Notes under the pieces: generated by a model
Told to the model about the DNA's origin: nothing
Database searches by the model: none
The model's input: the letters and a program-made list of their open reading frames with translations, nothing else
In this document: in pieces, positions 1-64,000 of the stretch
Layout: each line of letters starts with the position of its first letter
Numbering within the stretch: the stretch's first letter is position 1
Program-made: the position numbers and the translations under genes
From: Hymenobacter gelipurpurascens
GTDB lineage: Bacteria > Bacteroidota > Bacteroidia > Cytophagales > Hymenobacteraceae
Direction: 5' to 3'
DNA length: 64,000 bases
Assembly: GCF_900187375.1 (NCBI RefSeq)
Contig: NZ_FYEW01000002.1
Location: forward strand, 868,001 to 932,000

Positions 1-1126
1 CATAGCTTTCCAATGCCTTCAGTACTGCTTCGGCCGAACGGTCGCCGGCACAGTGGAAGAGCATGGGCTGTTTCCACTCCAAGCCTTCCCGCACCATCTT
101 GGCCACTTCGGCCTCGCTGAAATTTAGCCGTCCTTTCCAGCCCGGACGGTCCAGGTAGTCGGAGCGCAAGGCCGCGCCGCGCTCATAGGGCGTACCGTCT
201 AGCACCCATTTCAGGCCACTTATCCGTACGCGGGGTGCAGGCTGGCGTAACGTTGACAGTTGGCGTAGCTCGGCGGTTTCGCGGCCCTGAGGAGAGGTAG
301 CCGGAAAAGGGCGCGCGTGCACCCGAATCGGCAGGTTGGCTTGCACCAGAAGCCGGGCAAAGCGGGCCACGGGTATCGTAGAAAACACCTGTATGGAAGT
401 AACTCCGAAGCCCATTGCCTGATTGGCCAAGGCCCTAAGCTCCCGTAGCACGGCCGTATCGGGCACCTGCTCACTGAGCAGGCGCTGAGGATGCCACTGC
501 GCATACTCCTGTAGCCGCCCATTGATCTGGCGGAAGCCGGCCACACGCTCAAATATACCGCCCATAGGGTTAGGCTGCTCAGCCGCCAGCTGCAGGCGGG
601 GCATTGCCTGCGTATTCAGAATGTGCGTGTGCCCGTAGTGGGCTTGCAGCAGCACTGGGTGGTTGGGAGCCAAGGCATCCAGCGCCGCCCGGTTCACGAG
701 GGTATCCAGCACCACCTTGGCCCCTACCGAGCCAAAAATCCAGGTGCCAGCGGGGGCCTGTTGCGCTGCGGCTTTGATGGCCTGGGCAGTTTCGGCCCAG
801 GTGGGCTCCATACTTGAGAAGGCCAGCCGTATGCCCGCAGGCAGAGGGTCAAAATGCATGTGCGCGTCATTGAAGCCCGGCGTTACGAGCCGGCCCTGCA
901 GGTCGAGGCGGCGGGTGTTTGGGCCCACCCACCGGCTAACTTCCGCATCCGTACCGACGGCCACAATTCGCTCGCCCCGGATAGCTAGGGCCTGGGCGCT
1001 AGGCCTGCCAACATCGGCCGTGAAGATGTTCCCGTTCAGGAGAACCAGATCGGCGGGAGGCTGCTGCCCGTAGGCCACTGCTATCAGCCGTACAGTCAGG
1101 AAGACGAGCACCAGGAGCTTTTTCAT
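1..1126 (-). CDS. Secreted amidohydrolase family 3 (YtcJ-like), C-terminus off window
   Basis: Partial gene; 375 codons are visible from the ATG at 1126 and it runs off the left edge. A signal peptide (MKKLLVLVFLTVRLIAVAYG) suggests export. The amidohydrolase metal motif GFNDAHMH lies at about residues 83-90, the segment KWVLDGTPYERG follows at about 310, and FHCAGD is at about 357-362, in the order expected of the YtcJ/amidohydrolase_3 group. These are metal-dependent hydrolases of amide-type bonds with poorly defined substrates. The N-terminal LLNGNIFTADVGRPSAQALA is the usual beta-sandwich entry of the family. The reading frame is intact throughout. The substrate cannot be read from the sequence. 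No operon partner is visible, since the next gene to the right ends 143 bp upstream. Confidence 0.85.
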   Translation of the reverse strand, partial: MKKLLVLVFLTVRLIAVAYGQQPPADLVLLNGNIFTADVGRPSAQALAIRGERIVAVGTDAEVSRWVGPNTRRLDLQGRLVTPGFNDAHMHFDPLPAGIRLAFSSMEPTWAETAQAIKAAAQQAPAGTWIFGSVGAKVVLDTLVNRAALDALAPNHPVLLQAHYGHTHILNTQAMPRLQLAAEQPNPMGGIFERVAGFRQINGRLQEYAQWHPQRLLSEQVPDTAVLRELRALANQAMGFGVTSIQVFSTIPVARFARLLVQANLPIRVHARPFPATSPQGRETAELRQLSTLRQPAPRVRISGLKWVLDGTPYERGAALRSDYLDRPGWKGRLNFSEAEVAKMVREGLEWKQPMLFHCAGDRSAEAVLKALESY

Positions 1127-1213
1127 AGTAAGCTGACGTGGACGTGTTTATAACCATATAGATTGCTGAATATACAAATAATACACAGGCCTGCCCCCTG
1201 CTACCAAAGCAAG

Positions 1214-1242
1214 AAGGCCCCCCGGAATTTCCGAAGGGCCTT
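1214..1242 (-). terminator. Probable terminator of the DUF2382 gene pair
   Basis: Stem AAGGCCC...GGGCCTT with inner CCGG/CCGA pairing, just downstream (leftward) of the stop codon at 1270. It is followed on the minus strand by a weakly T-rich stretch. Confidence 0.5.
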
Positions 1243-1269
1243 ACATATGTTGCTCCTCAACTGCGCTAC

Positions 1270-2205
1270 CTATCTGTTGCGCTGGTTGTAATCGGAATCA
1301 GAATCCGTGTTAGTGCGGGTATCAACGCCCGTACGGCCATCCAAGCGCTCTACGTCTACTTCGGTTTTGCGCACTGTGTCGCGCACTACTTCTTCGCGCT
1401 CGGTTACTTCCTTGCCTAACGATACTTCCTCTACTACTCGGGCCTCTTTGCCTACTACAGCACGCTCTGCGCTTTCTGTAATCTCAATATTGCCTTCCTT
1501 GAAAGCGGCAAAATCGGCTTCGGTAGCGGGTCGGTCTACGGGGCGGCGCTCTACATTCACGTGCTCTTCGCGGAGGCGTACACTAGCCTCCACGGGGCGC
1601 TCCACAATGCGGCTCCGCAACCGAGCACCGCCTGTCTGCTCTACTCGCTTGCCTACCTGCAGGTTTTCCTCGATTACCTGAGCAGTAGCGCCACCTTGCA
1701 CATTGCTAGCAGTGCTACCAGCGCTATAGTTGTTGCCCGTCTGGTAGCCGGTCTGGCTAGCACGCTCATTTACATCTACTGCACCGGCTTCGTCCAGAAT
1801 CTGGGCTGCTTGGTGCGCGTTTTCGGCCGAGTGCGCATGCACCGTTACTACAGAACCACTGTTGCGGGCCACATGAGAATAGCGACGGGCGTCATCAGAG
1901 TCGTCGCCACCAAACAGGTTGCTAAAGAAGTTGCTGATACCGTCACCAGCCTGCTCAGCCGTACGGCCGGCTGCGTCGGCAGCGCCTTCTACGGCGGTAC
2001 CACTGCTGTTGCGGTAATTGCTATCGGAACCCTGCGAGCCGCTGGTGCTACCCGAGGTGTTGGAAGAAACGTCTACATGCTCGGTGCTAAAGCCGGCGGC
2101 GGCAAGGCGTTGAGCGGCTTGCTGCGCTTGGGCAGCGGTTTCGAAGATACCTACTACTGTCTGGTTCATAGCTTGATGGATGGGTTGGGGTGAATGGGAT
2201 GTCAT
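1270..2205 (-). CDS. YflT-like plus DUF2382 (YsnF/AvaK) stress protein
   Basis: 311 aa. The N-terminus (NQTVVGIFETAAQAQQAAQR, from residue 13) matches the general-stress 17M/YflT fold used to alter or sense envelope stress. A Gly/Ser/Asn-rich linker (about 45-180) follows. The C-terminal part (about 180-290) is a charged DUF2382 domain of alternating Glu/Arg/Val strands (VGKRVEQTGGARLRSRIVER). No signal peptide is seen. The start ATG overlaps the upstream gene's stop as TAATG, so the two DUF2382 genes are probably translationally coupled. An alternative start is the ATG at 2169 (MNQTVVG). The family is stress-associated in many bacteria but its biochemical role is unknown. The two adjacent DUF2382 copies probably arose by duplication. 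Confidence 0.85.
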   Translation of the reverse strand: MTSHSPQPIHQAMNQTVVGIFETAAQAQQAAQRLAAAGFSTEHVDVSSNTSGSTSGSQGSDSNYRNSSGTAVEGAADAAGRTAEQAGDGISNFFSNLFGGDDSDDARRYSHVARNSGSVVTVHAHSAENAHQAAQILDEAGAVDVNERASQTGYQTGNNYSAGSTASNVQGGATAQVIEENLQVGKRVEQTGGARLRSRIVERPVEASVRLREEHVNVERRPVDRPATEADFAAFKEGNIEITESAERAVVGKEARVVEEVSLGKEVTEREEVVRDTVRKTEVDVERLDGRTGVDTRTNTDSDSDYNQRNR

Positions 2206-2672
2206 TAATTAGCCGTATTCTCTGCAGGAGAGATTCCGCTGGGGGTAATAAGTGATTCGCGCTGTACTTGCACCGACTCTTGGCGCAGTACCACGGTGTG
2301 GCTTTCCTGGGTGGGCACCTCGTGCTTAGTAACATGCAACTCTTCCACTACTAGCATGCGTTTTACCACCACTTCGCGCACCACAGGTATGATCATGGTA
2401 TCGCCTTCATAGCGCACACCTGGTAGCGTGGCACCATCGGCTACAAAGGCATTGATGGGCACGCGTTCTACTTTCACTTCATCATGAAGCAGAGTGAAGT
2501 TCAGCGTTTCTTCGTGCTCCTCTACCTTTTTGGTCAGGTGTACTCGGCCGGTTTCTACTACCTCACGCCGGATGATTGCCTGCTCTTCAATGACAGGCAA
2601 GATCACCGTCTCGGCGGCGTGAGCAGACAGTCGGTCGTCAGACCCAATAGGAGAAGTTGGTGTAGTGCTCAT
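2205..2672 (-). CDS. DUF2382 domain protein (YsnF/AvaK-like)
   Basis: 155 aa from the ATG at 2672 (MSTTPTSPIG). A longer reading from 2717 adds a basic, unlikely N-terminus. The whole chain is a DUF2382 domain of repeated beta-strand-like blocks rich in Val, Glu, Arg and Thr (VVETGRVHLTKKVEEHEE). There is no signal peptide or membrane segment. Its TAA stop overlaps the next ATG by one base (TAATG), which indicates a two-gene operon with coupled translation. Function is unknown. Relatives are linked with general and desiccation stress in cyanobacteria, Bacillus and Deinococcus-type bacteria, and that is the only basis for a stress role here. Confidence 0.85.
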   Translation of the reverse strand: MSTTPTSPIGSDDRLSAHAAETVILPVIEEQAIIRREVVETGRVHLTKKVEEHEETLNFTLLHDEVKVERVPINAFVADGATLPGVRYEGDTMIIPVVREVVVKRMLVVEELHVTKHEVPTQESHTVVLRQESVQVQRESLITPSGISPAENTAN

Positions 2673-3082
2673 GGGGTTGATTCTACGCCGAATCTTAGGC
2701 CACGTTGTTAGCAGCAAGCTGAACTTTTTCTTTCTTCCTAGCTTAGCTTTTATAAATTATTTGCGCTAGCCAAACCTTTATCCTCAAGCCATTTACGAGC
2801 TTACTTCACGGATAAAGGGCATTGAAACTGAGCAGTTGATGCTCTTGGCTACTATAACTATTCAACTAAAACTCAATAGCTCATACATGCACCGAAGCAC
2901 AAGATTTTATTGACATTCTCTTGCAGAGGCCTACTGACCTAGTGGGCTAGGCTCACGGGTGTGGGGAACCAAGCAGTTCGAAAGGCACAGGTCTACCCAA
3001 AGGATACGCGCGATACAAGAAGCGACGAAACCCCGCTGAAACTTGCTTTCTTTGGCGCCTACACTTCTGTCTGCCCGCCGTT
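2673..3082. other. Intergenic region, 410 bp
   Basis: AT-rich compared with the flanks, especially 2725-2900. It separates the divergent DUF2382 operon and the glycosylasparaginase gene and so must hold both promoters. I could not place a convincing TTTG/TAnnTTTG pair for either. No credible ORF or hairpin is seen. Confidence 0.6.
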
Positions 3083-4102
3083 ATACCTACTCGTCGCCAG
3101 TTTATCACTTGCTCAGCTGCCGGCCTGACCGTGCTGGCGGCCAGCCCCTTAGCCGATGCTCTGCCTGCACCAGCGGCTACCGACAAACCCCTGGTTATTT
3201 CTACCTGGAATGATGGCCTGGCCGCCAACCTGGGGGCCTGGAAAGTGCTCAGCAAGGGCGGGCGGGCCCTGGATGCGGTGGAAGCTGGTGTGATGGTGAC
3301 GGAAGCTTCGCAGAACTGCTGCGTCGGGCTGGGTGGCAACCCCGACCGGGAAGGCATCGTGACCCTGGACGCCTGCATCATGGACGAGCAGTTTAATTGC
3401 GGCAGCGTGGCGGCCCTGGAGCGCATTAAGCACCCCATAGCGGTGGCACGGCGCGTAATGGAGCACACGCCCCATGTTATGCTGGTGGGCGAAGGAGCCC
3501 AGCAGTTTGCCGTAGCCCAAGGCTTCCCGCTGGAGCCGCAGAAACTCAGCCCCGATGCGGATAAGGCATACCGCGAATGGCTGAAAACCAGCCAGTACCG
3601 CCCGGTTATCAACATAGAGAACTCGGGCAACCAAAAGCCAACGGGTCCGGTAGGTGGCGCCAACAACCACGATACCATTGCTATGCTAGCCCAGGATGCC
3701 CACGGCAACCTAAGTGGCAGCTGCACTACCAGCGGCATGGGCTTCAAGATGCGCGGCCGCCTCGGCGACTCGTCACTTATTGGGTCGGGGCTGTTCGTAG
3801 ACAACGCGGTATGGGCCGCCGCCGCTACCGGCCAGGGCGAAGACGTAATTAGGATGGCCGGAGCCCATACGGTAGTAGAGCTGATGCGGCAGGGTCTCTC
3901 GCCGAAAGCCGCCTGCAAAGCCGCTGTAGAGCGTATTGCCAAGATTAAAGGCGCCAAGGCCCATGACATTCAGGTGTGCTTTATTGCCGTCAGCAACCAG
4001 GGCCAGCACGGGGCCTACTCGCTCCAAAAAGGCTTCAGCTATGCCGTATGCACCCCCGAAAATCAGCAGCAACTCATTCAGAGTGAGTATTTATTGGGAT
4101 AA
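3083..4102 (+). CDS. Tat-exported N4-(beta-N-acetylglucosaminyl)-L-asparaginase (glycosylasparaginase)
   Basis: An Ntn-hydrolase that cleaves GlcNAc-Asn in glycoprotein breakdown, or acts as a related isoaspartyl peptidase. The catalytic Thr is in NNHDTIAMLAQD, where autocleavage would create the N-terminal nucleophile. The following SGSCTTSGMGFKMRGRLGDS matches the glycosylasparaginase substrate loop. The first ordinary start in frame is the GTG at 3131, but the open frame continues upstream and encodes a clear twin-arginine signal (PTRRQFITCSAAGLTVLAA, cleavage near ADALPA). I therefore place the start near 3083, where the codon is ATA rather than ATG. CTG at 3071 is another option. With this start the protein is about 339 aa, normal for the exported bacterial enzyme. 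It stands alone, with no operon partner. Confidence 0.85.
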   Translation: MPTRRQFITCSAAGLTVLAASPLADALPAPAATDKPLVISTWNDGLAANLGAWKVLSKGGRALDAVEAGVMVTEASQNCCVGLGGNPDREGIVTLDACIMDEQFNCGSVAALERIKHPIAVARRVMEHTPHVMLVGEGAQQFAVAQGFPLEPQKLSPDADKAYREWLKTSQYRPVINIENSGNQKPTGPVGGANNHDTIAMLAQDAHGNLSGSCTTSGMGFKMRGRLGDSSLIGSGLFVDNAVWAAAATGQGEDVIRMAGAHTVVELMRQGLSPKAACKAAVERIAKIKGAKAHDIQVCFIAVSNQGQHGAYSLQKGFSYAVCTPENQQQLIQSEYLLG

Positions 4103-4218
4103 AGCCTTTAGGCGAAATGATAAACGACTTTTGTCACAATTCCGAGACAATTGTCCTTGTCCAATAGATGGAATAACGGCTGATTTGGGTATCCATCCAC
4201 CATCTATCCTTACCCATT

Positions 4219-4629
4219 ATGAAAAAATTATTTCGCGCCCCTGCGGTGCTGGCACTGGCTACTGCTCTGCTGAGCAGCTGCTCCATTACACAGGAACCCG
4301 CTTCTCCTAAAAGCGTGGTGCAAACTGCCAACAACGTTCCTTGCGAAACCTGCCCACCCGTAGACCCACCGAGCGATGGTAATGGTGGTGAGTGCGTGGC
4401 ACCTACCCAAACTATTAAGGACAGAATCAGGGCCTATGTAGTGAAGAATGTTCCACTGATGCACTGGACACGTGTTACCACCATCACGCCGCCCGATGGC
4501 ATTACTTATGGTCTGGGCTGCGGAGGCGTGTATATGTTCAGCGTAGATATCATCGATGAATATGGCCGCTCTACCTATGCCAGCGGCACCTACGACTCCG
4601 GCACCGGCCAGTATACACTCACGAAATAG
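4219..4629 (+). CDS. Hypothetical lipoprotein
   Basis: 136 aa. Lipoprotein signal MKKLFRAPAVLALATALLSSC with a lipobox ending at Cys21, so the mature protein is probably membrane-anchored. A Pro/Cys-rich segment follows (VPCETCPPVDPPSDGNGGEC), then a C-terminal beta-rich part with a repeated G/Y/S pattern (YASGTYDSGTGQYTLTK). Four Cys beyond the lipobox could form disulfides. I do not recognise the family. The ATG at 4219 follows immediately after a short AT-rich leader, and a strong terminator lies 36 bp after the stop. Confidence 0.75.
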   Translation: MKKLFRAPAVLALATALLSSCSITQEPASPKSVVQTANNVPCETCPPVDPPSDGNGGECVAPTQTIKDRIRAYVVKNVPLMHWTRVTTITPPDGITYGLGCGGVYMFSVDIIDEYGRSTYASGTYDSGTGQYTLTK

Positions 4630-4665
4630 CGCCCAAAGAGTGGCCTACGTAGGCCGCGTCTGAAC

Positions 4666-4701
4666 AAAAAAAGCCAGCCCTCTTGCGGGGGCTGGCTTTT
4701 T
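4666..4701 (+). terminator. Rho-independent terminator after lipoprotein gene
   Basis: AAAAAAGCCAGCCC / GGGGCTGGCTTTTT stem-loop with flanking A and T runs, 36 bp after the stop at 4629. Confidence 0.85.
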
Positions 4702-4904
4702 GGTTGGTGGTAGCTGCACTGGCCTAGGAGTGTGAACCGCGCGCCAAGGGTGGGCTATAAATGCCGAGCATACGCCCTCAAGCAATACACCTGCAATTAG
4801 GCACTAGCACTACCAAGCAGTGATTAGGCAGGTTTTGCTTCTTTTGCAGGACTCACCTGGCCTTACCGGGTGTGCGCAACTGCCTTCCACCTCCTGCTTT
4901 CCTT

Positions 4905-5525
4905 ATGGCCTCCTCTGCTATTACTACCATCGTCTTCGATTTGGGCGGCGTGCTCATCGACTGGAATCCGCGCTATCTGTATAGAAAGCTCATGGCCGAT
5001 GAGCAGCAGATGGAGACGTTTCTGAGCACCATCACTACGCCAGACTGGAATGAGGAGCAGGACGCCGGCCGCACGCTGGCCGAGGCTACGGCCCAGCTCG
5101 TAGGCCAGTATCCGGAGCACCGCGAGCTGATTGAGCACTTCTACGGCCGCTGGCCCGAGATGCTGGGCGGTGCCATACAAGGCACCGTGGATATCCTGAC
5201 GGAGCTCCGCAACAGTGGCCGCTACCGCCTCTATGCCCTCACCAACTGGTCGGAAGAGACGTTTCCGGTGGCGCTGGAGCAGTTTGAGTTTCTGCACTGG
5301 TTTGAGGCCATTGTGGTTTCGGGCACCGAGAAGTCGCGCAAGCCTTTCCCCGGTTTTTACCACACCCTCCTCACCCGCTACCAGCTAGAGCCCGGCCAGG
5401 CCGTGTTCATTGATGACAATGAGCGCAACATTTTAGCGGCAAAAGCCATCGGTTTCCAGACCGTGCACTTCCAGTCGCCGGAGCAGCTGCGCGCGGAGCT
5501 GGAGGCCCTGCAGGTAGTGGCCTAG
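4905..5525 (+). CDS. HAD-superfamily phosphatase (YihX-like)
   Basis: 206 aa from the ATG at 4905; a GTG 33 bp upstream is less likely. HAD motif I is DLGGVLIDW near the N-terminus (Asp nucleophile; the usual second Asp of DxD is replaced by GVL as in YihX-type enzymes). Motif II is LTNWS, the motif III Lys is in KSRKPFP, and the final acidic motif is FIDDNERNI. The helical cap lies between motifs I and II. The closest class is subfamily IA, YihX/glucose-1-phosphate phosphatase or epoxide-hydrolase N-terminal type. The substrate is uncertain. Its TAG stop lies in the four-base CTAG shared with the stop of the convergent dehydrogenase gene. Confidence 0.85.
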   Translation: MASSAITTIVFDLGGVLIDWNPRYLYRKLMADEQQMETFLSTITTPDWNEEQDAGRTLAEATAQLVGQYPEHRELIEHFYGRWPEMLGGAIQGTVDILTELRNSGRYRLYALTNWSEETFPVALEQFEFLHWFEAIVVSGTEKSRKPFPGFYHTLLTRYQLEPGQAVFIDDNERNILAAKAIGFQTVHFQSPEQLRAELEALQVVA

Positions 5526-6259
5526 AGGTGGCCCAGGCGGCCGCCATCTACGCGCACTTCGGCGCCTTGCACAAATTCGGCATCAGCGGAGGCCAGGTAG
5601 GCCACCAGGGCGGCTACGTCTTCGGGGCGGCCTACGTCGGCGGGGTCAATCTTTTCGGCGCCCGATTTCACGTTGGGGTTTTCCCAAAGCATGGGCGTAT
5701 CGATGGCACCGGGCAGCACCGAGTTCACGCGCAGCCCTTTGGCCTTGCCTTCCAGCGCCGCTGAGCGCGTGAGGGAATTTACGGCAGCCTTCGCGGCGGC
5801 GTAAGGTGCTACCAGCGGGCTGGTTTCGATGGCATGAATGCTGGACACGTTTACGATGGTGCCGCCTGGCTTCATGTGCAGAAATGCCTGCTTGGTGAAA
5901 TAGAAAGCGCCTAGCAGGTCAACATTCAGAATACGCATCCAGTCCTCGCCGGTCAGCTCTTCGAGGGGCTTGAACTGCATCAGGCCCGCGTTGTTCACCA
6001 CCACATCCAGTCGGCCAAACTTCTGCAGGGCGCCTTGCACTGTGGCCTCTACCTGGGCTTCGACGCCTACATCACAGAGGCTAGGCCACACTTCGGGGGC
6101 TCCGGCGGCCGTGAGTAGAGGCACGGCTTTGTCGAGCTTTTCCTGGCTGTAATCTACCAGCACTAGGCGGGCGCCTTCGCTGGCCATGCGTTTGCAAATA
6201 GCCAGCCCAATACCGCTGGCGCCGCCCGTTACGAGGACTACTTTATCGTTAAAACGCAT
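5522..6259 (-). CDS. Short-chain dehydrogenase/reductase (classical SDR)
   Basis: 245 aa from MRFNDKVVLVTGG (ATG at 6259). Cofactor motif TGGASGIG is at residues 11-18, NNAG in the middle, catalytic Ser140 in VSSIHAIE and Tyr153/Lys157 in YAAAK. The C-terminus (VQGAEVRVDGG) is the standard SDR ending. It would oxidise or reduce a small alcohol/ketone with NAD(P). The substrate is unknown, and glucose dehydrogenase-like or 3-ketoacyl reductase-like are both possible. It lies 31 bp downstream of the GH1-like gene on the same strand, so a two-gene sugar-related operon is plausible. Its stop codon overlaps that of the convergent HAD gene. Confidence 0.88.
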   Translation of the reverse strand: MRFNDKVVLVTGGASGIGLAICKRMASEGARLVLVDYSQEKLDKAVPLLTAAGAPEVWPSLCDVGVEAQVEATVQGALQKFGRLDVVVNNAGLMQFKPLEELTGEDWMRILNVDLLGAFYFTKQAFLHMKPGGTIVNVSSIHAIETSPLVAPYAAAKAAVNSLTRSAALEGKAKGLRVNSVLPGAIDTPMLWENPNVKSGAEKIDPADVGRPEDVAALVAYLASADAEFVQGAEVRVDGGRLGHL

Positions 6260-6290
6260 GAAAAGGGGAAATACGTGAGGTAGTGAGGTA

Positions 6291-7610
6291 TTAGAGTGAA
6301 TTGGCGGAGGTAGTGTTGGCCGCCATCGTAGAGCTATCCTGGCTGGCTTGCTGGGCATCGGCTTGCTTTTCCTGCGCGAAGTTTTCGTTGGTGTCTTTGG
6401 GCATCACAATGGGTACCTGCAGGCACACACTTTGGGCGGGCAGCACCTGGCGCCAGTCACTGATGAGCTGCTTGTAGGCCTGGCCTACGGGCCGGATATT
6501 GCGGTCGAGGTCGTAGAGGCCCAGCGGATTTACGATGCCGTTGTTCTCACGCAGGGCCGTGTCCCAGTCTACCTGATCGGTGAGCGAATACCACGTGAAG
6601 CCCACAATCGGCACGCCATCGTTCCGCACGCGCAGCACATTGGCCCACTCCTTCCAGAGCCAGTTCACGGCTTCGTCGCCGCAGGGGCCCTGCCACAGAT
6701 TGGTTTCGGTGTGCATCACGGGCAGGCGGTAGCGGTCGTGATACTGGCGTGTGATAACGTGGTAGCCGAAGATTTCGCCCGAGGCGCGGGTGGTACCGTC
6801 GGCGTGCACGCGGTGCTCGTTGGTGCGGTAGTAGTCGTTGCCCATGATGCACTGATGCTTCAGGCGGTTGTGCAGGAAGAAATGGTACTCCTCTCGCGTC
6901 ATGCCGTTATCCATCAGGTACTCATACATTTCCGAATCTACCCGGCGCCCATAGTTCAGGTCCAGCGAGAGAAAGCGCTTGGCGTTCAGCAGCTCGGCGG
7001 GGCGGATGGCCGCGGGGTTCTCCGCATGAAAATACTCCGACGACTCGCTCTGGATAAACAGCGCATCGGGCCGCACCTCGGCAATAGATTTCATGGCCAG
7101 CACATTGGCTTTCACGATGTGCTTAAGTGCCGTTATGAACGCTTTGTCTGATTTCAGCTGCTCGTTCCACCACCCAAAAAGCGCCGAAAATTCGGCGCAG
7201 ATAAACATCTCGTTTACGGGTGTATAGAGCTGCACCCACGGAAAACGGGTGGCAAACGCCTTGGCGTAATCGGCAAATAGCTCCGGAAACTCGGGGTTCT
7301 GGAAGTTCCCCATCCAGTCGGGCACCCCAAAGTGGCACAGGTCCACGATAGGCGCAATATTGCGCCGGTACAAGTCGCGAAACGTATCATCGGCAAACGA
7401 CCAGTCGTAGCGGCCCGGTCCCAGCCAGGTAGTATGAATGGGTGGCCCGTAGCGCAAGAAGCTGATACCCAGTTCTTCCACCAAATCAAAATCCTTTTGC
7501 CAATACCGGTAGTGCCCGCACTTCTCCATCTCATCTACCCGAGTTTTGCCGTTATGGATGGTAGGGTTGCTGTTTTCGATGCCGGTAGCGAACAGGAAGT
7601 GAGGGGTCAT
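6291..7610 (-). CDS. Glycoside hydrolase family 1-like beta-glycosidase
   Basis: 439 aa from MTPHFLFATGIENSNP (ATG at 7610); an upstream in-frame extension to 7688 looks non-coding. The fold is a GH-A (beta/alpha)8 barrel. The acid/base Glu is in YTPVNE (E134) and the nucleophile Glu in MHTETN (E302), with the conserved RYGPPIHTTW near 55-65 and WYSLTDQVDW near 340. This matches distant GH1/beta-glucosidase relatives that lack the classical ITENG. The last 40 residues are a Gln/Ala/Ser-rich tail. There is no signal peptide, so it is probably cytoplasmic. It is followed by an SDR gene, so the pair may process a disaccharide or glycoside and its product. Confidence 0.8.
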   Translation of the reverse strand: MTPHFLFATGIENSNPTIHNGKTRVDEMEKCGHYRYWQKDFDLVEELGISFLRYGPPIHTTWLGPGRYDWSFADDTFRDLYRRNIAPIVDLCHFGVPDWMGNFQNPEFPELFADYAKAFATRFPWVQLYTPVNEMFICAEFSALFGWWNEQLKSDKAFITALKHIVKANVLAMKSIAEVRPDALFIQSESSEYFHAENPAAIRPAELLNAKRFLSLDLNYGRRVDSEMYEYLMDNGMTREEYHFFLHNRLKHQCIMGNDYYRTNEHRVHADGTTRASGEIFGYHVITRQYHDRYRLPVMHTETNLWQGPCGDEAVNWLWKEWANVLRVRNDGVPIVGFTWYSLTDQVDWDTALRENNGIVNPLGLYDLDRNIRPVGQAYKQLISDWRQVLPAQSVCLQVPIVMPKDTNENFAQEKQADAQQASQDSSTMAANTTSANSL

Positions 7611-8105
7611 GGCAGGGTAAGACAAGGCGTAAGGAAAGCGCGACGCACAACTGCCCTTCGGCAGCCGAAGGAGTTGGTGGAGCGCCACTCTCCTGTGGGT
7701 TTACTCTGAAAACCGTTCCGGTGTTTCGCCCTGGTTTTCCTGGGTTTCCGGTGGCCTAAGCTGAAGCGTAGCCCCAGGCCAGGTCAGCGGGGGCAGCCGC
7801 AGCCACCGCCTGTTTCGGGTGACGAAAACGGCTATCCTGGCCTAACCACACAATTTTGCACGTGCAGCTTTTCAGCTGTTTCTGAGGCCGTTGCTGAAGT
7901 GCTGTAATTCGCCGCAGGGAATCCTGAAGCCCTGTTTCAGGCTGTACCGGACGCTTACAATACTCCAGCTTATTGATATACAATTAGTTATATATATCAG
8001 GCTACTACCTACTCCAGTAGAACATGCCTTCCGCCTGTACCGTATTGCCATCACTTCGGGTTCTCCGAAGCCTACTCTTTTCTACTCCAACCGAAATCCT
8101 TACTT
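7611..8105. other. Intergenic region, about 495 bp, divergent promoters
   Basis: Separates the GH1-like gene (minus) from the repeat protein (plus). It holds two copies of the GGCCTA motif (7751, 7827) and an AT-rich patch at 7970-8010. Short ORFs here have no coding character. No clear terminator or RNA gene is seen. Confidence 0.5.
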
Positions 8106-8570
8106 ATGAAAACTGCATTCGCTTTCGCTGCTGCTCTTGCTCTTGGTGTAACTTCTGCCTTCGCTCAAACCACGACCGGTACTACGGGTACTACAGGCAC
8201 TACCGGCTCCATGACTGCCGGCTCGACCACCACCGGCTCGACCACCACCGGTACGATGACCTCGGGCACCACTTCCGGCACCATGACCACGTCGGGCACT
8301 ACCTCGGGTACCATGACCTCGGGTACGACTTCCGGTACAACGTCGGGCACCATGACTTCCGGCACTACCAGTGGCTCTAGCACTTACGGCACTACTTCGG
8401 GCACTACCGGCTCCATGACCTCGGGTACGACTACCTCGGGCACTACCAGCGGCTCTACGTATGGCACCACTTCGGGTTCCATGAGCGGCAGCAAGTCGAA
8501 AGCCACCAAAAAGGCTAGCGGCAAAAAAACCAAAACCCGCACTACCTCGACCACCAGCGGCTCGATGTAA
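8106..8570 (+). CDS. Secreted Thr/Gly/Ser-rich low-complexity repeat protein
   Basis: 154 aa. Signal peptide MKTAFAFAAALALGVTSAFA, then about 110 residues built from near-repeats of the type GTTSGTMTSG and GSTTTGT, ending in a basic tail (KSKATKKASGKKTK). There is no globular domain. The DNA itself is repetitive (ACCTCGGGCACTA-like units), so copy number may vary by slippage. The composition suggests a flexible extracellular or cell-wall-associated polymer, possibly an adhesin, a glycosylation scaffold (Thr-rich) or a stress hydrophilin. None of these can be proved from sequence. Start and stop are unambiguous, and a strong terminator follows. Confidence 0.8.
   Translation: MKTAFAFAAALALGVTSAFAQTTTGTTGTTGTTGSMTAGSTTTGSTTTGTMTSGTTSGTMTTSGTTSGTMTSGTTSGTTSGTMTSGTTSGSSTYGTTSGTTGSMTSGTTTSGTTSGSTYGTTSGSMSGSKSKATKKASGKKTKTRTTSTTSGSM
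8165..8480 (+). repeat. Degenerate short tandem repeats within the Thr/Gly/Ser gene
   Basis: Imperfect units of about 9-24 bp (TCGGGCACTAC, ACCATGACTTCCGG-like) encode the SGT/TGT blocks. The reverse strand is stop-free across the same stretch only because of this composition. Confidence 0.75.
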
Positions 8571-8598
8571 TTGACAGATTCTCGGATCTTTTTCCTGA

Positions 8599-8632
8599 TA
8601 AAACGGCCGTCTCTCAACGAGGCGGCCGTTTT
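8599..8632 (+). terminator. Terminator after repeat-protein gene
   Basis: AAAACGGCCG...CGGCCGTTTT stem with a short loop, 29 bp after the stop at 8570. Confidence 0.85.
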
Positions 8633-8706
8633 GCTGTGCTGAGTGGCCTAGCAGGCGGAGCAGAACATGTGGCCCGGCTGGCGGGTTATTTCCTTTCTTT
8701 CATGGC

Positions 8707-8718
8707 TGGCCTAGGCCA
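8707..8718. repeat. 12-bp palindrome TGGCCTAGGCCA
   Basis: Exact palindrome 21 bp upstream of the aldo/keto reductase start. One of six exact copies in the window. Confidence 0.7.
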
Positions 8719-8739
8719 GTTTTATACCTTGATATACCG

Positions 8740-9738
8740 ATGGAGTACATTGAATTAGGCAACTCAGGCCTGCACGTTTCGCGCATTACGTTTGGCAGCT
8801 GGGCAGCCGGCGGCTGGATGTGGGGCGGCACCGAGCAGAACGATGCCGTGGGCGCCATCCACGCTTCCTACGAGCTGGGCGTCACCAGCATTGATACGGC
8901 ACCGATTTACGGGCAGGGCCTGAGCGAAGAAATTGTGGGCGAAGCCATCAAGAGCCTACCCCGCGACAAGGTGCAGATCCTGACCAAGTTTGGCATGCGC
9001 TGGGACGATACCAAAGGCGACTTCGGCTTCAAAAGCAAGAACAACCAGGGCCAGGATATTGACGTGTATAAGTACGCGGCGCCGGCCAGCATCATGCAAG
9101 AGTGCGAAGACAGCCTGCGCCGCCTCGGCACCGACTACATCGACCTTTACCAGATTCATTGGCCTGATAAAACCACGCCCATTGAGGAAACGATGGAAGC
9201 CGTGCAACGGCTGGTGGAGCAAGGCAAAGTGCGCGCCATTGGCGTCAGCAACTATTCCGTAGAGCAAATGCAGACGGCTGAGAAGGTGGTAAACCTGGCC
9301 TCCAACCAGGTCCCCTACAGCATGGTGCGCCGCGATATTGAAAAGGATGTGGTGCCGTATTGCCTGGAGCACCACAAAGCCATTCTGGCCTACAGCCCCA
9401 TGCAGCTCGGCTTGCTCACGGGCAAAATCAAGCCCGGCCAGCATTTTGATGAAAGCGACCTGCGCTCTGGCCACCCGTTGTTCAAGCCCGAAAGCGTGAC
9501 CCGCGTGAATGCCTTCCTGGACAAGATCCGGCCAATGGCGGAAACCAAAAACACCACGCTAGGCCAGCTGGTGCTGCGCTGGACGCTGGCGCAGCCCGGC
9601 ATTTCGGTGGCGCTGGTGGGGGCCCGCAACGCAGAGCAGGCCGTACAGAACGCGCATGCCATTGATGTGCAGCTTTCGCCCCAAGAGGTGGATTTCATCT
9701 CGCAGCAGCTGGATCAGTTGCAGCAGCAACCGGCCTAG
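8740..9738 (+). CDS. Aldo/keto reductase
   Basis: 332 aa. An NADPH-dependent (beta/alpha)8 oxidoreductase of the AKR superfamily. Catalytic tetrad: Asp52 and Tyr57 (IDTAPIYG), Lys83 (LTKFG) and His140 (QIHWPD). The N-terminal GNSGLHVSRITFGSW and the C-terminal VGARNAEQAVQN (cofactor loop) are standard. The order and length fit the AKR11/YghZ-like group that reduces aldehydes. It stands as a single gene between two terminators. The start ATG at 8740 follows a TATACC-rich stretch that may be its promoter. The stop TAG is part of a GGCCTAG motif. Physiological substrate unknown. Confidence 0.92.
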   Translation: MEYIELGNSGLHVSRITFGSWAAGGWMWGGTEQNDAVGAIHASYELGVTSIDTAPIYGQGLSEEIVGEAIKSLPRDKVQILTKFGMRWDDTKGDFGFKSKNNQGQDIDVYKYAAPASIMQECEDSLRRLGTDYIDLYQIHWPDKTTPIEETMEAVQRLVEQGKVRAIGVSNYSVEQMQTAEKVVNLASNQVPYSMVRRDIEKDVVPYCLEHHKAILAYSPMQLGLLTGKIKPGQHFDESDLRSGHPLFKPESVTRVNAFLDKIRPMAETKNTTLGQLVLRWTLAQPGISVALVGARNAEQAVQNAHAIDVQLSPQEVDFISQQLDQLQQQPA

Positions 9739-9765
9739 TGGCCTAAGAGTACCTGTTTAGCTTAA

Positions 9766-9799
9766 GAAAAAGCGCTGCCTGGTGGGCAGCGCTTTTTTT
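9766..9799 (+). terminator. Terminator after aldo/keto reductase
   Basis: AAAAAGCGCTGCC...GGCAGCGCTTTTTTT stem-loop, 28 bp past the stop. Confidence 0.9.
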
Positions 9800-9887
9800 G
9801 TGCAGTTTGCACCACGCAGGCAACGCCTCGGCTGGTTGGCCCATCTGCCTATCACTACTCATTACAGCTTCTATCTGTCTTGCCCTT

Positions 9888-11168
9888 ATGAAACGCTATC
9901 TACTTTCCTTGTGCCTGCTGGCCGCCAGCACGGCCGCCTTCGCCCAGGCGCCTTCCCGCGCCGACTCGCTTATTACGCGGGCGCAGCAAATCAGCAAGCA
10001 GAAAAACTATCCGGAAGCTATCAAGGCCTATCAGCAGGTGGTGAAGGAGCCTACAGCCAAACCCAAGTACAAGGCATACAGCTACTATAATATAGCCTGC
10101 TACTACGGCTTGCAGCAGGATGCGCCCAATGCGCTAGCCAACCTTCAGAAAGCCCTTGACAACGGCTATGTTAATGCCAAGCATATAGCCGAGGACTCCG
10201 ACCTGGAGCTGCTGCACACCCACAAGCAATGGCCGAAGCTGCTGGCCCGCGCCCGGGAGCTGGAAGAAAAAACCCTCATCCGGCGGCCCGAGGATGCGAA
10301 GCTCGTCACGACGGATATTGACCATTTCTGGAAGGCCTATGCCCTGGCCCAGCGCGATACGGCCCACGCCAGCGCCATTTTCCGGCGCGAGTATTTCGAC
10401 AAGGCCTCCGTAGGCCTGCAGGATTATTATAGCCTGAAAATCAGAAACGATAACAGCTTCACGAAGGAGATTCTGCGGCGTCCCCAGTACTACCGCTCCA
10501 TTGAGCCTACCACGCGCGCTATTGCCACCGAAAAGCCGAAGATTGTGGCCGCGTTTCGCCGCTTCCAGGAGCTGTATCCGGCGGTGCAGTTTCAGAACAT
10601 CTACTTCGTGGTGGGGGGCTGGGTATCGGGTGGTACTGTGTCGGATGCGGGCCTGCTCATTGGGGCCGATCAGACGGCCGGCGGGCCTGGCGTAAATACC
10701 TCCGAGCTGAGCTTGCTGCAGCGCAACCGCTGCGCACCCGTATCAGAAATGCCCACTCTCATGGTACACGAGCTGGTGCACCGCAACCAGGGCCCGCAGA
10801 ATGGCACCTTGCTCAGCTATGCCCTTAATGAAGGGATGGCCGATTTCGTAGCCGAGCTAGTAACGGGCAAAGCGGGTGGCGCTAACAGCCGCTTACTGGC
10901 CTACGGCAACGCCCACGAGAAAGAGTTGTGGGAGGCCTTCAAGCAGGAAATGCTAGGCACCAACTCCGATAACTGGATTGCCAACGGCCGCCAGGAAACC
11001 CCCGAAAAGCCCTGCGACCTGGGCTACTATGTGGGCTACCGCATTGTGCAGGCCTTCTACAACCAGGCTTCCGATAAAAAGCAGGCCCTGGCCGACATCC
11101 TATCTATGCGCGACCCCAACACCTTCCTGGTCCAGAGCGGCTACGAGAGTGGCCTAGCCAGCCGCTAG
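9888..11168 (+). CDS. Exported TPR and HExxH zinc metalloprotease
   Basis: 426 aa from MKRYLLSLCLLAAS (ATG at 9888). The longer ORF from 9798 includes terminator DNA and is rejected. A signal peptide (cleavage after AAFA) is followed by a TPR-like region (about 20-130; NYPEAIKAYQQV, NALANLQKALDNG). The protease part carries HELVH (H294, E295, H298) and a second Glu about 20 residues later in NEGMADF, the gluzincin pattern. The family resembles DUF2268-type predicted Zn proteases. It probably acts in the periplasm or outside the cell. Substrate unknown. It is a single gene, followed 91 bp later by a META-domain lipoprotein gene on the same strand. Confidence 0.82.
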   Translation: MKRYLLSLCLLAASTAAFAQAPSRADSLITRAQQISKQKNYPEAIKAYQQVVKEPTAKPKYKAYSYYNIACYYGLQQDAPNALANLQKALDNGYVNAKHIAEDSDLELLHTHKQWPKLLARARELEEKTLIRRPEDAKLVTTDIDHFWKAYALAQRDTAHASAIFRREYFDKASVGLQDYYSLKIRNDNSFTKEILRRPQYYRSIEPTTRAIATEKPKIVAAFRRFQELYPAVQFQNIYFVVGGWVSGGTVSDAGLLIGADQTAGGPGVNTSELSLLQRNRCAPVSEMPTLMVHELVHRNQGPQNGTLLSYALNEGMADFVAELVTGKAGGANSRLLAYGNAHEKELWEAFKQEMLGTNSDNWIANGRQETPEKPCDLGYYVGYRIVQAFYNQASDKKQALADILSMRDPNTFLVQSGYESGLASR

Positions 11169-11259
11169 GCCAGTCGGATTGGAATTCCTATGGGTGATGC
11201 AACCGTACAGGAGCGGATGGACTCCCTATCCATATGCCCCACCTTCTACTTAACGACGT

Positions 11260-11706
11260 ATGCGCTACTTATTTACTCTAGCTTATTGCATCGCCCTCCT
11301 GACATTTGTTTCCAGCTGCAAAGACAAAACAGCTGATTCTCAGTTGCTGAATACCCACTGGAAGCTAGTGGAGATTGAAGGCTCGTCCATTTCCACTTCC
11401 AGCTATTCCGATACTTACCGCTCCTATATAGAATTCACTGGCGGTATAAATCGCACCACTGGCCTAGGCCCGTGCAACTCGTTTAGCGGCTCCTTCGCCT
11501 TAGGCGCTGAACCCGGCCTGCTCACCATCAGCCCGCAGGGGGCTACCAAAATTTCCTGCCCGGCCTTAAACATTGAAACCCAATATCTGGAAGCATTGCC
11601 CCGCACCACTAGCTACCAGATTGTGGGCAAAGAGCTGCGCCTCTTTGATGCTTCTAACACCACGAAGCCCATGCTCATTTTCGAGGATCATACTCTTACT
11701 GAGTAG
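11260..11706 (+). CDS. META domain lipoprotein (HslJ-like)
   Basis: 148 aa. Lipoprotein signal MRYLFTLAYCIALLTFVSSC, then one META domain (about 30-145): NTHWKLVEIEG, LGPCNSFSGSF and KELRLFD are its conserved blocks. META/HslJ proteins are small envelope proteins tied to heat or novobiocin stress, with no known enzyme activity. The two Cys (GPCN and ISCP) may be disulfide-bonded. A paralogue with the same layout lies at 18055-18486, although the two are not adjacent. A perfect 20-bp stem terminator follows. Confidence 0.88.
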   Translation: MRYLFTLAYCIALLTFVSSCKDKTADSQLLNTHWKLVEIEGSSISTSSYSDTYRSYIEFTGGINRTTGLGPCNSFSGSFALGAEPGLLTISPQGATKISCPALNIETQYLEALPRTTSYQIVGKELRLFDASNTTKPMLIFEDHTLTE

Positions 11707-11721
11707 TTTTAGATCTTCCAA

Positions 11722-11765
11722 AAACCGAACGCGGCCACCTCTGTAGAGGTGGCCGCGTTCGGTTT
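11722..11765. terminator. Bidirectional terminator between META and DsbA-like genes
   Basis: Perfect 20-bp stem (AAACCGAACGCGGCCACCTC and its complement) around a 4-base loop TGTA. It lies between two convergent genes and can serve both. Confidence 0.85.
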
Positions 11766-11782
11766 ATCGGCTTAAAAGTGGC

Positions 11783-12481
11783 CTAACAGTTGCCGTCGAT
11801 GTCGCAGGAAGCACCGTCGGTGCCGGCCAGCTGCACGGGCTGGGGGCGCGACTCTTCCCACACTTTCTCCAGCACTTCCTGGAACAGCTCCGAGGGTTGG
11901 GCACCCGATACGGCGTACTTATCATCGAACACGAAGTAGGGCACGCCGCGCACGCCAATCTGGCGGGCTTCGTACTCGTCGCGGCGCACCTGCTGCTCAA
12001 ACTCATCGGAGTTCAGCACCTGCTCTACCTCTGTCGCGGGCAGGCCTAGGCCTGTGGCCAACCGGGTAAGTGTAGCGAAGTCGTTGAGGTCTTCGCCTTC
12101 TTCGAGGTACGCCTTGAAGAAGCGCTCCTTAGCGGCATCCTGCTTGCCGTGGCGCTCGGCCAGGTGCACGAGTCGGTGGGCGTGCAGCGTATTGGCTGCC
12201 ACAGCCCGGTCGAAGTCAAACGCCAGCCCCAGCTCGGCGGCCGATTGGGTCATGTTGGCGCTCATCTGGCGGGCCCAGTCCTCGGTGTTGCCGTATTTGG
12301 CGGCCAGGCGCTTGTAGAGGCTCACGCCGGGCTCGGGCCGGGCATCAGCATCCAGCTCGAAGCTGCGCCAATGAATTTCCACGTTTTCGGCCTGGGGGAA
12401 CTGTGCCAGGGCATTTTCCAGGCGCCGCTTACCGATGTAGCAGAACGGGCACACGATATCGGACCAGATTTCTATTTTCAT
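11783..12481 (-). CDS. DsbA-family oxidoreductase (FrnE-like)
   Basis: 232 aa from MKIEIWSDIVCPFCYIG (ATG at 12481). The thioredoxin-like active site CPFC is at residues 11-14, a helical insert runs from about 35 to 150, and the cis-Pro segment is GVRGVPYFVF. The overall pattern is FrnE/YwbO/2-hydroxychromene-2-carboxylate isomerase-like DsbA. With no signal peptide it is cytoplasmic, as FrnE proteins are. In other bacteria these reduce or isomerise disulfides under oxidative stress. The stop TAG is inside a GGCCTAA motif. The C-terminal Cys pair (CDIDGNC) may be an extra redox site. Confidence 0.88.
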   Translation of the reverse strand: MKIEIWSDIVCPFCYIGKRRLENALAQFPQAENVEIHWRSFELDADARPEPGVSLYKRLAAKYGNTEDWARQMSANMTQSAAELGLAFDFDRAVAANTLHAHRLVHLAERHGKQDAAKERFFKAYLEEGEDLNDFATLTRLATGLGLPATEVEQVLNSDEFEQQVRRDEYEARQIGVRGVPYFVFDDKYAVSGAQPSELFQEVLEKVWEESRPQPVQLAGTDGASCDIDGNC

Positions 12482-12595
12482 GCTCAGAATGTTTTCGATT
12501 TCAGGCGGGTATAACCCACCTAAATGGGTAAATGTTTTGGGGCGCCGCACTATCTTCCGGCAAGTGGCCTAGGCCTGTGTTTCCTACCGTTTCTT

Positions 12596-13078
12596 ATGCC
12601 CGGTTCTATTTCTTTTGAAGCGCACCTGGAGGCCGGCGGCCCCAGCTTTATGCCTACGCAAATTGTGGTGGTACCGCCGCTGGTGCTGGAAGCCCTGGGC
12701 GGCAAAGGCACGAAACGCATCATCGGCACCCTCAACGGCCACCCCATCCGGTTGGGCCTGCTGCCGCAAACCGGCGGCCGCTACCTGATGATTAACAAAG
12801 ACTTGTGTCAGGCGGCCGGGGTGCGCGTAGGCCAGTCGGTGGCACTTACCTTGGCTCCCGACCCGGAGCCCGACCGCGTAGACCTGCCCCCGGAACTAGC
12901 GGAAGCCCTGGAGGCCTGGCCCGAAGCCGAGGCGCAGTTCGAGAGCCTTTCGGGTAGTATGCGGCGGGCGGTGGCCCAGCACATCAGCACGGCCCGGCAG
13001 GCGGAAACCCGCGCCCGCCGGGCCGTGGAAATAACCGAGAAACTAGCGCGCGGCGCGCATCCGTTTCGGAAGGAGTAA
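12596..13078 (+). CDS. DUF1905 plus YdeI/OmpD-associated domain protein
   Basis: 160 aa from MPGSISFEAHLEAGG (ATG at 12596); the upstream in-frame extension overlaps the divergent dsbA-like gene and is rejected. Residues 5-95 match DUF1905 (VVVPPLVLEALGGKGTKRI, GRYLMINKD). The C-terminal helical part (about 100-155; SGSMRRAVAQHISTARQAET) is the bacteriocin-protection YdeI/OmpD-associated domain, with its family-specific RR/H..W.. replaced by an Ala-rich helix. It is a small cytoplasmic protein whose molecular role is not known. It is divergent from the DsbA-like gene with a 114-bp gap. Confidence 0.8.
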   Translation: MPGSISFEAHLEAGGPSFMPTQIVVVPPLVLEALGGKGTKRIIGTLNGHPIRLGLLPQTGGRYLMINKDLCQAAGVRVGQSVALTLAPDPEPDRVDLPPELAEALEAWPEAEAQFESLSGSMRRAVAQHISTARQAETRARRAVEITEKLARGAHPFRKE

Positions 13079-13090
13079 GTGGCCTAGCGG

Positions 13091-13552
13091 CTATTTCGTG
13101 AGGCTGATATTGACGACTTTACCAGGGCTGCTGACTATGAACTTGCAGTCATCAAAACCGGGCGGGGCCAGGCGGGGGCGCACATTGTTGGAGAAGGCAA
13201 ACGGCTCCGTCGGGATGCCCATGAAGTTCTTATCCAGCTTGTCGTTGTTGTTGGTATCCTGGGTGATGGCCACGGCCCATTCGCCATTTGGCAGATCAAC
13301 GGGCAAGGAAATCTGCTTCTGGCCGCCGGGCTTGATGACGCGCATGAACGCGTAGCCGCCGTGGGTCAGGAACTTCTCCCGCACATTGTAGAAGTACAGC
13401 TTCACCGTGGAAGAGGTAGAAGCCAGCGCCGACACCACGACCGTGACGGACGAAGTGGCGGCCGGATCACCGGAGGCCAGGGCGGGCGTCGAGGAAACCA
13501 GGCCTGCACAAGCGCAGGTGGCCGTAAGAAGTGTCTGCTTAAGTGCTTGCAT
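13091..13552 (-). CDS. Secreted DUF2141 protein
   Basis: 153 aa from MQALKQTLLTATCACAG (ATG at 13552). After the signal peptide comes a single DUF2141 domain (about 32-150). Its diagnostic stretch is NGEWAVAITQDTNNNDKLDK with a Dx(D/N)xN calcium-like loop, followed by MGIPTEPFAFSNN. The fold is an immunoglobulin-like beta sandwich, exported to the periplasm or surface. Function unknown. It is convergent with the DUF1905 gene, with only 12 bp between the stops. There is no further member of an operon. Confidence 0.85.
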   Translation of the reverse strand: MQALKQTLLTATCACAGLVSSTPALASGDPAATSSVTVVVSALASTSSTVKLYFYNVREKFLTHGGYAFMRVIKPGGQKQISLPVDLPNGEWAVAITQDTNNNDKLDKNFMGIPTEPFAFSNNVRPRLAPPGFDDCKFIVSSPGKVVNISLTK

Positions 13553-13813
13553 GGCAGAAGATAGGTAATGGTATACCGAAGCCAACAGCCCGTGCGGAAA
13601 AATAATTACGAGCCGAGGCGCCTTTCTCCTTTTACCGCTTGCTCACCAAGCTGGTTTCATAAGTTTTTGGCACAAAGAAACTGCCCTCACCTGGCCGAAA
13701 GGCCGAAAGCCCGATCAGGCAATTTAGCCCGCCCTGTAGAGCACAACGGACCGCAAGTCGGCGTAGCCAAGCCTGACGGGCTTTTGCTGCTTATACTCTC
13801 GGCAACCAAGAGG

Positions 13814-14290
13814 CTAGGCTCCTTCCCGCCGCAGCCACTCCACCAACACATTGTGGGTCAGGCCAAACTCGCTGGCGGCCAGGGCGGCCGTGCTATCGGT
13901 TTGGCGCAGCATGGGCAGCAACACGTGCAGGGCCTCTACCTCAGGCGCCTCCAGCAACGCCGCCACCTCATACGACTGCCGAATCATGTCTTCCAGCTCA
14001 ATAGTAAGGGGCAGGCGGGCAGTAGGCGACGGGCGCTTGTTGGTGAGCCGAATCCCTGCTACTTCAGAAGCCAGCCGGTACTCAAACAGCAGTGGGCTCA
14101 CCAGCAACTGCTCCAGGGCGGGCACTACGGTCGTATCCTCTTCGCGCAGCATGGCCAGCACCACGTGCGGCACGGCCACAAAGTCGTTATCAAGCCGCAG
14201 GGCTTCTATGCGGCTCGTGCTGATTACCTGCAGCAAGCCCGAAGAGAAGACTAACGGTGTGGGGCGCTTTTTACGGAAGAAAGAAAACAT
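13814..14290 (-). CDS. Clp N-terminal (Clp_N) domain protein
   Basis: 158 aa. Both halves look like the ClpA/ClpC N-terminal repeat (roughly 20-85 and 95-150): RLDNDFVAVPHVVLAMLREE and VAALLEAPEVEALHVLLPML resemble the paired helices that bind substrate in Clp ATPases. No AAA+ module follows, so it is a stand-alone N-domain rather than an unfoldase. Such small proteins may act as adaptors, but no partner is encoded nearby. The start MFSFFRKKRPTP at 14290 is the only ATG that fits. It might instead be a decayed ClpA fragment, but the frame is intact and length is full for a double repeat. Confidence 0.7.
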   Translation of the reverse strand: MFSFFRKKRPTPLVFSSGLLQVISTSRIEALRLDNDFVAVPHVVLAMLREEDTTVVPALEQLLVSPLLFEYRLASEVAGIRLTNKRPSPTARLPLTIELEDMIRQSYEVAALLEAPEVEALHVLLPMLRQTDSTAALAASEFGLTHNVLVEWLRREGA

Positions 14291-14437
14291 CAGGCGCAGC
14301 CTTGCCAGGAGTTGGTTCTTGTTCCTGAAACCTACTAGAACGCTTGGCGGGTGCTAGGCAGCGCCTTCGTTCTACTGCATCAAGGTAGGAAAACCCAGTG
14401 GTACGCCAGTGCTCTGCACGAAGCCCTGCTACCTGGC

Positions 14438-15244
14438 CTACAACATTTCACGCAGAAAATTGGTGGCGAGCCGCAGCACTTCCTCGGGGTTTTGCCGGTG
14501 CGGGGTGTGCCCTAGGCCAAGTAACAACGCCACCTGGGCCGGGCCGGACACCTGCTCCACAATGGCCTGTACCTGCGCCGCGGTACCGTACTCGTCGGCT
14601 TCGCCCTGCACCGCTAGCACGGGGCACTGCACGCGTGGCAAGTAGTGCTCTACGTTCCAGGTCCGGAAAGTGGGGTGCAGCCAGGTGTCGGTCCAGGCGC
14701 GGAACAGGGGCTCCGTGCGCGGGCCGTGGTAGCGGGCCAGGCGCTGGGGCAAGTCGGTGGTAGCAAACTGGTGTTGCGCTTCCCGGATGCCCGCCAGCGT
14801 CACGTCTTCTACAAACACGTGCGCGCCTACCGTTACCACAGCAGCTACCAGCGCGGGCTCGTTGGCGGCCGTAAGCAAGGCCAGGGTGCCGCCATCAGAA
14901 TGCCCAAACAGTACGCAGTGGCCTACGCCCGCGGCGCGCAGCACCGCCGGAACGGTCAGGGCTTCTTCCTCGAGGTAGCGCACGGTGCGGGGCGCGGGGC
15001 CAAACGCGGCCGATTCGCCGTAGCCACGCCGGTCGTACACTAGGGCATGACACCCCAGGGCCTCCGCCAGCCGGGCCGGGAAATTGCGCCAGAGCCGGAT
15101 GCTGCCCAGAGAATCGTGCAGGAACACGAGCGTAGGCCTATCGTCAGCGGCTGGCGCAGGGTGGCGCAGGCGGCGTATCCGCAGGAAGTGGTCCTGAAAG
15201 GGCAGGTCTTCGTCGGATTCAATTAGCAAGGGCACAACAGACAT
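14438..15244 (-). CDS. Alpha/beta hydrolase
   Basis: 268 aa from MSVVPLLIESDED (ATG at 15244). Catalytic triad: Ser116 in GHSDGG (nucleophile elbow GxSxG), Asp217 in QGEADEYG and His246 in GLGHTPH. LHDSLG near residues 43-47 supplies the oxyanion region. No signal peptide, so cytoplasmic. The substrate is not deducible, since esterases, lactonases and C-C hydrolases share this pattern. It lies downstream of the large MG2/TonB-plug gene on the same strand but is separated from it by a terminator, so it is probably transcribed on its own. Confidence 0.88.
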   Translation of the reverse strand: MSVVPLLIESDEDLPFQDHFLRIRRLRHPAPAADDRPTLVFLHDSLGSIRLWRNFPARLAEALGCHALVYDRRGYGESAAFGPAPRTVRYLEEEALTVPAVLRAAGVGHCVLFGHSDGGTLALLTAANEPALVAAVVTVGAHVFVEDVTLAGIREAQHQFATTDLPQRLARYHGPRTEPLFRAWTDTWLHPTFRTWNVEHYLPRVQCPVLAVQGEADEYGTAAQVQAIVEQVSGPAQVALLLGLGHTPHRQNPEEVLRLATNFLREML

Positions 15245-15254
15245 AGGCAACAAC

Positions 15255-15284
15255 AAAACGGCCCCGGCAGGAAAGCCGGGGCCG
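15255..15284 (-). terminator. Terminator of the MG2/TonB-plug gene
   Basis: CGGCCCCGGC/GCCGGGGCCG 10-bp stem followed on the minus strand by TTTTGTTG. Confidence 0.8.
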
Positions 15285-15309
15285 CGAAGTTCCAGAAAAA
15301 CAGACGCTC

Positions 15310-17871
15310 CTATCGCACGTCGGCCACAGTCATGCTGGTTTCGCCCAGGGCGGGCTGCCCCGTTTTCGATATGCCTTCCACTACTGCCCGGAAAGAACCG
15401 CCCTGGTCACTGGCGTAGAATATCACGCGGGCCTGCCCGGAGGCGGGCACCGAGAGGCGCGGCAGCCAATACAGGGTAGTTGCACGCGGGTCAGGCTTCG
15501 GGTTGTTGGGCTGAGTCGGCTCGTAGCGCGGGGCGTAGAACTCCCGGGCCCGGTAGTAAGTGGGCAAGTTGCGGACGGCAATGCCTACGGAGGGCTCCTT
15601 GGAGGAGTCGTAGTTGGGATTGCCGCGCTTGGTGAACACCGCAATGACGCCGTTGGCGCCCCGGCTACCATAAATGGCCCCTTCCGCGCCTTTGAGCACT
15701 TCAATGCGTTCTACTGTGTTCGGCAGGATTCCAAGCAGCCCATCGGCGTCAGCCAGTGGCATGCCATCCAGCAGAAACAAAGGGGTTGAGGAGCCCGTGA
15801 GCGACGATACTCCTCGAATCAGGACTTGATAGGAATAGCCGCTGGGCGTCACCTGCACGCCCGCCACACGGCCCTGCATAAGCTGAAAAATATTGCTGTA
15901 GGAGTCGGCATTCGGAATCTTGCTGGTTTCCAGTACCGTATTCGCCCGCCCATGAATGGAGCGCGGACCTGAAGGGGGCGCCTGCCGCTGGCCCTTAATC
16001 GTGACGTTGCGCAACACGATGCCGCTGGTTGTATCGGGGCGGAATTGGCGCTCCAGCACCTGCTGGCGCCGGCTGCGCTGCCCGTAGGCCACTACCTCGG
16101 GCGCAGGGTTGGTGGCGGCGGGCAGGAAGGGCGCCGGCAGCAGCTTCACGGGGGCGGGCCACAGCTCATTGAGTTTGAGCAAAACATTGGCTTTTCCCTT
16201 TTCAGTACGGGCCTGCAGCAGCACTTTAATAGAATCCTGGCCCGGAAACCCAACGAATAGGAAGTAGCCTTCGGGGTTAGCAGTGCCCACGTTTATGGTG
16301 TTGCTCTTCTTCTGGAGCAGCGTGAGCGTACCGTTGGGTACGGGTTTCAGGTTAGGCCGCAGGAGCTGGCCGCCCAGCGTAATAGACTGCTCGGCCGGGA
16401 ATGCATAGGCTGCCGTAGGCGAAGTTTCCGTCAGCAGCTCCTTCCACACGAAGCGGCTCCAGCCCTGGGTCAGCAGCAAATCATCCAGCGCCTTGCGGGT
16501 GGCCGGTGTGGGGTTGCGGAAGTAGTAGCCCGGGTTATCCACGTAGCCGCGCAGCTCCGAGGTCAGGAGCAAGTGCGACTGCACGGTGGCATCGGTAGTG
16601 CCGACGGTGGGCAGGCCCGCCAGGTTGGCAATGGCCAAGGATAGCTCCGCGGGGGCTGGCTCGCCAGCTGCGGAGCGCACGTCTACATCCAGCGTAATGG
16701 CCTCCCGGGGCTGGTAGCGGGCTTTATCAGGCGTAAGCGTAACGCGTAGGCCCTCCGGATCGGGTACAAATACCAGTCGCTCGGCCCGCGCTACCTGCTG
16801 CCCATCAAAGAGCGTGATATGCATGATTCCCGCTGGCAGTTTGGCCTTCGGGATAGAGGCTGCGTAGGTTTCAGCACCTGTTATCTGGCCTTCGCCGGCA
16901 TACACTGGCGTGCCGCGCACGTGGGCCACCAGCCGCAGCGCTTCGGGGGCAGCAGCCGCACCGGCCATGCCCTGGTGCCGAATATACACCTGGTAGTTCG
17001 GGCCGATTTCGCGCACGTTCAGGAGCCAGCCCGAGGCCTGCACAGCGGGCAGCGGGTACGTCTGGGTGGTACCATCGGGCAGCTTGATGCGGGCCTGGTA
17101 GCGGCGCCCGGCGGCGGGCGTAAACCCAAAGGAGTTCATACCCAGCGCGGGCGTCGTGAACACGGCTATTTCCTGGTCTTTATCATCCAGAATAAGGCCA
17201 TTCAGAGCCAGGCCTTGGCCGGCAGCCGTTACGGCTTTCACGCCCACTACGGTTTGCAGGCCGGCCACGTACTCGCCGCCTTCGGGGAAGAACTTCACTT
17301 CGGGCTTACTGGCGGCTTCCAGCAGCTTGGCGTTTTTGCGAGCTGCCGCAGCCAGCGTGGCAGCCCGGGCCGGCAGCGGCGCCATTTCGCTGGTAAGCGA
17401 AGAGGCCTGCCACACGGGTACCCGGCGCGTAAAGAAGGTTTCTTCGCCGGCGTTGCGCATCCAGCTGGTGTAGGCCCGCAGCGTGTACACGCCCTGCGTA
17501 AGCGTATCGGGCAGCACAATGTCGCCTTCGGCGAGGCCGCCGCGCAACGCCAGCGTCCGCCGGAAAACTACCTGGCGGGTGGGCGTCACCATATCCACGT
17601 ACAGCACCCGGCTCAGCGAGTCGAGCTGATGGGTTTGGTCGTGCACTACATAGGCCTTGAACCAGAGCGTTTCGCCGGAGGCATAGGCCGCCTGGTTGGT
17701 ATGCAGGTAGCTGATTTCGGGCTGAGCTGTGGTATAAAAGGTTTGCAGCCGGGTAAGGATCTGGCCTAGCGGCACACTATCAGCGGCCTGGAAAGCGGCA
17801 CTACCCGCCCCAACCAACGCCAGTGCGGCCACAACCGGCCAGCCCCCGCGACGGGTGAAAAATAGCTTCAT
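15310..17871 (-). CDS. MG2-domain protein with C-terminal TonB plug domain
   Basis: 853 aa with signal peptide (cleavage near AAFQA). The N-terminal half contains macroglobulin-like beta domains (LHTNQAAYASGETLWFKAYV near residue 55 is the MG2 hallmark; LTPDKARYQPREAITLDVDV near 380). Residues about 630-750 are a TonB-receptor plug (IFQLMQGRVAGVQV, VLIRGVSSLTGS, VERIEVLKGAEGAIYGSRGA), but no 22-strand barrel follows. Such barrel-less MG2-plug proteins are known in Bacteroidota and may cap or regulate a receptor. It is probably outer-membrane or periplasmic. Its partner is not in the window. Confidence 0.88.
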   Translation of the reverse strand: MKLFFTRRGGWPVVAALALVGAGSAAFQAADSVPLGQILTRLQTFYTTAQPEISYLHTNQAAYASGETLWFKAYVVHDQTHQLDSLSRVLYVDMVTPTRQVVFRRTLALRGGLAEGDIVLPDTLTQGVYTLRAYTSWMRNAGEETFFTRRVPVWQASSLTSEMAPLPARAATLAAAARKNAKLLEAASKPEVKFFPEGGEYVAGLQTVVGVKAVTAAGQGLALNGLILDDKDQEIAVFTTPALGMNSFGFTPAAGRRYQARIKLPDGTTQTYPLPAVQASGWLLNVREIGPNYQVYIRHQGMAGAAAAPEALRLVAHVRGTPVYAGEGQITGAETYAASIPKAKLPAGIMHITLFDGQQVARAERLVFVPDPEGLRVTLTPDKARYQPREAITLDVDVRSAAGEPAPAELSLAIANLAGLPTVGTTDATVQSHLLLTSELRGYVDNPGYYFRNPTPATRKALDDLLLTQGWSRFVWKELLTETSPTAAYAFPAEQSITLGGQLLRPNLKPVPNGTLTLLQKKSNTINVGTANPEGYFLFVGFPGQDSIKVLLQARTEKGKANVLLKLNELWPAPVKLLPAPFLPAATNPAPEVVAYGQRSRRQQVLERQFRPDTTSGIVLRNVTIKGQRQAPPSGPRSIHGRANTVLETSKIPNADSYSNIFQLMQGRVAGVQVTPSGYSYQVLIRGVSSLTGSSTPLFLLDGMPLADADGLLGILPNTVERIEVLKGAEGAIYGSRGANGVIAVFTKRGNPNYDSSKEPSVGIAVRNLPTYYRAREFYAPRYEPTQPNNPKPDPRATTLYWLPRLSVPASGQARVIFYASDQGGSFRAVVEGISKTGQPALGETSMTVADVR

Positions 17872-17932
17872 TTGGAATAAATTAATACTGAATAGTCAGG
17901 CTAAAGATGAGAATTAAACTGGGCATTACAGG

Positions 17933-17944
17933 TGGCCTAGGCCA
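17933..17944. repeat. 12-bp palindrome TGGCCTAGGCCA
   Basis: Exact copy, extended by one base each side (GTGGCCTAGGCCAC), in the divergent intergenic gap between the MG2-plug and META genes. Confidence 0.7.
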
Positions 17945-18054
17945 CTAGAAAATCCGCCGCTGGGGCATGCAACCATTTGGCTGGGTAGCCCCTCTATCCT
18001 GTACGGCATTCGGGCCGCTATTGCGCTCTTCCTCCTCCTTCCTATCTTTCGTGT

Positions 18055-18486
18055 ATGCTCCGTTCTGTACTCCCGTTTTTGGCCCTTGTGCTCTCACTCA
18101 GCTTCAGTAGCTGCACCAAAGACGATGCGCCCGTACCGGCGCCGGTGTACCTGCTGGATCAGCGCTGGCTACTGACGGAGATGAACGGCCGCCTGGCCCC
18201 TGCTTCGGCTATTACCAACCTCAAGCTGCCTTCTTCCAGCAGCAACTACGAAGGGCGCGCCTACTGCAACCAGTATTTTGGTCAGTATGAGTTGATTGCC
18301 GGCTCGCCGATGTTGCGCTTCACTTCTCAAGGCAGCACCTATGCTACCTGCAATCTGCAGGAGGAGGAACTGCAATATCTGGAGCTGCTGCGCCAGACTA
18401 CTCGCTACGTCATCAGCAACCACACCCTGCGCCTCTACGGTGCCCAGGATGCCGTGCCGCTGCTGGTGTTTAAAGTAGCGGAGTAG
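18055..18486 (+). CDS. META domain lipoprotein (paralogue)
   Basis: 143 aa. Signal MLRSVLPFLALVLSLSFSSC (lipobox Cys20), then a META domain with LLDQRWLLTEMNGR, GRAYCNQYFGQYE, YATCNLQEEELQYLELL and LRLYGAQDAVPLLVF. The Cys pattern (AYC, ATC) is the same as in the copy at 11260-11706. The C-terminus follows the same template (TTRYVISNHTLRLYG versus TTSYQIVGKELRLFD). The genes are paralogous, about 7 kb apart, and differ mainly before the conserved Cys. Probably an envelope stress protein; activity unknown. Confidence 0.88.
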   Translation: MLRSVLPFLALVLSLSFSSCTKDDAPVPAPVYLLDQRWLLTEMNGRLAPASAITNLKLPSSSSNYEGRAYCNQYFGQYELIAGSPMLRFTSQGSTYATCNLQEEELQYLELLRQTTRYVISNHTLRLYGAQDAVPLLVFKVAE

Positions 18487-18559
18487 AGGATGCTTATAAA
18501 GCTTTGAAAGGGCGCTTTGATGTGCGCTTTGCCTGAGCCAACACAGTTGATATACTGGC

Positions 18560-21487
18560 CTAGAAGCCTACATTCAATACCAGCCCCTGCAGTTCCCATT
18601 GCTTCGTCTGGGAGTTGTAAAACGTCCGGACGCCGGCTTCTAGCGGGGTGCGCAGGCGCAAAGGGTTGAACACGAACGACAGGTCGAAGCCGGTGGAGTA
18701 GTCGTTCTGGCTGATGCGGCGGGTGCCGCTGGGTACCGCTGGATCTGCAACCTCGCTGCTACCGTGGGCGCGGTCGTAGAACGCCACGCCTTTGAGGCGC
18801 TGCACATACAGCCAGCGGCCCAGTTCCCAATGCACATCGGCCAGGGGCAGGCGGTACTCGGCACTGAGCAGGCTGAGCTTATCGAGGCTCACGTAGTTGA
18901 GGCCGCGCGGGTAGAACAAGCCGCCAAACATATACTTGGTCTGCGGCTGGCCCTGCGGTTGCCACTGGTAGCCGCCGCGCAGCCGGATGCTGTGGTGCTG
19001 CCCAATGCCCGGCAGATACACGCTGGCCTGGGCGGCCCGCTGCTCGGCCTCTAGGCCACTCCCGAAAGGCGTACCGCGCCATACTACGCTGGCCGTTTGT
19101 CCCCAGCGTGGCCCTACATCGCGCTTGCTTTGGCGTAGGGTACGGCTGTAGGCCATGCTGCCCGTCAGTGCGTGCAGGCTGCGCCCGAATCCTACTTCCG
19201 TGAAGGGGCGCCTCAGCAAATCGTAGCCGCGTACCTGCTCCATCTGGTAGTAGCCGCTCACCGTGAGGGCCTGTTGCATGCGGGAGTGCGTGAGCAGGAG
19301 CGGCAGCCGGGCACCCGCAGTCAGGCGGGTGTATTGCCAGGTATCTTCCACTAGCTGGCCTTCCCGCGTGAGGGCCGTTGTGCGACGTTGCCCGTAGGCC
19401 ACTCCCGCATCGAGCACCGGCCACAGACCCTGGTAGCTGACATCCGCCGAAACGCTGCCCGTGCGCTCCACACCATCGTAGCTGACGCCTGCTATTGCCT
19501 GGGTGGTGCTGAGCACGTCTTCGGAGCGCACGCCCAGCACCAGGCCGCTGCCCGAGGCGCTTTGTACCAAGCCCCAGCTGTAGCCATTGAGAGCATGCGG
19601 CAGGCGCCTGTAACGCGAAACGGGCAGCGCCGCAGTAGCCACCGAATCGGGGCCGGGCAGGACCTGGCCTACGAGAGCCGCGCCGGGGTCTTGCGCAGCC
19701 AGAGCAGCGGCGTAGCGGTTGGGGGAGCCGGCCAGGGCCGGTACGGGGCGCCACTGGGCGGGCTCCAGCGGCATCTCAACTACGCGGCTGCCCTGGGCCC
19801 GGAACTCGTGAAAAGCCAGCCGCTGGCCATCCGGCGACACGGCCGCGTGGTACGCCCCAATAGGCCTGGACGTAACCTGGCGCACCTCACCGGTGCGGGT
19901 GTGCACGGCGTACACGTTATCAATGCCGGAGCGCGGTGAGTTGAACAGCACGTACTCGCCGAAGGGCTGCGGGTGCGAGAGGTTGTCGTTGGAGGCGGGC
20001 AGCACGGTGCGGGCCTGGCCGGTTTCGGCATCGAGCAGCACAATGGCTTTGCCGGCCCGTTCCAGGCGCACGGCCGCAATGCTGCGGCCATCGGCGGTCC
20101 AGCGGGGCTGGAGGTAGTGGTAGTTTTCGGGGTTGGGGAAGGTACGCAGTACAGCGCCCGTTTGCGCATTTACTACGTGCACGCGCTGCTGATAGGCCGA
20201 ATCGGTGCTGACGGTCAGGAGCTGCTGGCCATCGGGCGAGAGCACGGCGGCGGCGTAGCGGGTGCGGCGGCCGGGGCGCGTGAGGGTGCCCGTGGCCACG
20301 TCCAGAATCCGCAGCTCGGAGTACACGCGTTGCTGCCAGCGCGGGTCGTAGCGGTACTCCACCCAGGCCACTTTGCCGCCCCCCACCGAAAGCATTTCGG
20401 GGTTGTTCCAGAGGCCTAGCTGCTGGATCTGCCGCTCCTGGCCGCCTCGGCTCAGCTGCACGAGCTGCGGAATGTGGCCTAGGCCACTCTTCACGGCCAG
20501 CACGGTGCTATCGGTGAGGTACTGCGGGTACTGGTATTCGGTAAAAACGCGCTCCGTGGCCTCCTGGCGCAAATCGGTGCCGAGCGTGAGCTCCAGGCGG
20601 GCCTGCTCCTGCCGCCACGTGCTGTCCAGCTCCTGCATGGTGCGCTGGTAGAGGTCATCTACCCGTAGGCCGGTCTGGCGGCGGACTTTATCGGAGAAGG
20701 AAAACGGATAGACCGGGAAGCGGAAGTAGCGGTTGAGTACGTCGCTCCAGACGGTGGGGCCGGCGGTGCGCTTGAGGCGGGTGGTCAGGAAGTAGCCCAG
20801 CACGTAGTGGTTGGGCACGTTGTCGCGGTAGGAGCCGGCCACGGCTTTGCTGTAGGAGAACTTGCGCCCGGCCAGCAGGTTGGCCCGCAAGCCGATATCG
20901 AAGTACGGAATGCGGCCTCTACCGCTGCGACTGAGCGCGGTTTCGGTGCCCACGGCGTCGCCTTCAAAAAACCAATCGGGCAGGCCCAGCGTGAGCAGGC
21001 CTACGCCGCCGTAGCCGGCCACTCCGTAGGCCAGTTGGCCCAGGCTTTGGCGGGCTTTTTCGTACTGCACCACGTGGCGGTACTCGTGCAGGCTCAGCTC
21101 ATCCAGCCAGTCGAGGGTGCCCGTCAGGAATGGATCCTGGGGGAAGCTGCCGTAGAACTCGGAGTGGCGGGGCAGAATCGTTACGAAGCCGTTACCGATG
21201 GTGTTCTGGCTTTGCAGCACAATGGAAATAGGCCTAGGCTGCCGCTGCAACGACGCACTGACCGGCTGATATACTTGCTCCAGCCGGTTGGCGGTGCGCT
21301 GGGCCGTGGCCTCAAAACCCGTGGGGTAGAGCACCCGAAAATGCGGCGTGCGCACCTCGTACCACTTCAGCGAAGCGGGCGTCTGGCTCGAAACCGGCAG
21401 GATAGTTTGGGCGGCAGCTGGCAGCACGGGCGCCAGGCCCAGGCCGAGCACGGCAGTCAGCAGATAACAACGCAGAGGATGGGGCAC
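18560..21487 (-). CDS. HExxH/beta-propeller protein with C-terminal outer-membrane barrel
   Basis: 975 aa from a GTG at 21487 (signal PHPLRCYLLTAVLGLGLAPV). Upstream TTG/GTG codons only add an unlikely extension. Residues about 35-320 include a peptidase-like part with LHEYRHVVQYEKA (HExxH) and DWFFEGDAVGTETALS (second Glu). Next come PD40/TolB-like propeller repeats (LSPDGQQLLTV, YLQPRWTADGRSIAA, VSPDGQRLAFHEF), then a transmembrane beta-barrel ending in Phe (LVLNVGF). It is probably an outer-membrane surface protein, with the HExxH either a metalloprotease site or a relic. The TAG stop is embedded in a TGGCCTAG motif. Confidence 0.8.
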   Translation of the reverse strand: MPHPLRCYLLTAVLGLGLAPVLPAAAQTILPVSSQTPASLKWYEVRTPHFRVLYPTGFEATAQRTANRLEQVYQPVSASLQRQPRPISIVLQSQNTIGNGFVTILPRHSEFYGSFPQDPFLTGTLDWLDELSLHEYRHVVQYEKARQSLGQLAYGVAGYGGVGLLTLGLPDWFFEGDAVGTETALSRSGRGRIPYFDIGLRANLLAGRKFSYSKAVAGSYRDNVPNHYVLGYFLTTRLKRTAGPTVWSDVLNRYFRFPVYPFSFSDKVRRQTGLRVDDLYQRTMQELDSTWRQEQARLELTLGTDLRQEATERVFTEYQYPQYLTDSTVLAVKSGLGHIPQLVQLSRGGQERQIQQLGLWNNPEMLSVGGGKVAWVEYRYDPRWQQRVYSELRILDVATGTLTRPGRRTRYAAAVLSPDGQQLLTVSTDSAYQQRVHVVNAQTGAVLRTFPNPENYHYLQPRWTADGRSIAAVRLERAGKAIVLLDAETGQARTVLPASNDNLSHPQPFGEYVLFNSPRSGIDNVYAVHTRTGEVRQVTSRPIGAYHAAVSPDGQRLAFHEFRAQGSRVVEMPLEPAQWRPVPALAGSPNRYAAALAAQDPGAALVGQVLPGPDSVATAALPVSRYRRLPHALNGYSWGLVQSASGSGLVLGVRSEDVLSTTQAIAGVSYDGVERTGSVSADVSYQGLWPVLDAGVAYGQRRTTALTREGQLVEDTWQYTRLTAGARLPLLLTHSRMQQALTVSGYYQMEQVRGYDLLRRPFTEVGFGRSLHALTGSMAYSRTLRQSKRDVGPRWGQTASVVWRGTPFGSGLEAEQRAAQASVYLPGIGQHHSIRLRGGYQWQPQGQPQTKYMFGGLFYPRGLNYVSLDKLSLLSAEYRLPLADVHWELGRWLYVQRLKGVAFYDRAHGSSEVADPAVPSGTRRISQNDYSTGFDLSFVFNPLRLRTPLEAGVRTFYNSQTKQWELQGLVLNVGF
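20475..20486. repeat. 12-bp palindrome TGGCCTAGGCCA inside a CDS
   Basis: Exact copy within the propeller-barrel gene, so the motif is tolerated in coding sequence. Confidence 0.65.
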
Positions 21488-21590
21488 AGAGAGCAGATTA
21501 CACCGGTGAGTTGGTAAATATAGTGCCCACCAAGGCCGCACCAAACGGGTGTTAAGTCAACATTGCTCCTCACTCAAAAGCCCCTGTGGT

Positions 21591-21986
21591 CTACACCTGC
21601 TTCAGCCACGATGACGCGGTTTCGATATTATCGAAGGTGAGAATAACCGGCCGGGTGGTGTGCTGCAGGGTGAGGTCGGTGGAGAGGCGGCTGTAGATAT
21701 TGGGCGAGTACACCCACGCAAAATACTCTAGGCCACCCTCGGCCATGGCCGGAAACCAGAAGTACCCGCCCCACTCCGCGGCATCAGCCCACATACTGGT
21801 TACCAGCCGGTTATCGTTCAATACTTTATGACAGCGCTCCGACTTCAGGTACTGCAGCATCATCAGGCAGCCTGTCTGCACCGACTCCAAGTTTTGGTCG
21901 CCAATCCATTCGGCGTACAGCCATTCATTCACGTAATCGTAGGAGATGGTGATGTAAGGCTCTTGGTGGAGGACGCGTAATGCCAT
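21591..21986 (-). CDS. Conserved small protein, SpoIIAA/STAS-like (uncertain)
   Basis: 131 aa, starting MALRVLHQEPYITISYD (ATG at 21986). It is rich in Trp and Tyr, with alternating strand/helix segments (LYAEWIGDQNLESVQTGCLM, FDNIETASSWLKQV) reminiscent of the SpoIIAA-like STAS-type proteins common in Hymenobacter. No signal peptide or membrane segment is seen. I do not recognise a defined function. It is isolated, between the propeller-barrel gene and msrA. Reading frame and start are clear, but the assignment to a STAS-like fold is only an impression. Confidence 0.6.
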   Translation of the reverse strand: MALRVLHQEPYITISYDYVNEWLYAEWIGDQNLESVQTGCLMMLQYLKSERCHKVLNDNRLVTSMWADAAEWGGYFWFPAMAEGGLEYFAWVYSPNIYSRLSTDLTLQHTTRPVILTFDNIETASSWLKQV

Positions 21987-22160
21987 AAAAAAAGTGGGCA
22001 GAATTTCGCCCGAGCGACATACGGCCGAGTTTAGAAAAGGTTATATCTGCTGTCAAGCGGAATTATTCCGGCTCAACAGTTCTTAGCACATGCACCGGCG
22101 CCGGGTACGTCCAGTTGGGCCCGGCACACCGTATATCTCCCACACGATATTTTCTACCTC

Positions 22161-22826
22161 ATGCAACACCTGAGAACCTACCTGCTAGGCCTGCTGCTTA
22201 CGCTGGTGGCCTGCACCCAAGACCGCCCCGCCGACGCCCAAACCATGCGCTCCACGGCCGGCAAAGCCCCCACCGACCTGAAAGGTCTGGCCGTGGCCAC
22301 CTTCGCGGGCGGCTGCTTTTGGTGCACCGAGGAAATTTTTGAAGAGCTGAAAGGCGTAAAAGAAGTGGTATCGGGCTACAGCGGCGGCAAGGAAGCCCAG
22401 CCTACCTACGAGCAGGTTGGCAGCGGCCAGACCAGCCACGCCGAGTCTATCCAGATCTATTACGACCCCAAGCAAATCAGCTACGCTACGCTGCTAGACG
22501 TGTTTTTTCGGGCCGGCCACGACCCGACTACGCTCAACCGCCAGGGTCCCGATGCCGGTACCCAATACCGCTCCGTGGCCTTCTACCGCACGCCCCAGGA
22601 AAAGCAGCAGATTGAAGCCGCTATTAAGCGCGTAAACGCCTCCAAGCAATACGCTGACCCCATCGTGACGCAGGTAGTGACCTACACGCAGTTCTGGCCC
22701 GCCGAGGGCTACCACCAGGGCTACTACCGCCTCCACCCCAACGAAGGCTACGTGCGCAGTGTCTCGACGCCTAAAGTCGAGAAGTTCCGCCACAAGTTTC
22801 CAGAGCTGCTCAAAAACCCGCTGTAA
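22161..22826 (+). CDS. msrA: Peptide-methionine (S)-S-oxide reductase, lipoprotein form
   Basis: 221 aa. MsrA reduces methionine-S-sulfoxide in oxidised proteins. The catalytic Cys52 is in GGCFWCTEE, with the [26 protein letters not shown] and YHQGYY blocks of the family. The N-terminus is a lipoprotein signal ([18 protein letters not shown]), so this copy sits in the envelope, where it would repair oxidised periplasmic or outer-membrane proteins. The resolving Cys used by some MsrA is not obvious at the C-terminus; Cys55 may replace it. A single gene with its own terminator. Confidence 0.95.
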
Positions 22827-22831
22827 GCTAC

Positions 22832-22843
22832 TGGCCTAGGCCA
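22832..22843. repeat. 12-bp palindrome TGGCCTAGGCCA
   Basis: Exact copy between the msrA stop and its terminator. Confidence 0.7.
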
Positions 22844-22856
22844 CTCTGCTGTAGCT

Positions 22857-22891
22857 AAAAGCCCTTTCTCTTGTTGAGGAAGGGCTTTTTT
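22857..22891 (+). terminator. Terminator of msrA
   Basis: AAAAGCCCTT...AAGGGCTTTTTT hairpin 30 bp past the stop. Confidence 0.9.
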
Positions 22892-22934
22892 GCGAGCTTT
22901 TATCAGCACAGAGCTTCTCCCCGAGCGGCACAGC

Positions 22935-22946
22935 TGGCCTAGGCCA
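22935..22946. repeat. 12-bp palindrome TGGCCTAGGCCA
   Basis: Second exact copy within 103 bp, on the other side of the msrA terminator. The two copies bracket the hairpin. Confidence 0.7.
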
Positions 22947-23010
22947 GTAGAGGCTGAGGGAGCCTCCGAATAAACCCGCTTACGCGTCAAGAGGTACGCA
23001 GCAGACCACG

Positions 23011-23018
23011 TATCTTTG
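23011..23018 (+). promoter_or_regulatory. Possible -7 box TATCTTTG for the PAS kinase
   Basis: Exact TAnnTTTG match 57 bp before the kinase start. No good -33 TTTG is visible, so weak support. Confidence 0.35.
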
Positions 23019-23074
23019 AGAGCGAGCTGAACCACAACAGATAGTTTCAGTCGCCCCTCTCCAACCCATTGCTT

Positions 23075-26000
23075 ATGGCCGCCGATTCGGTTGACTTCGA
23101 ACTCCTGTTCGATGTGCTGCCCACCCCTCACTTAGTGCTGCGGCCCGATCTTACGCTGCTGGCCCTCAATGAGGCTATGTGCCGGCTCCTGAGCTGTGAG
23201 CGGGCTCAGGTCTTGGGCTACTCCGTTTTTAAGGTCCTGACCGCCGGCCCCGTTACGGGCCCTACAGACCAGGCTGCCCTCCTGGATGCGCTGCAACGGG
23301 TGCTGGAAACCAAGACGCTGCAGGTGCTGGAGGCCCAGCAGTTTACGCACACCGTGCCGGAGGGCAGGGCGTTTCCGCGCTACTGGCAGATGACGCTGCG
23401 CCCGGTGCTTTCCGCCGAGGGCGGCCTACGCTACATTCTGTGCCGCTGCTTCGATGTCACGGACCAGATCCGGCTGCAGCAGCAGGGGAAATTCAACTAC
23501 GAAAGCTTCACGCTGCTGGCCCGCGCCACCCACGATATCATCTGGGACCACGACCTGCGTACCAATTACCTGTGGCGCAATGAGCTGTTCAGTACCCTCT
23601 TTGGCTACCACATTGCGCCCGAGAACAGTACGGTAGAATTCTGGCGCTCCTGCCTGCACCCCGACGACCTGCCGATTATGGAGCACCAGGTGGCCGAGTT
23701 GTTGGCGGGCACTACCAATGTCGGCAACGCCGAATACCGCCTGCGTCGGGCCGATGGCTCCTGGGCCGAAGTAGCCGACCGCTTCTACATTGTACGTAAT
23801 GAGAAAGGCGAGCCCATTCGGATGCTGGGCGCCATGCAGGACGTAACCCAGGCCCGCCACACCGAGCGCGCCCTCCACCAAAGCCTGGAGCAGTTTCAGC
23901 TGCTCGCCGATTTTGTACCCCAGCTCATCTGGACCACAAATGCGCAGGGCGAGATAACCTACATGAACCAACGGTGGCAGGAGTACACCGACGAAAACAC
24001 GCCCTCTGCCCTCCACCCCGATGAACTCTGGGTTCAACAGATGCACCCCGACGACCGCGCGCGGGCCCAGCAGCGTTGGCGGCATTCGTGGCTGACGGGA
24101 GAGGCCTACGAGTGCGAGTACCGCCTGCGCAGCCAAACGGGGCAGTACCGCTGGTTTCTGGCCCAGGCTCTGCCCGTACGAAACGCGGCCGGCGAAACAG
24201 AACAGTGGTTTGGCACCTGCACTAATGTCGATGAGCAGAAGCGCACCCAGCTGGTGCTGGCCGATAAAGATCAGCAGCTGCAATACATAGTGGGCGAAGT
24301 GCCGGCCCTGCTGGCAACTCTGCTCGGCCCGCACCATGTGGTCGGCTTTATCAACCACCACTTCAATGAGTTCCTGGGCGGCGGAGTGAAGCAGGGCCAG
24401 ACGGCCAAAACCGCGGCGCCCTGGCTGGATGAGCAAGGCCTGCTGCAGATTCTGGATGACGTGTACACCTCCGGCGAGCCGGCCAGCGTGCAGGAGCAGC
24501 GCGTGCAGGTGCCCGCTCACCTAGGCCTCTCCCAGCAGGAGTTTTACTTCGATTTTGTGTGTAGGCCACTGCACAACGAGTTTGGCGGCATGCGGGGCAT
24601 TCTGGTGTTTGCCGTGGATGTCACCGAGCGGGTGCTGGCCCGCCGCCGCGTAGAGGCCCTCGACCAGGAGCTGCACCAGCAGGATGAGCTATTGCGTCAG
24701 ATGCTGGAATCGTTGCCCCAAATGACCAGCATTATCCGGCCCGATGGCGGCATCGACTATGCCAGTCCGCAGTGGTTTGAGTATTCTGGCCAAGATGTGG
24801 ATGGCCTCTCAGATGGCTGGATACACTGCCTCCACCCCGATGAGGTAGCCCCGAGCATGGCCCTGTTTGCGCACGCCCAGATTTCTCAGCAAGGCTATGC
24901 CGAGCAAGTCCGGTTGCGCCGCCACGACGGGCAGTACCGCTGGCACCTGAACCGGCTGGTGCCGTCCGTCAATAACCAGGGCAAGCTCCACCGCTGGTAT
25001 GCGTCCAGCACCGATATTCATGAGCAGCAGATGCTGGCCGAAGAGCTACGCCGCAGCGAAGAACAGTTCCGCTTTCTGGCCGAAACCATTCCGGCCATTG
25101 CCTGGACGGCCCAGCCCAATGGGCAAATCGACTACATAAACACGCGCTGGTCTGACAGCACCGGGGTATCGGTGGAGCAGACGCTCCGGGAAGGCTGGGG
25201 TCCCTTGCTGCATCAGGATGAGCAGGAAGCAACCATGACCCGCTATCAGCACTGTATGGCAACGGGCGAAAACCTGGAAATGGAGACCCGCCTCCTGGAT
25301 GTGCGCACCGGCCGCTACCGCTGGCATCTGCACCGGGCCTATCCGCTGCGGGAAGATTCTGGCAGCATCACGCGCTGGTTTGGCACCACTACCGATATCG
25401 ACGACTACAAGCGTGTGCAGCAGCACCTGGAGGAACGCAACGCCGAACTGACGCGCACCAACCAGGACCTCGACAACTTCGTGTACACGGCCTCCCACGA
25501 CCTGATGCAGCCCATCAACAATATGGAGGGCATCTTCCAGGAGCTCACGCGCACGGCCTTCTTCCGCGACCCCGATGCGGTGAAGCTCATTGCTATGTTT
25601 GAGAAGGCCCTGCATCAGATTTATGGCACCATCCACGACTTGGCCCAGCTGGTGCAGGTGCAGAAGCAGCGCCACGAGCTGCCCCTGGAGCCCGTAGAGC
25701 TGCAGACCCTCGCGCAAGAGGTGCTTACCAGCATCGGCGACACCCTCGACTCTACCCGGGCAATCGTCACGCTCGACTTCGCGGCGGTGCCGGTTGTGCC
25801 CTTCGTGCGGCCCAATCTGCAGAGCGTGCTCTACAACCTTATCAGCAACGCCTTAAAGTACGCTGCGCCGCATCGGCGCCCCCAGGTTGCGGTGAGCACA
25901 GCGCTGGAAAACGGCCGCCCGGTGCTCTTGGTGCAGGATAACGGTCTGGGCATTGACCTGGCCCGCTACGGCAGCGAGATGTTCCAGATGTTTCGCCGCT

Positions 26001-26158
26001 TCCACGACCATGTACCAGGCTCCGGCATGGGTCTCTACCTCGTCAACCGAATTGTACAGAGCCACGGTGGTCATATATCGGTAGAAAGCCATGTAGGCCA
26101 GGGCACTACGTTCCGGGTGTATTTACCGCCCCTCGAGGAAGCCATAGCACCCCACTAG
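23075..26158 (+). CDS. Multi-PAS hybrid-less sensor histidine kinase
   Basis: 1027 aa from the ATG at 23075. It appears to hold six PAS/PAC units (about 5-135, 137-265, 268-393, 395-525, 540-660, 665-785). The repeated HPDD/HPDE and WFGTxTD(I/V)D tails are PAC hallmarks. The transmitter follows: H-box TASHDLMQPINN (His about 808), N-box LISNALKYA, G1 VQDNGLGID and G2 GSGMGLYLV. No transmembrane segment or receiver is seen, so it is a soluble sensor. Its cognate regulator is not adjacent; the only response regulator in the window is at 49137. A PAS protein gene follows 52 bp downstream and is probably co-transcribed. Confidence 0.93.
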   Translation: MAADSVDFELLFDVLPTPHLVLRPDLTLLALNEAMCRLLSCERAQVLGYSVFKVLTAGPVTGPTDQAALLDALQRVLETKTLQVLEAQQFTHTVPEGRAFPRYWQMTLRPVLSAEGGLRYILCRCFDVTDQIRLQQQGKFNYESFTLLARATHDIIWDHDLRTNYLWRNELFSTLFGYHIAPENSTVEFWRSCLHPDDLPIMEHQVAELLAGTTNVGNAEYRLRRADGSWAEVADRFYIVRNEKGEPIRMLGAMQDVTQARHTERALHQSLEQFQLLADFVPQLIWTTNAQGEITYMNQRWQEYTDENTPSALHPDELWVQQMHPDDRARAQQRWRHSWLTGEAYECEYRLRSQTGQYRWFLAQALPVRNAAGETEQWFGTCTNVDEQKRTQLVLADKDQQLQYIVGEVPALLATLLGPHHVVGFINHHFNEFLGGGVKQGQTAKTAAPWLDEQGLLQILDDVYTSGEPASVQEQRVQVPAHLGLSQQEFYFDFVCRPLHNEFGGMRGILVFAVDVTERVLARRRVEALDQELHQQDELLRQMLESLPQMTSIIRPDGGIDYASPQWFEYSGQDVDGLSDGWIHCLHPDEVAPSMALFAHAQISQQGYAEQVRLRRHDGQYRWHLNRLVPSVNNQGKLHRWYASSTDIHEQQMLAEELRRSEEQFRFLAETIPAIAWTAQPNGQIDYINTRWSDSTGVSVEQTLREGWGPLLHQDEQEATMTRYQHCMATGENLEMETRLLDVRTGRYRWHLHRAYPLREDSGSITRWFGTTTDIDDYKRVQQHLEERNAELTRTNQDLDNFVYTASHDLMQPINNMEGIFQELTRTAFFRDPDAVKLIAMFEKALHQIYGTIHDLAQLVQVQKQRHELPLEPVELQTLAQEVLTSIGDTLDSTRAIVTLDFAAVPVVPFVRPNLQSVLYNLISNALKYAAPHRRPQVAVSTALENGRPVLLVQDNGLGIDLARYGSEMFQMFRRFHDHVPGSGMGLYLVNRIVQSHGGHISVESHVGQGTTFRVYLPPLEEAIAPH

Positions 26159-26210
26159 TTTCCTCAGTATTAGCGCGTATCTTACTGACCCTTATTGCCT
26201 TCTTCCTTGT

Positions 26211-27002
26211 ATGCTCTGGTCTGATACGATTGAAACTGACGCGGTTCGCCTGCTTATGCGCGAGCTGCACCCGGTGCCCATGCTTGATGCGCTGCCGCAC
26301 CTGGCGTGGCTTTCTACCCCCGATGGCACCGTAGTACACTGCAATACAAGGTGGTACAGCTACACGGGCGCGCCAGAGGATGTTCTGACTGACGGAGGCT
26401 TTATTGAATACCTGCACCCCGACGACCGGGCCGATGCCGCCGACGCCCACCTGCGCCATTTGCACAACGGCAAGGCCCTGGAGCTGCAGCTGCGGTGGCT
26501 AGGCCAGGATGGCCGCTACCGCTGGTACCTCGACCGCGTGGTGCCGCTCTACTCCCACTCCAATGAGCTGCTGGGCTGGCTGGGCACCTCTACCGATATC
26601 GATGAGCAGAAGCGCACCGAGATGCAGGAGCGCCGCGGCCGGGAGCTATTTGAGCTGATGGCCCGCGCCACCAACGACCTGATCTGGGACTGGGACATCA
26701 ACTCGGGCCGCATGTGGTACAGTGAGGAGTTCTGGCAGCTGGTAGGCCATCCTCCGCGCCCCAACACCGAAACCGTGGCCTTCTGGCTCAGCCTCATCCA
26801 CCCCGACGACCTGGAGCGCGTCACGAGCGGCGTGCAGTCGGACCTTACCACCACGGCCAAGCTGCTGGAATCTACTTACCGCCTGCGCCGCGCCGATGGG
26901 GTGTACCTCATCATTCAGGACCGCGCCTGCGTCATTCACGACGCCACTGGCCTACCGGTTCGGATGGTAGGCGCCATGCGCGATGTAACCGACGAGGTGT
27001 AG
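26211..27002 (+). CDS. Kinase-less two-PAS domain protein
   Basis: 263 aa. Two PAS/PAC modules: about 25-140 (WLSTPDGTVVHCNTRWYSY, HPDDRADAADAHL, WLGTSTDIDEQ) and about 145-260 (ARATNDLIWDWDINSGRMWY, HPDDLERVTSG, MVGAMRDVTDEV). The protein stops right after the second PAC, with no H-box, ATPase, DNA-binding or cyclase domain. The modules closely resemble those of the kinase ending 52 bp upstream (ARATHDIIWDHDLRTNYLW), which suggests duplication of part of it. It may bind or titrate the kinase. The frame ends cleanly, with a terminator 27 bp later, so I do not read it as a truncated kinase. Confidence 0.85.
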   Translation: MLWSDTIETDAVRLLMRELHPVPMLDALPHLAWLSTPDGTVVHCNTRWYSYTGAPEDVLTDGGFIEYLHPDDRADAADAHLRHLHNGKALELQLRWLGQDGRYRWYLDRVVPLYSHSNELLGWLGTSTDIDEQKRTEMQERRGRELFELMARATNDLIWDWDINSGRMWYSEEFWQLVGHPPRPNTETVAFWLSLIHPDDLERVTSGVQSDLTTTAKLLESTYRLRRADGVYLIIQDRACVIHDATGLPVRMVGAMRDVTDEV

Positions 27003-27028
27003 CGCTGAGTAAATAGCGTTGCAGTAAG

Positions 27029-27072
27029 AAGCCCGTTGCCCTTCTCAGCAGAGAAAGGTAACGGGCTTTTTC
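27029..27072 (+). terminator. Terminator after the PAS gene pair
   Basis: AAGCCCGTT...AACGGGCTT outer stem with an inner CTTCTC/GAGAAAG pairing, ending in a T-run, 27 bp past the stop. Confidence 0.85.
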
Positions 27073-27158
27073 GATTTGAATAAAAGCCTTTCTGCTAGGC
27101 CACTGGTTTGGCGGCCGGTGCGTACTTTGGGAGCCTATACCGCTGCTACCCTTCTCGC

Positions 27159-28319
27159 ATGGCCCTGCTTCCGCTTCGCTCCAAACTGCCCGATGTGGGC
27201 ACCAGCATCTTTTCGGTGATGACCCAGCTGGCCCAGGAGCACGGCGCCATTAACCTGGCCCAGGGCTTCCCCGATTATGATCCGCCGCAGTCCTTGCTGG
27301 ATGCTTTTGCCCGCCACGTAAGTACACCGGGCCACCAGCAATACGCCCCCATGCCGGGGCTGCCGCGCCTGCGCGAGGCCATCAGCCAGAAAACGGCCCA
27401 TGTATACGACGTACCTGCCCCCGATCCGGCCACCGAAATCACGGTAACCAGCGGAGCCACCGAGGCCTTGTATGCGGTGCTGGCGGCGGTAGTGCACCCC
27501 GGCGACGAAGTGCTGGTGCTGGAACCGGCCTACGACTTATACGGCCCGGCCATTCGGCTGCAGGGCGGCGTACCCGTGTACGTGCCCCTCACGCTGCCCG
27601 ATTTCCGCCCCGACTGGAACCGGGTAGCCGAAGCGCTGTCGCCGCGCACGCGCCTGCTCATGCTCAACACGCCCAACAACCCCACCGGCGCCACCCTCAC
27701 GCCCGAGGATCTGGATACGCTGGCCGGGCTCCTCCGCGACACCGACACGCTGGTGCTCAGTGATGAGGTGTATGAGCACATGGTATTTGATGGGCAACCG
27801 CACCACAGCGTGTTGCAGCACGCGGAGCTACGTGAGCGGGCGTTTGTGCTTTCCTCGTTTGGCAAAACCTACCACGCTACCGGCTGGAAGGTGGGCTACT
27901 GCGTAGCTCCGGCGGCCCTTACTACGGAGCTGCGTCGCGTACATCAGTTCGTGACGTTCAGCGTGAGTACGCCCGCCCAGCACGCCCTAGCCGATGTGCT
28001 GCCCGATACGAGCCTCTATGAAACGCTGCCGGCTTTTTATCAGCAGAAACGCGACCTGTTTCGGGACTTGCTGGCCCTCACGCGCTTCCGTTTGCTGCCG
28101 GTGCAGGGGGCGTATTTTCAGGTAGCCGATTTCCGGGAGCTGGCCCCCGATACCGATGACGTGACGTTTGCCCGCCGCCTTACTCAGGAAACGGGCGTGG
28201 CCGTAGTGCCCATCTCGGCCTTCTACCACAACGGGCAAGACCACGGCCTGGTGCGCTTCTGCTTTGCCAAACAAGAAGCCACACTGCGGGCGGCCGCGGC
28301 GCGCCTCCTGGCTTCCTGA
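27159..28319 (+). CDS. PLP-dependent methionine aminotransferase (YbdL-like)
   Basis: 386 aa from MALLPLRSKLPDVGTS (ATG at 27159); the upstream ORF extension is less likely. It is a class I/II aminotransferase of the KAT/YbdL subfamily. The PLP Lys236 is in SSFGKTYHATGWK, LNTPNNPTG is the PLP-pocket motif, and SDEVYEHMVFD and the C-terminal VRFCFAK complete the fold. It would transfer the amino group to or from methionine/glutamine with 2-oxo acids. The next gene on the same strand is an omega-amidase, the pairing that completes glutamine transaminase K-type methionine salvage. A short TACTTTGG element precedes the start. Confidence 0.88.
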   Translation: MALLPLRSKLPDVGTSIFSVMTQLAQEHGAINLAQGFPDYDPPQSLLDAFARHVSTPGHQQYAPMPGLPRLREAISQKTAHVYDVPAPDPATEITVTSGATEALYAVLAAVVHPGDEVLVLEPAYDLYGPAIRLQGGVPVYVPLTLPDFRPDWNRVAEALSPRTRLLMLNTPNNPTGATLTPEDLDTLAGLLRDTDTLVLSDEVYEHMVFDGQPHHSVLQHAELRERAFVLSSFGKTYHATGWKVGYCVAPAALTTELRRVHQFVTFSVSTPAQHALADVLPDTSLYETLPAFYQQKRDLFRDLLALTRFRLLPVQGAYFQVADFRELAPDTDDVTFARRLTQETGVAVVPISAFYHNGQDHGLVRFCFAKQEATLRAAAARLLAS

Positions 28320-28482
28320 GGTGTTTATACCACCCAGGCAAGCTACCCGGCACCGCAACAAAACCGGCCCAGTTTGGTAGTAGCCTAGGCCACTGCGGCT
28401 TACCTAACTGCCGGAAACTTTTCGGATTACGGCAATCCTTGTTTACTTTCCTTTATCCTTATCACCTGCAACTCTTATCGTT

Positions 28483-29265
28483 TTGTCTGACCTCACCGTA
28501 TCCTTTGTGCAGGCCTCGTTACAATGGCACGACCCGCAAACCAACCGCCAGGAGCTAGGCCGGCATATTGAGGGAATTTCCATCAGCACTGACCTGATTG
28601 TGCTACCGGAAATGTTCACGACGGGCTTCAGCATGGAGGCTGCGGCCCTTGCAGAGCCAGCCCAAGGGCCTACGTTGCAGTGGATGCGCCAGTTAGCCGC
28701 CCAACGCGACGCCGTAGTGACGGGCAGCCTGATTGTGGAGGAAAACGGGCAGTATTTCAACCGGCTATACTGGGTGCGCCCCGATGGCACCTTCAGCCAC
28801 TACAACAAGCGCCACCTCTTCACGATGGCCGGGGAGCATAAGGTGTTCACGCCGGGCACTGAGCGCCTGATTGAGGAGTGGCGGGGCTGGCGCATTTGCC
28901 CCTTGGTGTGCTACGATTTGCGCTTCCCGGTGTGGAGCCGCAACCCGCTCGACCAGCCCTACGACCTGCTTCTGTACGTTGCCAACTGGCCCTCTACCCG
29001 CCGCACCGCCTGGATTACGCTCCTGCGGGCGCGGGCCATCGAGAACCTGGCCTACACCATGGGCGTGAACTGCGTGGGTATTGATGGCAACAGCCTAGTG
29101 TACGCCGGCGACTCGGCCCTGCTGGATATGCGCGGCGAGTATCTGGTGGAAGTAGGCAACCAGGAAACCAGCATCACCCGCACCCTGCGCCGCGCTGACC
29201 TAGACGGATTCCGCGACCGGTTCCCGGCACTGCATGACGGCGACCTGTTTACCCTGATAAACTAG
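28483..29265 (+). CDS. Omega-amidase (YafV/Nit2-like nitrilase family)
   Basis: 260 aa, starting at TTG (28483; LSDLTVSFVQASLQW); no in-frame ATG fits. Nitrilase-superfamily triad: Glu43 (LPEMF), Lys109 (HYNKRHLF) and Cys143 (PLVCYDLRFP). The omega-amidases YafV and Nit2 share this pattern and deamidate 2-oxoglutaramate or 2-oxosuccinamate produced by glutamine- or asparagine-using transaminases. Its position after the YbdL-like aminotransferase gene supports that assignment. The gap of 163 bp contains the GGCCTAG-like half site TAGCCTAGGCCACT. A convergent terminator lies downstream. Confidence 0.88.
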   Translation: MSDLTVSFVQASLQWHDPQTNRQELGRHIEGISISTDLIVLPEMFTTGFSMEAAALAEPAQGPTLQWMRQLAAQRDAVVTGSLIVEENGQYFNRLYWVRPDGTFSHYNKRHLFTMAGEHKVFTPGTERLIEEWRGWRICPLVCYDLRFPVWSRNPLDQPYDLLLYVANWPSTRRTAWITLLRARAIENLAYTMGVNCVGIDGNSLVYAGDSALLDMRGEYLVEVGNQETSITRTLRRADLDGFRDRFPALHDGDLFTLIN

Positions 29266-29300
29266 CTAGGCTGTCATTTATTCTGGTATTCCTGGAAACT

Positions 29301-29358
29301 CAGTGCTTCAAAAAAGCCCCTGCTTCTGGCTAGAAGCAGGGGCTTTTTTGAAGCACTG
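29301..29358. terminator. Long perfect hairpin between convergent genes
   Basis: 27-bp perfect stem (first arm 29301-29327, second arm 29332-29358, loop GGCT) between the omega-amidase gene and the FG-GAP gene. Bidirectional terminator. Confidence 0.9.
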
Positions 29359-29404
29359 GGCCTGGTAACTGGCCTAGGGGTGCACTAATGCCATATAGTG
29401 CCGC

Positions 29405-31714
29405 TTATTTCACAACCAGCCTCTTCACGGCCTGCTCTCCCTCCGCAGTTTCGCAGCGAACCAGGTAGATACCGGGCGCTAGGCCAGTAAGGGAGAGTGC
29501 GTGCGTGCGTGCTATGGTAGTAGGCTGCCGTAGGGTGCGGCCCATAATATCGAGCAGTGTCAGGCGCACGGGACGCGGGGCTTCAATAGAAACTGTAGTA
29601 GTGGCGGGGTTCGGAAATAGCTGCAAGGGCAGCGTAGTAGCGGCATTCTGGTTGCTCAGCACGCGGCTCCGAATTCCGAACGACAGCAGGCCACCTGCTT
29701 CCAGCCCCAGGTACAGCTCCGGGCTGCCATCCTGGTTTACATCGGCCACGGCGGGCGCAAACCGGACTTTTGGCACCAGCGTGCCGAAGCGCGCCGCCTG
29801 AAACTGGCCTGACAGCGGATCAAAAAACAAATCGGTGCGAGCCAGGAAGGCACCTGTCTGGGCCCGGAAGTTGGAAAATAGCTGCACTTCGCCGGAGCCA
29901 TCGGCCGTCAACAGATCGGGGTAAGTATCGCCATCAAAATCGGCTACTACAGGGTGCAGGTTGCCCGGCCGTAGGCCAGTGCTGGTCCGGATTCGGCCGT
30001 AGTCGTTATTAACCAGGGTGAAGGACAGATTGCCCGTGTTGCGGTAGTAGCGCAAAGAAAAACCCGGGTATTCAGAAACTGCCGTGTTGGTACCGAGCAG
30101 TAAATCTACCTGCCCGTCGCCGTCTACATCCGTAAAGTAGGGGGCGTCATTCAGGGCAGCTGGCAGGTTGGCCAGCATGGCAGCTGCGGTAGCGTTGAAA
30201 GCCACCGCTTGCCCCGCCGGGGCCGTATTCAGCATATATGTAATGGGCAACGCCACATCGGAGGTGGTACCGACGCTGGTAATCAGGCGCTGAAAACCAG
30301 CGTACACCAGATCCAGCGCGCCATCCTTGTTCAGGTCTACCAGCATTGGCTTGATGCCCGCCAGATGCCGTCCGGATAGGCCTAGGTAGTCACTGCTGAC
30401 CAGCTGAAATACCGGCTTGCTGGCTTTGCCTACATTGCGGTAGTAGCTGAGCGTAGCGCGGTAGGTGTTGTTGGGCGTATTGCGGCTCACGCCACCCACC
30501 AGCATATCCACGAGGCCGTCGCCGTTCAGGTCGCCGAAAGCCGGAGCCGCAGCCTCGCCTACATCCAGCATGCCCTCCTGCAGAAACGCATCCGTCTGCA
30601 GGCTCAGGGCCGGAGCACCCGTGCTGTTGCCATCGCGGTAGAGGCGCACGGTGCGGCGCAGGTCCACGGTATCGATATTGTTGTAGAGGTTGGGCGCTAC
30701 CAGCACATCGGGGCGGCCATCGAAGGTGACATCGGCGAGGTAAGCAGCCGGGAAGTTAGGCACCCGGGCCGCCGTAGTTCCCACAGGGAAGCTCGTGTTC
30801 AGGCCGGCGGCCGTCATCAGGGCCAGCTGCGGGGTGCCATCGTTGCGCAGGCTCACCAGCTCGGCGCAGTTGTCGCGCCCCGTCAGGATATCCAGGTCGC
30901 CGTCGCCATCCAGGTCAAATACCGTCAGGTTGTAGCCGCCGGTGTGGGTGGGGCGCAGCTCCGGGCGGCACTGGGTAGTGGCAAAAGAGAATGTACTACA
31001 GCCAGAATGACAGATAGCTACCCCACCCCAATTCTGGGTGTCCAGCACAAACTGCAGACCCCCACAGCCCGTTGTGGTCACGTTGCGGTAGTAGTTGATG
31101 CTGGGCGAAGTGGAGGCAAAATCGTAGGTTAGGATATCGAGCCGTCCATCGCCATTTACATCCTGAATGGCCGGCAAATTGTAGCCCCCAGCCGTGATAT
31201 TGGTATTCCCTCCCGTGAGGGGCGCGGGGTCGAAGTAGGTCAGCTGGTTGGTGACGAGCTGGAACGACGGCCGGCCGCTGGCATCGGCCACGTTGCGGTA
31301 AATGCGGATATCCCCACCGTTGGCATATGTGAACAAGTCGGGCCGACTGTCGCAGTCGTAGTCGCGTAGCAGCGCCCAACCTTGTAGGCCAGTCGGAAAC
31401 AGGCTTTCATACTCCGGCGCATACTGCCAAGCGCGGCCCGTACCGCTGGCCACGTTCAGAAATGTCATGGAGCGCGTGGTGGCCCTGTCGAACACGTAGA
31501 GGTCCGGCTGCTGGTCGTTGTTGAGGTCGATGTTAGAAAATTGGGGCGAGTTGAGGCCACCAGCCCAGGCATTGCGCAGGGTATCGGTGCCGTGCACTAC
31601 TTTTGCAATTGCCCGAAACTCGAACCCAAACGGCTGAATGCCTTGTGCCTTGCCTGTCAGGTTGATTCCGGCCAGCAGCAAGGTGGTGATAACTAGAAGA
31701 AACGGTTGTCGCAT
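29405..31714 (-). CDS. FG-GAP/VCBS repeat protein with T9SS sorting domain
   Basis: 769 aa from MRQPFLLVITTLLLAG (ATG at 31714). A signal peptide is followed by about nine FG-GAP/VCBS repeats, each with a calcium-type loop (DLNNDQQPD, DVNGDGRLD, DLDGDGDLD, DLNGDGLVD, DLNKDGALD, DVDGDGQVD, DFDGDTYPD, DVNQDGSPE). The C-terminal about 75 residues (FPNPATTTV, then LLDIMGRT, GIYLVRC, VKRLVVK) are a type IX secretion C-terminal sorting domain. The protein should be exported by the T9SS and attached at the cell surface, perhaps as an adhesin or polymer-binding beta-propeller. It is divergent from murF with only 57 bp between start codons. Confidence 0.92.
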   Translation of the reverse strand: MRQPFLLVITTLLLAGINLTGKAQGIQPFGFEFRAIAKVVHGTDTLRNAWAGGLNSPQFSNIDLNNDQQPDLYVFDRATTRSMTFLNVASGTGRAWQYAPEYESLFPTGLQGWALLRDYDCDSRPDLFTYANGGDIRIYRNVADASGRPSFQLVTNQLTYFDPAPLTGGNTNITAGGYNLPAIQDVNGDGRLDILTYDFASTSPSINYYRNVTTTGCGGLQFVLDTQNWGGVAICHSGCSTFSFATTQCRPELRPTHTGGYNLTVFDLDGDGDLDILTGRDNCAELVSLRNDGTPQLALMTAAGLNTSFPVGTTAARVPNFPAAYLADVTFDGRPDVLVAPNLYNNIDTVDLRRTVRLYRDGNSTGAPALSLQTDAFLQEGMLDVGEAAAPAFGDLNGDGLVDMLVGGVSRNTPNNTYRATLSYYRNVGKASKPVFQLVSSDYLGLSGRHLAGIKPMLVDLNKDGALDLVYAGFQRLITSVGTTSDVALPITYMLNTAPAGQAVAFNATAAAMLANLPAALNDAPYFTDVDGDGQVDLLLGTNTAVSEYPGFSLRYYRNTGNLSFTLVNNDYGRIRTSTGLRPGNLHPVVADFDGDTYPDLLTADGSGEVQLFSNFRAQTGAFLARTDLFFDPLSGQFQAARFGTLVPKVRFAPAVADVNQDGSPELYLGLEAGGLLSFGIRSRVLSNQNAATTLPLQLFPNPATTTVSIEAPRPVRLTLLDIMGRTLRQPTTIARTHALSLTGLAPGIYLVRCETAEGEQAVKRLVVK

Positions 31715-31771
31715 CAGGGATAAGTATTTTCGGCAATATCTCACTTAGAACCTCAAGATACGCATAATCAG

Positions 31772-33070
31772 ATGGCAGATCTAGCGGCGCTCTACGCGCG
31801 GTTTAAGGCTTCAACGGCCGTCAGCACCGACTCGCGCCAGCCTCAGGACGGCACCCTCTTTTTTGCCCTGAACGGCCCCAGCTTCCGGGGCCGCGATTTT
31901 GCGCCTCAGGCCCTGGCCGCGGGTGCCCGCCATGCGGTAGTAGACGACGAAACCCTGGCCGCCCAGGACCCCGAGCATTACACGTACGCCCCCGATCCGC
32001 TGGTGGCGCTGCAGGACCTGGCCCGTTATCATCGCAGCCAGCTCATTATCCCGGTGCTGGCCATTACCGGCTCCAACGGCAAAACCACCACAAAAGAACT
32101 GGTTAATGCGGTTCTGAGTAAGCGCTACCGCGTGCAGTATACCCGTGGCAACCTCAACAACCATATTGGCGTGCCCCTCACGCTGCTCAGCATCCGGGCC
32201 GGTGAGCACGACCTTGCTATTGTGGAAATGGGCGCCAACCACCAGGGGGAAATTGCGATGCTATGTGGCCTAGCGTGTCCCACGCACGGCCTCATCACCA
32301 ACATTGGCAAGGCCCATCTGGAGGGCTTTGGAGGCGAGGAAGGCATTGCCCTGGGCAAGAGTGAGCTGTTCCGGTTCCTGGCTGGTTCGGGCGGTACAGC
32401 CTTCGTGAACACGCTGGACCCTCGCCTGCCTGGCCTAGCGGCGGCCGTGCCGCATTCCATCACCTACCCAAATGCTACCGATACGTATCCGGCCACGTTG
32501 CTGAGCGCAGCTCCGCAGGTAGTTTTCCGTTTGTTTAATGGCGAGACGGTGGAAGCCCAGATTACCGGCGGCTATAACTTCCCCAACCTAGCCGCTGCCG
32601 CCGCTGTTGGTGCCTATTTCGAAGTAGCCAACACCGACATAGAAGCCGCCCTGGCCCGCTACTCTCCCACCAACAACCGCTCCCAGTTGGTGCGCACGGC
32701 TCACAACGATGTGGTGCTGGATGCCTATAACGCCAACCCCAGCAGCATGAGCGCGGCCCTGCGCAGCTTCGCTACGCGCCCCGGCAATGCGGCTGATAAG
32801 GTGGTAGTGCTGGGGGATATGTTTGAACTAGGCGAGGCCAGTGAGGCCGAACACCGCGAGCTAGGCCACCTGTTGCAAAGCTTGCGCTTTGGAAAAGTGC
32901 TACTCATTGGCACGCACATGCAGCACGCCACCACTCAGGCCGATTTCCTGCATTTTGCCACCAAGCCCGAAGCCGCGACCTGGCTCCAGACTCATCCGCT
33001 ACGAGACCAGCAGGTGCTCATTAAGGGCTCCCGCGGCATGGGCCTGGAGAGCTTGCTGGAACTAGTATAA
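31772..33070 (+). CDS. murF: UDP-N-acetylmuramoyl-tripeptide--D-alanyl-D-alanine ligase
   Basis: 432 aa. MurF adds D-Ala-D-Ala to UDP-MurNAc-tripeptide, the last cytoplasmic step of peptidoglycan precursor synthesis. The ATP loop ITGSNGKTTT is at about residues 98-107. The Mur-ligase landmarks NNHIGVP, VEMGANHQGEI and NIGKAHLEGF follow, then VVLDAYNANPSSM and KGSRGMGLE near the C-terminus. Three-domain length is normal. No other mur gene is adjacent in this window. A 28-bp-stem terminator follows immediately. Confidence 0.96.
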   Translation: MADLAALYARFKASTAVSTDSRQPQDGTLFFALNGPSFRGRDFAPQALAAGARHAVVDDETLAAQDPEHYTYAPDPLVALQDLARYHRSQLIIPVLAITGSNGKTTTKELVNAVLSKRYRVQYTRGNLNNHIGVPLTLLSIRAGEHDLAIVEMGANHQGEIAMLCGLACPTHGLITNIGKAHLEGFGGEEGIALGKSELFRFLAGSGGTAFVNTLDPRLPGLAAAVPHSITYPNATDTYPATLLSAAPQVVFRLFNGETVEAQITGGYNFPNLAAAAAVGAYFEVANTDIEAALARYSPTNNRSQLVRTAHNDVVLDAYNANPSSMSAALRSFATRPGNAADKVVVLGDMFELGEASEAEHRELGHLLQSLRFGKVLLIGTHMQHATTQADFLHFATKPEAATWLQTHPLRDQQVLIKGSRGMGLESLLELV

Positions 33071-33080
33071 TAACACATTA

Positions 33081-33143
33081 AAAACAGGAAAGGAGCCTTC
33101 GGAAACAAACACAGGTTGTTTCCGAAGGCTCCTTTCCTGTTTT
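33081..33143. terminator. Long perfect hairpin between murF and rmlC
   Basis: 28-bp perfect stem (33081-33108 with 33116-33143) around a 7-base loop, A-run on one side and T-run on the other. It serves both convergent genes. Confidence 0.9.
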
Positions 33144-33153
33144 CGGTATAGGT

Positions 33154-33696
33154 CTAGAACGGGCTTTGCATATCCTGCAGCAACGGCTGCACGGCATCTT
33201 TCGGCGAAATGACGGGGTCGGTGAGCTGCCAGTTTATAGCCAAAGCCGGATCGTTCCAGAGGATGCCACCTTCTGAGCTAGGCTGGTAATAGTTACTGCA
33301 CTTATATAGAAACAGAGTGTCGTCTTCCAGCGCGGCAAAACCGTGGGCAAAGCCCTCGGGGATATAGAGCATATTGAAGCGGGTTGCATCCAGCTCTACG
33401 CACACATGCTGCCCATAGGTAGGCGACTCGCGCCGAATGTCTACCACCACATCCAGGGCCCGGCCCTGGGCCACGCGTACCAGCTTGGCTTGCGCATAGG
33501 GGGGCTTCTGAAAATGCAGGCCGCGCAGCACCCCACGCATGGAACGCGATTGGTTGTCCTGCACCCACTCCACATCTACGCCCGCGTCACGCATGGTTTT
33601 CGCGCTGAATGACTCAAAAAAGGCCCCACGGGCATCCCCGAAAACCCGGGGCGTAAATTCTACAACGCCGGCGAGGGCATGATGCTTTATCTCCAT
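33154..33696 (-). CDS. rfbC: dTDP-4-dehydrorhamnose 3,5-epimerase
   Basis: 180 aa. RmlC epimerises dTDP-4-keto-6-deoxyglucose at C3 and C5 in dTDP-rhamnose synthesis. The cupin carries the catalytic base His61 in RGLHFQ and the Tyr of FLYKCS near 131. FFESF near 27-31, DVRRESPTYG-like IRRESPTYG near 88-95 and YIPEGFAHGF are family blocks. The other three rml genes are not in the window. The upstream neighbour on the same strand is a glycosyltransferase, so the two may belong to an exopolysaccharide or LPS locus. Confidence 0.95.
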   Translation of the reverse strand: MEIKHHALAGVVEFTPRVFGDARGAFFESFSAKTMRDAGVDVEWVQDNQSRSMRGVLRGLHFQKPPYAQAKLVRVAQGRALDVVVDIRRESPTYGQHVCVELDATRFNMLYIPEGFAHGFAALEDDTLFLYKCSNYYQPSSEGGILWNDPALAINWQLTDPVISPKDAVQPLLQDMQSPF

Positions 33697-33728
33697 AAAG
33701 AGGTACTAATGGCTAATCCGGGAGGTTA

Positions 33729-34868
33729 TTAAGCAGTTTTCAGGGCTAGAGCGGGTGTAGGCTGCACGCTGGCCACTACACGAAGGTACTTATCCAATAC
33801 AATGCGCTCATCAAATTTTTGCTCGGCCAGCTCGCGGCCGGCGCGGCCCATCTTTGCCAAGGCGGCGTCCGAGAGGCCTAGCACCTGCTGCATTTTGGCG
33901 GCCAAGTCCTGGGCATTGCGGACTTCACAGAGCAGGCCATTCTGTCCATCTACCACAGTTTCGCGGCAGCCGGGCACGTCTGTCGTCACGATGGGTTTGC
34001 CCATGGCGGCAGCTTCGAGCAGAGTTTTGGGCGTGCCTTCGCGATACGAGGGCAGCACTACGCAATCGGCCTGGGCAATGTGCTCGGCTACGTTGTCGGA
34101 GGTGCCCAGGTACTCTATGTTGCCGGCCTGCATCCACTGCTCAAACACGGCCCGCTTCACACCAACTCCACCCGACTCATCAATGCCGCCGAGCAGCTGA
34201 ATGCGCGTGCCGGGCACGGCCTCGCGCACTAAGCGGGCCGCCTCAAAATATTCTTCCACTCCTTTCTCGTACAGCACGCGCGCAATCATCAGGAAAGTGA
34301 AAGGCGTGTTGCGCACGAACTCCGTAGCGGGCCGAAACTTGTTGGTGTCGATGCCGGAGCCGGGCAGCAGATCCGTAATGCCCGGTGCTACCAGGCCGTG
34401 CTGCAGGAACAGCTGCCGGTCGTCGTCGTTCTGAAAAAAGATGCGCTTGGGGAAGCGGAACGCGAACCGATACAGGCCTAGCGCCACCTTGCTCACGAAG
34501 TTCTTCACAATGAACACCGTACCCAGGCCCGATACGTTATTCACGCTCGGGATGCCCGCCAGCTTAGCCGCGATGCTGCCGTAGATGTTCGGCTTGATGG
34601 TGTAGTGCAGCACCACATCGGGCTGCTCGCGCTTATAAATGCGGTAGAAACGGCCGGTTAACTGGGCATCTTTTACGGGGTTGGTGCCTTTGTTTTCCAT
34701 CAGAATGGGTACAAAGCGGCAGCCAAGTTCCGTTTCCAACCGTGCAGAGTAGTCGTCGGGCGGCGCAATGGCCAGCACCTCGTGGCCCGCATCCTGCAAC
34801 GCCTTTACTAGGCTGCGTCTGAAATTCCAGATATTCCAACTTGTGTTAATAACGATGGCAACGCGCAT
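33729..34868 (-). CDS. Family 4 glycosyltransferase
   Basis: 379 aa from MRVAIVINTSWNIWNFR (ATG at 34868); the 132-bp upstream extension carries the rare-codon intergenic DNA of the divergent gene and is rejected. GT4/GT-B fold: N-terminal VALVINTSW... strand and SGLGTVFIVKN, C-terminal UDP-sugar binding with SYREGTPKTLLEAAAMGKPIV (the EX7E motif). It transfers a sugar from a nucleotide donor to a glycan, in line with rfbC 32 bp downstream. Donor and acceptor are unknown. The order (this gene then rfbC) suggests an operon. Confidence 0.9.
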   Translation of the reverse strand: MRVAIVINTSWNIWNFRRSLVKALQDAGHEVLAIAPPDDYSARLETELGCRFVPILMENKGTNPVKDAQLTGRFYRIYKREQPDVVLHYTIKPNIYGSIAAKLAGIPSVNNVSGLGTVFIVKNFVSKVALGLYRFAFRFPKRIFFQNDDDRQLFLQHGLVAPGITDLLPGSGIDTNKFRPATEFVRNTPFTFLMIARVLYEKGVEEYFEAARLVREAVPGTRIQLLGGIDESGGVGVKRAVFEQWMQAGNIEYLGTSDNVAEHIAQADCVVLPSYREGTPKTLLEAAAMGKPIVTTDVPGCRETVVDGQNGLLCEVRNAQDLAAKMQQVLGLSDAALAKMGRAGRELAEQKFDERIVLDKYLRVVASVQPTPALALKTA

Positions 34869-35006
34869 TCGGGCAATGATGAAGTGAAACAGGCAATGGG
34901 CAGACCAACGCCTCCACAAAGGTAGCGTTCCTACGCACGGCGAAATCTGGAGTTCAGTAGTTTCCCTGGTTTTTACCACGCATCTGCTTGCTAACACCAC
35001 CGGCCT

Positions 35007-35014
35007 TACCTTTG
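35007..35014 (+). promoter_or_regulatory. -7 box TACCTTTG just before the cytochrome gene
   Basis: Exact TAnnTTTG. A TTG at 34988-34990 lies 16 bp upstream as a weak -33. With the box only 6 bp from ATG 35021, the transcript may be leaderless. Confidence 0.45.
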
Positions 35015-35020
35015 CAGCCT

Positions 35021-35791
35021 ATGTCTGCTTCTCTGATTTTGCTGCGCCTGCACCTACTGGTGGTGCTGGCATTTCTTGCGTTTTTCGCCTTCAAGGCGGC
35101 CTTATTGCTGCTCAACCGCCACGAGCAGTTACGCACCGTGCGGGCCCGCTCCCGCGTCGCCGACTCCGTACTAGGCCTCTTGATTTTATTTTCCGGCGGC
35201 CTGCTACTGGCCTACTACCCAGGCACTACGCCAGGCTGGCTCTGGCTGAAACTCGGGCTGGTGCTGGTGCTACTGCCACTGGCTATTGCGGCCATGCGCC
35301 GGCAAAACAAGCCCGGCGTGGTCCTGACGCTGCTGGGGTTTTTCTACGTGTATGGCCTGGCCGAAACCGGCAGCCTCTCCTTGCAGCGCCCGGCCGCGCC
35401 AGCCTCTTATGCCGTTACGCCTGGCCTAGCAGAATCCACCGCAACGCCTGACCCGGAGGCTCCGGCTCGTTTAGTCGATGATAGCACCTCAGCCAACACT
35501 ATTGCCGCCGTTGCAGCGGCGGCAGATGCTGCCGAAAACGCCGATGCCCCCGACGCTGCGCTTACGGCAGGTAAGGCTATTTTCACGCAGCGTTGCACTC
35601 CCTGCCACGGTGCTGATGGCCGCCTAGGCCTGAATGGCGCCCGCGACCTGACGAAAAGCAACCTGAATGCCGCCGGTCGCGTGTACATGGTTACCAACGG
35701 CAGCTTAAGCAAGAAAATGCCGAGCTTCCAGCAACAGCTCACCGAAGCCCAGATTCAGCAGGTTGTTGCGTATTCTCTTACTCTAAGGTAA
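35021..35791 (+). CDS. SirB-like membrane protein fused to cytochrome c domain
   Basis: 256 aa from MSASLILLRLHLLVVLAF (ATG at 35021). Residues 1-120 form four hydrophobic segments (LHLLVVLAFLAFFAFKAALL, SVLGLLILFSGGLLLA, WLKLGLVLVLLPLAIA, VVLTLLGFFYVYGL) like SirB. An Ala/Asp-rich linker follows (about 125-180). The C-terminal class I cytochrome c domain has heme-binding CTPCH (Cys192, Cys195, His196) and a Met ligand in KKMPSF (Met233). The protein is a membrane-anchored periplasmic cytochrome, most likely carrying electrons in a respiratory chain. The fusion itself is unusual. Confidence 0.85.
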   Translation: MSASLILLRLHLLVVLAFLAFFAFKAALLLLNRHEQLRTVRARSRVADSVLGLLILFSGGLLLAYYPGTTPGWLWLKLGLVLVLLPLAIAAMRRQNKPGVVLTLLGFFYVYGLAETGSLSLQRPAAPASYAVTPGLAESTATPDPEAPARLVDDSTSANTIAAVAAAADAAENADAPDAALTAGKAIFTQRCTPCHGADGRLGLNGARDLTKSNLNAAGRVYMVTNGSLSKKMPSFQQQLTEAQIQQVVAYSLTLR

Positions 35792-35877
35792 GACAGCCGT
35801 TGTAGGCCACTTCGGGCGGCTCGTAGTAGCTACCAAGTGGCCTAGCGCCTCTCTCACCTCCCACCAAGACCTCACAC

Positions 35878-37224
35878 ATGGCCAATAAACCTTCCTCCAA
35901 AGGCCGCCAGCCCGGCAAAAGTACCCGCCACCCCGGCGCCACCGACAACGTCAAAGGCCGCGTAGGCCGCATGCTGGCCAAATCAGAAAAGAATGGCACC
36001 TACGAAACCGCCACCGAGGCCGAAACCGCCGTGCTAGTGGCCGTGCCCGACAAACGCCAGGCTGACGCCCGCACCCAGGAATACCTCGATGAGCTGGAGT
36101 TTCTGGCCGAAACTGCCGGCGCCACCGTCACCAAGCGCTTCGTGCAGCGCCTCGATAAGCCCGATATCCGCACGTTTGTGGGCGAAGGCAAGCTGGAGGA
36201 AATCAGGGCCTACGTAGAGCACACGCAGGCCAGCATGGTGATTTTCGACGACGACCTTTCGCCTTCGCAGCTCCGCAACCTGGAGGCCGAGTTGAAGGTA
36301 AAAATCGTGGACCGCTCCCTGCTGATCATCGATATTTTCGCCAGCCGGGCTAAATCAGCCACGGCGCGGGCCCAGGTAGAGCTGGCGCAATACCAGTACC
36401 TGCTGCCCCGCCTCACGGGCCTCTGGAGCCACTTGGACAAGCAGCGGGGTGGTGGCGTAAGCCAGCGCGGACCGGGTGAAACCGAGATTGAGACTGACCG
36501 ACGCGTAGTGCGCGACCGGATAGCCTTGCTCAAGGAGAAGCTCAAGGATTTCGACAAGCAGAGCTCTACGCAACGCAAGGCCCGCACGGGCATTATTCGG
36601 GTGGCGCTGGTGGGCTACACCAACGTGGGCAAGAGCACCATCATGAACCTGCTGAGCCGCTCCGAGGTGTTTGCCGAAAACAAGCTCTTCGCCACCGTCG
36701 ACTCCACGGTGCGTAAGGTGGTGTTGGAAACCACGCCATTTTTGCTGTCTGATACCGTTGGGTTTATCCGTAAGCTGCCCACCCGCCTGATCGAGAGCTT
36801 CAAAAGCACCCTCGATGAGATTCGGGAAGCCGATTTGCTGGTGCACGTGGTGGACATTTCGCACCCCACGTTTGAAGAGCAGATTGCGGTAGTCAACGAA
36901 ACCCTCAAGGATATTGAGGCCGCCGACAAGCCCATGCTACTGGTGTTCAACAAGATCGACCTTTATAACCCCGAGCAGGCGCCCAGCGACCATCCTAATT
37001 TTGAGGGGATGAACGAGGACGACGATGCACCCGCCGCCCGCCCGACGCTGGAGCAACTCAAAGCCACGTACATGGCCAAAATGCACGATCCGGTTATCTT
37101 CATCTCGGCGCAGGAGCGCGAGAACATTGAGGAGTTGCGGGCCCTGTTGGTACGGCACGTTTCCCGGCTGTATGAGCAGCGCTACCCTTCAGTTCGGCCC
37201 ATCAGCGAGGATGAAACTGAATAA
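35878..37224 (+). CDS. hflX: Ribosome-associated GTPase HflX
   Basis: 448 aa. HflX rescues and splits stalled or hibernating ribosomes using GTP. The N-terminal HflX domain (about 45-230) includes FVGEGKLEE and the glycine-rich GGGVSQRGPGETEIETDRR. The GTPase domain carries G1 GYTNVGKST (about 246-254), G3 DTVGFIRKLP and G4 NKID. The ATG at 35878 is followed by a Lys/Arg-rich N-tail (ANKPSSKGRQPGK), a possible RNA contact. No operon partner is obvious. A terminator lies 24 bp after the stop. Confidence 0.95.
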   Translation: MANKPSSKGRQPGKSTRHPGATDNVKGRVGRMLAKSEKNGTYETATEAETAVLVAVPDKRQADARTQEYLDELEFLAETAGATVTKRFVQRLDKPDIRTFVGEGKLEEIRAYVEHTQASMVIFDDDLSPSQLRNLEAELKVKIVDRSLLIIDIFASRAKSATARAQVELAQYQYLLPRLTGLWSHLDKQRGGGVSQRGPGETEIETDRRVVRDRIALLKEKLKDFDKQSSTQRKARTGIIRVALVGYTNVGKSTIMNLLSRSEVFAENKLFATVDSTVRKVVLETTPFLLSDTVGFIRKLPTRLIESFKSTLDEIREADLLVHVVDISHPTFEEQIAVVNETLKDIEAADKPMLLVFNKIDLYNPEQAPSDHPNFEGMNEDDDAPAARPTLEQLKATYMAKMHDPVIFISAQERENIEELRALLVRHVSRLYEQRYPSVRPISEDETE

Positions 37225-37247
37225 GCACTAGCACGTAGTTGCTGACT

Positions 37248-37283
37248 GAAACCCGCCCAATTCAATATTGGGCGGGTTTTTTG
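37248..37283 (+). terminator. Terminator of hflX
   Basis: AAACCCGCCCAA/TTGGGCGGGTTT stem with a T-run, 24 bp past the stop. Confidence 0.9.
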
Positions 37284-37758
37284 TTCACGGCATGTGCTCA
37301 AATTGCCTTTGCGCTAACTAAATCCTGTTTTTATCACCATTTATATCGATAATAAGCCTATATATTGATGTATTTTCAATAATTTAGTCAATTCGTTCCC
37401 TTGCCATAACCAGCACACCTACACCTAACCGCATGTAGAAGCTTTTCTTCCGCCGCATCTACTCTTTTGTGCATCTCTACCAGGAAACGCGAAAAGGGAG
37501 TTTTAGCGCATGAAAAGTTTCTAGGCCTGTTTATCTAAACTGGTCACTTGCCTGAAGGCCCGCCGGCTCTCCAATTAAGAGGAGCCGGCGGGCTTTTCTG
37601 TTACTTTACCATGACCCAGGTAATGGCTGGCATCAGGCATTCGGTTCAGGCTGCTGCCCCAAAGCGGCACCGTTGAGCTTACCTTACTTCCCCGATTCCG
37701 TAAACCTTTTCCGTAGGCCACAGTAAAGAGGCCTGCCCACCCTTTTCACTCTCTCCCG
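37284..37758. other. Intergenic region between hflX and SixA-like gene
   Basis: About 475 bp. It has an AT-rich block (37300-37400) and, at 37558-37597, a second terminator-like hairpin with no gene before it. No ORF of coding character is seen on either strand. See the findings for the possible small RNA. Confidence 0.6.
37558..37597 (+). terminator. Orphan terminator-like hairpin
   Basis: 12-bp stem GCCCGCCGGCTC/GAGCCGGCGGGC around 12 bases, followed by TTTTCT. No coding gene lies between it and the hflX terminator. Confidence 0.75.
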
Positions 37759-38253
37759 ATGAAGACTTTGTACCTGATGCGTCATGCCAAATCGAGCTGG
37801 AGCTTTGATGATCTGACCGACCAGGAACGGCCCCTCAATGGCCGGGGCCGCGACGATGCGCCCACCATGGGTCAGGCTCTTGCCAACCGCAACATTCAGC
37901 TAAACCTGCTGGTGTCCTCCCCCGCTGTGCGGGCCCTGAGCACGGCTGCGCTGGTAGCCAAAGAGATAGACTACCCGCACGATAAAATCCAGGTGATAGA
38001 CCGCATCTACGGGGCCGAGGTGATGGACCTGCTGGACGTGGTGCGCCAGTTTCCGGACGAGGCCGACTCGGTGCTGCTGGTAGGCCACAACAATACGCTC
38101 ACGGAATTCGCCAACCTTCTCTCGCCGAGCTCCTTGCCGGAGCTGCCTACCGCCGCCATTGTGTGCTTGAAATTCAGCTGCGACCAGTGGGCGGCCATCA
38201 ACCAGAACAACGCCGAGCTGTACTTCTACGACCATCCGCGCCACGAAAATTAA
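37759..38253 (+). CDS. SixA-like histidine phosphatase
   Basis: 164 aa. A histidine phosphatase superfamily enzyme with the phosphoacceptor pair R8/H9 in LMRHAKSSWS, then NGRGRDDAPTMG, SSPAVRALSTA and the second His in LLVGHNNTLTEFA. The length and the missing RHG-to-RHA substitution fit the SixA clade, which removes phosphate from phosphohistidine signalling proteins (HPt) in Escherichia coli. The next gene, 77 bp on, is polyphosphate kinase, which suggests a link to phosphate or phospho-signalling metabolism. The target in this organism is not known. Confidence 0.87.
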   Translation: MKTLYLMRHAKSSWSFDDLTDQERPLNGRGRDDAPTMGQALANRNIQLNLLVSSPAVRALSTAALVAKEIDYPHDKIQVIDRIYGAEVMDLLDVVRQFPDEADSVLLVGHNNTLTEFANLLSPSSLPELPTAAIVCLKFSCDQWAAINQNNAELYFYDHPRHEN

Positions 38254-38330
38254 TGCAGCCGTAATGCCCGGCGCGTAAACTAGGAGCGCAATTTGTAGGC
38301 CACCTCCGCTGTATCACCACCCCTTTGCTC

Positions 38331-40451
38331 ATGGAAGAAACAAAACAGGTCCGCCCGCAGCTCTTAAACCGCGAATTAAGCTGGCTGGCCTTCAACCGCC
38401 GGGTATTGCAGGAAGCCCAGACCCCGGAAGTACCGCTGCTGGAACGCCTGAAGTTTCTGGCCATCTTCTCCAGCAACCTCGACGAATACTTCAAGGTGCG
38501 CGTGGCCACGCTGCGCCGCTTGGTAAAACTCAAAAAGAAAACCCGCGCCAAACTCGGCGAAGACCCCGTAGCGCAGCTCCACGATTTGCTGGCCGAAGTA
38601 GGCCGGCAGCAGCAGGAGTTCGGTGATACGTTTCGCAACGGCATTCTGCCGGAGCTGCGCCGCCAGCACATCCATCTGGTGTCGGAGCACGACCTGACGG
38701 AGGAGCAGCACGCTTGGGCAGTGGCCTACTTCCGCGAGAAGGTGCAGGACCTGCTTTCGCCCGTGATTCTGGACGAGAACCTGCACCACCTGTTCCTGCG
38801 CGACCAGAGCGTGTATCTCACCTTCTTCCTCTCGCAGCCTACCGAGAAAAAAAAGAAGCACGATGAGGAGCGCGTGCTGGTAATGGAGCTACCCACCAAG
38901 CGCCACGGTGGCCGCTTTGTGCAGCTGCCTACCCAAGGTGAAGAAAAATACGTGATGTTCCTAGATGACGTGATTCGCTGCGGCGCCTCGGAGCTGTTCC
39001 CGAAGTATAAGCAGGTGCAGGTGCACGCTATCAAGCTCTCCCGCGATGCCGAATTGGACATTCAGGAAGAGGTCTCCGGCAACATGCTGGCCAAGATCAA
39101 GAGCAGCTTACAGAAGCGCGAAACCGGCTATCCTGCCCGCCTGCTCTACGACCCTGCCATGCCCAAGGAAGTCCTGAAGGCCATTATGCAGAAGACCGGC
39201 ATCGGGAAAGAGGAGCTGGTGGAAGGCAGCCGCTACCACAACTTCCGCGACTTCTTCGGTTTCCCGGACCTAGGCCTCCCGCATTTGCAGTATGCGGAGC
39301 AGCCGCCGCTGCCCCACCCCACGCTGCCGCGCACCGGCAAAATGCTGCCCGCCATTGCTGAGCGCGACCATCTGCTGCACCTGCCCTACCAATCCTTCGA
39401 CTATGTAACACGCCTGATTCTGGAGGCCGCCCAGGACCCCTTGGTGAGCGGCATCAGTATCACGCTCTACCGGGTTTCGGGCAAGAGCGAGGTGGCCAAG
39501 GCCCTGCTGAAAGCCGCCAAAAACGGCAAGCAAGTAACGGTAGTAGTAGAGCTGAAGGCCCGCTTCGATGAGGAAAGCAACATGTTCTGGGCCGAGAAGC
39601 TGCAAAAAGCGGGTGCCAACGTCATTTTTGGCATTCCTGATCTGAAAGTGCACAGCAAGCTGCTGCTCATCACGCGCGCCGAGGAAGATCAGAACAAGCT
39701 GTATGCTTACCTGAGCACCGGCAACTTCAACGAGGTTACCAGCAATATTTACGCCGACCACGGCGTATTCACGGCCCACCCCGAGCTGACCCGCGAGATG
39801 GCCGAGGTGTTCCGCTACTTCCACGACCGCCAGGACAAAACCGGCCAATTCCATCATCTGCTGGTAGCGCCCTTCGAGCTGCGCGAGCGACTCAATGCCC
39901 TCATCGACCACGAAATTAAGCTGGCGAAGAAGGGCAAAGAGGCCTACATCATTCTCAAACTTAATGCCTTGCAGGATGAGCGCATGATCCTGAAGCTCTA
40001 CGAGGCTAGCCAGGCCGGCGTGCGGGTGGAGCTGCTTATTCGGGGCATATCTTGCCTGATACCGGAGCTGGAAGGCCAGAGCGAGAACATCAGCCAGCGC
40101 GGCATGGTAGACCGCTACCTGGAGCACGCCCGCGTGTATGTATTCGGCAACGGCGGTGAGGAAAAGGTGTACGTAGCTTCTTCTGACTGGATGGCCCGCA
40201 ACCTCGACCGGCGCGTAGAGGTAGCCTTCCCGATTCTGCAGGACGACCTGCGCGCCGAAGTGCGCCACCTACTGGACCTGCAGCGCCAGGACAACGTAAA
40301 ATCGCGCGACTGCCACAACAACTTCATCGGCCGCGACGACGTGGAAGCCGGCAAGATTCAGGCCCAGGTAGAAACCTATCAGTATCTGAAAAAGCTCAGC
40401 ACCAAGCGCCGCAAAGCCGCCCTTACCGCCGCCAAGCAGCCTAAGGTATAA
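38331..40451 (+). CDS. ppk1: Polyphosphate kinase 1
   Basis: 706 aa from the ATG at 38331 (MEETKQVRPQLLNRELSWL); a TTG 6 bp upstream is in frame. PPK1 makes polyphosphate from ATP through a phosphohistidine. Four-domain layout: N-terminal NRELSWLAFN, head domain to about 330, C1 with KVHSKLLLI (active His about 441) and C2 with GNGGEEKVYVASSDW, NLDRRVEVAF. The 80 C-terminal residues are less conserved and Lys/Arg-rich. It follows the SixA-like gene, probably in one operon. It is a stress and energy-storage enzyme. Confidence 0.97.
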   Translation: MEETKQVRPQLLNRELSWLAFNRRVLQEAQTPEVPLLERLKFLAIFSSNLDEYFKVRVATLRRLVKLKKKTRAKLGEDPVAQLHDLLAEVGRQQQEFGDTFRNGILPELRRQHIHLVSEHDLTEEQHAWAVAYFREKVQDLLSPVILDENLHHLFLRDQSVYLTFFLSQPTEKKKKHDEERVLVMELPTKRHGGRFVQLPTQGEEKYVMFLDDVIRCGASELFPKYKQVQVHAIKLSRDAELDIQEEVSGNMLAKIKSSLQKRETGYPARLLYDPAMPKEVLKAIMQKTGIGKEELVEGSRYHNFRDFFGFPDLGLPHLQYAEQPPLPHPTLPRTGKMLPAIAERDHLLHLPYQSFDYVTRLILEAAQDPLVSGISITLYRVSGKSEVAKALLKAAKNGKQVTVVVELKARFDEESNMFWAEKLQKAGANVIFGIPDLKVHSKLLLITRAEEDQNKLYAYLSTGNFNEVTSNIYADHGVFTAHPELTREMAEVFRYFHDRQDKTGQFHHLLVAPFELRERLNALIDHEIKLAKKGKEAYIILKLNALQDERMILKLYEASQAGVRVELLIRGISCLIPELEGQSENISQRGMVDRYLEHARVYVFGNGGEEKVYVASSDWMARNLDRRVEVAFPILQDDLRAEVRHLLDLQRQDNVKSRDCHNNFIGRDDVEAGKIQAQVETYQYLKKLSTKRRKAALTAAKQPKV

Positions 40452-40493
40452 GTAGCTAGTGGCCTAGAGAAGTTCAACAGGGAGTACCATAAG

Positions 40494-40533
40494 AGAACGT
40501 CATGTATCTGGTGCAATCGAGACATGACGTTCT
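40494..40533. repeat. Hairpin AGAACGTCATGT/ACATGACGTTCT after ppk1
   Basis: 12-bp perfect inverted repeat with 16-base spacer, 42 bp past ppk1. The arm shares CGTCATGT with the longer repeat at 54981-55075, so it may be a decayed member. Confidence 0.6.
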
Positions 40534-40596
40534 GTTGGCAAGCTGGAGCCGTTGCGTTTCTATAGCCTAGGCCACTTTGTTGTGTCCCATCATCAG

Positions 40597-40637
40597 AAAA
40601 GCCCCTTCTTCCTGTGTCAGGCAGAAGGGGCTTTTAC
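40597..40637. terminator. Hairpin between ppk1 and DUF6268 gene
   Basis: AAAAGCCCCTTCT/AGAAGGGGCTTTT 13-bp stem, T-run on both strands. Bidirectional terminator for convergent genes. Confidence 0.88.
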
Positions 40638-40645
40638 TTTTTCAG

Positions 40646-40657
40646 TGGCCTAGGCCA
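40646..40657. repeat. 12-bp palindrome TGGCCTAGGCCA
   Basis: Exact copy 16 bp before the DUF6268 stop codon; flanking bases extend the symmetry (AGTGG...CCACT). Confidence 0.7.
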
Positions 40658-40673
40658 CTATTGGGGTGCCAGT

Positions 40674-41822
40674 TTAGCGGCCGCCGGTAGTTTTATTCAG
40701 GAACTTGCGGGGAGGCACCAGAAATAGCTCGATGCTGGCGTAGGGCGCGCCGCCCAGCGTGTTCTGGATGATTTTGGGCCGGGTGCCGCTGCCAAAGGCA
40801 AACAACCCCCGCTTGTTTCCTTCTTCATCGAAGGCATTGAAGGAGTAGTTGTAGCGGTAGCCACCTTCCACCCCGAACCAGAGGAAATCGTAAATCTCGC
40901 GTTCCATGCGCAGCCTAAACTTCACTTCCGTTTCGCGCACAATCAGCGTCTGTAGGCCATTAGCTAGCTTTTCGCGCAGCTTGATGTTGTAGTTGAGGCC
41001 ATCGACGGTGTAGCCCCCAAAGAGCAGCGTTTTGGGCGAGACATTGTAGCGGGCCGTTACGCGGGCCGGGAACAGCGCCTCTACGCCCCAGCGCGGGTTA
41101 AACGTGCGGTTGTACAGGATAACCGGGTACAGGCTCTGCCGCCCGAACGTGTAGCCCAGCTGTGCCCCCACACCCCAGGCAAAATTGGGAGTACGCTTCC
41201 AGCCATAAATAAACTCGCCCGACATCTTCAGGTAGTCCGGAATGGTCAGCTCCGAGGAAGTGTAGTCGCCGTTCAGCTCGCCCTTGATGCGGGCAATGTA
41301 CCAGTGCACCTCATCAACAGGCCGAATTACGGCCACCTGCGTGCCGATGGTCTTCAGGCCTTTATCCTCAAGGTTGCGGTAGAAAACGGAGTTTTCGGGG
41401 TTCTTGAACTGGAACTCCTCCCGGTCGTAGTTGATGCCCAGCACTACTTTCAGGTGCGGATGATTCCAGACCGGAATGTAGCCTTTGATAAATGCCCGGC
41501 GGTTTTTGGTGACGGTAGTGCTGGCTTTCGTGCCTGGCTCCCGGTCATTGATATCGGAGTTGACCTTGAAATCAGACAAGCTCTCCAGGTGCGCTACCAG
41601 GCCTTTGCTAGGCCCCATACCCAGCACGCTGGGCACGGCAAACTCCTTGTCGCGGCCTACCCGGTTTGCGGAGGCGGTATCCCCGGGTAAGGGAGCAGCC
41701 GGCGGATATACGGGCGGCGTGGTGGGTGTCACCTGGGCCTGTGCCGCCAGCGTACCTACCAGCAGTCCGGCGGTAGCCAGCGGCCGGGTCAGGCGTCCAA
41801 TCAGCGTCGAGAATAGAGTCAT
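40674..41822 (-). CDS. DUF6268 outer-membrane barrel-like protein
   Basis: 382 aa. Signal peptide (cleavage near AAQAQV), Pro-rich start (TPTTPPVYPPAAPLPGD), then a beta-strand-rich chain of alternating aromatic residues (NYDREEFQF, YGWKRTPNFAWGVGAQLGY, FLWFGVEGGYRYNYSF) typical of small outer-membrane barrels. It matches the DUF6268 family as far as I can recall. Function unknown. Downstream of, and on the same strand as, the phosphoesterase-BamA gene, but a terminator and a long inverted repeat separate them. Confidence 0.75.
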   Translation of the reverse strand: MTLFSTLIGRLTRPLATAGLLVGTLAAQAQVTPTTPPVYPPAAPLPGDTASANRVGRDKEFAVPSVLGMGPSKGLVAHLESLSDFKVNSDINDREPGTKASTTVTKNRRAFIKGYIPVWNHPHLKVVLGINYDREEFQFKNPENSVFYRNLEDKGLKTIGTQVAVIRPVDEVHWYIARIKGELNGDYTSSELTIPDYLKMSGEFIYGWKRTPNFAWGVGAQLGYTFGRQSLYPVILYNRTFNPRWGVEALFPARVTARYNVSPKTLLFGGYTVDGLNYNIKLREKLANGLQTLIVRETEVKFRLRMEREIYDFLWFGVEGGYRYNYSFNAFDEEGNKRGLFAFGSGTRPKIIQNTLGGAPYASIELFLVPPRKFLNKTTGGR

Positions 41823-41842
41823 GAGGGAAGGGGGATAAAAGC

Positions 41843-41875
41843 AAAAAGACGTCAGGCTAGCCTTAACGTCTTTTT
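41843..41875 (-). terminator. Terminator of the phosphoesterase-BamA gene
   Basis: AAAAAGACGT/ACGTCTTTTT 10-bp stem around AGGCTAGCCT. The T-run lies on the left, so it serves minus-strand transcription. Confidence 0.75.
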
Positions 41876-41913
41876 GAAAAAAAGGATGAGGAAGGAAGTG
41901 GTGAAGTAGGGAG

Positions 41914-41989
41914 ATGGTGAGTTTGACGTTCGACTGGCCTAGAGGCGTGGCAGGCCAGTTCTAGGCCAGTCGAACGTCAAACTCACCAT
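41914..41989. repeat. 29-bp perfect inverted repeat containing TGGCCTAG
   Basis: Arms 41914-41942 and 41961-41989 (ATGGTGAGTTTGACGTTCG... and its complement). Each arm ends in the octamer GGCCTAG. The same sequence, with AC replaced by CT, recurs at 49044-49134. Confidence 0.85.
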
Positions 41990-41994
41990 ATCAC

Positions 41995-44900
41995 CTAGAA
42001 CAGGAAGTCAAACCCAACAAACACGAGCTTCTCCTCGCCTACTGAGTACGTGGCGTTGATGACGGCCTGCTTCAATACATCTATCCACACACCGCCACCC
42101 ACTGCCGTGTGCAGGGACTTGATGCCGGTTTGGGTATCGTATTGCGAGTACACCCGGGCGGCATCGGCCAGGCCCAGAATACCAAACTTGCCGGGCACCA
42201 GGTACGCATTGAAGCTGAAGAGCTGGATGCGTACCTCGGCGTTGGCATACACGGAGCTGCGGCCGGCGTAGCGCGTGCGGCGGTAGCCGCGCAGGTTGGT
42301 GGTGCCGCCCAGCGTGTTGGCCTGGTAAAAGCGGTAGTCGCCGAGGTTGCGGGCAGCTCCAATGCGGCCGGCCCAGGTGAGCTGGAACGGGAAATTGGGC
42401 GAGAGGTAGAAACGGGCCTCCGTAGCCAGGCGGCCATACTGCAGCTTTTCGCCGTTGAGCTGGTAGTTATACTCCGCCGAGTTGTAGAAGCGTAGGCCTA
42501 TGCGTGGGTTCTTTGGCGAGGAACTGGCATCGAGGCTCAGGTAGGCTTTACCACCGAGGTAGCGGTTCAGGCCAAAATCGGAAGCCCGAATGCCCACGGC
42601 AGAAGTGCCCTCGCGGCCGTTGCCACTGGCATCGAGGCCGGCCCCAATTTCGCTACCAATCTGGTCACGCTCAATCCGGAACTGGTCGTACTGAGGGCCA
42701 AAGCCAAACTTAAGGAAGCTGAACAGGCTCTTCTCCAGCATAGGCGCCACATATAGGCGCGAGAACCGGATGCGGTACGTGTCGTTTATGTCGCGGGCAC
42801 GGGCGCCCTCATCATTGGCCAGCACGTTGCGGGTATCGTTACCGATGCCGAAGTAGTTGTAGAGCAGCTGCGGGCCATAGAGCTGGGCCGTTACTCGCAG
42901 GTCCAGGTTGCCTAGCACATCCACGAAGTGGCCTAGATAGCGCACATTGTAGGCACTCTGCGAAGGCGAGTAGTTGGCGGCTAGGCTTTGCTCGGTGGCG
43001 TAGGGGTCTTTGCGGAAGCCGTAGGTGCGGTACACAGCGCCGCCGCCCACAAACAGGCGGTCATCAATGTTGTAGCCGAAATAAGCCGTGGGGCCGAAAT
43101 AGTTGAGCGTGTAGTCTTTGCGGTCGGTGCGGGTATGCACGTCGTAGCGGCTCACATCAATGCCGGGCTCCAAGCGCAGGCGTGCGTCTTTGCCCGCCGA
43201 GATGACGTTGCTGGTATCCGCATCGTAAATCTGGAGCTTGTGGCTGATGCCCGACACGTTGGAGCGGTCCGTGATGCTGTCCTTATCCGTACCACCGATG
43301 ATGCGGATCTTGGCACCTTTCTTCACGTCGCCTTTCACGTCGTACACATCCTCACCGGCAAAGCCGTAGAGGCGGATTTCCTTCGTGACCTTATTGTCAA
43401 AGGTGCGGTCGAAGAGAATCTTGGTCAGCTCACCTTCCTTATTGATTTTCTGCACGGTTACGTGCGTCTTATCGTCGGGCAGGCGCTCTACTACAAACTT
43501 CTCGCGCTTCTTGGAGCCTTTCACCTCCGTCACGCTGCTCACCATGGTATAGTAGTCGGCGGCTACTTCGGGCAGCAGGTCGCGGCGGCTTTTCAGCTTG
43601 GCAATAATCTCGGGGCCATGCAGGTCATAGATCTGCTTAGGCCACCTTTCCCGGAAAGATTTCTCAATTACTTCGTCGGTGAGAGCGGCTTTCAGCTCCT
43701 CTGCTTCTTTCACCCACTGCTCCTTGGTCACGGAGGCCAGGTACACCCGGTCGTTGCTGAGAGCCGTCAGGTTCAGGCCTTTCCAGTCGGCGTAATCCTT
43801 CCCGAAGTTCTGAAAGTTCCGGATGGCCCACTTGCGCGAGGCAATGTAGGGCAGCACCCCATCACCCTTGAAGAAGGCAATGTCGCGGTCTTCGGGTACA
43901 GCCGTGAATTTCCGGTCGCCATCCTTGTCCTTTTTCTCGGCCCAGCGCCACTGGTCCTCGTGCCGGTCCCAGTCGCCAATCCACATATCGAAGAGGCGGG
44001 AGCGGGCAAAAGCTTTTTCATTGACGCGGTTATCGTTGTCGTCCGTAATGCGCTCAAACACTTTGTCGGTGCCCACCAGGTTTTTGGCGTTGCCCAGGGA
44101 GGCCACGTCGCTCTGGTCATCTTTAGCATCTTCCTCAATAGCGCCCGGCGTGTTGGCAAAGCGCGGCAGGTACTGGCCTAGCAGGGGGTCCTGCGGAATG
44201 TAGCGCAGCTCGGGGTTGGTGTGCAGAATCTCGGCAGCTTCGGCCAGGGGTGGTATCACCAACGAGCCCAAGGGGTGCTGAGCCGAAATCTGATCCTGCA
44301 GAATATCAGCGGCGGCACCTTCGCGCAGGGCCTCGGGCAGTACTGCCGAAGGATCTTTGTTGAGGCTGCGGATGGTGAAGTTGCGGCCTTCCTCGTTGCG
44401 CACTTTTAGGGAGGCTGTCTGTTTGCCGCCCCCAATTTTGTAGGGCGTTAGGCCACCTTTCTCGGTGGCCATATCCAGCACCGGAAATGTAATTGGGGTA
44501 GCCCACTCCTTGCGGTAATGGTCGCCGAACAGGAAGCGGTGGAATTTGCCAGTTTCGGCGTACTCCGGATGAATGGCCGTGGTAATGGTACTGTCGCGGA
44601 AATCAGGACGCTTTATATTCTGCGTTTCCGTGGCCGCGGCTACCTGCGCCGTTTGCAGGGCATACATGGGGGTGCGGAACACGCGGCGGCCGGTTTCGCC
44701 CTTGCCTTCCGGAATAAAGTACTCCACCCACACCTGGCCATCCTGGTAGTAGTTCACGCGGGCAAAGCCCTTCTCCTTATCGGAGAACAGCGCGTCGCCA
44801 CCGTCGCCGGGCTTCACGTGCTGGGTTTTGCAGCCCGAGCCGCTCACGATGTGGTTGAGGTTGCCTTCCTTGAAAAACTGCAGGTTGTGCTCGTGGCCGG

Positions 44901-45900
44901 CGGCATACACTACGTTGGGGTATTTCTGGAAAATCTCCATCATACCCTTCTTGTAGGCCTGGTACATAGGGTGCGCAATATCCTGGCTTACCCCGCCGTA
45001 CTTGCGTGCAAAGGGGTAAATACTGCCGATGATGGGCAGCGGCAGAAACGCATACTTATAGACGATGGACAGCGGGAAGAAATGGTCGCCCAGGGTGAAG
45101 TAGCCGCCATGAATGCCATCGGAGAACAACGGGTGGTGGGCCACCACCATGATGTTCTTGTCTTTGTTGCGGGCAATAATGTCTTCGAGCTGGGTGAAGA
45201 AGTCCGTTTCGTTGGCTACGCCGCAGCCGCTGTTGGAGCCATAGGGCCGCTCGCCGGTAGTCTGCAGAAACCACTGCGAGTTCACGGCAATCATCACCAC
45301 ATCATCCTGGAGGCGCACCTCAAACGGGCCGGGGCAGGCATCGCGCGGAATGAAAAAGTCGCCGGTGTAGGCAAATGCCGCCGAGTCCTTGGTCATGTAG
45401 TTTTCCACGAAGCGCTGCTCGCGGTTTACCTGCTCTACGCTCCCATTCAGGCCCTGCTTCCAGTCGTGGTTGCCGGGAATCATGTATTTCTCGCCGGCGT
45501 AGTTGCGCAGAATATCCAGCTGATCGGTGATGCGCTTCTCCGAAACCTTGCGGTCGTAGGCATTTTCCTGGGGCATGCCATACTCGTAGATATTATCGCC
45601 GAGGTAAATGGTCGTGCTCTTGATGCCGGCGGCCAGAATCTGCTTGCGCAGGTAGTTCAGAGATGGTTCACCGCCTTCCTCGCTGGCAATGGGCTTCCCC
45701 ACATCCCCGATCAGGAAAATAGAATACCGAATGCTGGTGCTATCCGGGGGCGTTTTCGCCTCCCAGTTTTCGCCTCCATTGCGGTAGTTAGGCCGGGTAG
45801 GGTGTGGGGCCTGTTCGGGCTTCTGGGCTACTGCAACAGGAAGGGTAAGGCCACCAGCCAGGAGCGTAAGCAGGCTGCAGGACAGAAAAAGTCTTCTCAT
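41995..45900 (-). CDS. Metallophosphoesterase / kinase-like / BamA-type barrel protein
   Basis: 1301 aa from MRRLFLSCSLLTLLAG (ATG at 45900). Signal peptide; residues about 55-350 a calcineurin-like phosphoesterase (GDVG, LGDNIYEYG, GNHDW, AHHPLF, GHEHNLQF), probably periplasmic. A middle part (about 560-760) contains GDWDRHEDQW (about 641-650) and PEDRDIAFF (about 668-677). These are kinase-like spacings resembling the D-R-H/D-x-D sites of atypical kinases. The C-terminal about 350 residues are a BamA/Omp85 surface-antigen barrel (LRGYRRTRYAGRSS). Relatives occur across Bacteroidota. Whether the middle part is active is not shown. Confidence 0.85.
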   Translation of the reverse strand: MRRLFLSCSLLTLLAGGLTLPVAVAQKPEQAPHPTRPNYRNGGENWEAKTPPDSTSIRYSIFLIGDVGKPIASEEGGEPSLNYLRKQILAAGIKSTTIYLGDNIYEYGMPQENAYDRKVSEKRITDQLDILRNYAGEKYMIPGNHDWKQGLNGSVEQVNREQRFVENYMTKDSAAFAYTGDFFIPRDACPGPFEVRLQDDVVMIAVNSQWFLQTTGERPYGSNSGCGVANETDFFTQLEDIIARNKDKNIMVVAHHPLFSDGIHGGYFTLGDHFFPLSIVYKYAFLPLPIIGSIYPFARKYGGVSQDIAHPMYQAYKKGMMEIFQKYPNVVYAAGHEHNLQFFKEGNLNHIVSGSGCKTQHVKPGDGGDALFSDKEKGFARVNYYQDGQVWVEYFIPEGKGETGRRVFRTPMYALQTAQVAAATETQNIKRPDFRDSTITTAIHPEYAETGKFHRFLFGDHYRKEWATPITFPVLDMATEKGGLTPYKIGGGKQTASLKVRNEEGRNFTIRSLNKDPSAVLPEALREGAAADILQDQISAQHPLGSLVIPPLAEAAEILHTNPELRYIPQDPLLGQYLPRFANTPGAIEEDAKDDQSDVASLGNAKNLVGTDKVFERITDDNDNRVNEKAFARSRLFDMWIGDWDRHEDQWRWAEKKDKDGDRKFTAVPEDRDIAFFKGDGVLPYIASRKWAIRNFQNFGKDYADWKGLNLTALSNDRVYLASVTKEQWVKEAEELKAALTDEVIEKSFRERWPKQIYDLHGPEIIAKLKSRRDLLPEVAADYYTMVSSVTEVKGSKKREKFVVERLPDDKTHVTVQKINKEGELTKILFDRTFDNKVTKEIRLYGFAGEDVYDVKGDVKKGAKIRIIGGTDKDSITDRSNVSGISHKLQIYDADTSNVISAGKDARLRLEPGIDVSRYDVHTRTDRKDYTLNYFGPTAYFGYNIDDRLFVGGGAVYRTYGFRKDPYATEQSLAANYSPSQSAYNVRYLGHFVDVLGNLDLRVTAQLYGPQLLYNYFGIGNDTRNVLANDEGARARDINDTYRIRFSRLYVAPMLEKSLFSFLKFGFGPQYDQFRIERDQIGSEIGAGLDASGNGREGTSAVGIRASDFGLNRYLGGKAYLSLDASSSPKNPRIGLRFYNSAEYNYQLNGEKLQYGRLATEARFYLSPNFPFQLTWAGRIGAARNLGDYRFYQANTLGGTTNLRGYRRTRYAGRSSVYANAEVRIQLFSFNAYLVPGKFGILGLADAARVYSQYDTQTGIKSLHTAVGGGVWIDVLKQAVINATYSVGEEKLVFVGFDFLF

Positions 45901-46159
45901 ACTAAGCGAGAGAGTAAACAAAAAAGGATCGAAGTCCTGTTATTCCAGATGATTAACAAGCTGCACAGAACAGAGTTGCCGCAAGTACGGTAAACTTACC
46001 GGCCCTCTCTACCGCGCGCAAATGCAGAACAGGGGGTGCCTGCCCTACGCAAATTGACTAGGTTCGGTTCAGCTTGTGGGGGGCAAAACCTGAACCGCGC
46101 AGCTACGTTCTAAGCCGGCGGGGTCTGCTGGCCGGCGCTTTTTTCTTACTTTCCGCTAC
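45901..46159. other. Divergent intergenic region before the HD-PycTM gene
   Basis: About 260 bp. A GCCGGC/GCCGGC hairpin with T6 at 46114-46144 sits 15 bp before the ATG (see next feature). A TTACTTTC element, possibly a -7 box, follows at 46145-46152. Nothing else of note. Confidence 0.5.
46114..46144 (+). promoter_or_regulatory. Terminator-like hairpin just upstream of the HD-PycTM start
   Basis: GCCGGC 6-bp stem with 11-base loop, then CGCTTTTTTC. No plus-strand gene lies before it. It could end a small transcript or work as an attenuator. Confidence 0.4.
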
Positions 46160-47401
46160 ATGGAAACCACTCCGACGCTCAAACCCGCTAAGGCCGAAAT
46201 TGTAAAAAAGGCTAAAGCATTCATTACGCAACTGTTCGCTGAGCAGCTGCCCGCCACCCTTGTCTATCACTCGCCCAAGCACACGGCCATAGTTGTGAAA
46301 GAAGCCAAGGCGCTAGGCGAAGCGGCCGGCCTGAACGAAGCCGACCTCGAAATTCTGACGCTGGCAGCCTGGTTTCATGACGCAGGCTACATCAGCACTT
46401 ACGACGGCCACGAATACCGCAGTATGGAGCTGGCGGAGCAGTGGCTCACGGAGCAGGGCTATCCTCAGGAGCGCATTGCGGTGATAAAAGACATCATCCG
46501 GTCTACGCACCGCGACGAGCAGCGCGAAACAGAACTGCAGAAGCTCCTCGTGGACGCCGACATGAGCAATCTGGGTCGTGACGACTTTTTCTCCAATGCC
46601 GAGCTCTTGCGCACGGAATGGGAAACGACGCTGGGCAAAACCTACTCAAACACGGAGTGGGCCGAAACGCAGCTTAATTTCTTATTAGGCTCCAAATACT
46701 ACACGGATGAGGCCAAGGAGCGCTACAAAGAGCAGTTTAAGGCCAATATAAAGGAGCAGCGCAAAAAGCTGAAGAAAACCGACAAGAAGAGCAAGCAAAA
46801 GCTGGAAGACGCCGAAGCTACCTTCGCGGAGCCTAAGCGGGGCATCGAAACGATGTTCCGGACGATGTACAGCAACCACATGAAGCTCTCGGACATGGCC
46901 GACAAAAAGGCCAACATGATGATCAGCCTGAATGCGGTGCTTATGTCTCTGATCATCACGTATTTCGGCGCCAAGCTAGGCAGTAAGTCGGCGGCTCTGA
47001 GCAACGTAGGCCTGTTACGAAACCCGGTTATCACTATCCCGATGAGTATTCTGCTCATTACGGCCCTTGGCTCGGTAGTGACGGCCATTTTGTGCGCTCA
47101 GCCCGATGTCACGAGCTTTAAGTGGCTCAAGCGTAGCCCCCAGATAGCTACCAACCGCCGTGTGAACCTGCTGTTCTTCGGTAATTTCAGCAAGCTCAGC
47201 CTCGATGATTTCCAAAGCGGCATGACTGAGATTATGCGCCAGAAAGATGCCCTCTACACCAACATGGTCACGGATATCTACTACCTCGGCGACGTACTTA
47301 CGCGCAAATACCGGCTGCTGCGCCTGAGCTATACCATCTTCATGGTGGGCCTCATTCTCACGGCGCTATCGTTTGGCATTGTTCTGCTGTACAAGTCTTA
47401 A
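46160..47401 (+). CDS. HD-domain phosphohydrolase fused to PycTM (DUF5706) membrane domain
   Basis: 413 aa. N-terminal HD domain, residues about 20-170: H37/H41, the HD doublet at 73-74 (WFHDAGY) and D132/D134 in VDADMSNLG. A coiled, Lys-rich stretch at about 185-215 links to the membrane part. Three predicted helices (about 253-269, 289-311, 389-410) with KKANMMISLNAVLMSLI match the Pycsar effector domain DUF5706. In Pycsar anti-phage systems PycTM opens or disrupts the membrane on sensing cCMP or cUMP. Here the HD domain could hydrolyse a phosphorylated or cyclic nucleotide. No linked pyrimidine cyclase is in the same operon. Relatives are common in Bacteroidota, so a housekeeping role is equally likely. 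Confidence 0.82.
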   Translation: METTPTLKPAKAEIVKKAKAFITQLFAEQLPATLVYHSPKHTAIVVKEAKALGEAAGLNEADLEILTLAAWFHDAGYISTYDGHEYRSMELAEQWLTEQGYPQERIAVIKDIIRSTHRDEQRETELQKLLVDADMSNLGRDDFFSNAELLRTEWETTLGKTYSNTEWAETQLNFLLGSKYYTDEAKERYKEQFKANIKEQRKKLKKTDKKSKQKLEDAEATFAEPKRGIETMFRTMYSNHMKLSDMADKKANMMISLNAVLMSLIITYFGAKLGSKSAALSNVGLLRNPVITIPMSILLITALGSVVTAILCAQPDVTSFKWLKRSPQIATNRRVNLLFFGNFSKLSLDDFQSGMTEIMRQKDALYTNMVTDIYYLGDVLTRKYRLLRLSYTIFMVGLILTALSFGIVLLYKS

Positions 47402-47457
47402 GTGGTGAAATAGGCCGTTCGGGAAGTGGCCTAGAGGCGCTATCATTGGGAGCGGAG

Positions 47458-47622
47458 CGAAGCACCCGCAGGACAGCGCAGCTACTCTTTCCTTGTCGTA
47501 AGCAGTACGTCTGATGAAACTAAAAAGCCCTTACTCCTCTGTGGAAGTAAGGGCTTTTCTGTAGGCCAGTAGTTGGTTCGACTGGTAGGAAGGATTAGCT
47601 GCGCTGTCCTGCGGGTGCTTCG
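47458..47622. repeat. 27-bp inverted repeat bracketing a terminator
   Basis: CGAAGCACCCGCAGGACAGC... at 47458-47484 and its exact complement at 47596-47622; similarity extends further outward (CATTG...AGG). The unit belongs to the CATTGCGAGG-type intergenic repeat family. Between the arms lies the terminator at 47522-47559. Confidence 0.8.
47522..47559. terminator. Hairpin between HD-PycTM and DUF2652 genes
   Basis: AAAAAGCCCTTAC...GTAAGGGCTTTT stem. It serves both convergent transcripts. Confidence 0.85.
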
Positions 47623-47676
47623 TCCTTCGTCCTCGCAATGAAAAACTAGCCTAGGGCACTTCAATAACTCACCACC

Positions 47677-48837
47677 TCACCTTCTCTCGCAGAGAGCCGC
47701 CAGGCGGCGCAGGGAGTGGCCTAGGAAGCGGTGCACGCGGTTGAGCTGGCCGAAGCGGATGAGGCGGTGGCGGCTGGCAATGTGGCCATAGCGGAATTCT
47801 ATGGTCAGGAGGCAGGTGCTGTCGTTTATGGTATCAATGAAATAGAACAGCAAGGCGTTGGGGAAAAGGCGGAAGTGCGAAATCTTCTCCACATACTCCA
47901 GCCGGTCGTCGGCATCCTGAAACCGCTGCACCGCCTGGAAGTCAATCTGCCCCCGAAACACATCCACCTTGTAGCTGGTACCCAAGCGGCCGGCCTTCGT
48001 GACATCGTACTGCACGGCCGTGGCGCCTTCCATCCAGCGGGGGCGCAGCCGAAAGTTGCTGAGTACGCGCAGCACGTAGGAAGCCGGCCGATGAATAGCC
48101 TGGCGCACCTTCAGCACCCGGCCCCGGCCCGGCACAGCGTCGGTTTCGGGCTGGTTAAGCAACAAGCGCAACGGCGAGAGATGGGCGTAGCGGTAAGCCA
48201 CTTCGCCCAGGTACTCGTAGTGCGTGGAGCCATGGAGCAGGCGCGTCCAGGAGAAGCTACGGGCCAGATCGGCGGGCGTCTGAGTTCTCAAGTAGCCCTC
48301 CGAGAGCAGGATGTACTCCGAGCCCGTCACGTTGTTTTTGAGCAAGCGGTGCACTACAATCACGTCGCGCCCCATCAGTTTGGTGTACTCCCGGATCTGG
48401 ACTATGCTCACCCGGCCGTAATGCACAATGATTTTGAGCGTGAGCACATACTCGGCCAGCGCCGCGCTGAGTTCCGAGCTGGTATCGCGCTCCACCAGGC
48501 GCAAGTAGTTCTGAAAATCGAGGTAGATGCGGCGGCACTGCTGCACCAACTCCTGGGCCGATGGCGGCGACCCCAACCGGTAGAACAGCACCGCATCGCC
48601 CTGAATCTCGTTTACCTGCAGCCCCAGAATGTTGGCTTCGATGAGGATTTCCAGCAAATCGGCCACCAGAAAAGGAGCCTGTGGGCTGCCCGATTCTTCA
48701 ATAAACTGCGTGAAACCGCTGATATCGGGAATGAACAGGAGCGCGGGCACCATGCCATCTGCTTCCGCCTCCGGGGTCCGGACGCGGCCGGTACCAATGG
48801 CCCGACGCGCGGCGAGCACATCATCCAACAAGCCCAT
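47677..48837 (-). CDS. DUF2652 (class III nucleotide cyclase-like) plus SRPBCC domain protein
   Basis: 386 aa. The N-terminal part (about 30-180) is DUF2652 and follows the class III adenylate/guanylate cyclase plan. FIPDISGFTQF has metal Asp38 and VNEIQGDAVLF metal Asp81. The segment VHYGRVSIVQIREYTKLMG leads to GRDVIVVHRLLKN, which keeps Arg164 but has Ile where cyclases have the catalytic Asn. So the fold looks cyclase-like with a degenerate active site. The C-terminal half (about 245-375; LRVLSNFRLRPRWMEGA) resembles an SRPBCC/polyketide-cyclase-like lipid pocket. Convergent with the HD-PycTM gene, 275 bp away. Activity is unproved. Confidence 0.78.
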   Translation of the reverse strand: MGLLDDVLAARRAIGTGRVRTPEAEADGMVPALLFIPDISGFTQFIEESGSPQAPFLVADLLEILIEANILGLQVNEIQGDAVLFYRLGSPPSAQELVQQCRRIYLDFQNYLRLVERDTSSELSAALAEYVLTLKIIVHYGRVSIVQIREYTKLMGRDVIVVHRLLKNNVTGSEYILLSEGYLRTQTPADLARSFSWTRLLHGSTHYEYLGEVAYRYAHLSPLRLLLNQPETDAVPGRGRVLKVRQAIHRPASYVLRVLSNFRLRPRWMEGATAVQYDVTKAGRLGTSYKVDVFRGQIDFQAVQRFQDADDRLEYVEKISHFRLFPNALLFYFIDTINDSTCLLTIEFRYGHIASRHRLIRFGQLNRVHRFLGHSLRRLAALCERR

Positions 48838-48911
48838 GCACTAGATATAAGAGAGAGGTTAAGGGAAAGGAAGATATAGCCGCAGGCAAGGTACGGCTGG
48901 TGGCCTACATG

Positions 48912-48943
48912 TTTGGGCAACCCGGCCTTTCGCCGTAGCTTTG
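48912..48943 (+). promoter_or_regulatory. Promoter of the tRNA-Arg gene
   Basis: TTTG at 48912-48915 (-33) and TAGCTTTG at 48936-48943 (-7, exact TAnnTTTG) with 20 bp between, the Bacteroidota sigma-ABfr pattern. The tRNA starts 18 bp downstream. Confidence 0.75.
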
Positions 48944-48960
48944 TTTAGCCTTCCGGGCCT

Positions 48961-49032
48961 GGCTGCGTAGTTCAACGGATAGAATAGGCGTTTCCTAAAC
49001 GCTTGATATGGGTTCGATTCCCGTCGCGGCTA
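48961..49032 (+). tRNA. tRNA-Arg (anticodon CCU)
   Basis: 72 nt. Acceptor GGCTGCG pairs with CGCGGCT (two G-U); D-stem GTTC/GAAT; anticodon stem GGCGT/ACGCT with loop TTCCTAA, anticodon CCT; T-stem ATGGG/CCCGT with TTCGATT loop. CCA is not encoded. It reads AGG, a rare Arg codon in GC-rich Bacteroidota. Confidence 0.92.
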
Positions 49033-49043
49033 CTGAGGTGAAT

Positions 49044-49134
49044 AGGTGAAGTGGTGAGTTTGCTGTTCTATAGGCGACGATTGCGCAAATGGCGTGGTCT
49101 AGGCCAGTCGAACAGCAAACTCACCACTTCACCT
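49044..49134. repeat. 25-bp inverted repeat related to the one at 41914
   Basis: Arms 49044-49068 (AGGTGAAGTGGTGAGTTTGC...) and 49110-49134. The right arm continues into GACTGGCCTAG (complement), matching the 41.9-kb repeat. It lies between the tRNA and the response-regulator stop. Confidence 0.85.
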
Positions 49135-49136
49135 TT

Positions 49137-49784
49137 TCACTGTATAAGCCCTTGGCTGACGGCATAGCGGATGAGGGCCGCCGTGTTGCGGGCCTTGGTT
49201 TTCTCAATGATATTCTGGCGGTGCGTTTCCACGGTGCGCTTGCTGGTGAAGAGCTTATCGGCTATTTCGGCATTGGTGAGGCCCTGGGCCAGCAGCTGCA
49301 GAATCTCCATTTCCCTGCCCGAAAGTTCTCCCAGCTTCCGCTCGGCCACGGGAGTACAAGCAGAGCGCGCTACCAGCCGTTGCATAATCATCAGGCTCAG
49401 CTCGGTGCACAGAAACTTCTGGCCCGCTGCCACCGCCCGGATTCCGTAGACGATTTCAATTCCTTCGGCGTTTTTCAGCACATAACCGGCGGCCCCGGCC
49501 TGTAGCATGCGGTGCACGTAGTGTTCATTATCGAGCATAGACAGCACCAGCACGCGCACCTGCGGAAACTGCTCCTGCAGCAGGGGCATGGCCGCAAAAC
49601 CGTCCAGAATGGGCATATTGATGTCCATCAGCACCACATCGGCAGGGGTGGCAGCCAGTAGCTCCAGTAGTTCTTGTCCGTTGTTAGCGCCTCCCACCAC
49701 TTCCATATCGGCTTCCTGCGAAAGCAAAGCGCGCATTCCGTCGCGCAGGATGGTGTGGTCATCGGCCAACAGTACCCGAATCAT
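49137..49784 (-). CDS. NarL/LuxR-family response regulator
   Basis: 215 aa. Receiver domain (1-120): DD at 8-9, phospho-Asp54 in VLMDINMP, Thr/Ser at about 82 (VLVLSMLDN) and Lys104 in GYVLKNAEG. The DNA-binding domain is a LuxR-type HTH (about 150-210; LSGREMEILQLLAQGLTNAE, SKRTVETHRQNII). It is a transcription regulator of two-component signalling. No histidine kinase is beside it; the only kinase in the window is at 23075 and pairing cannot be shown. Downstream is the 25-bp inverted repeat, whose hairpin probably terminates it. Confidence 0.93.
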   Translation of the reverse strand: MIRVLLADDHTILRDGMRALLSQEADMEVVGGANNGQELLELLAATPADVVLMDINMPILDGFAAMPLLQEQFPQVRVLVLSMLDNEHYVHRMLQAGAAGYVLKNAEGIEIVYGIRAVAAGQKFLCTELSLMIMQRLVARSACTPVAERKLGELSGREMEILQLLAQGLTNAEIADKLFTSKRTVETHRQNIIEKTKARNTAALIRYAVSQGLIQ

Positions 49785-50129
49785 ATTAGTAGAAATGCTA
49801 AAATCAGTTTTTGCTGTCGTTGCCCAGCAAGATAGCAGGGCATTCAGATAGGTACTACGAAACTACCGGCAGTTAGGTAAACCGGTGGCTGCTTCGGGCC
49901 GCTCCCTGTCGGCGGCGGGGCACATTGCCAGCCTGTTGCGCCGAAGAAACAGGCTGGCCGGTTTGGTAGTGGGTTTGGCGAGTTTGCTGACTTCTAGGCC
50001 ACCCTAAATCATATAACAACCTGGCAGCTAAAATCCGTATACAGGCCTAGACAAAAGCGCATTCTCCCTGACTTACAGGCTGATGCACTTTTTTCAGCTT
50101 TGACAATCCGCCCTTTTAGCTCCCCACCC
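49785..50129. other. Intergenic region, 345 bp
   Basis: Divergent spacer between the regulator and the STAS-like gene. A CTAGGCCA octamer (49994) and a GAGTTTGCTGACTTCTAGGCC stretch that resembles the 49044/41914 repeat are seen around 49979-50000. No terminator or ORF. Confidence 0.5.
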
Positions 50130-50495
50130 ATGGAAGTCTATCGTGAAATCCTGCCCCAAAGCTATCTGCTGATCTTAACGGACTCTGAGCCGAAAGACCT
50201 GACGCCCCTGTCCTACGCCCTGCGGCTGGCCAGCCGTAGCGGCAAATCCAACATCTGGATTGATTGCAGCCACGTAACGAAGATGCCTTTCTCGGTGCTG
50301 CGGGTGCTGGTCCGCTACTACCGCCGTCTGCTGGCGCGCAATGTATCCTTGGTGTTATGCCACGTAGGCGATGCCGCGCATCAGCAAATGGCCAAGCTGG
50401 CTACCGCAGACCGTCCGCCAGTAATGCCCTCTTTGCTGGATGCGGAGCAGTACTGCAAGTCGCCACACCGGATTCTGCACCGCACGGCCGCCTAG
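50130..50495 (+). CDS. STAS-domain-like small protein
   Basis: 121 aa from MEVYREILPQSYLLILTD (ATG at 50130); the TTG ORF starting at 50100 is longer by ten residues. The sequence alternates beta strands and amphipathic helices like an anti-sigma antagonist STAS domain (SNIWIDCSHVTKMPFSVLRV resembles the strand-helix with phosphorylation site; the Ser/Thr is at the expected place). No other domain. Function unknown, since neighbours do not include an anti-sigma factor. The stop TAG is embedded in GCCTAGGCCAG, so the motif again supplies a stop codon. Confidence 0.65.
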   Translation: MEVYREILPQSYLLILTDSEPKDLTPLSYALRLASRSGKSNIWIDCSHVTKMPFSVLRVLVRYYRRLLARNVSLVLCHVGDAAHQQMAKLATADRPPVMPSLLDAEQYCKSPHRILHRTAA

Positions 50496-50507
50496 GCCAG
50501 TAGGCTG

Positions 50508-51197
50508 CTACAGCAGCCCAGCCAACCCGCTAATGGTGAGAGCCACCACGGCCGTATTGAACCCAAACGACAGTAGCCCGTGCACCAGCACCACCCGCCG
50601 GATAAGGCGGTCCGATACGCCCACATCAGCCGTCTGGGCGGTCATGCCGATAGTAAAGGAGAAGTAGGCAAAGTCGAGGTAGTCGGGCTCCGGGTCGTTG
50701 CCCGGAAACTCTAGGCCACCTTCCCGGCGGCTGGCATCGGTATCATAGAATAAGTGGGCGTAGCGTAGCGTAAATAGCGTGTGCACCAGCAGCCAGGCCG
50801 TGAGCACGCCCAACACGCCTGTAACTACATGCGGCAACAGCAGGGCATCGTGGGCCTTTCGCATGGAAGAAAGTAGCAGAACCACCGCTACCAAACTCAC
50901 GCCGGAAAGCAACAGCACGAAGCCAAACGAAAGCACGCGGCCGGGGTCTTCGCGGGTGGCAATGCGACGGATGTGGCCTACGTTAGCGGTCAGGATAATG
51001 GCCCAGGTGATGAGCAGCGTGCTGACGGCAAACCCGTCCCAGGCCGTGAGCAACCGCATGAGCGTAGGCCAGGCATCGGGCGTCAGGAGGTACAGGCCCA
51101 GCGCCGGCAACACCCCGATAGACAGGCGCTTCCAGGTTGATAACAAGGCTAGGCGGTGAAGCCCCGCAGCATGCGGGACAGGAGCAGAAGTGGCCAT
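50508..51197 (-). CDS. DUF1345 membrane protein
   Basis: 229 aa from MATSAPVPHAAG (ATG at 51197). Five or more hydrophobic helices (SIGVLPALGLYLLTP, LLITWAIILTANVG, GFVLLLSGVSLVAVVLLLS, VVTGVLGVLTAWLLVHTLFT, LLSFGFNTAVVALTISGL). The conserved YAHLFY and DFAYFSFTIGMTAQTADVG are DUF1345 signatures. Inner-membrane protein of unknown function; DUF1345 members resemble ion-channel-like subunits but no activity is established. Divergent from the nicotinate phosphoribosyltransferase gene, with only 56 bp between the starts. An ATG at 51242 would give a longer form. Confidence 0.82.
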   Translation of the reverse strand: MATSAPVPHAAGLHRLALLSTWKRLSIGVLPALGLYLLTPDAWPTLMRLLTAWDGFAVSTLLITWAIILTANVGHIRRIATREDPGRVLSFGFVLLLSGVSLVAVVLLLSSMRKAHDALLLPHVVTGVLGVLTAWLLVHTLFTLRYAHLFYDTDASRREGGLEFPGNDPEPDYLDFAYFSFTIGMTAQTADVGVSDRLIRRVVLVHGLLSFGFNTAVVALTISGLAGLL

Positions 51198-51253
51198 AGC
51201 ATCGACGGAATGAAATATTCTGCGTAAGCTACGGCGTCTCAACTGTTGCGCAC

Positions 51254-52741
51254 ATGAATTCTGCTCCGCTTTCCGGCCTCTACGCTCCTTCGCTTAGCCT
51301 CCTCACCGATCTTTACCAGGTTACCATGGCCTACGGCTACTGGCAGCAGGGCATGCAGGACCGCGAGGCCGTGTTTCACCTCTACTTCCGCCGCCCACCC
51401 TTTGATGGCGGCTACGCCGTGTGCGCCGGACTGGCCTACGCCGCCGACTGGCTCGAAAATCTGCGTTTTTCTGAAGACGACCTCACGTATCTCGGTAGCC
51501 TAAAAAGTACGAAAGGCGCCGCCATGTTCCCGCAGGAGTTCCTCGACTACCTGCGCGACCTGAAGTTCACTTGCGACATGGATGCCATTGCCGAAGGCAC
51601 TGTGGTTTTTGCCAATGAGCCCCTGATTCGGGTGCAAGGCCCGCTGCTACAGGCGCAGCTCGTGGAAACGGCCTTGCTCACGCTCGTCAACTTCCAGACG
51701 TTGGTAGCCACCAAAGCCGCCCGCATCCGGGAGGCCGCCGGCTCCGACACGGTGCTGGAGTTTGGTTTGCGCCGCGCGCAGGGCTTTGATGGAGGCCTAT
51801 CGGCTAGTCGTGCTGCCTATTTGGGTGGGGTTGATGCTACTTCAAACGTGCTGGCGGGGCAGCGCTTTAACATTCCGGTGAAAGGCACCCACGCCCACAG
51901 CTGGGTCATGGCGTTTGACGATGAGCCCGAAGCCTTTGCCGCTTATGCCAAGGCCTTCCCCGATGACTCCGTATTTCTGGTGGATACCTACGACACGCTG
52001 GAAGGGGTGCGCCACGCCATTAAAGTAGCCCGCGAAATGCGCGCCAACGGCCACGAGCTGAGCGGCATCCGCCTCGATTCCGGCGACCTGGCCTACCTCA
52101 GCCGCGAGGCCCGTGCCCTGCTCAATGAGGCCGGCTTCCCCAACGTCCGCATTGTGGCCAGCAACGACCTCGAGGAAAACCTCATCACCAGCCTTAAGTC
52201 GCAAGGTGCCAAAATCGATACCTGGGGCATCGGCACGCAACTCGTAACCGCCTACGACCAGCCGGCCTTAGGCGGAGTGTATAAAATGGCCGCCCTGCGC
52301 AAACCCGACGATTCCGGCTGGGACTTCACTATTAAGCTCTCGGAGCAGCTGGCCAAAACCAGCATCCCCGGCATCCTGCAGGTGCGCCGCTACGAAACCG
52401 ATAAAGGCCAGCCCCGCGCCGATATGCTCTACAACACCGCCGAGCCACTTCCAGAAAATTTAATCCTAGTAGATCCGCTGGATGCCACCCGCCGCCGCCC
52501 CGTGCGCCCTGATGCTGCGTACCGGGAGCTGCTAGAACCCATCTTCCGCCGCGGAAAGCTCGTGCATGCGTTGCCTACCCTAGAAGAAAGCCGCAAGCGC
52601 GCCCACCGCGAAGTCCTCAGCCTCGACCCCAGTATCCGCCGCTTCCTCAACCCACACACGTATCCCGTAGGCCTAGAGGAAACACTCAACACCTTCCGCA
52701 CCAACCTGATTCTGGAGAAAAGGCCGCTACGGCTGGCGTAG
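51254..52741 (+). CDS. pncB: Nicotinate phosphoribosyltransferase
   Basis: 495 aa. Converts nicotinate, PRPP and ATP to nicotinate mononucleotide, the entry step of NAD salvage. SLLTDLYQVTMAYGYWQQGM is the N-terminal signature. LEFGLRRAQGFDG is the PRPP/nicotinate region, KGTHAHSWVMAFDDE holds the conserved His, and RLDSGDLAYLSREAR and GIGTQLVTAY complete the type II barrel. The longer C-terminus (about 440-495) is Arg-rich. No other NAD genes are adjacent. A perfect-stem terminator starts 2 bp after the stop. Confidence 0.95.
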   Translation: MNSAPLSGLYAPSLSLLTDLYQVTMAYGYWQQGMQDREAVFHLYFRRPPFDGGYAVCAGLAYAADWLENLRFSEDDLTYLGSLKSTKGAAMFPQEFLDYLRDLKFTCDMDAIAEGTVVFANEPLIRVQGPLLQAQLVETALLTLVNFQTLVATKAARIREAAGSDTVLEFGLRRAQGFDGGLSASRAAYLGGVDATSNVLAGQRFNIPVKGTHAHSWVMAFDDEPEAFAAYAKAFPDDSVFLVDTYDTLEGVRHAIKVAREMRANGHELSGIRLDSGDLAYLSREARALLNEAGFPNVRIVASNDLEENLITSLKSQGAKIDTWGIGTQLVTAYDQPALGGVYKMAALRKPDDSGWDFTIKLSEQLAKTSIPGILQVRRYETDKGQPRADMLYNTAEPLPENLILVDPLDATRRRPVRPDAAYRELLEPIFRRGKLVHALPTLEESRKRAHREVLSLDPSIRRFLNPHTYPVGLEETLNTFRTNLILEKRPLRLA

Positions 52742-52742
52742 G

Positions 52743-52782
52743 AAAGCAAAGGAGGACCTAATGTTAGGTCCTCCTTTGCTTT
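52743..52782. terminator. Perfect hairpin between pncB and DUF4240 gene
   Basis: 18-bp perfect stem (52743-52760 and 52765-52782) with ATGT loop. Bidirectional. Confidence 0.88.
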
Positions 52783-52793
52783 GAATTAAGATG

Positions 52794-53321
52794 CTACCCA
52801 AACTTCTTCCAAAGCTTGGGTAGCATCTTTGGCAACTGACTTTCAGTCCAGTCTTCGCCTTTCGTGACCGAGCCCGAATCGTAATCTAGGCCACGGGCAG
52901 CAGCCACTTCTCTGGGAAAGCTATCGTCTTCCTCTTTCTTGCCCGTTTGCTTTTTGAAGGCACATGTGGCGACGTACAATAACTCTTCAAAGTCTTGGTA
53001 CGGAGCCTCTAGCACAGCAGCAAGCGTATCGGGCTTATCAATTGCAGCTCTGAATACTTCATCCCCTTGCCCAACCAGCCAGCAGCGGAAGTACAGATAC
53101 GTGTCGTCGGAGACGTAGCCATCTATAATTTTTTGAGCAGCCATGATGCCGAAGTCATCAGCTTCTATCAACAACTCACATAGAATACACTCGAAATCGA
53201 TAATCTCCTCCGGCCCAAATATTTGTAGGCTGCTGATCAGTTTCTTCTCTTGAAGAGCTTGGTCGCCATTCGAAGCTTTTTTGGCGGAATCTATTAGCTG
53301 CCAGAACTCTTTTTTATCCAT
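52794..53321 (-). CDS. DUF4240 protein
   Basis: 175 aa from MDKKEFWQLIDSAKK (ATG at 53321). The N-terminal FWQLIDSAKK, the LYFRCWLVGQGDEVF centre and the C-terminal helix pattern match DUF4240, a family often met with nucleases, toxins and immunity-type loci but of unknown function. The gene is clearly less GC-rich than its neighbours (many AA/TT codons), which points to acquisition by transfer. It has Glu/Asp-rich acidic character (about 20 Asp/Glu in the first 100 residues). No partner toxin or nuclease is adjacent. Confidence 0.75.
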   Translation of the reverse strand: MDKKEFWQLIDSAKKASNGDQALQEKKLISSLQIFGPEEIIDFECILCELLIEADDFGIMAAQKIIDGYVSDDTYLYFRCWLVGQGDEVFRAAIDKPDTLAAVLEAPYQDFEELLYVATCAFKKQTGKKEEDDSFPREVAAARGLDYDSGSVTKGEDWTESQLPKMLPKLWKKFG

Positions 53322-53411
53322 TTTCAATGTACTGCTAGTGTGGGGCTAAATACGGCATAACTCTGCACACTGCCAGCCAAAGGCTATACCTCCTATACCT
53401 GTAGCTGTAGT

Positions 53412-53419
53412 TACTTTTG
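53412..53419 (+). promoter_or_regulatory. Possible -7 box TACTTTTG of the HMA gene
   Basis: Exact TAnnTTTG 79 bp before the start codon. No TTTG at the -33 position, so weak. Confidence 0.3.
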
Positions 53420-53497
53420 CCCTGTGTTCGTTGTACTAGCTACTCAACCGCCGCAGACCGCTTTTATAGGCCACTGCGGCTCCAACTCTTACTGATC

Positions 53498-53713
53498 ATG
53501 TCAACCCTAAAATTCAAAACCAGCATCAACTGCGCCAACTGCGTGCGTGCCGTTACGCCCTTCCTCGATGCCGAAGCCAGCGTGGAGAAGTGGAACGTGG
53601 ATACCACTAGCGCCGAGAAGATTCTCACTGTAGAAGGCGAGAACCCCATTCCCGAACTGATTATGAAATCCGTGGCACAAGCCGGATTTGATATTGAGCC
53701 GGTGGCCGCGTAA
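53498..53713 (+). CDS. Heavy-metal-associated (HMA) domain protein
   Basis: 71 aa from MSTLKFKTSINCANCV (ATG at 53498). A ferredoxin-like HMA fold with the metal-binding CxxC as CANC at residues 12-15 and the typical VDTTSAEKILTVEGE central strand-loop. No membrane segment, so a soluble copper/heavy-metal chaperone or a regulator of a metal pump. No P-type ATPase or copper regulator lies in the window. The gene is short but has clear coding character and start. A 41-bp repeat-derived hairpin follows 23 bp later. Confidence 0.85.
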   Translation: MSTLKFKTSINCANCVRAVTPFLDAEASVEKWNVDTTSAEKILTVEGENPIPELIMKSVAQAGFDIEPVAA

Positions 53714-53736
53714 GGAGCAGAGAACTGCTTAAACTT

Positions 53737-53832
53737 AAAAAAGCCCGTCATGCTGAGCTTGCCGAAGCATCTCTACCGAACGATATGGCGTGGTAGAGAT
53801 GCTTCGGCAAGCTCAGCATGACGGGCTTTTTT
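53737..53832. repeat. 41-bp perfect inverted repeat, also a terminator
   Basis: Arms 53737-53777 and 53792-53832 with 14-base spacer, flanked by A6/T6 runs. It lies between convergent HMA and purM genes. The core CGTCATGCTGAGCTTGCCGA resembles widespread Bacteroidota intergenic repeats. Confidence 0.9.
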
Positions 53833-53848
53833 GCTCTCAGCAATAGGC

Positions 53849-54952
53849 CTAGCCTTCGTAGGCCAGTTCACCAGCACCTACGCGCAACATCACACCGGGC
53901 TCCTGGGTAATGCGGCCAGCTACCTGGGCCTGGTAGCCGTGGTTGCGCAGGGTTTCGGCTACGGCTTCGGCTTGCGCTTCATCCGTTACGAGAAGCATGC
54001 CGTTGCCCATGTTCCAGTATAGATAAGCCTCCGTCGGCGTGATGCCGGCCAGTTCGGCCAATTGCTGCATGGCGGGCAGCGGCTCGAAGAGGTTGGTCAG
54101 CTCAGCGCCTACCCCGTTTTTGAGGACGCGCTTGAAGTTGTCGGCAATGCCGCCGCCAGTGATGTGCGCGGCCGCGTGCAACGGTAGGCCCGCATCCAGC
54201 ACCGCTGCCACACCGGGCGAGAAGATGAGCGAAGGCGCTAGCATTACGTCACCCCAGGTCTGGCCCATTTCGGCGGCATCGGAGCCGGTGTAGGGGGCCG
54301 TGTGCCAGGCCTCGCCGAACGCTTTGGTGAGGGCACGACGGGCCAGAGAATACCCGTTGGAGCGGAAGGAAGGCGAACGAAGCGCCACCACAGCCTGCCC
54401 GGCCCGTACGTTGGCGCCGCTCAGAGGGCGCTCCAGGCTGGGGTGCAGCACACCCACGGCCGTAGAGCACCAGTTGAAGTTCATTTTGGCGCCGGGGTAG
54501 CCGCCGATGCGGTTGCCTAGCTCGGCAATTTCGCCGCCCGTCACGGCAATCTGGCTGAACTGCGCTGCGTCGTGCAGGCCGCGCATCAGCTCATCAACCA
54601 CCTCATAGTTGAGCGTGTTCACATCGATGATGTTCGACAGATTGGTAGGGATGAAGCCCGCCACTACTAAGTCGTCGGCCACCATGGCAATCAGGTCGTA
54701 GCCCAGAGTGTCGTAGCGGTCTGTGCGTTCTGCAACCTCGATTTTGGTGCCGATACCATCCGAGCCAATGCCCAGCCGCTCCGCGCCAAACCGAATTTCA
54801 TTGGAGAAGCCGCCCGCTAAGTCCTGTGCTGGCTCGCCGGGTTTGCCGGCGCGGGTCGAGAAGGTTTTCTGCGCCCAGTTGTAGGCATTTTTGGAGGCCG
54901 CGTTGCCTTCTTCAATGGAATAGCCAGCAGTTTCTTTGAGGTCGGATGACAT
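53849..54952 (-). CDS. purM: Phosphoribosylformylglycinamidine cyclo-ligase
   Basis: 367 aa from MSSDLKETAGYSIEEG (ATG at 54952); an upstream start at 54976 adds eight residues. PurM (AIR synthetase) closes the imidazole ring in purine synthesis using ATP. FGAERLGIGSDGIGTKIEV holds the Gly-rich ATP segment, with GVLHPS, HITGGGIADN and the C-terminal VMLRVG as family blocks. Last gene of the purine operon in this window, 152 bp after purF. That gap carries a 37-bp perfect inverted repeat. The stop TAG is inside a GGCCTAG motif. Confidence 0.96.
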   Translation of the reverse strand: MSSDLKETAGYSIEEGNAASKNAYNWAQKTFSTRAGKPGEPAQDLAGGFSNEIRFGAERLGIGSDGIGTKIEVAERTDRYDTLGYDLIAMVADDLVVAGFIPTNLSNIIDVNTLNYEVVDELMRGLHDAAQFSQIAVTGGEIAELGNRIGGYPGAKMNFNWCSTAVGVLHPSLERPLSGANVRAGQAVVALRSPSFRSNGYSLARRALTKAFGEAWHTAPYTGSDAAEMGQTWGDVMLAPSLIFSPGVAAVLDAGLPLHAAAHITGGGIADNFKRVLKNGVGAELTNLFEPLPAMQQLAELAGITPTEAYLYWNMGNGMLLVTDEAQAEAVAETLRNHGYQAQVAGRITQEPGVMLRVGAGELAYEG

Positions 54953-54980
54953 GCGTCGTCGGGTTTCTGTATGCATTTAA

Positions 54981-55075
54981 CGTCATGTCGAGCTTGTCGA
55001 GACATCTCGCGTGCTGACGTAGGATTACTGTGGCAATATCAGCACGCGAGATGTCTCGACAAGCTCGACATGACG
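54981..55075. repeat. 37-bp perfect inverted repeat between purF and purM
   Basis: Arms 54981-55017 (CGTCATGTCGAGCTTGTCGA...) and 55039-55075 with 21-base spacer. Related to the repeat at 53737-53832 (shared CGTCATG.TGAGCTTG). It lies inside an operon, so it may tune or terminate part of the transcript. Confidence 0.9.
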
Positions 55076-55103
55076 GGCTGTTGCTATTGCAGTCAGTGGT
55101 TGG

Positions 55104-56615
55104 TTAATGTTCTGTTGGCTCGGGAGCTTTGGCACTGACGGAGGTGGCTGGCGTGTGCGCGTCGCTTTTCTTGTCGTGGCGGTGGCTCTGACGCTCCTCC
55201 TGAATATGGCGCAAATACTTGGTCACGTCGCCGGTGGGGTACTTGCCGGTGAAGCAGGCGAAGCAGCTGCCGCCGTGGCCTTTGTCCTCTGCAAACAGCT
55301 CCTGTAGGTCCTCAATCGACTGATAGATAACCTTGTCGGCCTCAATGTATTTGCAAATTTCCTCCTCGGTGTAGTTGGCCGCAATCAGCTCGGTGCTCAT
55401 GGCCATATCAATACCATAGATGCAGGGCGCAATGATGGGCGGCGCGCTGCTGATGAAATACACCTCGGCGGCCCCAGCCTCGCGCAGGATGCGCACAATA
55501 CGCCGTGAGGTGGTACCGCGCACAATGCTGTCATCGACTACGGCAATCTTTTTGCCCTCCACAAACTCCCGGATGGGGTTCAGCTTCTTCTTCACGATGT
55601 CTTCGCGGCCCGCCTGGCTGCTCACAATGAAGGAGCGGCCCATGTGGTTATTCTTGACCATGGCGCGGCGGTAAGGCACGCCAATGGCCTCCGCCAGGCC
55701 AGAGGCCGAGAAGTAGCCAGACGATGGCACATCAATCACCATATCCGGCTGAATACCCGACTCGATAACCTTGCGCGCCAGCATCTTGCCTAAGCGCACC
55801 CGCTCCCGAGCCACCAGGCGGCCGTGGATAGTGGAATCCTCCCGAGCAAAGTAGATGTGCTCGAACACGCAAAACGCCTTGGGCAGGGCGTACGGGTTCT
55901 TGTAGTGCACCTTGAAGTCCTTATCAATAAATACCGCTTGCCCGGGGCCTACGTTCTTGATGAACTCGAAGCCTAGGTAATCGAAACAAGTGCTTTCGGA
56001 GGCGAAGGCGTAGATGGGACCCTTCTCGGTTTCGCGGCGGCCTAGCACCAAGGGGCGGATACCCAATGGGTCGTTGAAGGCCAGCAGGCCGTGCCCGGCA
56101 ATGACGGTAATAGTGGCGTAGGCCCCTTTCACCAGCTCCTGGGTCGTTTCAACGGCATCGAAGATGTCGACTACCGAGAGGGCATCGAGGTTCTTCAGGC
56201 GCAGCTCCGAGGCGAAGGTGTACATGATCAGCTCCAAGTCGTTGCTGGTTTTGGGCAGCACGTGGTACTTCTCATGCAGGCGTTTAGCAGCCGAGCGGAA
56301 GTTGATGACGTTACCGTTGTGCACCATGGCCAGCCCGAAGGGGTAGCTGGTAGTGAACGGCTGGGCCAGCTCGGCATCATTGGAGCCTTGGGTGGTGTAG
56401 CGGGCGTGGCCGATGCCAATATTGCCCTTCAGCTTCTTGAGCTCCTTCTTGCGAAACACATCGGAAATCAGACCGTTGCCTTTGCAGAGATGAAAATTAT
56501 CGTCGAAGGTGGCTATGCCGGCCGCATCCTGGCCACGGTGCTGGAGCGCCGTCAGACCAAATACGATGTCGTGGGCGACGTCATCGGGGCCGTAAAAACC
56601 TACTATTCCGCACAT
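55104..56615 (-). CDS. purF: Amidophosphoribosyltransferase
   Basis: 503 aa from MCGIVGFYGPDDVAHD (ATG at 56615); the track-like upstream extension lacks family character. PurF makes phosphoribosylamine from PRPP and glutamine. Cys2 becomes the N-terminal Ntn nucleophile after Met removal; there is no propeptide. GIGHARYTTQGSNDAELAQP is the glutaminase part, and DDSIVRGTTSRRIV (about 370) is the PRPP loop. The C-terminal Cys-rich part (GSCFACFTGKYPTGD, EICKYI) resembles Fe-S or oxygen-sensing forms, though only a few Cys are seen. Upstream gene purN is 105 bp away. Confidence 0.95.
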   Translation of the reverse strand: MCGIVGFYGPDDVAHDIVFGLTALQHRGQDAAGIATFDDNFHLCKGNGLISDVFRKKELKKLKGNIGIGHARYTTQGSNDAELAQPFTTSYPFGLAMVHNGNVINFRSAAKRLHEKYHVLPKTSNDLELIMYTFASELRLKNLDALSVVDIFDAVETTQELVKGAYATITVIAGHGLLAFNDPLGIRPLVLGRRETEKGPIYAFASESTCFDYLGFEFIKNVGPGQAVFIDKDFKVHYKNPYALPKAFCVFEHIYFAREDSTIHGRLVARERVRLGKMLARKVIESGIQPDMVIDVPSSGYFSASGLAEAIGVPYRRAMVKNNHMGRSFIVSSQAGREDIVKKKLNPIREFVEGKKIAVVDDSIVRGTTSRRIVRILREAGAAEVYFISSAPPIIAPCIYGIDMAMSTELIAANYTEEEICKYIEADKVIYQSIEDLQELFAEDKGHGGSCFACFTGKYPTGDVTKYLRHIQEERQSHRHDKKSDAHTPATSVSAKAPEPTEH

Positions 56616-56720
56616 GGGAAGTATCGAGAAGTGGTAGTGAGCAGTAAGGCCCGCTACCGGGGTGGTGAGTGTAACCCCAACGAAGCACAAGGCCCCGGTG
56701 AGTTGACGAGGATAAGTGGC

Positions 56721-57434
56721 CTAGCCCGCAGCTACATCTCCTCGCGAAGAAGAACCAGCAGAAACAGGCAGCAGAGGATCGGAGGTGGTTGCTAAAACGG
56801 CGGCCGCAGCTACCGTTTCGGGGTGATGTGGCAGCTCGCCTCGAATGAAGCGGGCTAGTGTGTCGGCGTATAGAAAGTGCTCCACGGCCAGGCCGCGACG
56901 CTCTACTTCTGCTAGGGTGTCAGCGCCCTGCAAGTCAACGCAATGCTGCGCCAGAACAGGGCCGGTATCCAGGCCCTCATCAACCAAGTGAACCGTTATT
57001 TTGGTTTCCGGCAACTGATTTTCAAAGGCCCACTCATAGGCGTGCAGACCCTGGTGCTGATGGGTGTCGGCAGGATGAATGTTGATAATGCGCCCCGCAA
57101 ACGCCCGAATAAACGTGGGCGACAGGATACGCATGTAGCCGGCCAGCACCACGTAGTCGGGCTGGTAGCGGTTCAGCACCTCCACAACCTCCGCATCGTA
57201 CTCGGCTCTTTTGCGGCCTTGGCTGTTGAGGCTAGCCGTGGGGCACCCTAGGCCAGCCGCCGTTTCTAGGCCAGGTGCATCGGGCTTGTTGCTGAAGACC
57301 ACGGCTATTTCGGCTAGCTCATGCAACACGCCAAACTGCACAGCGTGTACCAGGGCCACCATGTTGGAGCCCCGGCCCGACAATAAGATTGCCAGGCGCT
57401 GCTTACGGATGCTATGTTTACCAGTTTCCTGCAA
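56721..57434 (-). CDS. purN: Phosphoribosylglycinamide formyltransferase
   Basis: 237 aa from MQETGKHSIRKQRLAILLSG. GAR transformylase uses 10-formyl-THF. LLSGRGSN (about 17-24) is the N-terminal loop, the substrate loop is INIHPADTHQHQG with Asn and His in place, and TVHLVDEGLDTGP carries the catalytic Asp. The usual HPSLLP..(P)G is replaced by HPADTHQHQG, a variant worth noting. The last 35 residues are an extra Ala/Ser-rich tail. The start overlaps the end of purD by 17 bp, so the two are coupled. The stop is inside a GGCCTAG motif. Confidence 0.93.
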   Translation of the reverse strand: MQETGKHSIRKQRLAILLSGRGSNMVALVHAVQFGVLHELAEIAVVFSNKPDAPGLETAAGLGCPTASLNSQGRKRAEYDAEVVEVLNRYQPDYVVLAGYMRILSPTFIRAFAGRIINIHPADTHQHQGLHAYEWAFENQLPETKITVHLVDEGLDTGPVLAQHCVDLQGADTLAEVERRGLAVEHFLYADTLARFIRGELPHHPETVAAAAVLATTSDPLLPVSAGSSSRGDVAAG

Positions 57435-58707
57435 GGCTAGGTTCCGGCCGCTGGCCGATATCGGTACGGATGTATATATCCTTGAATTTAACTCTTTCTA
57501 CCTCCCGATACACATGATTTACAGCATCTTCCAGCTCATCACCATGGCCTACGAGTACCATTACCCGGCCGCCGCTGGTCACCAACTGCCCGTCGTCGTG
57601 GCGGCGAGTAGCGCCGTGGAAGGCCAGAATGCTAGGGTGCAACTGATCTAGGCCAGTAATTGGAAAGCCGGTGGGGAAGTTAGCGGCTGGGTAGCCTCCC
57701 GAAGCCAGAACCACGCCCACATAATACCCGCGGCGCTGCCGCACCACCGTTTGCTGTAGCCGGCCATCCAGCGTTGCTTCAATGAGCTCCAGTAAGCTGC
57801 TTTCCAGGGCGGGCAGCAATACTTCCGCCTCAGGGTCGCCGAGGCGGACGTTGTATTCCAACAGCTTCGGGCCCTGGGGCGTGAGCATGATGCCGAAGTA
57901 CAGGAAGCCCTTAAAGTCGAACTGCTCGTTTTGTAGGCCACGTAGGGTAGGATCTACGATGCTGGTGCGAATGGCGGCCAAGATATTATCGTCGCAGAAC
58001 GGCACGGGGCAATAAGCGCCCATGCCACCGGTGTTAGGGCCTTTGTCGCCGGCCAGCAGCTGCTTATGGTCCTGAGAAGGCGCCAGCAGCCGCACGCGGT
58101 TGCCATCCGTCACGCCGATGATGCTGATTTCGGGGCCGGTCAGTTTTTCTTCCAGCAGGAAGCTAAACCAGCCGGTGTGCTGCTGTTGCAAATCATCCAG
58201 CGCGGCCTGTGCTTCCTCTATGGAGGAGCACACATATACGCCTTTGCCAGCCGCCAAGCCATCAAACTTCACCACTACCTGTCCGTCCAGCTCGGTGGCT
58301 TTAGCGCGGGCTTCGTCCAGCTTGTCGCTCCGGTATTTCCACGACATGGCCGTGGCTACCCCGTGCCGGCGCATAAAGTCCTTCGACCACACCTTGGAGC
58401 TTTCCAGCATAGCCCCCGCCCTACCCGGACCAAACACCCGGATATCGGAACCAGCGAAATGGTCCACTACGCCCGCCGCTAGCGGAGCTTCCGGCCCGAC
58501 CACAATCAGCTTTACGCCGTTGGCTTCACAAAAGCCTTGAACGGCCGGAAAGTCGGTAGCGCTGATTTCGGGGTGACTGTTGGGGATGCCGGCGTTGCCG
58601 GGCAACACGTGCACGGTGGCGCCGTCGCGGGTTAGCTTCCACGCCATAGCGTGTTCACGGGCCCCGCCGCCGAGGAGTACGATCGTTTTATTCGAAGAAC
58701 TAGTCAT
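57418..58707 (-). CDS. purD: Phosphoribosylamine--glycine ligase
   Basis: 429 aa from MTSSSNKTIVLLGGGAREH. ATP-grasp enzyme joining PRA and glycine. VGPEAPLAAGVVDHF, the ATP-grasp loop KFDGLAAGKGVYV and the conserved PNTGGMGAYCPVPF are visible, with YNVRLGDPEAEVLLP supplying metal ligands. The start is eight bases inside the end of the GNAT gene upstream, and its end overlaps purN by 17 bp. So GNAT-purD-purN is one overlapping block of the operon. Confidence 0.96.
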   Translation of the reverse strand: MTSSSNKTIVLLGGGAREHAMAWKLTRDGATVHVLPGNAGIPNSHPEISATDFPAVQGFCEANGVKLIVVGPEAPLAAGVVDHFAGSDIRVFGPGRAGAMLESSKVWSKDFMRRHGVATAMSWKYRSDKLDEARAKATELDGQVVVKFDGLAAGKGVYVCSSIEEAQAALDDLQQQHTGWFSFLLEEKLTGPEISIIGVTDGNRVRLLAPSQDHKQLLAGDKGPNTGGMGAYCPVPFCDDNILAAIRTSIVDPTLRGLQNEQFDFKGFLYFGIMLTPQGPKLLEYNVRLGDPEAEVLLPALESSLLELIEATLDGRLQQTVVRQRRGYYVGVVLASGGYPAANFPTGFPITGLDQLHPSILAFHGATRRHDDGQLVTSGGRVMVLVGHGDELEDAVNHVYREVERVKFKDIYIRTDIGQRPEPSLAGNW

Positions 58708-59197
58708 GAGAGAGTAACTCGGCTGCGTCAGTAGGTGTCAGAAATTTGCCGAAGCAGGCAGAATGGTCACGGCCGATGTATTGCCCGTAGTTGGCGCGGC
58801 GCTGATAGTGGTTTTTGGTGTAAAATCGGCAGGCTTCCGTATTAGCTACCCGCGTTTCGAGCCACAGCTCGGTGTAGCCAGCCTGTCGGGCTTCGGCTTC
58901 CAGTTGCTGTAATACCGCTTCCCCTATTCCCTGCCGGGAATACTTGGCAAACATGCGCTTCACTTCACCAACGCTATCAGCCAGGGGCCGCACTGCGCCG
59001 CAGCCTGCGGTTTTGCCATCCTGCCGGGCTAGTAGGAATATGTAGCGAGGGTCATCCTGCCGCCACTCCGTAAACGAAGCCCGCCCGTCGCTGCCGAAGC
59101 GCGCACCCAGCTGCTCCGACAGAGCGTCAAGCAAGGGCTGCGCTTCCATCGCCTGGGGCGAGGAAACTTCGAGCTGTATGGTGGCAGTGGTTGGCAC
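58700..59197 (-). CDS. GNAT-family N-acetyltransferase
   Basis: 165 aa from GTG at 59197 (VPTTATIQLEVSSPQAM). Acetyl-CoA-binding motif A is FAKYSRQGIGEAVLQQLEAE (Q/RxxGxG/A; here RQGIG), with LWLETRVANTEACRFYTKNH as motif B. It would acetylate a small amine or protein N-terminus; substrate unknown. It sits within the purine operon between the SnoaL-like gene (14-bp gap) and purD (8-bp overlap), although this family is not part of the pathway. It may be an unrelated passenger. Confidence 0.85.
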   Translation of the reverse strand: MPTTATIQLEVSSPQAMEAQPLLDALSEQLGARFGSDGRASFTEWRQDDPRYIFLLARQDGKTAGCGAVRPLADSVGEVKRMFAKYSRQGIGEAVLQQLEAEARQAGYTELWLETRVANTEACRFYTKNHYQRRANYGQYIGRDHSACFGKFLTPTDAAELLSHD

Positions 59198-59211
59198 AAG
59201 TCAGATATGGC

Positions 59212-59595
59212 TTAGCTGATGTCGTCAATGGAAGATATCAGCCCGTCGGCAAACTGGAAAACAGATTTGCCCTGCAATTGTAGCGTGTCGCCCGGCTTCA
59301 AACCGTTTGGAAACTCGATGGCCGCCACGCCGGTGTAGTCAATTAACACTTCCACACGGTTGTCGGCTACTTGCCAATCGGTGATGCGTTGCTCCCGCTG
59401 GGAGAAGTACTGCTTGGCTTGCTCGGCCTGCTGACGGAAGCTTTCCTTACCGTTGGTTGTCATATTGACTTCATCACCAGAGGTGTTGCGGAACACCACA
59501 TCCTCGTGCAGTGGCGCTAGCATACTGGTCACATCAAAGCGGTTGTACGCTTCGATATAATCGGTTACTAGCTTTTTAGCCTGCGAGAATTCCAT
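59212..59595 (-). CDS. SnoaL-like/NTF2-fold protein
   Basis: 127 aa starting MEFSQAKKLVTDYIEAYNRF. Helix-rich N-terminus followed by a curved beta sheet (RITDWQVADNRVEVLIDYTG, LQLQGKSVFQFADGLI), characteristic of the NTF2/SnoaL fold. No catalytic residue stands out. It lies one base after the purC stop and is followed by the GNAT gene, so it is surely transcribed with the purine operon. It may bind a small ligand. Role unknown. Confidence 0.8.
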   Translation of the reverse strand: MEFSQAKKLVTDYIEAYNRFDVTSMLAPLHEDVVFRNTSGDEVNMTTNGKESFRQQAEQAKQYFSQREQRITDWQVADNRVEVLIDYTGVAAIEFPNGLKPGDTLQLQGKSVFQFADGLISSIDDIS

Positions 59596-59596
59596 T

Positions 59597-60526
59597 TCAG
59601 ATGGCTTCTTTCATGATGCCGGCACGCACGAGGTTGTCCACAAGGCGGGCTCGTACGTCGCCGGTAGTTTCGTTGCTGATGGGCAGTGGGCTGCCCGTGA
59701 TACGCTCGAAGATATCGAGGTAGCGGCGGGTGGCTTCGGCGGAAACTTCGGGGGTGAGGGCGCGGGGATACTGGCCGTCCTGCTTGTTGGCAATCAGCCA
59801 CTGGCGCACGTACTCTTTATCCATCTGCTCTACGGCCTCGGGGTTCTTGACGTAGTCCTCGGCGCTCCAGAACCGCGACGAGTCGGGTGTGTGGATTTCG
59901 TCAATCAGAATCAGCTCCCCATCCAGCAAACCAAACTCATACTTAGTATCCACGAGGATGATGCCGCGTTCAGCCATCCACTTCGAAGCGAAGTTGAACA
60001 GCTCCAGCGACTTCACCCGCATCTTCTCGTACAGCCCCGCCGACACCCAGCCTTCCGACACCAAGTTCTCCGGCGTAATCTCGCGGTCCGATTCCTCCTT
60101 GGTGGTCGGCGTCACGATGGGCTCGGGGAACTGCTGGTGCTTGGTCAGGCCGTCCGGCACCGTTACGCCCGAGAACGTACGCTGGCCCTGCTGATAGCCG
60201 CGCCACATAGAGCCCGTGAGGTAGTTTCGCACTACCATCTCTACCCGAATCGGCTCGGCTTCCTTCGCTAGTGTCACGTTTGGGTCGAGCAACGAAATCA
60301 CGTGGTTCGGGATGATGTGCTTGGTCTTGTCGAACCAGAAAGCGGCCAGCCCGTTCAGCACCGCGCCTTTGTGGGCCACGGGCGTTTCCAGCACCGAGTC
60401 AAACGCCGAGAGGCGGTCGGTTACCACGATGAGCCGCTCACCGGAAGGGGCGCGGTACGAGTCACGAACTTTGCCGCGGTGCAGGAGTTCGAGCTGAGGG
60501 GTATCGAAGTGGTTGAGGGTGTTCAT
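59597..60526 (-). CDS. purC: SAICAR synthase
   Basis: 309 aa. PurC condenses CAIR with aspartate using ATP. The N-terminal GKVRDSYRA (ATP loop), TDRLSAFDSV and RGIILVDTKYEFG/DEIHTPDSSRFW (metal and substrate) are diagnostic. The C-terminus (RARLVDNLVRAGI) is slightly longer than the bacterial average, as in the 'long' eukaryote-like class. 46 bp downstream of purQ and one base ahead of the NTF2-like gene. Confidence 0.96.
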   Translation of the reverse strand: MNTLNHFDTPQLELLHRGKVRDSYRAPSGERLIVVTDRLSAFDSVLETPVAHKGAVLNGLAAFWFDKTKHIIPNHVISLLDPNVTLAKEAEPIRVEMVVRNYLTGSMWRGYQQGQRTFSGVTVPDGLTKHQQFPEPIVTPTTKEESDREITPENLVSEGWVSAGLYEKMRVKSLELFNFASKWMAERGIILVDTKYEFGLLDGELILIDEIHTPDSSRFWSAEDYVKNPEAVEQMDKEYVRQWLIANKQDGQYPRALTPEVSAEATRRYLDIFERITGSPLPISNETTGDVRARLVDNLVRAGIMKEAI

Positions 60527-60572
60527 ACGACGAGTTAGCAGCCGGCACTAGGTCAGCGGATTGCGGAGGTGT

Positions 60573-61622
60573 CTAGGATGAAAACTGCGTTGCTTCCTGG
60601 GGTGTAGCGGCGGTTTGGCGCTGGCTCTGCACGTGCTCCACAATGTTGCGGAACAAGCGCAGGCCGTCTCCTTCCTCACTCAGATTCGGGTTCTGGCGTT
60701 TGCGCCGAGCCCAGTCGGGGTGGTTATAGAGCGAGAGGAAAGCCTCGGGGTGCGGCATCAGCCCGAATACTTGCCCAGTGGTGTCGGTCAGGCCGGCGCA
60801 GTTCAGGTCGGCGCCGTTGGGGTTATGGGGGTACACGTCCGTGGGCGAGCCATCGAAATCAGTGTAGGCCAGGCAGTTCAGAGCGCGGGCTTCGATTTGA
60901 GCCAGGGTTTCTTCGCCTTTGATGATCAAGCGACCTTCGCCGTGGCGCACGGGCACTTCCATGCTCTCGATGCCTTTCAGGAAGGGAGAGTTCGACTTGG
61001 GGTTAACTTTCAGGCGTACCCACCGGTCTTCGTAGCGACCTGAAGCGTTGTGCGTCAGGGTCACTTCCGGCGTCACGTTGCCGCTCAGGTTGGGCAACAG
61101 GCCTAGCTTCACCAGCACCTGGAAGCCGTTGCAGATGCCCATCACGAACTTGCCGTTAGCAATGAACTGCTTGATGTCGTCGAGCAGGGTGCGGCCCTCG
61201 GCGTTTTTGCGGTAGCGTAGCTTGTTGGCCAGCACCACACCCGAACCGAGGTCGTCGCCGAAGCTGAACCCGCCGGGGAAGTTCAGGATGTCGTAGTCAT
61301 GGATGCTGACGTGGCCGTGCAGCACCTGGTTCAGATGCACGATGGTCGGCTCGGCACCGGCCAGCTTGTAGGCGGCGGCAAACTCCTCTTCGCAGTTGAT
61401 ACCGAAGCCCGTCAGGATGAGGGCTTTGACGGACAGAGCAGAGGAGGTTCCGGCTGAGGAGTGGCTTAGAGGCTCCGTAGATTCATGACCTGCGTCCACG
61501 CTTTTATAGCCCGGCAGCACAATCTGACCTTCGCGGTTCACGATTTCGTGGCCGGGATCATCATGCTGGGGGCGCGGAGGCGTGTTCAGATCCGGCAATT
61601 TGGGTTGCTCGTTGTCGTTCAT
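60573..61622 (-). CDS. purQ: Phosphoribosylformylglycinamidine synthase glutaminase subunit
   Basis: 349 aa from MNDNEQPKLPDLNTPPRP (ATG at 61622); the upstream in-frame part to 61685 overlaps purL. A type-1 glutamine amidotransferase: nucleophile Cys in MGICNGFQVL and His in GLMPHPEAFLS, with Glu three residues on. It supplies ammonia to PurL. The N-terminal 65 residues (EIVNREGQIVLPGYKSVDAG) are an extra extension ahead of the catalytic domain (VKALILTGFGINCEEE). The ATG lies two bases after purL's stop. Confidence 0.94.
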   Translation of the reverse strand: MNDNEQPKLPDLNTPPRPQHDDPGHEIVNREGQIVLPGYKSVDAGHESTEPLSHSSAGTSSALSVKALILTGFGINCEEEFAAAYKLAGAEPTIVHLNQVLHGHVSIHDYDILNFPGGFSFGDDLGSGVVLANKLRYRKNAEGRTLLDDIKQFIANGKFVMGICNGFQVLVKLGLLPNLSGNVTPEVTLTHNASGRYEDRWVRLKVNPKSNSPFLKGIESMEVPVRHGEGRLIIKGEETLAQIEARALNCLAYTDFDGSPTDVYPHNPNGADLNCAGLTDTTGQVFGLMPHPEAFLSLYNHPDWARRKRQNPNLSEEGDGLRLFRNIVEHVQSQRQTAATPQEATQFSS

Positions 61623-61624
61623 GA

Positions 61625-64000
61625 TTACTGAGCCGCTTCGTGCTGGCCGAAGCCGATAATTCTGTTTACTGGGCCATTCGTCCATTCGTGGCGCAGGGCT
61701 GCCGTGCTGGCCGAAATGACCGTCTGGCTGCCGTGGCGCACCGTGAGCTGACCGTCCTGCGTTACCACACCAAGGCGGTTGGCGCGGCCACCGAAGTGCT
61801 GCTCGAAGGCCACCACATCTTCGGGAGCCACCGTAGCTACGAAGCGGGAGTGAGACTCCGAGAACAGCTGCGCCGACAGGCCTAGGCCAGTAACGGGCAG
61901 CTCCACATCAGCACCAAAGCCATGACCGAACGTGGCTTCTGCCAAGGCAACCGCTAGGCCACCGTCAGATAGGTCGTGGCAAGATTGAATGAGGCCCTGG
62001 TCGTTGGCTTGGCCCATCAGGGTGTAGAGGGCTTTAGCTTCTTCAAACCGAACTTTGGGCACGTTGGCGCCTAGCTCACCGAAAAGCTGGTAGAACTCCG
62101 AGCCGCCTAGCTCGTCGTAGGTTTCGCCCAGCAGGTACACCACGTCGTCGGCTTGCTTGAAGTCGGAGGTGATGGTGCGGCGGACGTCCTCGATTTTGGC
62201 GGTCATGGAGTACAGGACCGTGGGCGGAACCGAAATCTTCACGCCATCGGCCTTGAAGTCGTTCTTCATCGAATCCTTGCCCGAGGTGAGCGGGATGCAG
62301 TAGGCCGCCGTGGCATCGCGCAGAGCCTGGCACATGCGCACCAGCTTGGCCAGCTTGTGCTTGCCATCAGGGTTAGTGGCGGGGTCGTACACCGAGTCGG
62401 GTACGCAGAAGTTGTCGTTCACCGACCAGAAGTTGCCGTCACCGTAGCTCAGGTTAGGCAGCTTACCTCCTACCGCTACAATCTGGCGCACAGCCTCGTC
62501 AAACGCGCCGGCCGACATATCATAGGCGTCTATATCTCCGAAGCGGGGCAGGATACCGTTGCTCACGGCTACTCCTTCCCAGCTCTCGAAGTTGAAGCGT
62601 ACCACGGCGGCATCCTGCGGAGCTTGCCCGGTTGCGCCCATGAGGGGCTTGATGATGGTGCGGCCCTTTACCTCGTGGTCGTACTGTCGAATTACCGATT
62701 CGCGGGAGCAGATGTTGAGGCTGCCGAGCAGGCGTCTCAGTACGTCGGTATAGTCGAGGTTAGCGGGTAATGCGGGCTCTTGGGCGGTAGGCTTGGTCCA
62801 CTCGGCTTCCAGCACTTTGCGCGGCACGCCGTTGTGCAGGAACTCCATATCAATGCGCGCCACCGACTCACCGTCGAAGCGCACGTCGAGGCTGCCATCC
62901 GAGGTGAAGTAGCCGATATCGGTCAGCTCCACTTCCATTTCCTGGCCTAGAGCCATCAGCTCGGCCATCTTCGCGGGCTCCACAGCCAGCGAGAAACGCT
63001 CCTGCGACTCCGACACGAAAATTTCCCAAGGCCGTAGGCCAGGGTACTTCAGGGGCACTTTCTCCAGCTCCACCACGGCACCGCCGCTGATGGTAGCCAG
63101 CTCGCCAATGGAGGAAGACAAGCCGCCCGCGCCGTTGTCAGTACTGCACTTGATGAGGCCACGACGAGTAGCCAAGATCAGGAAATCCATGGCCAGCTTC
63201 TGCGTGATGGGCGAGCCGATTTGCACAGCCGTAGCGGGCGAGGTTTCGTCTAGCTCGATGCTAGAGAACGTAGCGCCGTGGATACCGTCTTTGCCCACCC
63301 GGCCCCCGGCCATGATAATGCGGTCCTGGACGTCAATGTTTTTCTCCCACGAGTCGAGGCCAGCCAGTTGCATGGGCATTACGGCGCCGGTGCCGCAATA
63401 TACCAGCGGCTTACCAGCATACCGGTCATCAAATACAATAGCGCCATTCACCGTCGGAACGCCCGACTTGTTGCCGCCATCTTCAATGCCTTTGCGCACG
63501 CCTTCAAAAATGCGGCGCGGGTGCAGTTGGTTGCTCAGCAGCGTGCCCGAAAACTCGGGGTTACCGAAACACAGTACGTTGGTATTAAACAGCAGCTGCG
63601 CGCCCCCGATGCCAGTCGCCAGCGGGTCGCGATTGTTGCCCAGAATGCCGGTAATAGCACCGCCGTAGGGGTCAATGGCCGAGGGCGAGTTGTGCGTCTC
63701 CACCTTCCACACGAACAACGACTCGGGGTTGATGCGCACGGCGCCGGCGTTGTCACTGAACACCTTAATCAACCAATCATTGCCATTAGCGCGGAGCTGG
63801 CGGTCCACCTCGGAGGTAGCGTCTTTGATGTAGGTCTTGAATAAGGAGTCTACTTCGAACTCCTCGCCGGTATCGGCATCCCGGTACTTAATAACGGCGC
63901 TGAACTCCTTGTGCTTGCAGTGCTCCGACCAAGTCTGAGCAATGATTTCCAGCTCGCAGTCCGTCGGGTCCTGGGGCAGGCCGGCGGTCTGGCGTTCGTC
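61625..64000 (-). CDS. purL: Phosphoribosylformylglycinamidine synthase large subunit, N-terminus off window
   Basis: 792 codons seen; the gene continues beyond 64000 (frame open to the edge). The visible start is AQTWSEHCKHKEFSA (catalytic His/active-site loop of the FGAM synthase). Blocks follow: VETHNSPSAIDPYGGAITG, GGRVGKDGIHGATFSS, DNGAGGLSSSIGE, GSLNICSRESVIRQYDHEV, TSGKDSMKNDF and CHDLSDGGLAVALAEA. It belongs to the PurL-type subunit needing a separate PurQ, which is the next gene, two bases on. Confidence 0.95.
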   Translation of the reverse strand, partial: DERQTAGLPQDPTDCELEIIAQTWSEHCKHKEFSAVIKYRDADTGEEFEVDSLFKTYIKDATSEVDRQLRANGNDWLIKVFSDNAGAVRINPESLFVWKVETHNSPSAIDPYGGAITGILGNNRDPLATGIGGAQLLFNTNVLCFGNPEFSGTLLSNQLHPRRIFEGVRKGIEDGGNKSGVPTVNGAIVFDDRYAGKPLVYCGTGAVMPMQLAGLDSWEKNIDVQDRIIMAGGRVGKDGIHGATFSSIELDETSPATAVQIGSPITQKLAMDFLILATRRGLIKCSTDNGAGGLSSSIGELATISGGAVVELEKVPLKYPGLRPWEIFVSESQERFSLAVEPAKMAELMALGQEMEVELTDIGYFTSDGSLDVRFDGESVARIDMEFLHNGVPRKVLEAEWTKPTAQEPALPANLDYTDVLRRLLGSLNICSRESVIRQYDHEVKGRTIIKPLMGATGQAPQDAAVVRFNFESWEGVAVSNGILPRFGDIDAYDMSAGAFDEAVRQIVAVGGKLPNLSYGDGNFWSVNDNFCVPDSVYDPATNPDGKHKLAKLVRMCQALRDATAAYCIPLTSGKDSMKNDFKADGVKISVPPTVLYSMTAKIEDVRRTITSDFKQADDVVYLLGETYDELGGSEFYQLFGELGANVPKVRFEEAKALYTLMGQANDQGLIQSCHDLSDGGLAVALAEATFGHGFGADVELPVTGLGLSAQLFSESHSRFVATVAPEDVVAFEQHFGGRANRLGVVTQDGQLTVRHGSQTVISASTAALRHEWTNGPVNRIIGFGQHEAAQ

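What the first reader, a model, noticed from the sequence alone, without database searches (positions are those of the whole stretch)
1..64000. Strong over-representation of the octamer TGGCCTAG/CTAGGCCA, with six 12-bp palindromes TGGCCTAGGCCA
By eye I find about 50 copies of TGGCCTAG or its complement (e.g. 4722, 8643, 13079, 18556, 32265, 40459, 47420, 56716). At about 60% GC roughly 2-3 would be expected on both strands. The full palindrome occurs at 8707, 17933, 20475, 22832, 22935 and 40646, against about 0.01 expected. Since CTAG is usually avoided in bacterial genomes, the enrichment is unusual. It is densest in short gaps and at gene ends but also occurs in coding sequence. Candidate explanations (all inference): a binding site for a nucleoid-associated or segregation protein, a methyltransferase recognition site, or spread of a small repeat like cyanobacterial HIP1.
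Basis: partly seen in the sequence, partly recalled or inferred. Interest (0 to 1): 0.75.

Follow-up and report, generated by a model that had tools for sequence, protein, structure and literature searches.

The report
Lineage-specific iterated DNA words in Hymenobacter
This Hymenobacter chromosome carries one short DNA word thousands of times, a stretch with a prophage and parts of its accessory DNA hardly carry it, and other Hymenobacter branches carry different related words, as if each lineage watermarks its own DNA by a process that is not yet known.

Summary
The window holds TGGCCTAG/CTAGGCCA 57 times on both strands (51 sites, about 4 expected), including the six palindromes. It is genome-wide: 4306 copies in 5.06 Mb against 91 for the reversed word. 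The true unit is wider and not palindromic: A-S-W-GGCC-T-A-S; the 12-bp palindromes are two overlapping units. Of 204 Hymenobacteraceae genomes, 4 are rich in it, all in one part of the genus. Other Hymenobacter branches carry other words (ACCTAGGT/ACCTAGCT, CCCTAGGG, provisionally GGCTAGCC and CCCTACCC), sharing a CTAS core. Sites arise mostly by base substitution. Recognition is sharp: near-misses are little raised. The unit is even over the chromosome but absent from a stretch with a prophage and from two of three samples of accessory contig C4.

It works like the iterated words known as HIP1 and DUS, but fits neither. No resident methyltransferase of the four families searched was found in G000 or G111, and no type IV pilus ATPase match in the 10 rich genomes. 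My best guess, about 35%, is a self-DNA uptake or recombination signal using the unusual transformation route of Bacteroidota. That function is inferred, not shown. I found no earlier report in the open-access listings I saw.

The parts
8707..8718 (.). palindrome TGGCCTAGGCCA (two overlapping units sharing TA)
17933..17944 (.). palindrome TGGCCTAGGCCA
20475..20486 (.). palindrome TGGCCTAGGCCA
22832..22843 (.). palindrome TGGCCTAGGCCA
22935..22946 (.). palindrome TGGCCTAGGCCA
40646..40657 (.). palindrome TGGCCTAGGCCA
4720..4727 (+). TGGCCTAG
5518..5525 (+). TGGCCTAG (its TAG is the stop of the gene called at 4872-5525)
8644..8651 (+). TGGCCTAG
11150..11157 (+). TGGCCTAG, inverted pair with 11165
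11460..11467 (+). TGGCCTAG
12565..12572 (+). TGGCCTAG
13080..13087 (+). TGGCCTAG just after a called gene end (13078)
17762..17769 (+). TGGCCTAG
18556..18563 (+). TGGCCTAG over the stop of the - strand gene called at 18560-21544
29370..29377 (+). TGGCCTAG
32266..32273 (+). TGGCCTAG
32431..32438 (+). TGGCCTAG
35422..35429 (+). TGGCCTAG
35838..35845 (+). TGGCCTAG
40460..40467 (+). TGGCCTAG
41935..41942 (+). TGGCCTAG, inverted pair with 41961
42929..42936 (+). TGGCCTAG
44174..44181 (+). TGGCCTAG
47427..47434 (+). TGGCCTAG
47717..47724 (+). TGGCCTAG
56717..56724 (+). TGGCCTAG
62943..62950 (+). TGGCCTAG inside the AIR-synthase-domain gene 61625-63808 (taken as purL)
6081..6088 (-). TGGCCTAG
9559..9566 (-). 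TGGCCTAG
11165..11172 (-). TGGCCTAG
14512..14519 (-). TGGCCTAG
19051..19058 (-). TGGCCTAG
21728..21735 (-). TGGCCTAG
26499..26506 (-). TGGCCTAG
27095..27102 (-). TGGCCTAG
28385..28392 (-). TGGCCTAG
29479..29486 (-). TGGCCTAG
32861..32868 (-). TGGCCTAG
40567..40574 (-). TGGCCTAG
41961..41968 (-). TGGCCTAG
49099..49106 (-). TGGCCTAG
49994..50001 (-). TGGCCTAG
50492..50499 (-). TGGCCTAG
50711..50718 (-). TGGCCTAG
52886..52893 (-). TGGCCTAG
57248..57255 (-). TGGCCTAG (in the 12-genome alignment present in G000 alone)
57266..57273 (-). TGGCCTAG
57648..57655 (-). TGGCCTAG
61882..61889 (-). TGGCCTAG inside the gene taken as purL
61954..61961 (-). TGGCCTAG inside the gene taken as purL
1..64000 (.). 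all units of the wider word WGGCCTAS: 129 in the window, mean gap 485 bp

Best explanation
SHOWN: the word ASWGGCCTAS is iterated about 1.1 times per kb over the chromosome of this Hymenobacter, on both strands, wherever the genes permit. It was built mostly by base substitutions, is shared with a few related species, and is missing from a prophage stretch and from parts of the accessory DNA. Other Hymenobacter branches carry other words of the same style. INFERRED: so sharp, widespread and branch-specific a word is better explained by a sequence-specific drive than by selection at each of thousands of sites. The drive I think most likely is biased acquisition of DNA. Cells take up or recombine DNA carrying the word better than DNA lacking it, so alleles with the word keep replacing alleles without it; a change in the receptor would start a new dialect. 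Since the word-rich genomes show no type IV pilus ATPase, uptake would use the transformation route described in another bacteroidote (Riemerella), which I read as pilus-independent, ending at ComEC. The receptor that would read the word is unknown.
For: Word: 4306 vs 91 control. Unit ASWGGCCTAS. TGGCCTAS at 156 per 100 kb in G000 against 24 in six close low relatives and 6 in twelve others; one-off words, the T-to-A form apart, lie at 0.5-30 per 100 kb. 0.70-1.35 ASWGGCCTAS per kb in 19 of 20 stretches of contigs C1-C3 and 0 in the 20th, which carries terminase subunits and an S24 repressor; 0, 0 and 11 in three 20-kb stretches of C4. Substitution: 198 of 218 site-by-relative pairs ungapped. 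Dialects: in a ComEC tree of 20 genomes the four A-rich group at 100/99 and the three B-rich at 100/100. RCCTAGGY is 764-4295 in 10 of 120 genomes and 22-437 in the other 110. Dialects in the thousands of copies that follow phylogeny and share a core are what Frye et al. 2013 report for the DUS (PMC3630211, abstract and the DUS-dialects section read); finding mobile elements by atypical DUS distribution is in PMC7371117 (abstract). ComEC in 20 of 20 genomes tried. Transformation machinery called unique in R. anatipestifer (PMC8459023, abstract and passages); own-DNA preference in R. columbina (PMC7965970, two sections and passages).
Against: No uptake was measured; the three open-access papers holding both 'Hymenobacter' and 'natural transformation' name each once or twice (listing only). 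ComEC is present in word-rich and word-poor genomes alike, so it does not explain the difference. DUF5689, the family in the Riemerella surface protein, has no match in G000, and G111, G119 and G054 are not among the 44 matching genomes. In the PurL tree word-poor species (H. latericoloratus 0.18, guriensis 0.32, psychrotolerans 0.32, BT18 0.36 per kb) lie among the word-rich ones, so losses or several gains must be assumed. Known uptake words are not palindromic (recalled), whereas dialects B, C and E are. S and W positions are unusual for an uptake word (recalled). The R. columbina authors' k-mer table shows only A-rich words. Some one-off words are raised several-fold over far relatives from small bases (e.g. 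6.8 vs 1.1 and 4.7 vs 0.4 per 100 kb). A drive by repair or by an unsearched modification enzyme would leave the same traces.
Confidence: 0.35

Rival explanations
1. HIP1-like: a resident DNA methyltransferase (or another modification system such as phosphorothioation or a BREX/IIG enzyme) recognises the word, and modification-linked repair ratchets nearby sequence toward it.
For: Density, spread by substitution, palindromic dialects and lineage switching resemble HIP1 and the exceptional HIPs (PMC4390886; passages, part of the abstract among them). Degenerate S/W positions occur in modification sites (recalled). Of the 10 rich genomes, 3 have a C5 methyltransferase match, 9 an N6_Mtase match and 3 an N6_N4 match.
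Against: G111, a single 4.88-Mb contig with 2587 copies of the octamer, has no PF00145, PF01555, PF02384 or PF02086 match. In G000 the only matches lie among prophage genes and on a 4.5-kb contig, both without ASWGGCCTAS. PF01555 is in 3 of 10 rich genomes against 69 of 110 others. Families not searched (e.g. Eco57I PF07669, Dnd/Ssp, BREX) remain open.
Confidence: 0.17
2. A DNA-binding protein (nucleoid-associated, recombination or repair protein) needs the word, and weak selection at each site keeps it; branches differ because the protein changed specificity.
For: Sharp recognition, enrichment between genes and partly palindromic dialects that would suit a homodimer.
Against: Selection would have to act on thousands of sites, more than half of them in genes (122 of 226 octamers in 264 kb), and would have to switch in step with the protein in several branches. 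Some gains changed amino acids, e.g. LRY, kept by 10 of 11 relatives, reads LAY in G000, though close to the end of that protein. No strand or map bias.
Confidence: 0.22
3. Chi-like recombination hotspot word read by AddAB/RecBCD-type enzymes, over-represented so that broken self-DNA is repaired rather than degraded.
For: Absent from a prophage stretch and from two of three samples of accessory contig C4, abundant in the chromosome.
Against: Chi words are strand-biased (recalled). Here strands are equal: 2169 vs 2137 genome-wide and balanced in most 20-kb samples, the most uneven on C1-C3 being 11 vs 27. Palindromic dialects and S/W degeneracy do not suit reading of a single strand (inference).
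Confidence: 0.08
4. An undescribed mutational or gene-conversion bias of the replication or repair machinery creates the words without any use for the cell.
For: Sites appear in genes and gaps; dialects change between branches; sites shared with relatives of low count look like decay of an older stock.
Against: Differences between site and non-site include transitions and transversions, and double changes toward one exact word, which no simple mutational spectrum gives; near-misses pile up little.
Confidence: 0.15

Closest known systems
HIP1 and other highly iterated palindromes of cyanobacteria (Elhai 2015, PMC4390886; passages seen)
   Same: Short word near once per kb, genome-wide, with lineage-specific variants, spread by substitution.
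   Different: Type A word is non-palindromic; no resident methyltransferase of the four searched families in G000 or G111; different phylum; the exceptional cyanobacterial HIPs contain sites of known methyltransferases.
DNA uptake sequences (DUS) of Neisseriaceae and their dialects (Frye et al. 2013, PMC3630211; abstract and one section read)
   Same: 10-bp word in thousands of copies; dialects that follow phylogeny and share a core; mobile DNA stands out by its distribution (PMC7371117, abstract).
   Different: No type IV pilus ATPase match in any of the 10 word-rich genomes; palindromic dialects; uptake not tested here.
Uptake signal sequences (USS) of Pasteurellaceae (recalled)
   Same: About one copy per kb, in and between genes (recalled).
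   Different: USS uptake uses type IV pili (passage in PMC7965970); unrelated sequence.
Own-DNA preference in Riemerella columbina transformation (PMC7965970; two sections and passages)
   Same: Same phylum; R. anatipestifer, its relative, has a transformation machinery its authors call unique (PMC8459023).
   Different: The authors' k-mer table shows only A-rich words, nothing like this one; different class of Bacteroidota.

Membership tests
HIP1-type highly iterated palindrome | palindromic word | tested here: not met
   Type A unit ASWGGCCTAS is not palindromic; dialects B, C and E are.
HIP1-type highly iterated palindrome | about one copy per kb genome-wide | tested here: met
   0.85/kb for the octamer, 0.70-1.35/kb for ASWGGCCTAS in 19 of 20 stretches of C1-C3.
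HIP1-type highly iterated palindrome | resident orphan methyltransferase whose site lies inside the word | tested here: not met
   No C5, N6_N4, N6 or D12 family match in G111; in G000 only prophage and small-contig matches. Not met for these two genomes and four families; other families not searched, other rich genomes do have matches.
HIP1-type highly iterated palindrome | propagates by nucleotide substitution | tested here: met
   198 of 218 pairs ungapped; 41 of 198 one mismatch away, 71 of 198 two; 20 of 25 sites in genes.
DUS/USS uptake sequence | thousands of copies, both strands, ~10 bp | tested here: met
DUS/USS uptake sequence | dialects that follow phylogeny and share a core | tested here: inconclusive
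   A- and B-rich genomes group at 100/99 and 100/100 in a ComEC tree of 20 genomes, and A-E share CTAS; but in the PurL tree word-poor species lie among the A-rich ones, and word F (GGGGCCC) lacks the core.
DUS/USS uptake sequence | depleted in mobile or foreign DNA | tested here: met
   0 ASWGGCCTAS in the 20-kb prophage stretch (4 TGGCCTAG remain); 0, 0 and 11 in three stretches of C4.
DUS/USS uptake sequence | type IV pilus machinery with a DNA receptor such as ComP | tested here: not met
   PF00437 over its cut-off in 3 of 120 genomes, none of them word-rich; in each genome shown 14 of 25-44 first-look candidates were scored. ComP itself not searched.
DUS/USS uptake sequence | word raises DNA uptake | not testable with these tools
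   needs a transformation or uptake assay
Chi or KOPS | strand bias along the replichore | tested here: not met
   2169 vs 2137; per-stretch counts mostly balanced; origin and terminus were not mapped
small mobile repeat (REP/MITE-like) | inserted as a unit | tested here: not met
   empty sites ungapped in 198 of 218 pairs; few sites between genes were in the alignment (4 of 25)

The most novel reading that the evidence does not exclude
Hymenobacter has a pilus-independent, sequence-gated DNA uptake (or self-DNA recombination) system with branch-specific passwords built on a CTAS core: a DUS-like barrier evolved independently in Bacteroidota, with palindromic dialects.
Probability: 0.3. Interest if true: 0.9.

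Novelty: new variant of a known kind. Interest (0 to 1): 0.75.

Why it matters
How a bacterium comes to carry thousands of copies of one exact word has two standing answers: biased DNA uptake through type IV pili, and the methylation-directed repair postulated for HIP1. This genus shows the pattern without a pilus ATPase match in the rich genomes and, in two genomes, without a resident methyltransferase of the four families searched. Several dialects within one genus of cultured environmental bacteria make the question directly testable. The word may also serve as a marker of foreign DNA in these genomes.

Tried and rejected
Literature: (the words themselves) found 457 papers; the 20 listed looked like primer or unrelated matches. 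Searches (20 of 24 listed; 7 of 7; 12 of 122; 12 of 1,202; 8 of 59; 8 of 625; 4 of 4; 8 of 36; 3 of 3) showed no title or abstract opening that reports such a word in Hymenobacter; only the open-access library was searched, and most papers were seen as listing only.

Type IV pilus as carrier of a classical DUS: rejected for the rich genomes. DUF5689 (PF18942) as determinant: 17 genomes have a strong hit (E about 6e-17 or better), 6 of the 10 word-rich and 11 of the 110 others, but not G000, G111, G119 or G054. The five strong loci that I annotated, of 17, are SusD-DUF5689 pairs, so this is not the cause of the type A word; the excess was not corrected for phylogeny. ComEC as determinant: present in 20 of 20, so uninformative. 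Resident methyltransferases of four families.

Considered from memory and dropped: the old gyrase cleavage consensus, because dialects B and C do not fit it; Vsr repair, because G000 lacks a C5 methyltransferase match (Vsr itself not searched).

Rows left out before counts: one search skipped 2 loci under 10 kb. One search used Hymenobacter loci only and dropped L107 (open reading under 600 aa); its density table prints 40 of 75 rows. One search used for G000 only stretches of C1-C3 without the prophage stretch. One search used 11 of the 80 fetched loci. One search includes one 20-kb stretch of C4. One search stopped with an error after printing the positions; one search stopped with an error at C9 (all N) after printing the others, and its G105 lines were run. 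One search failed because regions were 1 base too long; not repeated, the 3.6-kb loci were read instead.

Full report
OBSERVATION. The window (64,000 bases, 58.9% GC) holds TGGCCTAG 28 times on + and 29 times on -; six of these are the palindrome TGGCCTAGGCCA counted on both strands, so there are 51 sites. Markov models of order 0 to 2 expect 2.5 to 4.4. The palindromes are at the stated coordinates. In the whole genome the octamer occurs 2169+2137 times, and the same letters read backwards 40+51 times.

THE UNIT. Around the core GGCCTA, 683 cases in 264 kb of G000 show A at -3 (47%), G or C at -2 (77%), T or A at -1 (59% and 28%), and G or C after TA (50% and 37%). AGTGGCCTAG, ACTGGCCTAG, AGTGGCCTAC and ACTGGCCTAC number 77, 58, 35 and 39, while AATGGCCTAG and ATTGGCCTAG number 0 and 1. 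The unit is therefore ASWGGCCTAS, which is not palindromic; the 12-bp palindromes are two units sharing the TA. Recognition is sharp: in 424 kb of G000 TGGCCTAS stands at 156 per 100 kb, against 24 in six close relatives with low counts and 6 in twelve further ones. AGGCCTAS (62 per 100 kb) is also raised. The other one-off words lie between 0.5 and 30 per 100 kb, mostly within about two-fold of the close low relatives; a few are raised several-fold over the far ones from very small bases, and some (changes at the T of TA) are lower than in the low relatives.

PLACEMENT. With a simple gene caller of mine (201 genes, 81% coding), TGGCCTAG stands at 0.57/kb in genes (122) and 2.0/kb between them (104). 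Of the 122 in genes, 96 are in two of the six frames and 10 overlap a stop codon; 33 of 85 TAG stops lie in GGCCTAG (10) or TAGGCC (23). Over the map, 19 of 20 stretches of contigs C1-C3 (20 kb each, one being the 64-kb window) have 0.70-1.35 ASWGGCCTAS per kb, with no consistent strand bias. The exception, C1:767-787k, has 0, with 4 TGGCCTAG left. It carries both terminase subunits, an S24-type repressor, a beta clamp and a methyltransferase-helicase protein, i.e. a prophage. Contig C4 (285 kb) has 0, 0 and 11 in three 20-kb stretches; the nine proteins annotated from the first two include glycosyltransferases, a TonB-dependent receptor with SusD, a conflict-system helicase and a reverse transcriptase. 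In G105 (dialect B) two stretches of contig C2 have 0 and 0.10 of that dialect's word per kb, contigs C3 and C4 0.15 and 0.30, and four stretches of the main contig 0.95-1.35.

ORIGIN OF SITES. In an alignment of the PurL region (about 10 kb) with 11 relatives, 25 sites occur in at least one genome, 12 of them in G000; 20 are in genes, 4 are not, 1 is gapped in G000. Where a genome lacks the site, the place is aligned without gaps in 198 of 218 pairs, at 1 mismatch in 41, 2 in 71 and 3 in 50 of the 198. A typical non-site state is CGGCCTGC for TGGCCTAC. For codons overlapping sites that differ between G000 and a relative, 56 pairs are synonymous and 42 are not (pairs share history and are not independent). 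LRY, kept by 10 of 11 relatives, reads LAY in G000 through a double base change, near the end of that protein. Several sites are shared with relatives of low count (H. guriensis, H. psychrotolerans, BT18), as if the word was older and is decaying in them (inference).

WHO ELSE. The genus is Hymenobacter. Among 120 Hymenobacter genomes TGGCCTAG is 2587-4554 in four (G000, G024, G111, G119) and 16-544 in the rest. Among 204 genomes of the family, none of the 84 from the five other genera is rich (at most 225). Named species with raised TGGCCTAS in 22 kb are H. wooponensis (1.22/kb), H. fodinae (1.04), H. mucosus (0.59) and H. sediminis (0.54). Other Hymenobacter genomes are rich in other words. 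Dialect C is CCCTAGGG/ACCTAGG (G054, G070, G086, H. polaris, H. setariae, BT559). Also seen, in samples of 20-22 kb per genome and hence provisional, are GGCTAGCC (CA2-7), CCCTACCC (H. citatus, G002, G026) and GGGGCCC (H. nivis, 3.4/kb). RCCTAGGY counts separate 10 genomes (764-4295) from 110 (22-437). In a ComEC tree of 20 genomes the four A-rich group at 100/99 and the three B-rich at 100/100; the three C-rich lie in a group with G027, itself CTAG-rich in its 20-kb sample with a different spelling. In the PurL tree of 75 rows, with many open forks, the word-poor H. latericoloratus, H. guriensis, H. psychrotolerans and BT18 lie among the A-rich species, so the A word has been lost in some or gained more than once. 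All of these words but GGGGCCC contain CTA followed by G or C.

WHAT COULD DRIVE IT. For HIP1, Elhai (PMC4390886; passages) ties iterated words to methyltransferases. G000 has no PF00145 and no PF02086 match. Its PF01555 match is among the prophage genes and its PF02384 match is a 22-bit hit on a 4.5-kb contig with no ASWGGCCTAS. G111 has no match to any of the four families (for PF01555 by its absence from the 72 genomes listed with a match). Other rich genomes do have matches: PF02384 in 9 of 10, PF00145 in 3 of 10, PF01555 in 3 of 10. For the DUS, Frye et al. (PMC3630211; abstract and the DUS-dialects section) describe thousands of copies, eight dialects with a conserved CTG core that follow phylogeny, and barriers between dialects; in K. 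oralis, allowing one mismatch adds 21%. Finding mobile elements by atypical DUS distribution is described in PMC7371117 (abstract). Hymenobacter shows much of this, but the pilus ATPase family PF00437 is over its cut-off in 3 of 120 genomes and matches none of the rich ones; only 14 of the 25-44 first-look candidates were scored in each genome shown. Bacteroidota can transform without the known uptake machines: R. anatipestifer needs ComEC, DprA, ComF, RecA and four proteins without homology to known transformation proteins (PMC8459023, abstract and passages). R. columbina prefers its own DNA in competition, though its authors' k-mer table shows only A-rich words (PMC7965970, sections). ComEC is present in 20 of 20 Hymenobacter genomes tried, rich or poor. 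The DUF5689 test was negative for G000.

VERDICT. A real, strong, genome-wide and lineage-specific iterated word with sister dialects. It works like HIP/DUS words but is a proven member of neither, since a defining feature of each was tested and not met. The uptake/recombination reading is my best guess at 0.35; the modification, binding-protein and mutational-bias rivals stay open. I saw no earlier report (listings and abstract openings, except the papers named above).

Noticed in passing
and control columns, 120 Hymenobacter genomes: The GATC-containing control words are nearly absent (0-5 copies) in many Hymenobacter genomes and common (tens to over 100) in others, suggesting GATC avoidance in a subset of the genus.
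   Followed up: no
L079, L080, L082 (H. coccineus, H. caeli, H. nivis): Words such as GGGGCCC and AGGGCCCC are strongly over-represented (GGGGCCC 3.4 per kb in H. nivis); another iterated word, without the CTAS core.
   Followed up: partly
L067 (H. citatus), G002 (L031), G026 (L136): CCCTACCC is over-represented (CCCTACC 1.2 per kb in H. citatus).
   Followed up: partly
L073, L075, L096 (BT188, H. roseosalivarius, H. qilianensis): C-rich words such as TGCCCCCC and CCCCCCAG recur in these related genomes, 9-14 times in 22 kb.
   Followed up: no
G054 stretches L025, L026, L131, L132; G111 stretches L013, L014: Longer interspersed repeats with GAAGCATCTCT (both genomes) and GTCATGCTGAG (G054), unrelated to the iterated word.
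   Followed up: no
L110 (Saprospira grandis): TGGACCAA/TTGGTCCA occurs 15 times in 22 kb, a possible iterated word in another bacteroidote.
   Followed up: no
G000:C1:767001-787000 (L202): Prophage genes: terminase subunits, an S24 repressor, a DNA polymerase beta clamp and a methyltransferase-SNF2 protein.
   Followed up: partly
L157-L173 (five of them annotated: L157, L160, L163, L168, L171): SusD next to a DUF5689 protein in the five loci looked at; strong DUF5689 hits are in 6 of 10 word-rich and 11 of 110 other genomes, which may be phylogeny or chance.
   Followed up: partly
G036:C6, G099:C112, G112:C16: Only these 3 of 120 Hymenobacter genomes have a T2SS/T4P-type ATPase over the cut-off.
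   Followed up: no
L041 (H. mucosus), L028 (G027): CTAG is 4.0-4.3 per kb (0.9 in 12 low loci) without one dominant flank, as if CTAG avoidance itself is relaxed.
   Followed up: partly
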